Below, piece by piece: positions 1 to 43,765 of a stretch of DNA of 43,765 nucleotides. The notes under the pieces were generated by a model. The model saw only the letters and a program-made list of their open reading frames with translations. It searched no databases and had not been told where the DNA came from. Source of the DNA: Mariprofundus sp. (GTDB taxonomy: Bacteria > Pseudomonadota > Zetaproteobacteria > Mariprofundales > Mariprofundaceae); the NCBI GenBank assembly GCA_030951045.1, contig JAUZQJ010000082.1, positions 1 through 43,765 of the forward strand, written 5' to 3'. The translations under genes and the position numbers were made by a program. Each line of letters starts with the position of its first letter. Position 1 is the stretch's first letter.

Positions 1-1
1 T

Positions 2-82
2 ACATATCGTGAGCTTCCAGCTCGTGATCAGCTGGATCAGAACATCCGTGAACAGCTGATTGTCGAACTATATTCTAAGTAA
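2..82 (+). CDS. rpsD: 30S ribosomal protein S4, C-terminal end (partial)
   Basis: The first 26 codons read in frame up to a TAA stop and end in LIVELYSK, the usual C-terminus of bacterial ribosomal protein S4. S4 binds 16S rRNA early in small-subunit assembly and often represses its own operon. The start lies outside the window. It sits 17 bases before rpoA, the standard order of the alpha operon (S13-S11-S4-RpoA-L17), which supports the call despite the short fragment. Confidence 0.9.
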   Translation, partial: TYRELPARDQLDQNIREQLIVELYSK

Positions 83-99
83 TCATTGAGGATCCTTTC

Positions 100-1077
100 A
101 TGCAATTGATTAACCCGCGTAATATCAGCGTTGAAGAGAAAGTCCCAGGCCGATCTGCAAAGATCGTATTTGAACCACTAGAACGTGGTTATGGAACTAC
201 TATTGGTAACAGCCTGCGTCGTATGCTGCTGTCATCACTACCTGGAGCAGCTGTAACATCTGTTACTTTTGATGGTGTTGCGCATGAATATGATACTATC
301 AAGGGTGTACGTGAAGATGTTATGGACATCCTCCTTACATTAAAAGAACTTGATATCCGCATGGAAGGTGATGACGCTTCTACTATCACTTTAGATGTTA
401 AAGGTACTTCCATTGTTACTGCTGGTGATATTCAGTGTCCGGCTGGCTTGATGATTCTGAACCCTGAGTTGGTTCTGGCGCATCTGAACAATGACGGTGC
501 TCTTAAAGTTGAAGCTACTGTAGAAAAAGGTCGTGGTTATGATGCGGCAAGTGAACGTGAAATTGAAGAGCGCGCAGTTGGTTCTCTATTGGTTGATGCG
601 TCCTTCTCACCTATTCGCCGTGTAGCTACCCGTGTTGATTCTGCCCGTGTTGGTCAACGTACCAACTACGACAAACTCATCATGGAAATTGAAACAAATG
701 GTTCATTGACTCCGCAAGAAGCGATCAACGCAGCGGCTGCTATTTTTGAACAGCAGTTAGCAGTATTTGTTGATTTCACGGCAGTAGATGAAGCCGTTGT
801 TGAAGAAGATAGCGATGATGGTCTCGAAATATTGCTTGCACAGCCTATCGAACACCTTGACCTGTCAGTACGTTCTATGAACTGCCTGAAGTCTGATGAT
901 GTGTTCCGTGTTGGTGATCTGGTACAGCGCAATGAGCAGGAAATGTTGCGTACACCGAACTTCGGACGTAAATCATTGAATGAGATCAAAGAAGTGTTGG
1001 AAAACATGGGACTTGAGCTCGGCATGGAACTGACCAACTGGCCACCGCAAGATGATGCGGAAGCGCTGGAAGCTTAA
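100..1077 (+). CDS. rpoA: DNA-directed RNA polymerase subunit alpha
   Basis: This is the alpha subunit that dimerises to nucleate RNA polymerase assembly; its C-terminal domain contacts UP elements and activators. The 325-residue product has the usual length. The N-terminal assembly domain (about 1-230) carries the block ending in GTTIGNSLRRMLL. An acidic linker (EAVVEEDSDDG) leads to the C-terminal helix-hairpin-helix domain (about 250-315), which contains LDLSVRSMNCLK and GRKSLNEIKEVL. A GAGGA ribosome-binding site precedes the ATG. It lies between rpsD and rplQ, as expected for a co-transcribed ribosomal operon, and nothing in it is unusual. Confidence 0.98.
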   Translation: MQLINPRNISVEEKVPGRSAKIVFEPLERGYGTTIGNSLRRMLLSSLPGAAVTSVTFDGVAHEYDTIKGVREDVMDILLTLKELDIRMEGDDASTITLDVKGTSIVTAGDIQCPAGLMILNPELVLAHLNNDGALKVEATVEKGRGYDAASEREIEERAVGSLLVDASFSPIRRVATRVDSARVGQRTNYDKLIMEIETNGSLTPQEAINAAAAIFEQQLAVFVDFTAVDEAVVEEDSDDGLEILLAQPIEHLDLSVRSMNCLKSDDVFRVGDLVQRNEQEMLRTPNFGRKSLNEIKEVLENMGLELGMELTNWPPQDDAEALEA

Positions 1078-1122
1078 GTTTCAACATAATACTGATCTAA
1101 GATTTAAAAGAGGAAAAGACAG

Positions 1123-1509
1123 ATGAGACATCGTAAACATCGTGGTTCCCTAGGCCTGGTATCTGGCCATCGTCGCGCACTATTGGCAAACCTTGCAACA
1201 GCATTGTTGACCCATGGCCGCATCGAAACAACTGAAACGAAAGCCAAAGTATTGCGTCCATACGTAGAAAAATTGATCACTTTGGGTAAACGTGGCGACT
1301 TGCATGCCCGCCGTCAGGCGCTTGCTAAGCTACGTTATCGTCCAATTGTAGATCACCTGTTCGGTGATGTTGCAACAGCTTGTTCTGATCGTGTTGGTGG
1401 ATTCACCCGCATCATCAAAACTGGTTACCGTGCTGGTGATGCTGCTCCAATGGCAATCATCGAGTTGGTTGATCAAGTTGGTACTGTAGCTGAAGAAGAA
1501 GCTGCTTAA
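1123..1509 (+). CDS. rplQ: 50S ribosomal protein L17
   Basis: L17 is a large-subunit ribosomal protein near the exit tunnel. The product opens with [11 protein letters not shown], the very conserved L17 start, followed by [14 protein letters not shown] and an [20 protein letters not shown] block. It is 128 residues, normal for the family, with a short acidic C-terminal tail (VAEEEAA). An AGAGGAAAA ribosome-binding site sits upstream. It is the last gene of the alpha operon here and is followed 21 bases later by a strong intrinsic terminator. Confidence 0.97.
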
Positions 1510-1530
1510 TTAAACATCTATACATGTAAA

Positions 1531-1558
1531 GGCTCCGCTTCGGCGGGGCCTTTTTTTT
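1531..1558 (+). terminator. Intrinsic terminator of the alpha operon
   Basis: GGCTCCGC pairs with GCGGGGCC (one U-G pair) around a TTCG tetraloop, giving an 8-bp stem, immediately followed by eight T. This is a textbook rho-independent terminator placed 21 bases after the rplQ stop. Confidence 0.95.
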
Positions 1559-1945
1559 GTTTAATTTTCCCTCTATAGCAGCAATCACGCTAATTTGCTC
1601 ATATTCATTCTTGTTCTATTAAAATTCTTCTACTTTGTTTGACCATTTCGGTATGTCTTGTAGATCAATCGAGTCTGAGCGCATTGATTAATTGCGACCG
1701 TAACCGCGGGGCTACTTAGATCGATTCTATGGGTACACTCATGATGGATTGGAGATAAGCCTCACCGCGTTCTTTAAACAATTATGTGACTAAAGTGCGT
1801 TGCGAATTTCAGTCGGTATAAGGGCTTTCAGGCGGTTTATCGAGTCTCTTTTATGTATCTGCAGTAAATACAAATGCTGTTTGTTTAGAGGATGAAAAGC
1901 CTAGCTTAACGAAGGCGTTTATAGAGATACAAAGGGCGAGTTTAT
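1559..1945. other. Intergenic region without a supported gene
   Basis: About 390 bases lie between the rplQ terminator and the 3' end of the converging yciB gene. I see no open frame with a ribosome-binding site, no tRNA-like fold and no copy of the local dispersed repeat. One reading frame on the minus strand overlaps yciB out of frame and looks accidental. Confidence 0.5.
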
Positions 1946-2500
1946 CTATGATTCTGGTTTGTCTGTATCGCTGGCTTCTTTGAGGTAGGGCATGAGATAA
2001 ATGCTCTGCATGATGATAAATGCGAAGGTAAGACCCATCAGACCAAACAGTTTGAAATTCACCCAGGTGTCGGTGTCGAATGAGAAGGCGACGTAAATAT
2101 TGAGTGCGCCAAGTGCGATGAAGAACAGTGCCCATGCGATATTGAGCTTTGTCCAGACCAGTGAAGGGAGGGTAATGGTTGATCCCATCATACGTTCAAT
2201 AATCGTTTTTTCACCGATAAACTGGGAACCAAGGAAAATCACTGCAAATAACCAGTTGATGGCTGTTGGCTTCCACTTGATAAAATTCTCATCTTGCAGA
2301 TAGAGCGTTAAGCCACCAAAGATGGCGACCAATACCAGTGTAATGACATGCGATTTTTCAAAGCTGCCTTTCATTAGCCTGTGCGCAATTGTTTGCACCG
2401 CGCAGGCTGCTATCAGCACAGCTGTGGCAGCATAAATATCCACAGTCTTATAAACGACAAAGAATAGTACTACGGGAAGGAAATCAAACATCATTTTCAT
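1946..2500 (-). CDS. yciB: YciB/IspZ family inner membrane septation protein
   Basis: This is a polytopic inner-membrane protein of the YciB (septation protein A) family, linked in other bacteria to normal division and envelope synthesis; its biochemical role is not settled. The product starts MKMMFDFLPVVLFFVVYK, has about five hydrophobic segments, and contains the family signature KPTAINWLFAVIFLGSQF and the MMGSTITLPS block. I chose the ATG at 2500, giving 184 residues, because family members start at this point. An upstream in-frame TTG at 2536 would add 12 atypical residues. It stands alone on the minus strand, downstream of the mechanosensitive channel gene. Confidence 0.9.
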   Translation of the reverse strand: MKMMFDFLPVVLFFVVYKTVDIYAATAVLIAACAVQTIAHRLMKGSFEKSHVITLVLVAIFGGLTLYLQDENFIKWKPTAINWLFAVIFLGSQFIGEKTIIERMMGSTITLPSLVWTKLNIAWALFFIALGALNIYVAFSFDTDTWVNFKLFGLMGLTFAFIIMQSIYLMPYLKEASDTDKPES

Positions 2501-2680
2501 AAGCAGTATACGACCACAAGTGCTGACCGTTGCCAAGTTATGATGGGGTTACGTAATTGCTGCAGGGAATGTTCCGACGTGCCTGTTTGTTTGCTAATCG
2601 TTGAATTGTTATCCTCTGTACAACATTGATCTATTACCCTGCTACCTCATGTTAGCCTGCTAAAAAATATAGTTTCTCTG

Positions 2681-2698
2681 GCATCCTAGATTGGATGC
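2681..2698 (-). terminator. Possible terminator hairpin behind the MscS-type gene
   Basis: GCATCC and GGATGC form a perfect 6-bp stem with a 6-base loop just downstream of the channel gene stop. On the minus strand a run of six T follows only after about 13 bases, so it is not a canonical terminator. Confidence 0.3.
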
Positions 2699-2702
2699 TG
2701 GC

Positions 2703-3818
2703 TTATGAGGCGTCGATTGTACCACTTTCGATATGCAGGGTACGGGTAGGGAATGCAAAATCCAGATTCATCTCTTCAAGCAGGTCCATGATCAGTAAAT
2801 TCACTTCCTGACGCACTTGCAGGTAATCTGCCCATACTTTGCTGCTGGAGAAATAGTAGAGAAAAATCGATAGCGATGATGCATCAAACTCATCAAATTT
2901 TACCAGTTTGTAACTTTGATCCACTCCCGGGTGATTACTAAGAATTTCTTCAATACCGGCGATGGCGGCTCTCATTTGCGCTGGTGTTGTATCGTAGGTC
3001 AGGCCAAGGCGCATGCTGATACGGCGCTCGCTTCGGCCATCAATGTTATCAATGACCATATTGGCGAGTGCCGAGTTGGGTACATTGACCAGTGTTCGTT
3101 CAAAGGTGCGAATACGGGTAGAACGGAAGCCTACCTCTTGGACAACACCTTCAAATTCGGACGTTTTAATCCAGTCGCCAACCATGAAGGGGCGATCAAC
3201 GAGAATCATGATAGAACCGAAAATATTAGAGATAGTGTCTTTTGCAGCCATGGCGATGGCGATACCACCAATGCCGAGTGAAGCAATCAGGCCTGAAATC
3301 GAGTAGCCCATGTTCTGTGCGATAACCAGTACAGCGGTCAATACAAGGAATACTTTGAGTGTTTTGGCGATGAAGGGTACGAGTTGATCATCCAGAGATG
3401 ATTCGGTCTCTTTGGCCCGTTCAGTGAAATATGCAGACAGTCCTTCGAGTAAGCGCCATAAAAACCATACACCAATAAAGATGCTGACGATGCGACCGGC
3501 ACTATCGAAAAGCTCGATGATAGGAAAAGTTTCGGCAGGTGGATTAAGCAGGTGTACCGAAATTAATGTGCCAATGACAAAGATTAACATGCTGCCGGGC
3601 CGTTCAGCGGCTTCAAGCAAGACGTTATCGAGCTGTGTTTCTGTGCGCGAAGTGATTTTTTGTGCGATATTATGAAACAGTTTGACGATATAGCGCTGTG
3701 CAACAATGGTTATAAACAGCGCTGTGATGGCTAACAACCAGTGAGCCAGTGTAATATCAAGCCAGGTCATTTCAAACCAGCTCGTGTCAATCAAGTTGTT
3801 CGGCCAAAGTGTGTCCAT
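2703..3818 (-). CDS. MscS-family small-conductance mechanosensitive channel
   Basis: This is an inner-membrane channel likely to release solutes on hypo-osmotic shock. The 371-residue protein has N-terminal transmembrane helices, then the pore-lining helix rich in Gly and Ala (SLGIGGIAIAMAAKDTISN), then the beta domain with VDRPFMVGDWIK and the VGFRSTRIRTFERTLVNVPN block typical of MscS. The C-terminal cytoplasmic domain extends to the end. An AGGAG site sits 2 bases before an ATG at 3821 and 5 bases before a second ATG at 3818; the second has better spacing. A GTG further upstream at 3836 lies too close to the AGGAG to use it. It is longer than E. coli MscS (286 residues) because of an extra N-terminal membrane part. 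Confidence 0.93.
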   Translation of the reverse strand: MDTLWPNNLIDTSWFEMTWLDITLAHWLLAITALFITIVAQRYIVKLFHNIAQKITSRTETQLDNVLLEAAERPGSMLIFVIGTLISVHLLNPPAETFPIIELFDSAGRIVSIFIGVWFLWRLLEGLSAYFTERAKETESSLDDQLVPFIAKTLKVFLVLTAVLVIAQNMGYSISGLIASLGIGGIAIAMAAKDTISNIFGSIMILVDRPFMVGDWIKTSEFEGVVQEVGFRSTRIRTFERTLVNVPNSALANMVIDNIDGRSERRISMRLGLTYDTTPAQMRAAIAGIEEILSNHPGVDQSYKLVKFDEFDASSLSIFLYYFSSSKVWADYLQVRQEVNLLIMDLLEEMNLDFAFPTRTLHIESGTIDAS

Positions 3819-3967
3819 CATTTCTCCTACAAACACGCAGGATGATAACGGCTACTCCAGCCTGCGCTAGTGTGCACTACAGAAGAGGAACTGGCAGTTG
3901 TTATTGACGAGTGTGAGGTGCCTTTCTATGCTGGTGATGTGTTTAATGGAAGGGAAGGAGTAAGGCT

Positions 3968-4258
3968 ATGGCCGAATCGGCAATGCAGGCAATGATTGAA
4001 GACAATGATGCGTTAGCTCGATTGATCGGGCGACGCGTACGTTATTTGAATGAAGAGTACGAGGTTACCGATTTGTTGCCCGAAGAAGGGCTGATGATCC
4101 TTTCATCAGATGATGGCTGTGATGTACAGGAAGATAGTTATGGGCGTGCGCACAGGCTGGTTCCAAAACGTCAAAACCTGAAATTTCGGGATGCTGAGGG
4201 AAATCCGTCCAGCGTCTGGGATGAACTTAGTTTTCTTGATGGGCCTCTACTGCGCTAG
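3968..4258 (+). CDS. Small conserved-looking hypothetical protein
   Basis: The 96-residue product is not one I can name. It is acidic and soluble, with no membrane segment. The middle part, GRRVRYLNEEYEVTDLLPEE, followed by short hydrophobic strands, suggests a small beta-barrel or SH3-like fold, which is inference only. It is credible as a gene because an AAGGAG site lies 7 bases before the ATG and codon use looks like that of its neighbours. It is divergent from the channel gene and followed by the first dispersed repeat element, so it is probably a single-gene transcript. Confidence 0.7.
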   Translation: MAESAMQAMIEDNDALARLIGRRVRYLNEEYEVTDLLPEEGLMILSSDDGCDVQEDSYGRAHRLVPKRQNLKFRDAEGNPSSVWDELSFLDGPLLR

Positions 4259-4273
4259 TTTTTCATACGAAAG

Positions 4274-4413
4274 TATCACCACGAAGGCACAGAGGTAATG
4301 CAGCATAGCCGTTGCAAACACAGTATCCTGTTTCTTTCTGTGTTGTATTGAATACCCATTAGAGGTTTTTGATTCTTCTTCGATTACCCTTCTAACTGTG
4401 TCTCTGCGGTTAA
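4274..4413. repeat. Dispersed A/B inverted-repeat element, copy 1
   Basis: This is the most diverged member of a four-copy family. The B arm (4274-4299) reads TATCACCACGAAGGCACAGA. The A arm (4384-4413, read on the minus strand) begins TTAACCGCAGAGACACAG. The A arm ends one base before the stop codon of rodA, a minus-strand gene. The arms are separated by about 85 bases of unrelated sequence. No open frame or transposase is inside. Confidence 0.6.
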
Positions 4414-5520
4414 CTATGCCAACGGACTGCCGGGGCGTTGCCAGGGAATTTTCTCATGTGATTCAATGGCTACACGCATAACAAGGCCGAGTGCTGCAAG
4501 CATGGTTACCAGCGCTGAACCGCCATAGCTAATAAAGGGTAGCGGTAAGCCAACAACAGGAAAGATACCGGATACCATGCCGATATTCACGGTGATGTAG
4601 AGGATGAATATCGAGGCAATACCAATGCACAACATCGAAGCAAAGCGACTGTGGGCGCGTTGAGCAATCAACAGAATACGTGAAATTAAGGTGGCATAGA
4701 GTCCCAGCAACAAGATGACAGCAATTAGCCCACCTTCCTCAGCCAGCACAGAAAAGATGAAGTCGGTATGTTGCTCGGGCAGAAAGTGTAAACGTGCTTG
4801 TGTGCCCTGTAGAAACCCTTTGCCGAACAGGCCGCCGGAACCGATCGCAATACTTGATTGTATGACATGGTAACCAGCCCCTAATGGATCTGATTGGGGA
4901 TCTAGCAGGGTAAGTACGCGTTGCTTCTGATAATCATGCATGAAATGCCAGAGTACTGGGAGTGAAGCTATACCTAGTACGAGAGCCGCTGCGAATATGC
5001 GCCACGGCAGACCTGCGGCAATGAGTAGTGCGATGGTAGCGAATAACAGTACCAGCGTTGTGCCAAGGTCAGGTTGGGAGAGGATCAGTGCTGCGGGTAC
5101 GGCAACCAGCAGTAACGGTGCGCCAATATTGACAAACCCTCTGGCTTCGCGCGTAGCAAACCAGCTTGCCAGCACAAACATCATTGCCCACTTCATAATT
5201 TCTGATGGTTGAAGATTGGTGAATCCGATATCCAGCCAGCGCCGTGCGCCCATGTGTACATCACCAATAAGTGGAACCAGCATCAGCAGTAAGAGGCCGG
5301 TGCTATACATTGGCCAGCTCACCAGTCCTAAGAACCTCAACGGTACAAAGCAGAGGATGAGAAAGCCTGTCATACCTGCGCCCCAGAATATCAATTGCTT
5401 TTGCCATAGTCCCATATCGCCCTGATAGACGGCGGCATAAAGCACGCATAGGCCTAAAGCGGCCAGACTTAACAGGCTTGCAAGCAGAACCCAATCGAGT
5501 GAATAGAGTGCGCGTTTCAT
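4414..5520 (-). CDS. rodA: Rod-shape-determining SEDS peptidoglycan glycosyltransferase RodA
   Basis: RodA polymerises glycan strands from lipid II during cell elongation, working with PBP2 and MreBCD. The 368-residue product is a polytopic SEDS-family membrane protein with about ten helices. Characteristic blocks are RRWLDIGFTNLQPSEIMKW, the loop KGFLQGTQARLHFLPEQHTD containing the functional Asp region, and the C-terminal GLPLPFISYGGSAL. Its ATG overlaps the mrdA stop as ATGA, implying translational coupling. It is the last gene of the operon, and its stop codon abuts dispersed repeat copy 1. Confidence 0.96.
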   Translation of the reverse strand: MKRALYSLDWVLLASLLSLAALGLCVLYAAVYQGDMGLWQKQLIFWGAGMTGFLILCFVPLRFLGLVSWPMYSTGLLLLMLVPLIGDVHMGARRWLDIGFTNLQPSEIMKWAMMFVLASWFATREARGFVNIGAPLLLVAVPAALILSQPDLGTTLVLLFATIALLIAAGLPWRIFAAALVLGIASLPVLWHFMHDYQKQRVLTLLDPQSDPLGAGYHVIQSSIAIGSGGLFGKGFLQGTQARLHFLPEQHTDFIFSVLAEEGGLIAVILLLGLYATLISRILLIAQRAHSRFASMLCIGIASIFILYITVNIGMVSGIFPVVGLPLPFISYGGSALVTMLAALGLVMRVAIESHEKIPWQRPGSPLA

Positions 5521-7373
5521 GAGTCTGGCCCTGGCTTGCGGATTAGATGCTTGTTGCTTGCCTGTGCATCTGATGCGCGGGATTGTTTTGTAGCTATGGC
5601 CTGAATGACTGCTGCTGCAACAGGGGCTGCGTCGCTACCGCCGTGGCCACCATGTTCAACAAATACAGCGATGGCAATTTGAGGGTTTTCATATGGAGCA
5701 TAGCCCATGAACCAGGCGTGGTCTTTATGATGCCGTAGGATATCTTTATCTATTGATTTATTTTTAGAAAGCTTAATAACCTGTGCTGTGCCCGTCTTTC
5801 CTGCCGACGTCCAGGCTGCTTTGTTGAGAGCTCTGTGTGCTGTTCCTTTATTACTTAATACTACATCACGCATGGCGGAGCGGATCATCTGAATATGTTC
5901 GGGTTTCACCTTGACCTGATGCAAGACCTTTGCCGGCGTGTGTGCCAATACCTGCGGTTTAAGAATAGAGCCTCCATTGGCAATGGCGGCAGCCAGGCGT
6001 GCGATCTGTAAAGGTGTGGTTGTTAAGGCACCCTGCCCGATGCCAGTGATCATGGTTTCACCGCGAAACCATTTTTTGCGTCGGCTCTGGGTGTTTTTGA
6101 TGGCGGCCATCATATAAGGGCTTTGGGCCGGAATAATGCCACGTGATTCGGGGGCTAGATCAATTTGTGTTTTTTCACCCAGACCCCACGCTTGAGCTGT
6201 ATCACTGATGATGCCCATGCCAAGCTGGTCCGCCAGTTGATAAAAATAGACGTCACAAGATTCGACCAGTGCCTTATGCAAGTTGACACTGTCATGACCG
6301 CGTCGTTTCCAACAATGCAATCTGCGGTCTGAAAATTCAATATAACCGGGGCAAAATGTTGACCCTTCTGCCAGATGGGAGCCGTGTTCAAGACCTGCCA
6401 GGCCCGTCACTAATTTAAACGTCGAGGCAGGAGGGTAGGCTGCCTGTGTGGCACGGTTTAGTAATGGTTTTTCCGGATTGTTCAGCCAGGATTGCCATTG
6501 TGCTGACTCAAGCCCGGTAATAAACCGGTTGGTGTCGTAACCTGGTTTGCTTAGCAAGGCAATGACGCCGCCGGAGTGAACATCCATAACGACCACTGCG
6601 CCGGTGCGCTCACCAAGCGCATCGGAAGCTGCTTGTTGGATATCCGCATCCAGGGCCAGTTGAACGGTTTCTCCCATGATTGATGGTTTGCTGTTGATTA
6701 CCGCAATGCGACGTCCAAGAGCATCAACTTCTTCACGCTGGTGGCCCAGGTGTCCATGTAACGAGGTCTCAAAAGATTTTTCTATGCCGGTGCGTCCAAT
6801 GAATTCAGATGGTAAAAATCCATCATCCACATCCCCTGCATTGGCCAGTGAAAGATATCCAATGATATGTGAGGTGAGCTCTGCAAAGGGGTATTGGCGA
6901 TAGCTGCCTGCTTCTACATTGATGCCGGGGTAGTGGTGTAGTCGGGCTGACAGTGGTGATACATCCGACCATTTCAACTTATCATCCAGTAAAACGGATC
7001 GATCCGGACGTGTATGCTTAATACGCTTGTGGAGCAGGGTGACTTTATCATCTGTCCAGTGCAGGGCATGAGCAAGTGTATGCAGCGTTGCATCTAGGTC
7101 TTTGACCCTTTCCGGAATTAATGTAACTCTGTAATCAATGTGATTAATAGCCAGGCCTTTGCCTTGGGCATCAATGATTTCACCTCTGACTGGTAAGAGA
7201 GGAATGATGTTCAGACGGTTTTGATCGGACTGCAATTGATACTTTTCATGTTCAAACCATTGCAACTGCATAATTTGAAACAGCAGCAGGCCCAAGAAAA
7301 CAGGCGTGGTCGCAAAAAAACAGACCATGCGCACATTAAAGCGCTGACGGATTTCAAGCTGCTTGTTGAGCAT
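5517..7373 (-). CDS. mrdA: Penicillin-binding protein 2 (peptidoglycan D,D-transpeptidase)
   Basis: PBP2 crosslinks peptidoglycan on the periplasmic side during elongation. The 618-residue protein has one N-terminal transmembrane helix (about 17-38) and a dimerisation/pedestal domain with PVRGEIIDAQGKGLA. The transpeptidase domain has the catalytic serine in STFK (317-320), the SxN-position motif as SCD (372-374), and KTGTAQ (KTG at 526-528). These spacings fit class B PBPs. It overlaps mreD by 20 bases and rodA by 4, so the operon is tightly coupled. A GAGG site inside mreD precedes its ATG. Confidence 0.96.
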   Translation of the reverse strand: MLNKQLEIRQRFNVRMVCFFATTPVFLGLLLFQIMQLQWFEHEKYQLQSDQNRLNIIPLLPVRGEIIDAQGKGLAINHIDYRVTLIPERVKDLDATLHTLAHALHWTDDKVTLLHKRIKHTRPDRSVLLDDKLKWSDVSPLSARLHHYPGINVEAGSYRQYPFAELTSHIIGYLSLANAGDVDDGFLPSEFIGRTGIEKSFETSLHGHLGHQREEVDALGRRIAVINSKPSIMGETVQLALDADIQQAASDALGERTGAVVVMDVHSGGVIALLSKPGYDTNRFITGLESAQWQSWLNNPEKPLLNRATQAAYPPASTFKLVTGLAGLEHGSHLAEGSTFCPGYIEFSDRRLHCWKRRGHDSVNLHKALVESCDVYFYQLADQLGMGIISDTAQAWGLGEKTQIDLAPESRGIIPAQSPYMMAAIKNTQSRRKKWFRGETMITGIGQGALTTTPLQIARLAAAIANGGSILKPQVLAHTPAKVLHQVKVKPEHIQMIRSAMRDVVLSNKGTAHRALNKAAWTSAGKTGTAQVIKLSKNKSIDKDILRHHKDHAWFMGYAPYENPQIAIAVFVEHGGHGGSDAAPVAAAVIQAIATKQSRASDAQASNKHLIRKPGPDS

Positions 7374-7764
7374 ATTGCCTCGTCAATATATGCCAAACAG
7401 GTACGCACAGGCATAGCGTTAGCAACGATGCCTGTAAGTCCCAACCCAGTGCCGGCAAAACTGCTATCGCAACGAGCATCAGTAGGATGCGTTGAGGGAG
7501 ACCAGCTCCAAGATGGTGGTCCAGGTAAATCATTGCCAATGGAATGATTGCCAAAATCAGTGCCATGGTGCCAAATGACCAATACAGAATCAAATCATGA
7601 ATCAAGGCGCAGGGTAATACCCATAGCCAGTTGTTTCGGTGCGCAAGCAGGCTGGCGAGTAGCAGTGCCAATGCCCAGTCCGGTTGACTCATCGCTGTGG
7701 AAAAAGCCAGATTAAAACTGATTCCTACAAGGGCAAGCAAGGGAATGATCGTGATAATGATCAT
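7354..7764 (-). CDS. mreD: Rod-shape-determining protein MreD
   Basis: MreD is a small integral membrane partner of MreC in the elongation complex. The 136-residue product is almost wholly hydrophobic with about five predicted helices and an ALIHDLILYW segment. Sequence conservation of MreD is weak, so the call rests on size, topology and its position between mreC and mrdA. Its start overlaps the mreC stop by 4 bases (ATGA), and its 3' end overlaps mrdA by 20. Confidence 0.88.
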   Translation of the reverse strand: MIIITIIPLLALVGISFNLAFSTAMSQPDWALALLLASLLAHRNNWLWVLPCALIHDLILYWSFGTMALILAIIPLAMIYLDHHLGAGLPQRILLMLVAIAVLPALGWDLQASLLTLCLCVPVWHILTRQYAQQAA

Positions 7765-8561
7765 GGTGAGGTAAATGTTTGAATGGAGTGCAGTTGTGAT
7801 GCAACAGCTAGCCAGCTGTCATGTTGCCAGTGTGCAATGGGTTTGGCAGATACGTTGGCAAATAGTTGCCCTGGAATGGGTTGAACATTGGTAATGACGG
7901 CAACGGCAATGCCAGCAGGGAATAGGCCGCCAGCTCCACTGGTATAAAATACCTGACCTTTTTGTGGGGCAATATCAAGAGGAATAAAGTTAATCGACAA
8001 ACTATCACCCTGGCCGCGTGCGAGCGCTGCAAGCTGTGTGCCTGGAATTGTGACAGGTACCGCCAGTGAAGCATCAAATATGGTTCTCACGGTGGCGTGA
8101 TTTGGTGAAATAGTATCAACTAGGCCAACTAAACCTTCGCTGGACACGATAACATCATCTTTTGAGACGTCGGGAACCTGTAAAATCAAACGCTGGCTCA
8201 TTGGCTCCGGGCTGCGTCCGCGTACTTTGGCCGCATGCCAGCGATAGCCAATAATATCTGAAATCTCCAGGATGCTTCTGAGCTGTCGATTCTCTTCACG
8301 CAGACTATTTACTTCCTGAATGACAGCCGCTTGATCCTGAGCTTTCTTTTCAAGTGTTAGATATTGCTGTTGCAACTTTTGTCGATCAATGAACCAGAGG
8401 TCAACCGATTGCCACCATTGTACCGGTGCATGCAGGACCTCTAAAGCTGGCCACATGCTTAACATCGCTGATGAGCCTGCAAACAAGCGGGAGATGCCGA
8501 AAAGTACGATCAGTAATACCGCGATGAGCCACAGTTTATGGCTTCGTTCTGTAAAGATCAT
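7761..8561 (-). CDS. mreC: Rod-shape-determining protein MreC
   Basis: MreC is a bitopic periplasmic scaffold that regulates PBP2/RodA. The 266-residue product has an N-terminal membrane anchor (about 10-30), a coiled coil with LEKKAQDQAAVIQEVNSLRE, then the beta-barrel domain containing VRGRSPEPMSQRLIL, SSEGLVGLVDTISPNHATVR and YTSGAGGLFPAGIAVAVI. These are standard MreC landmarks. It lies 57 bases behind mreB and overlaps mreD by 4 bases. No good ribosome-binding site is visible before its ATG. Confidence 0.93.
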   Translation of the reverse strand: MIFTERSHKLWLIAVLLIVLFGISRLFAGSSAMLSMWPALEVLHAPVQWWQSVDLWFIDRQKLQQQYLTLEKKAQDQAAVIQEVNSLREENRQLRSILEISDIIGYRWHAAKVRGRSPEPMSQRLILQVPDVSKDDVIVSSEGLVGLVDTISPNHATVRTIFDASLAVPVTIPGTQLAALARGQGDSLSINFIPLDIAPQKGQVFYTSGAGGLFPAGIAVAVITNVQPIPGQLFANVSAKPIAHWQHDSWLAVASQLHSIQTFTSP

Positions 8562-8618
8562 GAGTGATGGCTGGGGAAATAGACCATGGATGATATATTG
8601 ATTATGTCATCCATATGT

Positions 8619-9677
<1,059 letters not shown>

Positions 9678-9771
9678 CTAAGTGGCGAGGATAGTGTTAG
9701 AAGAGAGATAGGTAAAGGCGCAGTCAAATGCTTGAAAACATTGAAGAATAGTTTTTTTGGCAGTGTTTTTT

Positions 9772-10539
9772 TCAGCGTTCTTGGGTGAAATCGACCCAAA
9801 CAGGGGCATGGTCACTGGGTCTTTCCAGCGCTCTGTATGTGCTCGCGACACCGGCTTGAGTAGGGATCATGGATGGCGTGGCGAGTAGGTGATCGATACG
9901 AATGCCCCAATGTCTGCGGAATGCGTTCATACGGTAGTCCCACCAGCTATGCATGGGCTGATCAGGGTACAGTTGTCTGACAGTGTCTGTGAACCCGAGC
10001 TTGAGCAGTGACTGAAACCATTCTCGTTCCGCATCTGAGCACATGATTTTTCCAGTCCAACGATCAGGGTCGTGAATATCCAGATCTGTTGGAGCAATAT
10101 TATAATCACCGAGCACTACCACATGTTGATGTCTAGTCAGTTCTGATTTGAGGAAGTTTCGGAAAGCAATCAGCCAGCGGAATTTGTAGTCGTACTTTTC
10201 TGACCCTACCTCCTGACCATTGGGGATATAGATGTTGATGATACGCACACCATCAATGGTGGCCGCAAGCAAACGGCGTTGGGGGTCAGAAAAGTCTGGG
10301 ATATCCATAACTTCATCGGAGGCTGGTGATCGGCTTAACAGCGCAATGCCATTATATGTTTTCTGTCCGGAAAAGGTGACGTGATAACCGGCGGCCTCGA
10401 TAGCTTCATAGGGGAAGTTGCTATCCACGGTCTTGGTTTCCTGTAGGGCCAGCACATCAGGTTTCTCTTCCTCAAGAAACATTAGCACATGCGGTAAGCG
10501 AACAGTTAATGAATTTACATTCCATGTTACAATTTTCAT
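9772..10539 (-). CDS. xth: Exodeoxyribonuclease III
   Basis: This is a Mg-dependent AP endonuclease and 3'-5' exonuclease of base-excision repair, in the EEP fold family. The 255-residue product begins MKIVTWNVNSLTVRL and shows the catalytic motifs LQETK (metal-binding Glu), GDYNIAPTDLDIHDP and the terminal SDHAPVW (Asp-His pair). NIYIPNGQEV is also typical. Length is normal. It lies upstream of mreB on the same strand with a 115-base gap, so it is probably a separate transcript. No clear ribosome-binding site precedes the ATG. Confidence 0.95.
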   Translation of the reverse strand: MKIVTWNVNSLTVRLPHVLMFLEEEKPDVLALQETKTVDSNFPYEAIEAAGYHVTFSGQKTYNGIALLSRSPASDEVMDIPDFSDPQRRLLAATIDGVRIINIYIPNGQEVGSEKYDYKFRWLIAFRNFLKSELTRHQHVVVLGDYNIAPTDLDIHDPDRWTGKIMCSDAEREWFQSLLKLGFTDTVRQLYPDQPMHSWWDYRMNAFRRHWGIRIDHLLATPSMIPTQAGVASTYRALERPSDHAPVWVDFTQER

Positions 10540-10690
10540 GCGGGGATCATGACGCAGGCTTGGTCATGCCTCAAGAATCAATGTGGTCTGTGTGGTTTGA
10601 CATGGGCATTGACGAGCCGGGTTGTCTGGTGATGGATGCTGCTGGCACGCGTGCGATTTGAATGTGTGGAGTTGATCTGGAATGCAGGCC

Positions 10691-10719
10691 AAAAAAAACC
10701 CCGCCTGTTACAGGCGAGG
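10691..10719 (-). terminator. Intrinsic terminator of the cold-shock gene
   Basis: Read on the minus strand, CCTCGCCTG and CAGGCGGGG form a 9-bp stem (one T-G pair) with a 3-base loop, followed by eight T. It lies about 28 bases after the cold-shock gene stop. Confidence 0.93.
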
Positions 10720-10747
10720 CTAGGAATAGGTTCCTGGTTGTGTTGTC

Positions 10748-10951
10748 TTACAGGCCGATTACGTTACGAGCCTGTGGGCCTTTCTGACCATCTTCGATTT
10801 CAAATTCAACTTTCTGACCTTCAGCCAAAGACTTGAAGCCTTCGTTCTGAATTGCTGAGAAATGAACGAATACGTCATCTCCGCCGTCATCCTGTGCGAT
10901 AAATCCAAAACCTTTAGTGTCGTTAAACCATTTAACTGTTCCTGTAGCCAT
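10748..10951 (-). CDS. cspA: Cold-shock domain protein (CspA family)
   Basis: This is a 67-residue single-stranded nucleic-acid-binding protein, normally an RNA chaperone. It has the classic opening [17 protein letters not shown] with RNP1 (KGFGFI, 13-18) and RNP2 (VFVHF, 27-31), and ends [13 protein letters not shown] site precedes the ATG. The 282-base region up to the divergent purL gene is long enough for the extended structured 5' leader known for some csp genes, but I cannot identify a promoter or cold box with confidence. Whether it is cold-induced cannot be read from sequence, so the symbol is by family. Confidence 0.92.
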
Positions 10952-11233
10952 TATACTGGTACCTCATCTTTGTTTTAGCAGCATGTTGAATGAAGATTGT
11001 TACTGAGAAAACCGAGAAGAAGCTTCTGGATTGGTCAACAAACACTTACAACAACCATGTCTTGCACGACGCACTGTAGGGTGGTGTCAAACAGAATGCT
11101 AGTAAAAACAATTTGAATATTTGCGGATTATGGTTATTCAGGATTTGAAGCCATTGTAACTGTAAACTTGGGTGTATGGGGCCTTTTTCTATTTTATGCT
11201 TGGTTTCCGGCGTCTATATCTTAGAGTGCGGAG

Positions 11234-14200
11234 ATGACTACAGCCACCTCCTCCACTCAGATCATTACTTTAAAAGGGCAGGATGCATTGCCTGGTTTTC
11301 GACGTGATAAATTGCTTAAGGCATTTGCGGCACAGGGCATTGCTGTGATTGATGTGCAAGCGAATTTTATTCATATGGCTGAAGTGACTGAGGGCTGGCA
11401 AGCAGAGCATACTGAGCAGTTGAGTGTGTTGCTTGGTCATTCACCTGAGCTGTTTAGTGATCATCTGTCTGATAATTTGACGCTTGTTGTTCCTCGTGTT
11501 GGTACGATCAGCCCCTGGTCATCCAAGGCGACTGATATTGTTGGTTTGTGCGGTTTGCCTGAGTTGCTTCGTATTGAGCGTGGCATTGCCTATGATATTA
11601 CAGGTCTTAATCATGAACAGCATGTGGCTGCGGCGGCGCTGCTACATGATCGCATGACAGAATCCGTGTTGAATGATGTGGATGAGTTGGTTCAGTTGTT
11701 TGCCCATCATGAAGCAGCACCTTTAGCCACAATCGATATGCTTGGTAGTGGTCGCACGGCTTTAGAAGTCGCTAACCGTGAGTTGGGGCTGGCGTTGGCT
11801 GAAGATGAAATCGACTATCTGTTGGAAAACTTCAAAGCCCTTAAGCGCAATCCCTCAGATGCAGAGCTGATGATGTTTGCTCAGGCCAACTCTGAACATT
11901 GCAGGCATAAAATTTTTAATGCTGACTGGGTGATTGATGGAGAAGAACAGGAACGCTCCCTGTTTGCGATGATCCGTAATACGCATCAGTTGAATCCAAC
12001 AGGCACGCTGGTGGCGTATAGTGATAATTCATCGGTCATTGAGGGCGGTGCATCGCAACGCTTTTATCCGGATGTCGATGCGCACTATCGCGCTCATGAT
12101 GATCAGATGCATATTCTGATGAAGGTTGAAACGCATAATCATCCAACAGCTATTTCTCCCTTTGCAGGTGCTGCGACAGGTTCCGGTGGTGAAATTCGCG
12201 ATGAGGGTGCAACAGGGATTGGCTCCAAACCAAAGGCTGGTTTGTGTGGTTTTTCTGTTTCCAATTTGCGTATTCCTGAGTTTGAACAGCCATGGGAGAT
12301 CGATTATGGCAAACCTGATCGCATTGTATCCGCGCTCGATATTATGATAGATGGGCCTATTGGAGCTGCGGCATTCAATAATGAATTTGGCCGTCCGAAT
12401 CTGTGCGGTTATTTCCGTACGTATGAACAAGATATATCTAAGGATGCTGATGCCTCAGAGCTACGCGGTTATCACAAGCCGATTATGATAGCCGGTGGCG
12501 TAGGAAATATAGATGCGCGCCATGTGCATAAAAATGATGTGCCTGAAGGCAGTTTAATTATTCAACTCGGTGGCCCTGCCATGCTGATCGGCCTTGGTGG
12601 CGGTGCTGCTTCAAGCATGGATACCGGTTCTAATGCAGAGTCGCTTGATTTTGACTCAGTGCAACGTGGTAACCCGGAGATGGAACGCCGTTGTCAGGAA
12701 GTGTTGGATCGCTGTTGGCAGATGGGTGATGCCAATCCGATTCTGTTTATTCATGATATTGGAGCCGGTGGCCTATCCAACGCGGTACCTGAATTGGTAG
12801 ATGATGCAGGGCGCGGTGGCTGGATTGATTTGCGTGCAGTTCACAATATGGAGCCGGGCATGAGCCCGATGCAGATCTGGTGTAATGAAGCACAAGAGCG
12901 ATATATGCTGGCGATTGCGCCGGAATCACGCGCGCTGTTTACCGCGCTTTGTGAGCGCGAACGTTGCCTGTTTGCGGTGCTTGGGCATGCCACAGAAAAA
13001 CGTGACCTGGTAGTGAATGATCCACAGCTTGATGATCAGCCGGTTAATCTCTCTCTCGACATGCTGCTTGGTAAAGCCCCGAAGCTGACGCGTGATGTGA
13101 CGCATAAGGCTGCAATATCTGTAGCGCTCGATGTGACTGCGATTGATCTGAAAGAAGCTGCTGAGCGTGTGTTGCGACTGCCTGCCGTAGCCAGTAAAGA
13201 GTTCTTGATCACGATTGGTGACCGCTCTATCACAGGTATGGTGGCACGTGATCAAATGGTGGGGCCGTGGCAGGTGCCGGTTGCAGATGTGGCAGTGACC
13301 ACACGTGATTATAGCGGTTATGCAGGCGAAGCGATGAGTATGGGTGAACGTACTCCGATTGCTGTGCTGGATGCTGCGGCATCAGGACGCATGGCGGTGG
13401 GAGAGGCGTTGACCAATGTGGCGGCGGCCCCCATTGAAAAGATCGGTGATATCAAGCTTTCGGCCAACTGGATGGCGGCTTGTGGTCATGACGGTGAAGA
13501 TGCGCGCCTGTATGAGACAGTGAAAGCTGTGGGTATGGAGCTGTGTCCGGCGCTCGGTATCTCTATTCCGGTTGGTAAAGATTCGTTGTCGATGAAATCG
13601 GTTTGGCAGATTGAAGATGAAAATGGCGACAGTCAAACACGCGAAATGATTTCACCACTCTCCTTGATTGTATCTGCCTTTGCGCCAGTGACTGATGTGC
13701 GCCAGACCCTGACGCCTGAATTGCAACTGGGGCAGGGTGATAGCGATCTGATCCTGCTGGATCTGGGCGATGGTAAAAACCGTTTGGGTGGTTCTGCCCT
13801 TGCTCAGGTGTATGGCAAGACTGCACAGAATGTGCCTGATGTGGATGATGCCGCTTTATTGAAAGCCTTCTTTTCAACGATCCAGCAGTTGAACAATGAA
13901 GGGCTGCTTTTGGCGTATCATGACCGTTCTGATGGAGGTCTGTTTGCCACGCTGGCTGAAATGAGTTTTGCAGCACGATGTGGTCTTAAAGTACATTTGG
14001 AAGCACTGGGTAAGGACGTGATTTCAGCCCTGTTTAACGAAGAACTTGGTGCTGTGATTCAAATCAGACGATCTGAGCGCGAAACGGTGTTGTCCAGGTT
14101 GAGCAATGCTGGTCTGGCTCATGTTGCCCACATTATTGCCCACCCGGAAGCAAACACTGCGTTTGTGTTGAAACATGAACAACAGACGCTGTTTGAAGCC

Positions 14201-15145
14201 GACGTACAATCGCTACAGCAGATTTGGGCAGAAACCAGTTTCAGAATGCAGTCCTTACGCGATAACCCCGACTGTGCCAAAGAGGCTTTTGAATCCATTG
14301 CCGACAAACAGCATAGCGGTCTGTTCGCTGATCTCTCTTTTGATCCGGCTGAAGATATTTGCGCAGATTTCGCCAATAGTCCACGTCCAAAAGTGGCTGT
14401 GTTGCGTGAGCAGGGTGTGAATGGGCAGGTTGAGATGGCCGCAGCATTTGATCGTGCCGGTTTTGATTGTACCGACGTGCATATGTCCGATGTGATTGCA
14501 GGGCGCATTAATCTGGAAAACTTTCAGGGCCTTGTGGCTTGTGGCGGCTTCTCCTTTGGTGATGTGTTGGGAGCCGGTCGCGGTTGGGCGAATTCTGTAC
14601 TTTATAATGAAAGAGCCCGTGATCAGTTTAACCATTTCTTCCATCGTTCCGATACATTTGCCTTGGGTGTCTGTAATGGGTGTCAGATGATGTCCGGTTT
14701 GAAGTCCATGATTCCGGGGGCAGAGCACTGGCCGAATTTTGAACGTAACCGTTCTGAACAATTCGAAGCACGATTGTTGCAGGTTGAAGTGCTGGAGTCG
14801 CCATCGATTTTTCTGGCTGGCATGGCCGGTTCCAAGTTGCCGCTGGTTGTGGCGCATGGTGAAGGGCGTGTCTCGTTCGACAGTGATGAGCAGGCTGGCC
14901 AAGCCGTTAGTGCATTGCGTTATCTTGGCGCTGATGGGGACGCTGCCACAAGCTATCCGCATAACCCTAACGGCTCTCCGGATGGTTTGACCGGTTTTAC
15001 TACAGCGGATGGTCGTTTTACGATCATGATGCCGCATCCGGAACGCCTGTTCCGTAGCAGTCAGTTCTCCTGGAGTCCTGAAGCGTGGGGCGAGGATGGC
15101 CCGTGGCTACGCATGTTCCGTAACGCACGTAAGTGGATTGGGTAA
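11234..15145 (+). CDS. purL: Phosphoribosylformylglycinamidine synthase, single-chain type
   Basis: This enzyme converts FGAR plus glutamine and ATP to FGAM in purine synthesis. At 1303 residues it is the large proteobacterial form that fuses synthetase and glutaminase. The N-terminal PurS-like part is followed by the linker, the two AIRS-like synthetase halves ([54 protein letters not shown]) and a C-terminal class I glutamine amidotransferase (from about 1040). In the last domain the nucleophile is Cys1147 in LGVCNGCQM, with His1268 and Glu1270 in PHPERLF. GGAG directly abuts the ATG, an unusually short spacing, and no better start is visible. It is divergent from the cold-shock gene and lies 46 bases before pyrG. 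Confidence 0.97.
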
Positions 15146-15161
15146 ATGTGGTGGCTAGTGA

Positions 15162-17674
<2,513 letters not shown>

Positions 17675-17765
17675 CTTTTGATTTGAGTGGTTTGATGCTA
17701 AAAGGTAAAGAAACTGAATGAAAAAACTGGTTTTCGTAACGCTTTCCCACATTTAATAGACGTGT

Positions 17766-17804
17766 AATGTTCCTTTGCGTACATTTCGCGCCGTTTGTGA
17801 ACAT

Positions 17805-17805
<1 letters not shown>
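17766..17805. promoter_or_regulatory. Inverted repeat next to the eno promoter (possible operator)
   Basis: AATGTTC (17766-17772) and GAACATT (17799-17805) are perfect 7-base inverted arms 26 bases apart. The right arm shares a base with the proposed -35 box. It could bind a dimeric regulator or be chance; nothing else identifies it. Confidence 0.3.
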
Positions 17806-19145
<1,340 letters not shown>

Positions 19146-19155
19146 TACCCACTGA

Positions 19156-19482
19156 GTGAGCATTAACGTGGGAAAACGTTTAGGCCAATGGTTGTTTTGG
19201 ATTGCTGGCGTGATCGGGCTAAGTTATATGCTCTGGAATCTAATTTTTTCCGATCATGGTTATCTGGTATATCAGAAGGAATCAGTTCAGTTAGAACAAC
19301 TAAAGGCCGAACTGTCGGCCTTGAAGTTTGAACGTGAACGCTTAGCTAAAGAGGTGCTGCGCTTCAGAGGTGATCCGCGCGCACTTGAAGAGCTGGTGCA
19401 TCGTGAGCTTGGTTATGTTCATCCGGATGAGTATATGGTGATTATGAAGGATAAACCGGCGGTTAAAGGAAGGGGTAAATAG
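19156..19482 (+). CDS. ftsB: Cell division protein FtsB (septum formation initiator family)
   Basis: FtsB is a bitopic divisome protein that works with FtsL and FtsQ. The product is up to 108 residues with one transmembrane helix (about 13-30), a coiled coil with SVQLEQLKAELSALKFERER, and the C-terminal family block GDPRALEELVHRELGYVHPDE. There is no ATG start: GTG at 19156 or GTG at 19168 are the options, and the ribosome-binding site is weak for both. Location just behind eno is typical for ftsB in proteobacteria. gltX begins 2 bases after its stop. Confidence 0.88.
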   Translation: MSINVGKRLGQWLFWIAGVIGLSYMLWNLIFSDHGYLVYQKESVQLEQLKAELSALKFERERLAKEVLRFRGDPRALEELVHRELGYVHPDEYMVIMKDKPAVKGRGK

Positions 19483-19484
19483 TC

Positions 19485-20873
19485 ATGAGTCAGGTAATCA
19501 CCCGGTTTGCACCATCTCCGACAGGACTATTGCATTTGGGGAATGTGCGCACTGCATTGCTCAACTGGTTATACGCGAGAAAACACGGTGGTCGTTTTTT
19601 GCTGCGTTTTGAGGATACCGATCAGGATCGTTCTCAGCAGCAATATATTGATGCCATTCAGTTCGATCTTAACTGGTTGGGTTTGAATTGGGATGGTGAT
19701 GTACTGTTTCAATCGAAACATGCAGATAACCATCGCAAGGCGCTGGATCAGCTAGCAGAGAAAGGTATGGCTTATCGCTGCTTTTGCAGTGAAACCCAAT
19801 TAAATCTGGATCGTAAACTGGCTGCATCGCGCGGCTTACCTCCGCGTTATGCAGGGCGTTGTCGTCAGCTCAGTGATGAAGAATCACTTGCGCGTGCACA
19901 GTCGGAGCCTTTTGTCTGGCGCTTACGTATTCATGCTGATGATGGAGAAGTTGTAGTTTCCGATCTATTGCATGGCGATATCCGTTTTGCACAGCGTGAT
20001 CTCGATGACCCGGTTGTTGTGCGTTCCGAAGGTTCGTTTACCTTTTTGCTTCCCAACGCTATTGATGATGCACTCGATGGCATTACCCATGCTGTGCGTG
20101 GTGATGATCATCTGACCAATTCGGCCTATCAGGTCTGGATGCTAGAGCAGCTAGCTTATACGCCTCCACATTACCTGCACCATGGTCTGTTGCTGGGTCA
20201 GGATGGTGCCAAACTTTCCAAACGTAGTGGCAGTCACAGTGTGGTTGAATTGCGTGAAGAAGGCCTCTTGCCCGGAGCGCTGGTGCAAGCCATGGGGCGT
20301 TTGGGTCACCCGAACATGCCGGAACAGGCGCACACTGCGATGGCTTTAGCTGATCATTTTGAGGCTGAACATGTGTCCACCAGCTCCGTTAAATGGCTGG
20401 ATGAAGATATGTGGCGTTGGCATACGCGGCTGCTGCATGAGCTTGATAGCGAATTGTTAATTCCGTTGCTCCTGCTGCATGTACCGGATGCAGGGCATGA
20501 CAGGCTGGTAAGTTTTGCCTCCTTGATTGAGAAAAATCTTGAACGTGTTGAAGATGCTGTACTGTTTCAGCGTCTGCTGGATATCGATGCTGCTCTGGAG
20601 CCTGAAGCGTTGTCGGTGTTATGCGAAGCAGGCACAGCCTTTTATCAACAGGCATTGGATGCCTGGCAACCTGATTCGGAATGGAAGAGTTGGACGGCTG
20701 CTGTGAAAGAGAAGACCGGCTGTAAAGGTAAAGCGCTGTTTATGCCCTTGCGTGTGGCATTAAGCGGTGCTCTGCATGGCCCTGATATGTCCTCTGTTGT
20801 CACATTCTTAGGTAGTGAAGGCGTTGTTGCCAGAGTCGAACATGCGCGTCGGCTAGCTGCTCAGGAGGCGTGA
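19485..20873 (+). CDS. gltX: Glutamyl-tRNA synthetase
   Basis: It charges tRNA-Glu, or also tRNA-Gln in non-discriminating forms. The 462-residue class I synthetase shows RFAPSPTGLLHLGN with the HIGH-type motif as HLGN (17-20), RFEDTD, and KLSKR (243-247). A CxC...YxxxC zinc pattern is visible in YRCFCSE...RYAGRCR. KLSKRSGSHSV differs from the common KLSKRHGA, a flavour I associate with second-copy or variant GluRS enzymes; whether it discriminates against tRNA-Gln cannot be told here. A GGAAGGGG site inside the ftsB end drives it. Confidence 0.95.
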   Translation: MSQVITRFAPSPTGLLHLGNVRTALLNWLYARKHGGRFLLRFEDTDQDRSQQQYIDAIQFDLNWLGLNWDGDVLFQSKHADNHRKALDQLAEKGMAYRCFCSETQLNLDRKLAASRGLPPRYAGRCRQLSDEESLARAQSEPFVWRLRIHADDGEVVVSDLLHGDIRFAQRDLDDPVVVRSEGSFTFLLPNAIDDALDGITHAVRGDDHLTNSAYQVWMLEQLAYTPPHYLHHGLLLGQDGAKLSKRSGSHSVVELREEGLLPGALVQAMGRLGHPNMPEQAHTAMALADHFEAEHVSTSSVKWLDEDMWRWHTRLLHELDSELLIPLLLLHVPDAGHDRLVSFASLIEKNLERVEDAVLFQRLLDIDAALEPEALSVLCEAGTAFYQQALDAWQPDSEWKSWTAAVKEKTGCKGKALFMPLRVALSGALHGPDMSSVVTFLGSEGVVARVEHARRLAAQEA

Positions 20874-20878
20874 CCCCT

Positions 20879-22264
20879 ATGAGTCTGTCTGTTTATAATT
20901 CCCTGCATCGTCGTAAAGAACTGTTTGAACCTCTCGAACCTAATCGTGTGGGTATGTATGTGTGTGGTGTGACTGTCTATGACTATTGTCATGTTGGTCA
21001 TGCGCGTGTGATGGTGGTGTTTGATGTTATTCATCGCTGGCTCACTGAACTTGGTTTTGACGTGAACTATGTGCGCAATTTCACCGACGTAGATGATAAG
21101 ATTATTAAACGGGCCACTGAACGTGGTATTGATATTCATCAACTTACCAATGAGATGATTGCTGCCTTTCAGGAAGATATTGGTTCTCTGGGCTGTTTGC
21201 CGCCAAGTCATGAACCGCGTGCTACTGCCCATATGCCGGATATGGTGAAGATGATTGTCGAGCTTGTAGCGCGAAAGCACGCCTATGTTTCTTCATCCGG
21301 AGATGTGTTGTATGCGGTGCGCAGTTTTGACCACTATGGTCAGCTGTCGGGTAAAAATATCGATGACCTGGAATCGGGCTCACGTGTGGATGTGGATGAT
21401 AGCAAACGTGACCCACTCGATTTCGTGTTGTGGAAAATGGCCAAGCCGGGTGAGCCAGCATGGGATTCACCGTGGGGGCAGGGTAGACCTGGTTGGCATA
21501 TTGAATGTTCAGCCATGAGTTGCTCGCACCTGGGTAATACCTTTGATATTCATGGCGGCGGTATGGACTTGAAATTCCCGCATCATGAAAATGAGATTGC
21601 TCAGGCCTGCGCATCCAACGATGGCAGTTTTGCCCGTTACTGGCTGCATAATGGCTTTGTAAATATCAATGCTGAGAAAATGTCCAAGTCACTGGGTAAC
21701 TTTTTTACCATTCGGGAAGTCACAAAAAACTATCACCCGGAAGTATTGCGCATGTTTATCCTGGGCACCCATTATCGTTCACCATTGGATTTCTCTGATA
21801 GTGCCTTGGATGCTGCCAAAGCCGGATTGGATCGACTGTATGAAACGCTACGGCGATTCAAGCGTGAGACGTTAGATGGAAGATGTGAGATGTCTGAGTC
21901 ACTCATTCCACCTGCTTTCACCAACGCCATGAATGATGATTTCAATACTACTGAAGCGCTGGCGGCACTCTTTGATACCAATCGTGCTTTGAACAAGGCT
22001 TTAAATGAGGGTGCTGATGTCAGTGATCTTGCTGCCCAGTTCAAGGCGATGCTTAACCTGTTGGCTATTGGTCAGCATGACGCAGAAGCCTGGTTTAAGA
22101 GTGGTGATGTTGATGTGGCGCGGATTGAAGCATTGATTGCTGAACGTGGTGAATCAAAAAAAGCCCGTGATTTTGTCCGTGCAGACGCCATTCGTGATGC
22201 ATTGATTGCCGATGGCATTGTACTTGAAGATAGCCCGGGCGGCACAACGTGGAAAAAGGTCTGA
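20879..22264 (+). CDS. cysS: Cysteinyl-tRNA synthetase
   Basis: It charges tRNA-Cys. The 461-residue class I enzyme has the zinc Cys29 in YVCGVTVYD, HVGH (38-41), NFTDVDDKIIKRA, GWHIECSAM, the GGGMDLKFPHHENEIAQ block with further zinc ligands, and KMSKS (267-271). The ATG at 20879 is preferred: AGGAGG ends 10 bases before it, whereas an in-frame GTG at 20870 lies one base after AGGAGG. It starts 5 bases after the gltX stop, so the two synthetases are co-transcribed. Dispersed repeat copy 2 begins 18 bases after the stop. Confidence 0.97.
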   Translation: MSLSVYNSLHRRKELFEPLEPNRVGMYVCGVTVYDYCHVGHARVMVVFDVIHRWLTELGFDVNYVRNFTDVDDKIIKRATERGIDIHQLTNEMIAAFQEDIGSLGCLPPSHEPRATAHMPDMVKMIVELVARKHAYVSSSGDVLYAVRSFDHYGQLSGKNIDDLESGSRVDVDDSKRDPLDFVLWKMAKPGEPAWDSPWGQGRPGWHIECSAMSCSHLGNTFDIHGGGMDLKFPHHENEIAQACASNDGSFARYWLHNGFVNINAEKMSKSLGNFFTIREVTKNYHPEVLRMFILGTHYRSPLDFSDSALDAAKAGLDRLYETLRRFKRETLDGRCEMSESLIPPAFTNAMNDDFNTTEALAALFDTNRALNKALNEGADVSDLAAQFKAMLNLLAIGQHDAEAWFKSGDVDVARIEALIAERGESKKARDFVRADAIRDALIADGIVLEDSPGGTTWKKV

Positions 22265-22282
22265 TAGGCAAATAGTCAAAGA

Positions 22283-22414
22283 TTTACCGCAGAGTACGCA
22301 GAGTTACGCAGAGTAAAGTCAGAGGCATAGTGGAAGAAAGAGAAGTAAGCTGTGCTGTTTTATATGGTTTTGTTTTTCCTTTGCGTCACTCTGAGTCCTC
22401 TGTGGTGAAAGATT
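22283..22414. repeat. Dispersed A/B inverted-repeat element, copy 2
   Basis: The A arm (22283-22317) begins TTTACCGCAGAG and ends GAGTAAA; it holds three CGCAGAG units 10 bases apart and matches copy 4 at 34 of 35 positions. The B arm (22378-22414, inverted) reads on the minus strand CTTTCACCACAGAGGAC. The A arm faces the cysS stop codon, and the B arm ends 16 bases before the cysH ribosome-binding site. Confidence 0.85.
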
Positions 22415-22443
22415 TTATTGGTTTTGAAGTAGAGGTTGTGAAG

Positions 22444-23136
22444 ATGCAAGTAAAAGTGGATGAAACAATTGCCCTGCTAAAGCAGGCAGAGAACGAATAT
22501 GGTTCCGCGTTAGTTTTTGCATGCAGTTTTGGTGCTGAAGACGTAGTGATGGTTGATCTGATCAGCAAACATGCTCCATCCATCCAGATCGTCACGCTTG
22601 ATACAGGTCGTTTGCCACAGGCGACTTACGATGTGATGGATGCCTGTCGTGAAAAATATGGTCTGGATATCAAAGTCTATTTCCCGGATGCAGCTGAAGT
22701 AGAAGCGATGGTTCGTGAATCAGGCCTCAATCTGTTTTACAAGTCGGTAGAGAATCGCAAACAGTGTTGTGCTGTGCGTAAAATTCATTCCTTAAAACGC
22801 GCTTTGGCCGGTCAAAAAGCATGGATCACCGGTGTGCGTCGGGAGCAGGCTGATTCGCGTCTGGATATGGCTGCCGTGGAAGATGATGCCCATTTCGGTT
22901 TGAAGAAGTTCAATCCTTTGATTGAATGGACAGAATCAGAGGTGTGGGACTATATCCGTAGCAACGATGTGCCCTACAATGCGCTGCACGATCAACATTA
23001 TCCATCCATTGGTTGTGAACCATGTTCCCGATCGATTACTGTCGGTGAAGATCCAAGATCCGGACGTTGGTGGTGGGAGCGTGAGGATGCTGTGGCTGAA
23101 TGTGGTCTGCATGCCAGCCCATTGAAAAAGCCGTAG
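22444..23136 (+). CDS. cysH: Adenylyl-sulfate (APS) reductase, iron-sulfur type
   Basis: It reduces activated sulfate to sulfite using thioredoxin in assimilatory sulfur metabolism. The 230-residue product has the PP-loop-type start FACSFGAEDVVMVDLI, LDTGRLPQATYD, and the four cluster cysteines as Cys108-Cys109 (KQCCAVRK) and Cys191/Cys194 (IGCEPC). The catalytic Cys220 lies in ECGLH. The paired cysteines indicate the [4Fe-4S] enzyme, typically APS-using, rather than the cluster-free PAPS enzyme. I chose the ATG at 22444 with AGAGG upstream. Earlier in-frame starts lie within repeat copy 2 and give an atypical N-terminus. Confidence 0.93.
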   Translation: MQVKVDETIALLKQAENEYGSALVFACSFGAEDVVMVDLISKHAPSIQIVTLDTGRLPQATYDVMDACREKYGLDIKVYFPDAAEVEAMVRESGLNLFYKSVENRKQCCAVRKIHSLKRALAGQKAWITGVRREQADSRLDMAAVEDDAHFGLKKFNPLIEWTESEVWDYIRSNDVPYNALHDQHYPSIGCEPCSRSITVGEDPRSGRWWWEREDAVAECGLHASPLKKP

Positions 23137-23146
23137 AAAACAAAAA

Positions 23147-23174
23147 AGCTGACGTGAAAACGCCAGCTTTTTTT
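23147..23174. terminator. Bidirectional intrinsic terminator between cysH and the 70-residue gene
   Basis: AGCTGACGT and ACGCCAGCT form a 9-position stem with one A-C mismatch and a GAAA loop. It is preceded by an A run and followed by seven T, so it can serve cysH on the plus strand and the converging small gene on the minus strand. Confidence 0.85.
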
Positions 23175-23190
23175 GATGTTTCTAATGTTA

Positions 23191-23403
23191 TTAGAAATGC
23201 ATTCTGTAATGTGGATCCATCCAGCATTTTGGTAGTGCTTCTCCGGATGCAAATGTTACATCGGATTTTTCTACAGGTTCTGGATCACCGACTTCTTCAC
23301 CGGCCTGGAATTGCACGGTAACAAATGATGAGTTTGGATCTGTGAGTTGACTTAGTTCAACGACCTGCGCGAGATCGCCATTATCTGCTTTTCTCAAGAA
23401 CAT
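23191..23403 (-). CDS. Small conserved-looking protein of unknown function
   Basis: The 70-residue product starts MFLRKADNGDLAQVVELSQL and has FQAGEEVGDPEPVEKSDVTF and SGEALPKCWMDPHYR. I have a feeling of similar short proteins in other proteobacteria but cannot name a function. It is acidic and soluble with one cysteine. A strong AAGGAGG site 6 bases before the ATG makes it a convincing gene. It converges on cysH and shares the bidirectional terminator. A sulfur-metabolism link is only suggested by that position. Confidence 0.8.
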   Translation of the reverse strand: MFLRKADNGDLAQVVELSQLTDPNSSFVTVQFQAGEEVGDPEPVEKSDVTFASGEALPKCWMDPHYRMHF

Positions 23404-23539
23404 ATCAGCCTCCTTGTTGTGCGTGTGACGTGCTGAATTTATCCAATATACGCTTCATGACCGGTTTTATCCAGCTCCAAGGTGGCCGCTTTCAGAGCAA
23501 TCGTATTAAAACACCCTATATTTTACAGCTTATTCAGTA

Positions 23540-23693
23540 TTTTTTCACCGCAAAGGACGCAAAGTAAGCCAAAGGCGACCCTTGTGAAAGTAGATGTATT
23601 CACCAGATAACTACAGTAAGTCTTAGGCAAGAAATCCTAACATATTAAAATATATGGGTTTACTCTGCGAAACTTTGCGTCCTCTGCGGTAAA
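23540..23693. repeat. Dispersed A/B inverted-repeat element, copy 3
   Basis: The B arm (23540-23575) reads TTTTTCACCGCAAAGGACGC. The A arm (23659-23693, read on the minus strand) begins TTTACCGCAGAGGACGCA and ends GAGTAAA, matching copy 4 at 33 of 35 positions. It lies in the 350-base gap 23404-23753, with the A arm 60 bases behind the bioA stop (minus strand). The rest of the gap holds no gene that I can see. Confidence 0.85.
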
Positions 23694-23753
23694 TTCTTTT
23701 ATTATTTTAATGCGATTGCCCTATGAGCGCGCTCTTTGTCTCAGCTACAGTAT

Positions 23754-25052
23754 TTAAGCGTTAGCGCAGATCTGGGTGATGGCTGAAGTAATGCGGCGAA
23801 GCTCTGTTTCGGATATGATAAAAGGAGGCATGGTGTATAGCAGCTTGCCAAATGGGCGCAGCCAAACACCCTGCTCAATCAGCTCTTTTTGTACCTGTTC
23901 GACATTGATTTTCTGATGCATTTCGATGACGCCGATTGCGCCTTTAATGCGTACATCGGCAACCGCATCAACATCTTTACAGGCACGTAGCTCGGTATGA
24001 AGTTGCGCTTCGATATTCAATACATGCTGTTGCCAGTCTGAGGCGAGCAGTAATTCTAAATTGGCCAGAGCTACTGCACAGGCTAATGGGTTGGCCATAA
24101 ATGTTGGGCCATGCATCAACACACCAGAGCCATCGCGATGAATGCCATCACATACCTGTGCTGAGCAGAGGGTGGCAGCCAGGCTCATATAGCCACCGGT
24201 CAGTGCTTTGCCGACGCACATGATATCCGGCTCGATACCGGCATGTTCACAGGCAAACATGGCACCTGTACGGCCAAACCCAGTGGCGATTTCATCCACA
24301 ATGAGCAATAGATCATATTGATCACAGAGTTTTCGCACCTGCCGCAAAAATTCAGGTGCATAAAAACGCATGCCGCCTGCGCCTTGTACAATGGGTTCGA
24401 TAATGACTGCGGCTAGTTCATGGTGATGCGTTTTGATAGTCGATGCAAAGGATTCAATATGAGAATCATGCCACTCTGCATCGGATGTGGCGTTTGGGGC
24501 ATCGACAAACAGTTGCTGAGCCAGGATGCTGGAGAAGAGATGGTGCATGCCGGAATCAGGGTCACAGACGCTCATCGCACCAAAGGTGTCGCCGTGATAC
24601 CCCGAGCGAATGGTTAGTAACCTGTTTTTTTTCGGTTTGCCTGTTGCTTGCCAGAATTGCAATGCCATCTTCATGGAAACTTCTACCGAGACAGAACCGG
24701 AATCGGAAAAGAACACATGATTCATATTGGCAGGTGTGATTTCGAGTAGTTTTTCAGCCAGTTTTGCAGCGGGCCTGTGTGTTAAACCGCCAAACATCAC
24801 ATGCGACATATCTTTTATCTGTGTCTGAATGGCTGCATTGAGTTCAGGCACATTATAACCGTGAATAGCACTCCACCAGGATGACATACCATCGATCACG
24901 CGCCGTCCATCCTCAAATTCAAGGTAAACACCCTCGGCCCGTTTGACGGGATAGACAGGGATCGGTGATTTCATGCTGGCATAGGGGTGCCAGACATGCT
25001 GACGTTCAAATGTTATCCAGTTCGTGGAATGTTCGGGTTCGGGGCTGCTCAT
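23754..25052 (-). CDS. bioA: Adenosylmethionine-8-amino-7-oxononanoate aminotransferase
   Basis: This PLP enzyme makes 7,8-diaminopelargonate in biotin synthesis, using S-adenosylmethionine as amino donor. The 432-residue class III aminotransferase opens with WITFERQHVWHPYASMK, the BioA signature, followed by DGMSSWWSAIHGYN, GYHGDTFGAMSVCDP, DEIATGFGRTG (from 253) and the PLP lysine Lys282 in VGKALTGGYM. The HVWHPY and SSWW features separate it from other class III transaminases. Its ATG overlaps the holA stop (ATGA). No other biotin gene is in the window, so its place at the end of leuS-lptE-holA is noteworthy. Confidence 0.95.
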   Translation of the reverse strand: MSSPEPEHSTNWITFERQHVWHPYASMKSPIPVYPVKRAEGVYLEFEDGRRVIDGMSSWWSAIHGYNVPELNAAIQTQIKDMSHVMFGGLTHRPAAKLAEKLLEITPANMNHVFFSDSGSVSVEVSMKMALQFWQATGKPKKNRLLTIRSGYHGDTFGAMSVCDPDSGMHHLFSSILAQQLFVDAPNATSDAEWHDSHIESFASTIKTHHHELAAVIIEPIVQGAGGMRFYAPEFLRQVRKLCDQYDLLLIVDEIATGFGRTGAMFACEHAGIEPDIMCVGKALTGGYMSLAATLCSAQVCDGIHRDGSGVLMHGPTFMANPLACAVALANLELLLASDWQQHVLNIEAQLHTELRACKDVDAVADVRIKGAIGVIEMHQKINVEQVQKELIEQGVWLRPFGKLLYTMPPFIISETELRRITSAITQICANA

Positions 25053-26038
25053 GTAGGCATCAAACGCTGCTGGTCAATGAGATCCAAAGTAAGACTTTCA
25101 ATCACAACGGTTTTATCTTCAACCGAGGCACCTTTCACCAGTTTTTCAGCTTGCACGATGCGTTGCATGGCTGCCGTCAATTCAGAGCCTCGCCAGCAGG
25201 CGGCTTCTTTAGCGACTTTCTGCCGCGCATCGCCAAATATTTTTGCAGCTTGTATTGGGTTTCTATCACGCTGTGCTTGAAACCAGGCGTACATGAGTAT
25301 CTGCTGCATACGCGTGCCGATCCAGGATATCATCTGCACTTCTGCGACTTGCTGATCATGTAATAAACGTGATGCCAGACCGATCGCTTCTGGTTGACGC
25401 ATGGCAACCGCATGGCACCAGTCTTCGAGTACTTCGGGAGCCCGCTCTCCAAGCAATTCACCGATCACATCCAGCCCCAACGCTTTGCCATCGCCTCCAT
25501 CGTACCAGCGCAGCCGCTCTATCATCTGGCGAGCAGCCAATCGCATGCCGTTGAGTCTCTCTGCCATCCATAACAGTGCATCGGGCGTGATATCGAGCTT
25601 GGTTTTTTTAAGTTCATGCTCCAACCAACGTTGAAATCCAGATTCATCGGGTAATAAAAATTCACATTGCGGCAGGGATGAGCGTGCCTTCAATTTTTTA
25701 TGCACCGCTTTTTTCCAGTCCACGCCGGGAGCGCAGATGATCAAACGGTGTTCACTGGAGAGGTTGTCCAATAATTTCAGCAGGTGGGCAGATTGTTTCG
25801 GATTAGCAGATTGGGCATTACGAATCAGGGCATAACAACGGGATGGCCCAAATAGGCCCAGGTTCTTGGAGTCCTCTTCAATGCGTGCAAGCTCGGATAT
25901 ATCTACGCGTATACGATGCGCATCATCACCGGCCGCTAGCAGTACCTCAGCGGCCTCGTACAAGACATCATGATCTTCACCAAACAGGTAATAGAGGTGA
26001 TGTTCTACAGGTAACAGGCGATCGGGATTTAGACGCAT
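25049..26038 (-). CDS. holA: DNA polymerase III subunit delta
   Basis: Delta opens the beta sliding clamp within the clamp loader. The 329-residue protein has the AAA-like start with LLPVEHHLYYLFGEDHDVL, the strand LFGPSRCYALIRNA, RLIICAPGVDWKKAVHKKL, and the helical C-terminal domain with GERAPEVLEDWCHAV. As usual for delta it lacks a functional Walker A motif. Conservation is low, but length and position directly behind lptE and leuS are characteristic. There is a 9-base gap from lptE and a 4-base overlap with bioA. Confidence 0.92.
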   Translation of the reverse strand: MRLNPDRLLPVEHHLYYLFGEDHDVLYEAAEVLLAAGDDAHRIRVDISELARIEEDSKNLGLFGPSRCYALIRNAQSANPKQSAHLLKLLDNLSSEHRLIICAPGVDWKKAVHKKLKARSSLPQCEFLLPDESGFQRWLEHELKKTKLDITPDALLWMAERLNGMRLAARQMIERLRWYDGGDGKALGLDVIGELLGERAPEVLEDWCHAVAMRQPEAIGLASRLLHDQQVAEVQMISWIGTRMQQILMYAWFQAQRDRNPIQAAKIFGDARQKVAKEAACWRGSELTAAMQRIVQAEKLVKGASVEDKTVVIESLTLDLIDQQRLMPT

Positions 26039-26047
26039 GGATGATGT

Positions 26048-26563
26048 TCAAAAGCCGGAGCGTATGCGGCCTACCGCATCAGATAGCCACTGCTTGTGCA
26101 GATCTTGTAAGAGGCGCTCACGGGATGCTTCAATACTGGTCGGGCCACCGGCTACATAGACATCTCCCTGGCTTGAAATGGCACCACTTTGCCAGATAGT
26201 TTTACCTTCTTTCACTAACATCAGAGAGCCTGTGTAAATCATACGATACTGTGTTGCAATGCCTGATGCATCATAGGTGGAGGGTGTAAACCTCAGTGGC
26301 GAGATGTTGATATGTAACATAGCATGCGTTGTCAGATCATCAATATCCTTGGCATCAATAATAGCATAACGATCCGATTGTAAGTGCTGACGCAGTTGAG
26401 ATAATAACGCTGCATCGGCGTTGCCAACCAGGCTGATTGCTTTCACATCAGCAGGAATGGCACCGCCTGTACCATCGCCATGGCCTACCAGGTGATAACC
26501 ACAGCTTCCCAATGACAAGGTCAGTAACAGTGCCATTAACGGGAGCCAAAGTAGTTTTCTCAC
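26048..26563 (-). CDS. lptE: LPS-assembly lipoprotein LptE
   Basis: LptE is the outer-membrane lipoprotein plug of LptD that inserts lipopolysaccharide. From the GTG at 26563 the product is 171 residues: a signal sequence with basic RK start, hydrophobic LLWLPLMALLLTL, and lipobox LGSC with lipidated Cys21, then CGYHLVG, the classic LptE beginning. The GTG overlaps the leuS stop as GTGA. An in-frame extension upstream would add 25 non-signal residues and is rejected. With kdsA it supports an LPS-containing envelope. Confidence 0.9.
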   Translation of the reverse strand: MRKLLWLPLMALLLTLSLGSCGYHLVGHGDGTGGAIPADVKAISLVGNADAALLSQLRQHLQSDRYAIIDAKDIDDLTTHAMLHINISPLRFTPSTYDASGIATQYRMIYTGSLMLVKEGKTIWQSGAISSQGDVYVAGGPTSIEASRERLLQDLHKQWLSDAVGRIRSGF

Positions 26564-29013
26564 GCTGGTTTTACCACGATGTTCAGCAAACGCCCCGGTA
26601 CAAGAATTACTTTTACCACCTGCATGCCATCCAACCATTTGGCGATGGCGCTATCTGCTTGTGCAGCCGCCATGGCATCATCCTGCGATGCATCTTTAGC
26701 GATGGTGATTTCTCCTCGACGTTTACCCTGCACCTGTACACCGATGGTGATTTCATCCTGTATCAGGGCTGCTTCATCCACTTCCGGCCAGGCGCTGATC
26801 ACAGCGACTTCTTCCATGCCAAGCTTCTCACCCAACTCGCATGCAAAATGTGGCACGAATGGAGCCAGCATGGTTGCCAGAGCCTGTAGTCCTTCACGAT
26901 AAGCTGCCGCACCTGTTTCACCCTTTGGTTCATAAGATTGCAAGCTATTGGATAGTTCCATCAAGGCTGCGATAGCGACATTGAAGGCAAAACCCTGCTC
27001 AAAGGCGTGGGTGACTTTTTTGATGGTGGCGTGAATGGAGAGGCGAATCGCTTTGACCGCTGCTGCATCCTCACTTCCTTCGTCGTTATCCAGCTTTTCC
27101 AGCAAGCGCCATACGCGTTTCAGGAATCGATATGAACCTTCTACGGCCGCATCATTCCATTCCAGTTCTTTCTCTGGCGGAGCGGCAAAGAGGGTGAACA
27201 GGCGCGCTGTATCAGCACCGAAACGTTCAATGATCGCTTTTGGATCAACCGTGTTGCCTTTGGATTTGGACATCTTGGTGCCGTCTTTAAGGACCATGCC
27301 CTGTGTGAGCAGATTCTTGAATGGTTCATCACCACCTTGCTCTGATGTGAATAGTCCGGCATCACGCATCAGCTTGTGATAAAAGCGTGCATAAAGCAGA
27401 TGCAGTACGGCATGTTCCACGCCACCAATATACTGATCCACGGGTGCCCAGCGCGCTACGGCATCGGCATTGACCATCGCACCCGCATCACGCGGGCTGG
27501 TGTAGCGGTTCATATACCATGATGATTCCATGAAAGTATCAAAGGTGTCCAACTCACGCACAGCAGCCTTACCACATGTTGGACAGTCTGCGTGTTTAAA
27601 TGCTTCGCAATTGGTTAACGGAGATGCTCCACCGGTCGGTTGCAGATGTGTTGGCAGCTCAACCGGCAGCTGATCTTCCTGTACTGCTACTGCACCACAA
27701 TCATCACAGTGAATCACCGGAATTGGGGCTCCCCAATAACGCTGACGCGATACCAGCCAGTCACGCAGGCGATACTGGGTACGTTCTTCACCCTTCTCAT
27801 GTGCCGTCAGCCATGCAGTAATGTCCTGTTTGGCTTGCACTGATGGTGTACCATCAAACTCACCGGAGTTGATCAATAGGCCAGTTTCGGTAAATGCTGC
27901 TGCATTAATATCCCAAACATTACCAATCTGTTGAATGACCTGCTTGATAGGCAGACCGTATTTTTTAGCAAAATCGAAATCGCGGGCATCATGGGCTGGA
28001 ACACTCATCACCGCACCCGTGCCGTAACCCATCAATACAAAATTGGCGACCCAAACAGGCACACGTTCACCTGTGATTGGGTGGATGGCATTAAAACCTG
28101 TCGCCATGCCTTTCTTTTCCATTGTTTCAACATCGGCTTCTTTGGTGGAGATCTTGCTGCACTCATCCAGGAATGCAGCGAGTTGCGGGTTCGACTCAGC
28201 CGCTTTCTTGGCCAACGGATGTGCCGCAGCCACAGCCATATAGGTTACGCCCATCAGGGTATCGGGACGGGTGGTGAAAATATCGAGTGTCGCATCGCTA
28301 TCTTCCAAGCCGAATGAGACTTCGGCACCGCTGGATTTGCCAATCCAGTTGCGCTGCATACCGACTACCTTTTCAGGCCAGCCGCTCAAGGTATCCAGGT
28401 CTGCAAGCAGCTCTTCAGCATAATCGGTGATGCGGATAAACCACTGTTTCAGGTTTTTGCGTTGAACGGCTGTATCACAACGCCAGCACACACCATCCAC
28501 TACCTGTTCGTTGGCAAGCACGGTATGGAAAGGGTCACACCAGTTGACCTCTGCATTGGCTTGATAAGCCAAGCCCTTCTCCATCAGCTTGGTAAATAGC
28601 CACTGCTCCCAGCGATAATACTCGGGGTGACAGGTCGCAATTTCACGGCTCCAGTCATAAGAGAGACCTAAACCTTTAAGCTGCACACGCATTTGATCGA
28701 TATTGGCGTAAGTCCATTCGGCTGGTGGACGATTGTGTTTAATAGCGGCATTTTCAGCCGGCAGGCCAAAGGCATCCCAGCCTATCGGGTGCAGTACATT
28801 AAAGCCCTGCATGCGTTTGTAACGCGCCACGGCATCACCCAGACAATAGTTGCGTACATGGCCCATATGCAGATTGCCGGATGGGTAGGGGAACATCACC
28901 AGACAATAGTACGATTCACGCGCATCATCTTCCGCAACAGCATCAATGCCTGTTGCTTCCCAACGCTGCTGCCATTTGGCTTCAATTTCCTGTGCTAAAT
29001 AATGCTCTGACAC
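26560..29013 (-). CDS. leuS: Leucyl-tRNA synthetase
   Basis: It charges tRNA-Leu and edits mischarged products. From the GTG at 29013 the protein has 817 residues, a little shorter than the E. coli enzyme. It contains FPYPSGNLHMGHVRNY with the HIGH-type motif HMGH (49-52), the CP1 editing domain with TTRPDTLMGVTYM and VPAHDARDFDFAKKYGLP, a zinc-like CDDCGAVAV/CPTCGK region, SSWYMNRYTSP, and the KMSKS motif in TKMSKSKGNTVDP. The GTG follows GAAGAGG by 8 bases and yields the family start SEHYLAQEIEAKWQ. An upstream TTG at 29034 is less likely. It heads leuS-lptE-holA-bioA. Confidence 0.97.
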   Translation of the reverse strand: MSEHYLAQEIEAKWQQRWEATGIDAVAEDDARESYYCLVMFPYPSGNLHMGHVRNYCLGDAVARYKRMQGFNVLHPIGWDAFGLPAENAAIKHNRPPAEWTYANIDQMRVQLKGLGLSYDWSREIATCHPEYYRWEQWLFTKLMEKGLAYQANAEVNWCDPFHTVLANEQVVDGVCWRCDTAVQRKNLKQWFIRITDYAEELLADLDTLSGWPEKVVGMQRNWIGKSSGAEVSFGLEDSDATLDIFTTRPDTLMGVTYMAVAAAHPLAKKAAESNPQLAAFLDECSKISTKEADVETMEKKGMATGFNAIHPITGERVPVWVANFVLMGYGTGAVMSVPAHDARDFDFAKKYGLPIKQVIQQIGNVWDINAAAFTETGLLINSGEFDGTPSVQAKQDITAWLTAHEKGEERTQYRLRDWLVSRQRYWGAPIPVIHCDDCGAVAVQEDQLPVELPTHLQPTGGASPLTNCEAFKHADCPTCGKAAVRELDTFDTFMESSWYMNRYTSPRDAGAMVNADAVARWAPVDQYIGGVEHAVLHLLYARFYHKLMRDAGLFTSEQGGDEPFKNLLTQGMVLKDGTKMSKSKGNTVDPKAIIERFGADTARLFTLFAAPPEKELEWNDAAVEGSYRFLKRVWRLLEKLDNDEGSEDAAAVKAIRLSIHATIKKVTHAFEQGFAFNVAIAALMELSNSLQSYEPKGETGAAAYREGLQALATMLAPFVPHFACELGEKLGMEEVAVISAWPEVDEAALIQDEITIGVQVQGKRRGEITIAKDASQDDAMAAAQADSAIAKWLDGMQVVKVILVPGRLLNIVVKPA

Positions 29014-29225
29014 CGATAGTACCTCTTCATTCAATCTGCTGCGGATGATGATGGCATCAGTACGGAATGAAAAGGGTGGTTTTTAATGTGTGAGATCAAA
29101 ACGTCTGTTTTTATGGATTGGTTTGCAGAAGTAGTGCAATCTATTTGTTGGTGCTGGGATAAGTGTTTCTGCTGTTAATTGCCATTAGCTAGCGTTTTGG
29201 TGTGAGGGGAAAGGAGGTTGAACCT

Positions 29226-29786
29226 GTGTTTGAAATTGTTGTGCTTGCCGTTATTAGCTTTTGCATAGTCTCGATATTGTGGTTTACACTCAAAACAGGA
29301 ATCTCGCCTATGCCCAGTTCGGTACAGGTGCGTTTGGTTATTTTGAAAGCCAGTGAGCAGGCTGATGACGGGGCTGTTGTTGATCTTGGTTCCGGTTGGG
29401 GCACATTGCTTTTCGCCATGGCAAAAAAATATCCTGACCGGCAGTTGATTGGATATGAGTTGTCGTGGTTGCCATGGGCATATTCACGGATCGTTGTGGC
29501 CATGTGCGGAATGCAGCATGTTAGAATTTACCGATCCAGTTTTTTAGATGCGGACTTCTCTAACTCTTCTTTACTACTCTGTTATTTGCATCCTGAGGGT
29601 ATGCAGGTGCTGCAGCAGAAATTGTTAGATGATCAACCTGTTCGTGCCTTATTGGTTAGCAGTACCTTTGCTTTTTCTGATGTCGCGCCTGTTCATACGA
29701 TTCGGGTTGATGACCTGTATCAAACGCCGGTTTACGTTTATCGATTTAAAAAAAAGAGAGCGGTTGGGGTTCAACACAAGGAGTGA
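29226..29786 (+). CDS. Membrane-anchored class I SAM-dependent methyltransferase-like protein
   Basis: The 186-residue product has one N-terminal hydrophobic helix (about 3-22), then the SAM-binding motif I VVDLGSGWGT (51-60) and a motif-II-like acidic end in LIGYELSW. The later strand LLLCYLHPEGM replaces the usual catalytic post-motif, so substrate and even activity are unknown. The start is the GTG at 29226, 8 bases after a perfect AAGGAGG; an in-frame GTG at 29202 lies upstream of that site. It is divergent from leuS and converges on rpoH. Confidence 0.78.
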   Translation: MFEIVVLAVISFCIVSILWFTLKTGISPMPSSVQVRLVILKASEQADDGAVVDLGSGWGTLLFAMAKKYPDRQLIGYELSWLPWAYSRIVVAMCGMQHVRIYRSSFLDADFSNSSLLLCYLHPEGMQVLQQKLLDDQPVRALLVSSTFAFSDVAPVHTIRVDDLYQTPVYVYRFKKKRAVGVQHKE

Positions 29787-29800
29787 ACTGAATGAAAAGA

Positions 29801-29848
29801 GGCAACCCATCGGGCTGCCAATCTGATGATTGGATGAGGTGGTTTTTT
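29801..29848 (+). terminator. Possible tandem-hairpin terminator of the methyltransferase-like gene
   Basis: Two adjacent hairpins are visible: GGCAACCC/GGGCTGCC (one mismatch, 3-base loop) and CCAATC/GATTGG (perfect, 4-base loop). Six T follow, but 9 bases after the second stem. It overlaps the 3' end of the converging rpoH. Confidence 0.4.
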
Positions 29849-30668
29849 AGTGCGCTACAGCTGCCTTGAGTTTTTTCATGGCGCGCGCTTCAAGTTGGCG
29901 AATACGTTCGATGGATACTCCGAATTCCTCTGATAAATCTTTCAGGGTGGCTGGATCTTCGGAGAGGTGGCGGCGCTCAACAATTTGGCGATCACGCAGA
30001 GCCAGCGTTTGCATAGCGGTATGGAGAATCGACTTTTGATGATCTTCCCAGTTGGATGCGACCGCAATCTCTTCAGGTGTTGCATCCGATGTCGGTAGGC
30101 CATGAACCATGGCATCGCCTTCATCACTCTCGGCATCGAGAGAGACATCACGCTGCAGGAACGCATTGGCTGTTTCCTGGTATTCGTTGCCGTTAATGCC
30201 ATATTCAGCAGCCACTTCATCAGCTTTGCGGCCATCAATAGCAGCAATGGCATTTTTGGCTTTTTGCAGGCCGGCGAAAATGCGGCGTTGTAGTTTATTG
30301 GTGCCCAGCTTCACGATGCTCCAGGAGCGTAAGATAAAATCGTGAATGGATGCACGCACCCACCAGGATGCATAGGTCATCAAGCGGAAGCCGCGTTCCG
30401 GGTCGAAGCGTTTTACCGCATGCATCAGGCCCATTGTACCTTCCTGAATCAGATCCATTTCAGGCAGACCAAAATGACGATATTCACGGGCAATGGCAGA
30501 TACGCCACTTAAATTGGCTACTACCAACTGACGTGCTGCATCGCGGTCTTCATTGTCATGCCACAAACGCGCCAGACGCGCCTCTTCCTCGCGATCAAAG
30601 CTTGGTGCTTTGCGTACATCGCGGGAAAAAAGTGCCAAACTGTTCAGATCAAGCGTTGCATTAGCCAA
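29847..30668 (-). CDS. rpoH: RNA polymerase heat-shock sigma factor (sigma-32)
   Basis: It directs polymerase to heat-shock promoters. The protein, 273 residues from the TTG at 30668, has region 2 with LVVANLSGVSAIAREYRHFG, DLIQEGTMGLMHAVKRFDPE and FRLMTYASWWVRASIHDFIL. The sigma-32 box-like stretch SWSIVKLGTNKLQRRIF follows, and region 4 has LRDRQIVERRHLSEDPATL and FGVSIERIRQLEARAMKKLK. The TTG is chosen because GAGG lies 7 bases upstream and RpoH proteins begin near here. Another in-frame TTG at 30701 would add 11 residues. A good promoter lies about 40 bases upstream. Confidence 0.95.
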   Translation of the reverse strand: MANATLDLNSLALFSRDVRKAPSFDREEEARLARLWHDNEDRDAARQLVVANLSGVSAIAREYRHFGLPEMDLIQEGTMGLMHAVKRFDPERGFRLMTYASWWVRASIHDFILRSWSIVKLGTNKLQRRIFAGLQKAKNAIAAIDGRKADEVAAEYGINGNEYQETANAFLQRDVSLDAESDEGDAMVHGLPTSDATPEEIAVASNWEDHQKSILHTAMQTLALRDRQIVERRHLSEDPATLKDLSEEFGVSIERIRQLEARAMKKLKAAVAH

Positions 30669-30707
30669 GTGGATACCTCGAAATATTTTTTTGTTGTGCA
30701 AGTACCT

Positions 30708-30736
30708 TATATAAGGTTGGTCATGTTACGATTCAA
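30708..30736 (-). promoter_or_regulatory. Probable rpoH promoter with palindromic -10 region
   Basis: On the minus strand TTGAAT (30731-30736), a 17-base spacer and TATATA (30708-30713) make a good sigma-70-type promoter. The -10 box sits inside the perfect 12-base palindrome CCTTATATAAGG (30705-30716), which could also be an operator. It lies in the gap between ligA and rpoH, so rpoH need not depend on readthrough. Confidence 0.6.
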
Positions 30737-30764
30737 GCTCGCCTTGGCAAGGGGCTCGAAGCCG

Positions 30765-33365
<2,601 letters not shown>

Positions 33366-33369
<4 letters not shown>

Positions 33370-33617
33370 TTGTTGATCTCCACCAATGTTGATTTCAATG
33401 CATCTTCTGTCACGCGATGTCTGAACAGCTCTTTACCATTCATTAACAATACCGGCACATCCATGCCATAGCGAATAAGTAGCGCTTTATCGTGATCTAC
33501 ATTCACGGTTTCCCATGAGCACAAACCCTGCTGCTCGAGCGAGGCCACGACCAGCTTGGCATCTTCGCATAAACAACAGTCCCTGCGACTTAACAGTTGG
33601 ATGTGAGGTATTGCCAT
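33366..33617 (-). CDS. Glutaredoxin-like (DUF836-type) small thiol protein
   Basis: The 83-residue protein has a thioredoxin-fold pattern: a first strand IQLLSRRDCCLCEDAKLVV with Cys14-x-x-Cys17, then VNVDHDKALLIRYGMDVPVLLMNGKELF with the cis-proline in DVPVL. This matches the short glutaredoxin-like family often found beside thioredoxin or ligase genes. Whether it is a true reductase is unknown. It overlaps the TlpA-like gene by 4 bases and lies 21 bases after degP, so it belongs to the same transcript. Confidence 0.85.
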
Positions 33618-33638
33618 AGTCAGGATCTGGCGTTTTGA

Positions 33639-35054
33639 CTATTTGCCTGCAGCTTTCGGCAGTTTAATTAAGGCAAACACCTGATCTCCACGGCGATCCA
33701 GCATCACACGCAATACTTCACCAGGGTTAAACTTACCAGCCAGTTTGGAGAAGCTTTTGACATCATTGACATCTTTACCATTAACCCGGTAAATAACATC
33801 ACCACCTTGAATGCCGGCTCTAGCAGCAGGCATACCCCGCTGCAGTTTTTTAACGACAGCACCTTTTTTAACGCGTGTTTGCAAGCGTGTCGCAAGTTCT
33901 GGTGTCAGGTTTTCAACAAGCATGCCCAAGCGGACTTTGTTGGTGTCTTTGTAGGTATCGCTTTTAGCCAAATCAGGGTCCGTCATGGCTTCTACGGTGA
34001 CGGTGATTGTCTTGAGTTTGCCATCACGAATTAAACCAATTTTAACTTTATCACCAGGCGTGTGCCGTGCTACACGAATAGGTAAGTCATGGGCTTTATC
34101 AATTTGATTACCATCAATGGATACGATGACATCACCGGGGTGAATACCCGCTTTGTCAGCAGCAGAGCCTGATTCAACCTGAGGAACCAATGCGCCTTTA
34201 CGATTTTTCAGTTTCAGGGCCTGCATGGTCTCTTTATCCACATCGGTGATGTGAACGCCTAAACGTGCACGTGTTACATGGCCTGTTTCACGCAACTCAT
34301 CCAATACAGAACGTGCTAAATTGATTGGAATGGCGAAACCAATGCCGTTGTTGCCGCCACTACGTGAGAAAATTGCAGTATTGATTCCGACAACTTCACC
34401 GCGACTATTGAACAGTGGCCCACCGGAGTTGCCCGGGTTGATCGCTGCATCGGTCTGAATAAAGTCATCATAAGGACCGGAACCAATTACACGACCTTTA
34501 GCGGATACGATGCCCGCGGTTACTGTCTGTTCAAGGCCGAATGGGTTTCCGATAGCTACAACCCAGTCTCCGACCCGTAGTTTCTTGGAGTCTCCGAGTT
34601 TTACGGCTTTGAGTCCCTTTGTGTTAAGTTTGAGTAGAGCCACATCCAATTTTGGATCGGCACCAATGACTTTCGCTTCGAGCTCAGTGCCATCGCGCAT
34701 TTTAACAATGACTTCATCGGCTCCATCGACAACATGATTGTTGGTGACAATATAGCCGTCATCAGAGATGATGAAACCGGTACCCAGCGCGTGTTTTTCC
34801 TGCTGTTGCTGTGGCATATTACGGAAGAAATCATTAAAAAACTCATCGAATGGTGTGCCGTTATGTGGAGAACCAAGTCCCGGAGGCATGCCTTGTTGAA
34901 CGCGTTTTTTTGCGTGTTGGGTGGTGCTGATGTTTACAACAGAATCAGCTTGCGCTGCGGCCAGATCAGCAAAGCTTTCAGGCATGGCGACCGCTTGTGA
35001 CCCCCATAGGGTGATTAAAAATACAACTGGAAATAGACGTTTGATATGGCTCAA
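33639..35054 (-). CDS. degP: Do-family periplasmic serine protease (DegP/MucD type)
   Basis: This is a periplasmic protease/chaperone for envelope quality control. The 471-residue protein has a signal peptide (1-23, AVA cleavage), a trypsin-like domain with catalytic His107 (VTNNHVV), Asp137 (LDVALL) and Ser210 (PGNSGGPL), and two PDZ domains (about 255-345 and 370-465). The start is TTG at 35054, with AAGGAG 6 bases upstream giving a good context; no ATG is near. rseC lies 85 bases upstream on the same strand, an arrangement that recalls MucD-type loci of the sigma-E pathway. No rpoE or rseA/rseB is present in the window. Confidence 0.95.
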   Translation of the reverse strand: MSHIKRLFPVVFLITLWGSQAVAMPESFADLAAAQADSVVNISTTQHAKKRVQQGMPPGLGSPHNGTPFDEFFNDFFRNMPQQQQEKHALGTGFIISDDGYIVTNNHVVDGADEVIVKMRDGTELEAKVIGADPKLDVALLKLNTKGLKAVKLGDSKKLRVGDWVVAIGNPFGLEQTVTAGIVSAKGRVIGSGPYDDFIQTDAAINPGNSGGPLFNSRGEVVGINTAIFSRSGGNNGIGFAIPINLARSVLDELRETGHVTRARLGVHITDVDKETMQALKLKNRKGALVPQVESGSAADKAGIHPGDVIVSIDGNQIDKAHDLPIRVARHTPGDKVKIGLIRDGKLKTITVTVEAMTDPDLAKSDTYKDTNKVRLGMLVENLTPELATRLQTRVKKGAVVKKLQRGMPAARAGIQGGDVIYRVNGKDVNDVKSFSKLAGKFNPGEVLRVMLDRRGDQVFALIKLPKAAGK

Positions 35055-35139
35055 TCTTAACTCCTTATGAATATTCAGGGCGATTTGTACGGTTTGCAGA
35101 TGAATAAAAGATGAATAAATAATTTATTATTGATCTGTT

Positions 35140-35631
35140 TTAATCAGAGGGTGATACCTGCCGCAGCGGTATATCTAGCGTAATGTTATCGGGGGTTGAG
35201 CAATGAATCACCCGTACCATCTGCACATCCAGATTATTTTGATGGCTGGATAGATAGAATTTATACCAGAGATAATACGCAATGACCGCAGCAAAACCGG
35301 ATAGTGCTGCAACAGCCTCAACTTCTGGCCAGGCCAACCAGGTTGCCATGCTTTGCATGCCAAGTCCTGCAAGGATAAACGCGAGCATGGGAAGAGCATA
35401 CAGTCTAAAAGCGATTTTCATGACAGCGCTATCGGGGACTTCCAACAAAACGCGATCACCAATGCCTGCACCGACACTGTTGTGTACACGCAGTTCGATG
35501 AAACGCTCTTTCCATGACCCGATAGTGCTGCAGGAAGTTTTGCCAGCGCAATCACCGCAAGCACTAGCGCGATTGCCACGCACAATGGCATCACGTTTTT
35601 CAATGGCGATAACGGTAACCTGCTGCTGCAT
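35140..35631 (-). CDS. rseC: RseC/MucC-family membrane protein (SoxR-reducing system type)
   Basis: The 163-residue product has an N-terminal cytoplasmic part with three cysteines in ACGDCAGKTSCS (Cys25, Cys28, Cys34), the family stretch VGAGIGDRVLLEVPDSAVMK and two transmembrane helices (about 75-93 and 108-126). RseC members are linked to redox control of SoxR or modulation of sigma-E, so the exact role is uncertain. AGGAG stands 5 bases before the ATG. It precedes degP, consistent with an envelope-stress transcript. Confidence 0.87.
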   Translation of the reverse strand: MQQQVTVIAIEKRDAIVRGNRASACGDCAGKTSCSTIGSWKERFIELRVHNSVGAGIGDRVLLEVPDSAVMKIAFRLYALPMLAFILAGLGMQSMATWLAWPEVEAVAALSGFAAVIAYYLWYKFYLSSHQNNLDVQMVRVIHCSTPDNITLDIPLRQVSPSD

Positions 35632-35781
35632 CCATACTCCTCTTTAGACCTATTCATCATGCCTTATTTTCAGGACGTGCGTATCTTACACTGGAATTCG
35701 ATGGCGTCGCTAGTTTCTATTTAAACCTGTTTTAGCCAAAAGTCCGATATGGACACGTTGCACAGCTCACCGGCTTTGCAT

Positions 35782-36012
35782 TTATACCTTGTTGCAGTTT
35801 TTGTATGCACTAATGCTGGATAGCGTTGATACAATATAGGGTACAATCATTGTTAGCCCGGATTTTAGCCACGTTTCTGCATGCATGGAGCCGTCGATAA
35901 TCGCGTCACCGTGGTTGATGAGAACCAATATAGGCCCGACAATCAGGGCAAACCTTGTGGCTGTTCGTATGACTTTAGGTTGGCATGCAATATTGAATCG
36001 CTGTTTCATCAT
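35782..36012 (-). CDS. NrtS-like small membrane protein
   Basis: The 76-residue product has two hydrophobic helices and the stretch VGPILVLINHGDAII followed by LTMIVPYIVSTLSSISA. I associate this with the short NrtS family, described as a nitrate/nitrite transporter component in marine cyanobacteria. The assignment is from memory of the INHGD-type motif and is not tested. AAGGA precedes tandem ATGATG codons (36012 and 36009). It lies between rseC and mgtC on the same strand with larger gaps, so co-transcription is uncertain. The start of the accessory right end is about here. Confidence 0.7.
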   Translation of the reverse strand: MMKQRFNIACQPKVIRTATRFALIVGPILVLINHGDAIIDGSMHAETWLKSGLTMIVPYIVSTLSSISAYKNCNKV

Positions 36013-36072
36013 GTGTCCTTTTGAATCATTATTCAGGAATATGTTGAGCTTACAATCGGGCGCTAATTATTT

Positions 36073-36537
36073 TTATGAGGGCGTATCTTTGTTGTCGCTG
36101 TATTCCCCGCGTCTTAACCATGCAAAATTATGTTCCAGCGAAGAGCATGCACTTAAAATGAGTACAGTGAGTAGTGATAAGAGTAGTGGCGAATAGATAT
36201 AACCCAAGCCGGCCATGGAACCGACTGCTGCCAATACCCAGATTACGGAGGCTGTTGTTACACCATTGACCACTCCGTTCTGATTGAACATCACACCAGC
36301 ACCGAGAAAGCCAATGCCTGTCACAACCTGACCTAAGACCCGGCTGGCATCCACGCTTGAGCCATCCATATGGCTACCCATAAAAACGAATATCATTGTC
36401 CCTATCGTGATAAGTATGCCTGTTCGAACACCTGCAGCCTTGCCTCTGAACTGCCGTTCAAAGCCGATCACTGAGCCGCAAGCAATAGCGACAGCAACCG
36501 CAGTCCATAATTCACTATTCAATATCTCTTTTTCCAT
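36073..36537 (-). CDS. MgtC/SapB-family membrane protein
   Basis: The 154-residue polytopic protein has the MgtC/SapB signature: a first helix with ACGSVIGFERQFRGKAAGVRT, then LGQVVTGIGFLGAGVMF and VNGVTTASVIWVLAAVG. MgtC proteins help intracellular or low-magnesium survival in pathogens, but many environmental homologues have no known role. It lacks the C-terminal soluble domain of long MgtC. No strong ribosome-binding site is visible before the ATG. It is divergent from the TIGR04073-like gene across about 170 bases. Confidence 0.9.
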   Translation of the reverse strand: MEKEILNSELWTAVAVAIACGSVIGFERQFRGKAAGVRTGILITIGTMIFVFMGSHMDGSSVDASRVLGQVVTGIGFLGAGVMFNQNGVVNGVTTASVIWVLAAVGSMAGLGYIYSPLLLSLLTVLILSACSSLEHNFAWLRRGEYSDNKDTPS

Positions 36538-36711
36538 AACGCTGAGGTCGTTATTTTTGATGAAATATTACAAACGGATGTTCGTCTATGATGAGGAACA
36601 GATAATGTAATGCTTCAATATTACCGTCGACGAATGATGCAAGGTAGCAGTGTTTACCGAACAGATCCCGACAACGCGTGTGTTTGGGGTGAAAGAAGCA
36701 GGAGGTGCATG

Positions 36712-37065
36712 ATGAAACTATATAAAATAACAGGAGCGACTATTTTTACTATTGCCATGTTTGCTGTGACACCAGCAATGGCTGGTGATTATGCTACCGA
36801 TAGCGGTTCAAAATTCACCCGTGGGTTGGCTAACAGTGTTACAGGCTGGGGAGAGATACCTAAAAATATTATAAACGAAAGCAGTGACAGCAATGTGCTT
36901 GTCGGTCTGACCTATGGAACCGTCAAAGGTGTTGTGCACACTGTAGGCCGAACGGCGGTAGGAGCATTTGATCTGGTGACCTTCTTTGTTCCGACTGAAG
37001 AAGTTGTTCATTCCACTTATGTATGGAAACAGAAGCGTGACGAAACAACCTATGGCGTGAATTGA
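36712..37065 (+). CDS. TIGR04073-like secreted protein (exosortase-associated family)
   Basis: The 117-residue product has a signal peptide with cleavage after AMA (about residue 23). The mature part has RGLANSVTGWGEIPKNI, GLTYGTVKGVVHTVGRTAVGAFDLVTFFVP and a terminal VHSTYVW block. This resembles the TIGR04073 family, named for co-occurrence with exosortase systems; that name is from memory. The likely start is the second of two tandem ATGs, 6 bases after AGGAGG. A longer frame opening at 36610 contains no signal sequence at its start. No exosortase or PEP-CTERM gene is visible here, so its partner is unknown. Confidence 0.8.
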   Translation: MKLYKITGATIFTIAMFAVTPAMAGDYATDSGSKFTRGLANSVTGWGEIPKNIINESSDSNVLVGLTYGTVKGVVHTVGRTAVGAFDLVTFFVPTEEVVHSTYVWKQKRDETTYGVN

Positions 37066-37398
37066 TAACATAGTATGAATGTCCATGACCGTTCTCTCTG
37101 TCGAATGGAAGGGGCTCGGGCCGATACGTTCCTATCCCTCGCATCGGATCGAAACTCTTCCCAAAGGAGTATATCAAAGCGTATAGCAGTCACGATCGAT
37201 GGTAATGTTCACTCGGTAACAATGCAGGGGGGGCTCTATTCCCGCACTGTATGAATTGCGTCCCGGCACACTAATTGACAACCGACGATGAGCTGGGGCA
37301 TTTTTTATCGATCCATATTCAAGCATCACAAACTAATGTCAGCGTCATTGCTGCCGACAGAGTTCCACTATAAATACACCATGGATGGGGAATTATAG
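37066..37398. other. Intergenic region without a supported gene
   Basis: About 330 bases. A TTGACA hexamer occurs near 37275 but no matching -10 box is at the right distance. CTATAAATA near 37370 could be a -10 region for the HD-GYP fragment, with a poor -35. No RNA gene, convincing terminator or dispersed repeat copy is seen. Confidence 0.4.
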
Positions 37399-37596
37399 AT
37401 GCAACACATTGAAGCGCTGCTACAATCATTGTTTATCATGTCATCGATGGTGGAGGCGCGCGATACCTATACAGGTGGCCACTTGTGGCGGGTAGGTCAG
37501 TTTTCACGACTACTTGCCGGAGCCGCAGGACTGAGCCGGCAGGAGGTAGCCCGCATCAGCATCACTGGTTTAATCGGAAATAAGCTATGGTATTAG
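37399..37596 (+). pseudogene. Truncated HD-GYP phosphodiesterase fragment
   Basis: The 65-residue frame reads SMVEARDTYTGGHLWRVGQF followed by SRLLAGAAGLSRQEVARIS. It corresponds to the beginning of an HD-GYP cyclic-di-GMP phosphodiesterase domain, including the first His of the HD fold. The family then continues with a GGLLHDIGK-type motif, but here the frame breaks into ITGLIGNKLWY and stops, so the metal-binding HD pair and the GYP motif are absent. I found no continuation in another frame before the porin gene. It is probably a remnant left by deletion or insertion. A small functional protein cannot be excluded, as the frame starts cleanly with ATG. Confidence 0.7.
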
Positions 37597-37687
37597 CAGA
37601 ACGATGGCGTTCAATCAGGTTACAAAACGTAGCCTCCCTCTTTTACAACAATTGCCGGTGCATCAGTACCACAGAGTATCCGCTTTG

Positions 37688-39010
37688 ATGACACTCAGGA
37701 CGCTCGTTACAGTTACCCTTGCAGTGCTGCTGATGTTGCCGGTGACGGTTGCGACGGCCGGTGAAAAAGTGGAAGAGAGTGGTCTGTCGCAAGCGCTGCA
37801 GTGGGACGTAGGCGGCAGTTTGAGGTTACGCTACGAATGGAAACAGGGCTTTGCACTCGGTGCGCCCGGCGTGACCGATCCGCAGGATTATCTGCTGTCG
37901 CAACTGCGCTTGCATCTGAAGGTGCATCAGAGCGATCTTTGGACGCTGTTTCTTGAGGGGCAGGATGCGCGCGTCAACAGCGCTTTTCTCGATAATCGCG
38001 TCAACGATACCAGGGCGCCGAATATCTTTGCAGATCGCTTTGACTTGCATCAGGGCTATATCGAGGTTGCTCGGGGCAATGACTTTGCCACGCATCTGCG
38101 CATTGGCCGCCAGAAATTTAATCTCGGCGCGCAACGTATGGTCGCTTCACTGGAGTGGGTCAATACCGCCCGCGTCTGGGACGGTGTGCGTATCAGTCAG
38201 CAGTTGATGCCCGGCCGCGTGCTTGATCTGTTCAGCTCGCAACTGGTGCCGGTCAGCCCGCGACAGATCAACAGCCATACCTTAACGGGCAATCGTATGT
38301 TCGACAGCCATTTTTATGGTACCTATCTGACCGACAAGATGTCGATTCCGGATAGTCAGTTTGAGCTCTACACACTGCTACGACGCAATAGCCATGTCGG
38401 AGATCGTGTGCAGACCTATGGCCTGCGCTATGCGTATAAGGCGGCTGGCTGGGATGTCGATACGGAACTGATGCTGCAAACTGGACGCTTCGCCAATCTG
38501 CGCCATCGCGCCTATGCTGTTCATGCCGGTGCCGGTCGTATGCTGCAGCCGAAGCTGCATCTGGGTCTTGCCTACAACTACGGCAGCGGTGACAGCAATC
38601 CGACCGATGGCACACACGGCACCTTTGATAATCTCTACCCGCTAAATCATGCCTATTACGGCTATATGGATCTCTTTTCGCTACAGAATATCCACAATAC
38701 CGAATCGGCACTGAAGTGGACGCCAACAAAGAAAATGACCGTGCGACTGGCCTGGGAAGGCTTCTGGCTGGCGCATACCGGCAGCGATGCATGGTACAAT
38801 GCCGGCGCCGGTGTTGTGCGCAACAGTACTACTGCAACCAATGCCTATGTCGGCAGTGAAATTGATGTCACCGTCTCAACAAAGCTGCACAACTGGCCAG
38901 TAAACCTGCTGGCTGGCTACAGCCACTTCTTTGCCGGTGGCTATATGGCACAGAGTGGTAGCAGTAGCGATGCCGATTTCTTTTTCCTGCAGAGTAAGGT
39001 CATCTGGTAA
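37688..39010 (+). CDS. Alginate-export-family outer-membrane porin
   Basis: This is probably a beta-barrel outer-membrane channel. The mature sequence has alternating amphipathic strands (DVGGSLRLRYEWKQGF, LRIGRQKFNLGAQRMVASLEW, RLAWEGFWLAHTGSDAWYNA) and ends in FFFLQSKVIW with a C-terminal aromatic residue, as BAM substrates do. It matches the alginate-export family pattern; substrate is unknown and no alginate gene is nearby. From the ATG at 37688 (440 residues) it has a clear signal peptide ending ATA. The frame opens earlier at 37604 but that extension is not signal-like. GC is higher than around it: 35 of 60 bases in 38401-38460 versus 28 of 60 in 39121-39180. Confidence 0.82.
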   Translation: MTLRTLVTVTLAVLLMLPVTVATAGEKVEESGLSQALQWDVGGSLRLRYEWKQGFALGAPGVTDPQDYLLSQLRLHLKVHQSDLWTLFLEGQDARVNSAFLDNRVNDTRAPNIFADRFDLHQGYIEVARGNDFATHLRIGRQKFNLGAQRMVASLEWVNTARVWDGVRISQQLMPGRVLDLFSSQLVPVSPRQINSHTLTGNRMFDSHFYGTYLTDKMSIPDSQFELYTLLRRNSHVGDRVQTYGLRYAYKAAGWDVDTELMLQTGRFANLRHRAYAVHAGAGRMLQPKLHLGLAYNYGSGDSNPTDGTHGTFDNLYPLNHAYYGYMDLFSLQNIHNTESALKWTPTKKMTVRLAWEGFWLAHTGSDAWYNAGAGVVRNSTTATNAYVGSEIDVTVSTKLHNWPVNLLAGYSHFFAGGYMAQSGSSSDADFFFLQSKVIW

Positions 39011-39052
39011 CGGACCAAGCTGATGCTTTTGAATCCACGTCCGTCAGTTACC
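39006..39052 (+). terminator. Imperfect hairpin behind the porin gene
   Basis: GGTAACGGAC (39006-39015) can pair with GTCC (39039-39042) and GTTACC (39047-39052), leaving a 4-base bulge and a 23-base loop. Only four T follow, about 6 bases on. It may be a weak terminator or attenuator between the porin and the ECF sigma gene. Confidence 0.35.
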
Positions 39053-39094
39053 ACATATTTTAGCGTTATGGTAAATCAATACAGGAGATTATGA

Positions 39095-39667
39095 TTGAAA
39101 GAAGATAATAAAAAGGTGGAAAAATGGCTGGCAGATTATGGCGACTACCTTTTCGTTTATGCCATGAAGCAGGTGCAGGACAGGGATGTAGCTTTTGACC
39201 TGGTTCAAGAGACACTTTTGGGTGGTTTGAGATCAACATTCAATGGCGACTCAACTGAAAGAACCTGGCTAACCGGTATTCTCAAACATAAGGTGATAGA
39301 TTATATTCGCAAACAAGTACGTGATCGAAAATTGATCAGTGAACTTAAAAATGATCCCAACTCAAATTATTTTAGCGCAGATGGTTCCTGGCTCGAAACA
39401 GGACACAGTGATCACGACACCCCAAACCGTCAGGCACAAAACAATCAACTCCAACAACATCTCATGCAATGTGTCTCATCTTTAAGTGAACAGCAGCGAA
39501 CGATATTTATTCTGCGCGAAATAAATGGTGAAAGTACCGCTAATATCTGTCTAACCTATGGTATCTCATCCTCGAACGTGCATGTTATTATGCACAGAGC
39601 CCGCTTAGCTCTCTGTAAGTGTCTGTCAGCTTTGGGGTATAATCATGGGGTAAGCCCCACCGTGTAA
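39095..39667 (+). CDS. ECF-type RNA polymerase sigma factor
   Basis: This is a 190-residue group 4 sigma factor. Region 2 is visible in YAMKQVQDRDVAFDLVQETL and WLTGILKHKVIDYIRKQ; region 4 in LSEQQRTIFILREINGEST and GISSSNVHVIMHRARLALCKCL. No anti-sigma gene is adjacent, so its control is unclear; its position suggests it serves the genes around it. The start is TTG at 39095, 7 bases after AGGAG. An ATG at 39091, only 3 bases after AGGAG, is in another frame and reads just five codons, overlapping the true start. That arrangement could lower translation. Confidence 0.88.
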   Translation: MKEDNKKVEKWLADYGDYLFVYAMKQVQDRDVAFDLVQETLLGGLRSTFNGDSTERTWLTGILKHKVIDYIRKQVRDRKLISELKNDPNSNYFSADGSWLETGHSDHDTPNRQAQNNQLQQHLMQCVSSLSEQQRTIFILREINGESTANICLTYGISSSNVHVIMHRARLALCKCLSALGYNHGVSPTV

Positions 39668-39724
39668 GAAACACATTGTTTTCCGGACATAGAGTGTAGA
39701 AAATAGATTCTACCGGGGAGCACC

Positions 39725-41239
39725 ATGTCTCAAAACATCATCGAAACAGCCTATAGCTGGATATCTGTTGCTCTGCTTGCCCTCATCGCCGGCGCATTAC
39801 TGACAGCACTTATCCTGTTTATCATTGATATCACACAAACTAAATATGCAGTACGCAGAAACTATCCGCTTATCGGCCGCTTTCGGTCTCTGTTTGAACA
39901 CCTTGGCACCTTTTTTCGCCAGTACTTCTTCGCGATGGATAGAGAAGAGATGCCATTTAACCGGGCGCTGCGATCATGGATTTACCGGGCCTCAAAAAAT
40001 GAGGACAGCACCATCCCTTTCGGTTCAACGCGTGATTTGACCCCGACCGGTAGTATCTCTTTCGTCAACTGCCCTTATCCCACCCTGGATGTCGATGCTG
40101 TGCCAACCCGGGCGATGGTAATTGGCACTGATTGTCGTACCCCGTTTGAAGCCGGCAGCTTGTTCAATATCTCCGGTATGAGTTATGGCGCCATCTCCAA
40201 AGTGGCTGTGCAGGCGCTTTCCAGCGGTGCGGCCAAAGCCGGTTGCTGGATGAATACCGGAGAAGGAGGACTATCGCCTTATCATCTGGAGGGCGGTTGC
40301 GACATTGTCATGCAGATTGGTACTGCCAAATATGGTGTGCGGGATAGCGATGGTAATCTTTCTGATGAACGTTTGTCTGCATTGGCCGCGATTGAACAGG
40401 TCAGAATGTTTGAGATCAAACTCAGCCAGGGTGCCAAACCCGGTAAGGGGGGCATCTTACCTGCGGTTAAGGTTACCGCCGAGATTGCTGCCATTCGTGG
40501 TATTCCGGCCGGTGAAGATTCGATCAGCCCGAATCGGCATGTCGATATCGATAGCCCGGGCGAATTGCTGGATATGATCGCTCACATTCGTGAGGTCACC
40601 GGTAAACCTGTCGGCTTCAAACTGGTGTTGGGCGGTTGCGGAGCGCTGGATCATTTGTTTGATGAAATCAAGCGGCGCGGCGATCAATCTGCGCCGGATT
40701 TTATTGCACTCGATAGCGCCGACGGCGGTTCAGGAGCGGCGCCGCAACCGTTGATGGATTTTATGGGAATGACGTTGAAAGAGAGTCTGCCGATGCTGAT
40801 TGATCATCTGGTCGGTTATGGGCTGCGTGATCGTGTGCGGGTGATTTGTTCGGGCAAGCTGATTACACCGTCGGGTGTGGCATGGGCGCTGTGTATGGGG
40901 GCGGATTTCATCGTTTCGGCGCGCGGTTTCATGTTTGCGTTGGGCTGTATTCAGGCCATGCAGTGCCATAAAAATACCTGCCCGACCGGCATTACTACCC
41001 ATCAAAAGAGATTACAGCGCGGATTAGATCCGCAGGACAAATCGGTGCGAGTGGCGCATTATGTCGAAAATATGTTGCATGATGTTGGCGTTATTGCGCA
41101 TTCCTGCGGGGTGAAACATCCACGCCAATTGCAACGCAGGCACGCACGCGTGGTCACATCCGATAGCAGCAGCACCGGCCTGCATCAACTGCACCCGGAA
41201 ACAGAAAATGGATTTCCGCACGGCAAAGCAAAGGAGTAA
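39725..41239 (+). CDS. Membrane-anchored FMN-binding glutamate-synthase-like protein
   Basis: The 504-residue product resembles the synthase domain of glutamate synthase (GltS family) with an added N-terminal transmembrane helix (about 14-36) and no glutaminase domain. Landmarks are ISGMSYGAISKVAVQALS, NTGEGGLSPYH, KLSQGAKPGKGGILP, ALDSADGGSGAAPQPLMDF and the 3Fe-4S ligands Cys408, Cys414, Cys419 (Cx5Cx4C, in GCIQAMQCHKNTCPTG). The true reaction of these stand-alone proteins is not established. GGGGAG precedes the ATG. A perfect TATAAT at 39638-39643, inside the sigma gene end, could start a separate transcript but has no clear -35. The aldehyde dehydrogenase gene follows directly. Confidence 0.88.
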   Translation: MSQNIIETAYSWISVALLALIAGALLTALILFIIDITQTKYAVRRNYPLIGRFRSLFEHLGTFFRQYFFAMDREEMPFNRALRSWIYRASKNEDSTIPFGSTRDLTPTGSISFVNCPYPTLDVDAVPTRAMVIGTDCRTPFEAGSLFNISGMSYGAISKVAVQALSSGAAKAGCWMNTGEGGLSPYHLEGGCDIVMQIGTAKYGVRDSDGNLSDERLSALAAIEQVRMFEIKLSQGAKPGKGGILPAVKVTAEIAAIRGIPAGEDSISPNRHVDIDSPGELLDMIAHIREVTGKPVGFKLVLGGCGALDHLFDEIKRRGDQSAPDFIALDSADGGSGAAPQPLMDFMGMTLKESLPMLIDHLVGYGLRDRVRVICSGKLITPSGVAWALCMGADFIVSARGFMFALGCIQAMQCHKNTCPTGITTHQKRLQRGLDPQDKSVRVAHYVENMLHDVGVIAHSCGVKHPRQLQRRHARVVTSDSSSTGLHQLHPETENGFPHGKAKE

Positions 41240-41242
41240 ATG

Positions 41243-42697
41243 ATGAACGATCATGTTGAACATTACCCATTAATGATTTCCGGCGTAACTGAAACTAAAG
41301 ATCATGTACTGGAAGTCAGATCCCCCTACGATGATCAACTGCTTGCTACAGTGGCAACGGCAGATAAGGCTGTTGTAGAGGCTGCTCTGACCAAGGCACA
41401 CACGCTCTTTGCCAACAGAAAGGGCTGGATTCCTGTGGCTGAACGCATTGCTATGCTCGAACGGGCAATCGAACTGATGAAAGAGCGGGCTGAAGAACTG
41501 GCGCGCGGAGCGGCCGAAGAGGGCGGTAAGCCGCTGATAGACTCTCGTGTTGAGATGGTGCGCTGCATTGACAGTATCCGTATCTGTATCGATAGCTTGC
41601 GCACCGATAGCAGCCACGCTCCGGTTTTGGGTTTGAATACTGCATCCCGTCATCGTATGGCGCTGATGCAAAAAGAACCGATTGGTGTGGTGGTGGCTGT
41701 TAGCGCATTCAATCACCCACTGAATTTAATCGCGCATCAAATTGGCCCCGCCATTGCCTCTGGCTGCCCTGTCATTATCAAGCCGGCAGAAGACACGCCG
41801 CTATCATGTTATCGTCTGGTGCGTCTGTTTCATCAGGCGGGGCTACCAGAGGATTGGTGTCAATTTATCATGCCTACATCAACATCATTGGCAGAAGCGC
41901 TCGTTACCGATCCCCGCGTGGCATTCTTCAGTTTTATAGGCAGTGCTAACGTTGGTTGGTATCTGCGATCAAAACTCGCTGCCGGTACACGCTGTGCACT
42001 GGAACATGGCGGTGTTGCCCCCGTTATTATCACATCTGATGCCGACATAAATCAACATTTACCCGGCCTGATGAAAGGGGCTTTCTACCACGCCGGACAG
42101 GTATGTGTGTCGGTGCAACGCATTTTCGCCCATGCATCGATTGCACGTGAATTGGCTGATAAGATGGCGAATCTGGCCAAGAAAATGACGGTAGGGGATC
42201 CGTTATCCGCACTAACGGAGGTGGGGCCTCTGATTAGAGCAAAAGAGCTGGATCGGATTGATTTATGGGTTAAAGAAGCGATTGCAGGAGGGGCTAAACT
42301 GCTGTGTGGTGGAGATCGGCTTGATCATCACTGTTATGCCCCCACCGTTTTATATAATCCTCCTTACGATGCGACTATCTCTACACGAGAAGTGTTCGGG
42401 CCAGTTGTTGCTGTCTATCCATTTGATGAGCTCGACTCAGCCATTGATGATGCCAATGAATTAGAAGTCGCTTTTCAGGCATCGGTTTACAGCCGTGATA
42501 TTGATACGGCCCTCTACATTTCTAATCGCCTTGATGCATCAGCGGTGATGGTGAATGACCACACTGCCTTTAGAGTGGACTGGATGCCATTTGCAGGTCT
42601 AAAACATTCGGGGCTCGGTGTTGGAGGCATTCCACACACCATGCACGATATGCAGATCGAAAAGATGACCATCATTCATTCGGCAAGTATTGCATAA
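41243..42697 (+). CDS. NAD(P)-dependent aldehyde dehydrogenase family protein
   Basis: It oxidises an unknown aldehyde to the acid. The 484-residue protein has QKEPIGVVVAVSAFNHPLNL, the cofactor region KPAEDTPLSCYRLV, FFSFIGSANVGW, the general base Glu in LEHGGVAPVI (a variant of LELGGKSP) and the nucleophile Cys in HAGQVCVSVQR, about 34 residues apart as usual. EVFGPVVAVYPFDELDSAI is also typical. Two tandem ATGs exist at 41240 and 41243; AAGGAG is 6 bases from the second. It starts right after the stop of the GltS-like gene, so they are coupled. Dispersed repeat copy 4 follows. Confidence 0.92.
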   Translation: MNDHVEHYPLMISGVTETKDHVLEVRSPYDDQLLATVATADKAVVEAALTKAHTLFANRKGWIPVAERIAMLERAIELMKERAEELARGAAEEGGKPLIDSRVEMVRCIDSIRICIDSLRTDSSHAPVLGLNTASRHRMALMQKEPIGVVVAVSAFNHPLNLIAHQIGPAIASGCPVIIKPAEDTPLSCYRLVRLFHQAGLPEDWCQFIMPTSTSLAEALVTDPRVAFFSFIGSANVGWYLRSKLAAGTRCALEHGGVAPVIITSDADINQHLPGLMKGAFYHAGQVCVSVQRIFAHASIARELADKMANLAKKMTVGDPLSALTEVGPLIRAKELDRIDLWVKEAIAGGAKLLCGGDRLDHHCYAPTVLYNPPYDATISTREVFGPVVAVYPFDELDSAIDDANELEVAFQASVYSRDIDTALYISNRLDASAVMVNDHTAFRVDWMPFAGLKHSGLGVGGIPHTMHDMQIEKMTIIHSASIA

Positions 42698-42708
42698 AGT
42701 CAAAATCA

Positions 42709-42819
42709 TTTACCGCAGAGGACGCAGAGTTACGCAGAGTAAAAATCAGATCATCGATGAGTCGCCTCGAAATATTTTAACTTCCCTTTGCGTACTTTGC
42801 GTCCACTGCGGTGAAAAAA
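42709..42819. repeat. Dispersed A/B inverted-repeat element, copy 4
   Basis: The A arm (42709-42743) begins TTTACCGCAGAGGACGCA and ends GAGTAAA, with three CGCAGAG units. The B arm (42782-42819, inverted) reads on the minus strand TTTTTTCACCGCAGTGGACG. It sits between the aldehyde dehydrogenase stop (11 bases before the A arm) and the ThDP-enzyme ribosome-binding site, which starts 17 bases after it. Confidence 0.85.
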
Positions 42820-42848
42820 GTTTTTGAATCGTTTAAAAGGAGTTCACT

Positions 42849-43765
42849 ATGAAAACATCGGAATTACTGGTTCGCTGCCTGGAAACAGAGGGGATTGAAT
42901 ACATTTTCGGTGTGCCAGGGGAAGAGAATGCCGACTTTATGATCGCGCTGGAGCAATCCGATTCGATTCGTTTCATTCTAACCAGACATGAGCAAGGGGC
43001 CGCATTTATGGCCGAAGCTTATGGCCGATTGACCGGTAATCCGGCGGCGTGTCTGGGTACCTTAGGCCCTGGTGCAACCAATCTGATTACCGGTGTCGCC
43101 AATGGCAATATGGATCGCGCCCCCATGCTGGTATTAACCGGTCAGGGCGCATCAACTCGGCTTCATAAAGAATCTCACCAGATTATGGATGTGGTGGCCA
43201 TGTTCAAACCTGTGAGCAAGTGGGCAACAACGATTCTGCATCCCTCATCAGTCCCCGAGATTGTGCGCAAAGCCGTTCGTCTGGCACGCAGTGAGAAGCC
43301 CGGCGCATGCCATATTGAACTGCCGGAAGATATCGCTAAACAGGAGACGGATGCACAACCCATGCAGCCTCGTCGCTTTCATCGCCCGGTAGCAGAGCCG
43401 GGAGAAGTAGAAAAAGCATTCAGCATGCTCAGGCATGCCAAACGACCAATCGTGTTGGTTGGTAACGGTTGCGCACGCCATGATGCCAGTCGGGAGCTGC
43501 GCTGTTTCTGTGAAGTCACAGGTGTTGGTGTCATCAATACCTTTATGGCCAAGGGCTGTGTGGATGCAGATGCAGACTATTGCCTTTATACCATAGGACT
43601 TCAGGCCAGGGATGTTGTTGCCTGTGCACTCGATGCGGCTGATTTGGTCATTACTCTCGGTTACGATATGGTCGAATATCATCCACGCCTGTGGAATGCT
43701 GACCGTGACAAGCACATTATTCATATTGATTTTCAACCTGCCGAGATTGATGAGCATTATCATCC
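42849..43765 (+). CDS. Acetolactate-synthase-like ThDP-dependent enzyme (partial, runs off the window)
   Basis: The first 305 codons of a thiamine-diphosphate enzyme are present and open to the window end. It begins MKTSELLVRCLETEGIEYIF, then GVPGEENADFMIAL, the cofactor-activating Glu48 in TRHEQGAAFMAEAYGRLTG, GTLGPGATNLITGVANG and SKWATTILHPSS, followed by the central domain with RPIVLVGNGCARHDASREL. This is the acetolactate synthase large-subunit type, and the GEEN stretch resembles catabolic or stand-alone members. A biosynthetic IlvB role is less likely given the neighbours, and no small-subunit gene is seen. AAGGAG precedes the ATG by 6 bases. Confidence 0.85.
   Translation, partial: MKTSELLVRCLETEGIEYIFGVPGEENADFMIALEQSDSIRFILTRHEQGAAFMAEAYGRLTGNPAACLGTLGPGATNLITGVANGNMDRAPMLVLTGQGASTRLHKESHQIMDVVAMFKPVSKWATTILHPSSVPEIVRKAVRLARSEKPGACHIELPEDIAKQETDAQPMQPRRFHRPVAEPGEVEKAFSMLRHAKRPIVLVGNGCARHDASRELRCFCEVTGVGVINTFMAKGCVDADADYCLYTIGLQARDVVACALDAADLVITLGYDMVEYHPRLWNADRDKHIIHIDFQPAEIDEHYH

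Follow-up and report, generated by a model that had tools for sequence, protein, structure and literature searches.

Arm-flanked repeats in a Mariprofundus genome, probably gene-less members of an inverted-repeat family that encodes GxxExxY proteins

Background & Summary

Four repeats in a stretch of Mariprofundus DNA are, on balance, probably small members of an inverted-repeat family in which the gene-bearing form codes for a GxxExxY protein; these members either have no gene or have lost it. The stretch is 43,765 nucleotides long and is called the window below. Because arms of the same kind enclose GxxExxY genes, the repeats look like stripped-down copies of a mobile or selfish element of an undescribed kind.

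Each arm is a run of some three 8-10 nt units that resemble C(G/A)C(A/G)(A/G)AG, and at its outer end it typically begins with ACC. Then comes a centre, made up either of a GxxExxY gene or of variable DNA some 40-200 bases long, followed by the same arm inverted. The arm family, its dispersal, its placement between genes and the turnover of its content at fixed sites are all evident from sequence comparison.

Results

The preliminary description of the window placed four elements at 4274-4413, 22283-22414, 23540-23693 and 42709-42819, and all were recovered there. In each, inverted arms of ACC(G/A)C..AG tandem units are present. An 18-base core pattern, with up to 3 mismatches, matches the window 8 times, against a mean of 0.45 and a maximum of 3 in 100 shuffles. 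Six of these are the arms of copies 2-4; of the other two, one is a shifted match within copy 4 and one a stray at 30608. The A arms of copies 2-4 had been reported to agree at 33-34 of 35 positions. This is close to what was measured, which is 34 for copies 2 and 4, 33 for copies 3 and 4, and 32 for copies 2 and 3.

Copy 1, rightly called diverged, appears to be an old member in another arm dialect (ACCACGAAGGCACAGAG / TTAACCGCAGAGACACAG). Its left arm (4278..4295, plus strand) has the old, diverged dialect ACCACGAAGGCACAGAGG, and its right arm lies at 4396..4413 on the minus strand (reverse complement TTAACCGCAGAGACACAG). If the 96-aa ORF at 3968-4258, which has no Pfam match, is a gene, copy 1 lies between two convergent stops.

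Copy 2 starts 18 nt past the cysS stop with a left arm (22283..22317, plus strand) that is mostly retained in G010, a relative with 94.5% identity. Its centre (22318..22377) is unlike the G010 centre at the same site, and its right arm (22378..22409, minus strand) precedes a PAPS-reductase (cysH-like) gene. Copy 4 is laid out similarly. Its left arm (42709..42743, plus strand) starts 11 nt past the aldehyde dehydrogenase stop, its centre (42744..42783) differs at the same site in G010 and other genus members, and its right arm (42784..42819, minus strand) precedes a ThDP-enzyme (acetolactate-synthase-like) gene. By profile matches, the genes adjoining the four copies are of the RodA/FtsW family, the cysteinyl-tRNA-synthetase type, the class-III aminotransferases and the aldehyde dehydrogenases. 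The neighbours earlier named rodA, cysS and aldehyde dehydrogenase fit these families, and the one named bioA is matched at class-III aminotransferase level only.

Copy 3 has a CGCAAAG-type left arm (23543..23574, plus strand) and a CGCAGAG-type right arm (23659..23693, minus strand). Outside these lie 18-base terminal inverted repeats (TIRs), at 23494..23511 (plus strand, AGAGCAATCGTATTAAAA) and 23705..23722 (minus strand, reverse complement AGGGCAATCGCATTAAAA). Read by eye, the centre and these outer ends are common to other copies in the genome, which makes this a multi-copy TIR element. The centres had been described as unrelated. This is true inside the window and fails genome-wide, given that the copy 3 centre has relatives elsewhere. 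A search of the window for the copy-3-type TIR gave two matches, both in copy 3, and none in copies 1, 2 and 4. The arms are also carried inside a transposon-type TIR element, at copy 3 and at other sites; this TIR may come from an insertion sequence.

All of copy 3 is missing from G010. The sequence left there does not amount to a clean rejoining of the flanks, which makes deletion with a scar as likely at this site as insertion. A direct match of at least 7 bases between flanks was found for 1 of 28 elements (copy 2, AAAGATTT), compared to 2.2% of swapped pairs; for most of the 14 rows from the wide sample the flank was cut inside the arm, so the figure to rely on is chiefly that for the 14 elements of the own genome, 1 of 14. 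A short TIR copy at C24:56177 has ATGTTTAAGTG at both ends. The elements are like MITEs in being small and non-coding, with inverted ends and many copies, and in that copy 3 has outer TIRs shared with other sites. Copies 1, 2 and 4 depart from this in lacking, by the window search, that TIR and a common centre, and no clear target duplication emerged from the flank test.

The repeats are real, and they form a large family of short hairpin-forming elements dispersed over the genome. In the whole zetaproteobacterial genome (2.26 Mb), the arm pattern has 94 matches, against 9 for a reversed control. There are 61 arm clusters, of which one lies within a called ORF (90 aa, possibly spurious). Tandem genes surround 31 of the 61, and the gap types are about those of the background, where 153 of 225 gaps in the genome's stretches are tandem. 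The gene calls behind cluster placement, orientation and GxxExxY co-direction are simple ORF rules, and those for placement missed cysH beside copy 2.

The preliminary description had each element pair one A arm with one B arm, with the A arm always facing a stop codon. With up to 2 mismatches the genome has 78 arms, 34 of which make up 17 paired elements, and more pairs appear once diverged partners are read by eye. A T-preceded ('A') arm is joined by a C-preceded ('B') arm in 11 of the 17 only. Over the 78 arms the orientation rule fails as well (Fisher p 0.27): T-preceded arms have an outward stop in 10 cases and a start in 16, C-preceded arms a stop in 14 and a start in 11, the remainder having no stop or start within 250 nt or being preceded by another base. 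Outside the window, in T and C pairs with a one-sided stop, that stop is on the C-arm side in 5 elements (C116, C27, C73:14915, C87, C95) and on the T-arm side in 1 (C63). Random orientation, location inside genes and mostly lone arms had been named as patterns that would speak against the proposal. Genome-wide the first is found, the second is not (1 of 61 clusters), and the third is seen in part, with 34 of 78 arms paired.

Both GxxExxY genes of the own genome are bracketed by inverted CGC(A/G)AAG-type arms; one of the two matches TIGR04256 with an E of 2.8e-44. For relatives, the flank test used 31 of 53 GxxExxY matches and 18 of 32 S23p matches. Scored by the best inverted match of their 300-nt flanks, the 31 GxxExxY loci have a median of 38, against 18 in 424 random windows (drawn from GxxExxY and four-helix-bundle loci), and 21 of them lie above the top random window (33). 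A left arm finds its best match in its own right arm at 14 of 31 loci. Swapped partners score up to 64, an effect of the likeness between arms that share a dialect.

A wide sample was composed of the best 80 of at least 579 confirmed relatives found with one peptide pattern, so that sequences close to the query are over-represented in it. Of these, 78 were scored; L217 and L222 were left out for a short flank. The median flank match is 40, compared to 18 in 1,578 control windows. The control 99th percentile is exceeded by 59 of 78 loci and the 95th by 65, and the 19 that fail the former include one of the two archaeal loci. The own right arm is the left arm's best out of 78 candidates at 32 of 78 loci, with a median rank of 1. 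A two-unit motif with inward polarity is present on both sides of 39 of the 78, and the opposite polarity also occurs in 20 upstream flanks. Twelve orthologous trpD-trpC copies have an own-arm median of 41.5, against 24 when swapped; the own arm is best in 3 of these, and 4 score low. (The gene names trpD, trpC, pheA and hisC are putative assignments.)

Judged by their flanks, most of the sampled GxxExxY genes sit within such arms. This is seen across phyla, among many bacteria and for at least one archaeon, and the two arms of a locus tend to match each other though the dialects change. Among the matches listed, the genes occur in many phyla. None was found in phages, and 8 records are on plasmids.

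Arm dialect was also compared with the GxxExxY protein tree, using the 77 of 110 rows that are clearly CGC or CAC (4 mixed and 29 unclassed rows were dropped). The dialect changes 17 times on the tree, against a shuffled mean of 25.6, with 0 of 300 shuffles as low. For the 55 wide rows alone there are 14 changes against 18.5, and 9 of 300 shuffles are as low. Strict co-evolution of dialect and protein was rejected, as the tracking is loose.

The GxxExxY protein is predicted to be a small PD-(D/E)XK nuclease of the Cas4/RecB-like (Cas4/lambda-exonuclease-like) group. It matches PF13366, and the family (TIGR04256 / PF13366) is a PD-(D/E)XK one. In 42 sequences D63, E73, K75 and Q87 are invariant and Y91 is present in at least 90%, which gives the D..E-x-K and Q-x3-Y residues. 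The fold search gave weak hits, the best being chains of SSO0001 (E 3e-3), which we take to be a Cas4, and lambda exonuclease. The PADLOC Cas4 model is matched by 29 of the 42, with a best E of 1.5e-4, and a sequence search of solved structures gave no match up to E 1. In the portions of the literature that were searched, GxxExxY is named in passing, with no function, arms or mobility given.

Arm counts go with GxxExxY presence (Fisher 1.3e-9, 61 genomes), and within the order the median is 25 arms in 46 genomes with the gene and 4.5 in 32 without it (p 2e-6, 78 genomes); these statistics are over related genomes, which are not independent. Of 10 Pseudomonadota that carry GxxExxY and fall outside the order, 9 show at most 3 matches to the arm pattern, which misses some dialects. 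Arm number also correlates with S23p number (0.52 over the 61 genomes). Within the genus its correlation with GxxExxY is 0.45, and that with Y1-transposase number is no weaker (0.50).

At fixed sites, the content turns over between relatives. The centres of copies 2 and 4 are wholly different from their orthologues in G010, while copy 1 is there as a whole element, more decayed. Comparing G000, the own genome, with G010, 34 of the 61 clusters were located, with 3 of the 34 centres too short to score. Centres are conserved at 17 of the 31 scorable sites and replaced at 10, where the arms are kept only partly. The G010 stretches are those picked for arm or gene matches plus the window's own region, which under-samples armless sites. 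Unit lengths per genome, gap occupancy in relatives and shared centres were read by eye; read in this way, the element is missing from the cysS-cysH and aldehyde dehydrogenase gaps in many relatives.

One site connects the small copies with the gene-bearing form. G010 carries a GxxExxY gene there; what G000 retains is the right arm plus some 37 bases of the 3' spacer, at one mismatch. By this comparison the G000 site has lost the gene and kept its arms. A non-autonomous mobile element was among the options first offered for the repeats, and it gains support from the many dispersed copies, the turnover of presence and content, and the gene-bearing origin at this one site.

Discussion

The best surviving alternative, though an unlikely one, is that the arms are a target and not a product. 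Some other factor would spread the palindromic repeats, and GxxExxY genes would be passengers inserting into their loops. Arm-only copies are indeed many, and several arm-rich genomes have no GxxExxY gene that was found (G040 with 209 arms, G018 with 45, G017 with 33, G125 with 28, G030 and G034 with 27 each). The arms also ride in a transposon-type TIR element, and the unrelated S23p genes have the same architecture with different arms. If the arms came first, however, S23p and Y1-transposase genes should also be found in ACC(G/A)C arms. The strict arm motif lies within 900 nt at 18 of 31 GxxExxY loci, but at 0 of 18 S23p and 0 of 23 Y1 loci tested. In addition, the dialect tracks the GxxExxY tree better than shuffled labels do.

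It is improbable that the elements are mainly RNA, in the form of long post-stop hairpins that end transcripts or shield 3' ends under host selection. The folds are strong, and better than shuffles in all four copies, with z of -6.6 and -7.8 for copies 2 and 4, -3.4 for part of copy 3 and -2.8 for copy 1 (equalled by 2 of 200 shuffles); single-stranded DNA folds well too, however. Arms that adjoin a stop do so at a median of 21 nt (n=27), and those that adjoin a start at 69 nt (n=30), but this also means that stops and starts face arms about equally. The left and right arms keep matching as their sequence changes, and in 59 of 72 cases GxxExxY reads in the same direction as the gene upstream of it, on the largely tandem background given above. 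Against this stand the background-like gap types of the clusters and the half of them flanked by tandem genes, since a terminator at such a place would cut the downstream gene off, as well as the relatives that have no element in the cysS-cysH and aldehyde dehydrogenase gaps. At gathering score Rfam matches only cspA (10693-11073) in the window, and none of the elements. A scan of 22200-23800, covering copies 2 and 3, for intrinsic terminators in the form of a GC-rich stem with a short loop and a T run found 4 against 1.5 expected; none spans a whole element, and one small terminator-type stem (23570-23584, minus strand) overlaps copy 3.

An origin as REPs, with a RAYT (Y1/HUH) transposase spreading them as in ordinary REPINs, is largely refuted and very improbable. 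In its favour, the arms are inverted, paired, intergenic and in tens of copies with variable spacers. The clade also has many Y1 genes, with 5 matches in the own genome, and their number correlates with arm number (0.35 over 61 genomes, 0.50 in the genus). Against it, none of the 23 Y1 loci used out of 30 returned, one per genome and hence 1 of 5 from the own genome, has the strict arm motif within 900 nt; around half of these loci have their own strong inverted repeats. Genomes with no arm match also bear Y1 genes (G023 with 4 matches, G035 with 2, G007 with 1). For these loci RAYT was rejected as the source of the arms. A REP is one small tagged palindrome; the arms here are tandem 8-10 nt units, and they are not found at the clade's tested Y1 loci. 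As far as the sources seen in part go, the likeness to REPINs and RAYTs (PMC3116915, PMC8266576) lies in short inverted arms, a variable spacer, intergenic placement, tens of copies, and the tie to one small arm-flanked gene family. The tied gene here is a predicted PD-(D/E)XK nuclease, and not a Y1/HUH transposase.

The S23p intervening sequences (IVS) of 23S rRNA are also a parallel in design. According to the parts seen of the Coxiella study, the IVS has a small ORF, tandem heptamers (GACAGAT) ahead of it, and is termed selfish by its authors (PMC4990558). The S23p/four-helix-bundle genes in our data similarly lie within inverted tandem-unit arms. They have their own dialect, and the ACC(G/A)C motif is in 0 of 36 S23p flanks. 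The GxxExxY protein is unrelated, and its sites are gaps between protein genes and not rRNA. In the own genome S23p (TIGR02436) has no match at E 0.001.

Returning to the favoured reading, in which the small copies derive from GxxExxY-encoding elements, a route can be suggested. The arms would be extruded from the DNA as a hairpin or cruciform, or would fold once transcribed, and the GxxExxY nuclease might then process the arm-bearing DNA. Repair from another arm-bearing copy would both spread the element and exchange the centre between the arms. A route of this kind, akin to homing or conversion, would explain why sites are kept and centres swapped, why arm dialects are genome-wide and why no clear target duplication is seen. 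In this way the GxxExxY protein may mobilise the small copies, to which it is linked by the arm-count correlation and the one gene-loss site. On this reading the element behaves in its host as a tolerated parasite of untranslated gaps, and need have no host function.

More tentatively, and with doubt prevailing, GxxExxY proteins could in general be the mobility enzymes of selfish 'nuclease-in-hairpin' elements in bacteria and archaea, which would cut hairpin-prone arms and convert arm-flanked sites with no transposase. The CGCAGAG, CACGAAG and CACAGAT repeats of environmental genomes would be their footprints, and S23p/IVS a second, parallel class of the same design.

Linking GxxExxY to its flanking arms makes one system out of a nameless nuclease and nameless repeats, in which the arms are the candidate substrate and GxxExxY the candidate enzyme. 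If the wider proposal is true, short elements could spread transposase-free, a class of repeats in environmental genomes would be accounted for, and the GxxExxY and S23p elements would be grouped by their design.

Four elements and their relatives

The window is one entire contig of its genome, which measures 2.26 Mb in 164 contigs. The four inverted-repeat elements of the preliminary description are indeed there, at 4274-4413 (copy 1), 22283-22414 (copy 2), 23540-23693 (copy 3) and 42709-42819 (copy 4). Each consists of two facing arms around a centre, an arm being about three units of 8-10 nt. The 18-base arm core has 8 matches in the window against 0.45 expected, although one of the eight is a stray and one is shifted. 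As RNA, all four are predicted to form long hairpins, with z of -2.8 for copy 1, -3.4 for copy 3 (in part), and -6.6 and -7.8 for the other two. Single-stranded DNA of copies 2-4 also folds well. Elsewhere in the window, a match to the cspA thermoregulator RNA family (RF01766, 112 bits) lies at 10693-11073 on the minus strand.

Genome-wide, the arm pattern CACNGCARAGDACGCARAG has 94 matches at up to 3 mismatches, versus 9 for the reversed pattern. Judged by sequence, copies made of arms only are numerous. Their placement was counted in 52 fetched stretches (274 kb), using arm matches at up to 2 mismatches and simple ORF rules. Of the resulting 61 clusters, 31 lie in tandem gaps, 10 in convergent gaps, 8 in divergent gaps and 11 at an edge, and a single one is inside an ORF, of 90 aa. 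Background gaps in the same stretches number 153 tandem, 38 convergent and 34 divergent. The two sets of counts resemble each other, so no preference for a gap type is seen.

In all four elements the A arm had been noted to lie nearest the stop codon of the adjoining gene. Over the genome this does not hold: T-preceded ('A') arms point outward to a stop 10 times and to a start 16 times, and C-preceded ('B') arms 14 and 11 times (p 0.27). The four out of four in the window was chance.

Copy 3 is part of a larger element at 23494-23722, with 18-base outer inverted ends AGRGCAATCGYATTAAAA. A whole-window search found these ends nowhere outside copy 3. In the genome their core has 107 matches at up to 2 mismatches, versus 28 for the reversed pattern, and by eye some other elements with such ends have centres in common with copy 3. 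At least one transposon-like lineage thus carries arms, and other copies are arms plus a varied centre. The terminal repeat family, AGGGCAATCGCATTAAAA, also occurs at C24:56177-56254, a short form with ATGTTTAAGTG at both sides, and at C27:6952 and C106:116, without arms in the inspected stretch. These last two may be where a parent insertion sequence ends.

A nuclease gene between arms

On another contig (C107), two facing arms surround a gene matching TIGR04256 (GxxExxY, E 2.8e-44), whose neighbours are read as trpD and trpC. The genome's only other GxxExxY match, on C41, is likewise enclosed. Arms and GxxExxY gene very probably form one recurring architecture.

The family was found in 26 of 61 genomes. 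The best inverted match between 300-nt flanks has a median of 38 at 31 loci (of 53 GxxExxY matches), versus 18 for random windows, and 21 of these loci score above all 424 random windows. A wide sample took the best 80 of at least 579 confirmed relatives that a single peptide pattern had picked out, in named genomes and including two archaea. For the 78 scored, the median is 40 versus 18; 59 exceed the control 99th percentile and 19 do not. The Methanosarcinales locus passes (38), the Methanothrix locus does not (17). In one genome of the same genus (G016, L074), the GxxExxY flanking arms are letter-for-letter those of Zetaproteobacteria bacterium CG1_02_53_45 (L164), and the genome studied here is accordingly assigned to the Zetaproteobacteria.

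Arm units differ among elements (CGCAGAG, CACGAAG, CACAGAT, CGCGGAT, CACGGAA), but within an element left and right arm tend to be alike. A locus's own partner arm is the best of 78 candidates in 32 of 78 wide-sample loci (median rank 1), and of 31 candidates in 14 of 31 loci in relatives. GxxExxY occupies the trpD-trpC gap in 12 of those 31 loci, namely 11 genus members and one of another genus (L097), and these orthologous copies carry differing dialects. Their own-arm match has a median of 41.5 versus 24 when swapped; the own partner ranks first at 3 of the 12 copies, and four have scores of at most 26. Left and right arms change together more than chance would have it.

Among the matches listed, arms are 18 nt (a 9-nt step) in 25 of 27 cases in G030, and 17 nt (an 8-nt step) in all 23 of G039 and all 11 of G028. 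Such uniformity suggests that arms were homogenised, or expanded recently, inside individual genomes. Separately, small modules AAGGTGAAT..TTGCGnAAGAGA.. and ..CCGCAGGCGCATGGATGCGCAGGC.. recur within or beside arms of several elements in this genome and its close relative G010 (L053 10041-10064, L348, L349; L056, L075, L311, L340), which looks like insertion of a further tiny repeat into arms.

In an alignment of 42 GxxExxY sequences, D63, E73, K75 and Q87 are invariant, and Y91 is kept in at least 90%. AlphaFold2 predicts the structure with high confidence (pLDDT 96.8). The best Foldseek matches of this model are chains of SSO0001 (E 3e-3), which we take to be a Cas4, then lambda exonuclease; none is below 1e-3. 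The PADLOC Cas4 model weakly matches 29 of the 42, and no solved structure related by sequence was found. Upstream neighbours run in the same direction as the GxxExxY gene in 59 of 72 cases, downstream neighbours in 46 of 64. A phage collection yielded no GxxExxY; plasmids yielded 8 records.

Arm number and other gene families

A generic arm pattern has up to 210 matches per genome, and reversed controls 0-3. In statistics that ignore relatedness and assembly completeness, 25 genomes with at least 5 arms have GxxExxY and 7 do not, versus 1 and 28 for genomes with fewer (p 1.3e-9); over 78 genomes of the order, median arms are 25 with GxxExxY (n=46) versus 4.5 without (n=32, p 2e-6); and the difference persists in the 37 genomes new to the analysis (21 with the gene, 16 without, p 4.5e-4). 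Other counts speak against a link. Several arm-rich genomes have no GxxExxY match, among them G040 (1.8 Mb, 209 arm matches), for which no driver, if there is one, was found. Outside the order, 9 of 10 GxxExxY-bearing genomes have at most 3 hits to the generic arm pattern.

Arm number also correlates with the number of Y1 transposases, within the genus as well as it does with GxxExxY, and, less strongly, with that of S23p genes over the 61 genomes. The strict arm motif is found at 0 of 23 Y1 loci (one per genome, within 900 nt), about half of which bear their own inverted repeats. In this clade, inverted arms of tandem units also surround S23p/four-helix-bundle genes (TIGR02436): at 18 loci (of 32 matches, within L102-L123) the median flank match is 37, 11 exceed every random window, and the own partner is best of 18 in 9. 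Their dialect differs (GTGAGATGT, GTGAGGGGTCAGG), and ACC(G/A)C occurs in 37 of 62 GxxExxY flanks versus 0 of 36 S23p flanks. The nearest published design found is the Coxiella 23S rRNA intervening sequence, which has an S23p ORF preceded by tandem heptamers and which its authors describe as a selfish element (PMC4990558).

Turnover at fixed sites

Content between arms turns over at fixed sites, as sequence comparison shows. The relative G010 can be aligned to 23.5 kb of the window, at 94.5% identity. Copy 1 is common to both, and ageing. Copies 2 and 4 keep their position in G010, with the left arm largely intact and a different centre; copy 3 is missing, with no clean join. Of 34 orthologous sites located, 31 have scorable centres: 17 conserved, 10 replaced (counting the missing copy 3) and 4 intermediate. 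Where the centre is replaced, the arms too are kept only in part.

By eye, the cysS-cysH gap holds an element in this genome, G010, G022 and G006, and is short and without one in seven genus members; between the aldehyde dehydrogenase and ThDP-enzyme genes, the element of G017 is in a different dialect. In G010 and G001, a GxxExxY gene with arms occupies a gap read as pheA-hisC. The genome of the window has lost this gene: the right arm and some 37 bases of G010-type 3' spacer remain (one mismatch), and the left arm is a new one, of CGCAGAG type. At least one arm-only element thus descends from a gene-bearing site.

Interpretation

Among open-access papers, GxxExxY is named in passing only (preprints and many subscription papers fall outside this scope), and arm words appear only in unrelated ones. 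Open-access titles listed for PDDEXK_3 or inverted repeats and dispersed palindromes, and for Zetaproteobacteria with inverted repeats, hold nothing on an arm-GxxExxY link; those for S23p/four-helix bundles with inverted repeats or mobile elements hold no such link either. An earlier description may exist outside this literature.

The GxxExxY nuclease may act on hairpins formed by the arms; arm elements would then spread or be converted through repair from one arm-bearing copy to another. This mechanism is offered tentatively, as quite possible if a little short of probable. Architecture and mechanism taken together are slightly favoured as an explanation. The element is likely selfish or mobile.
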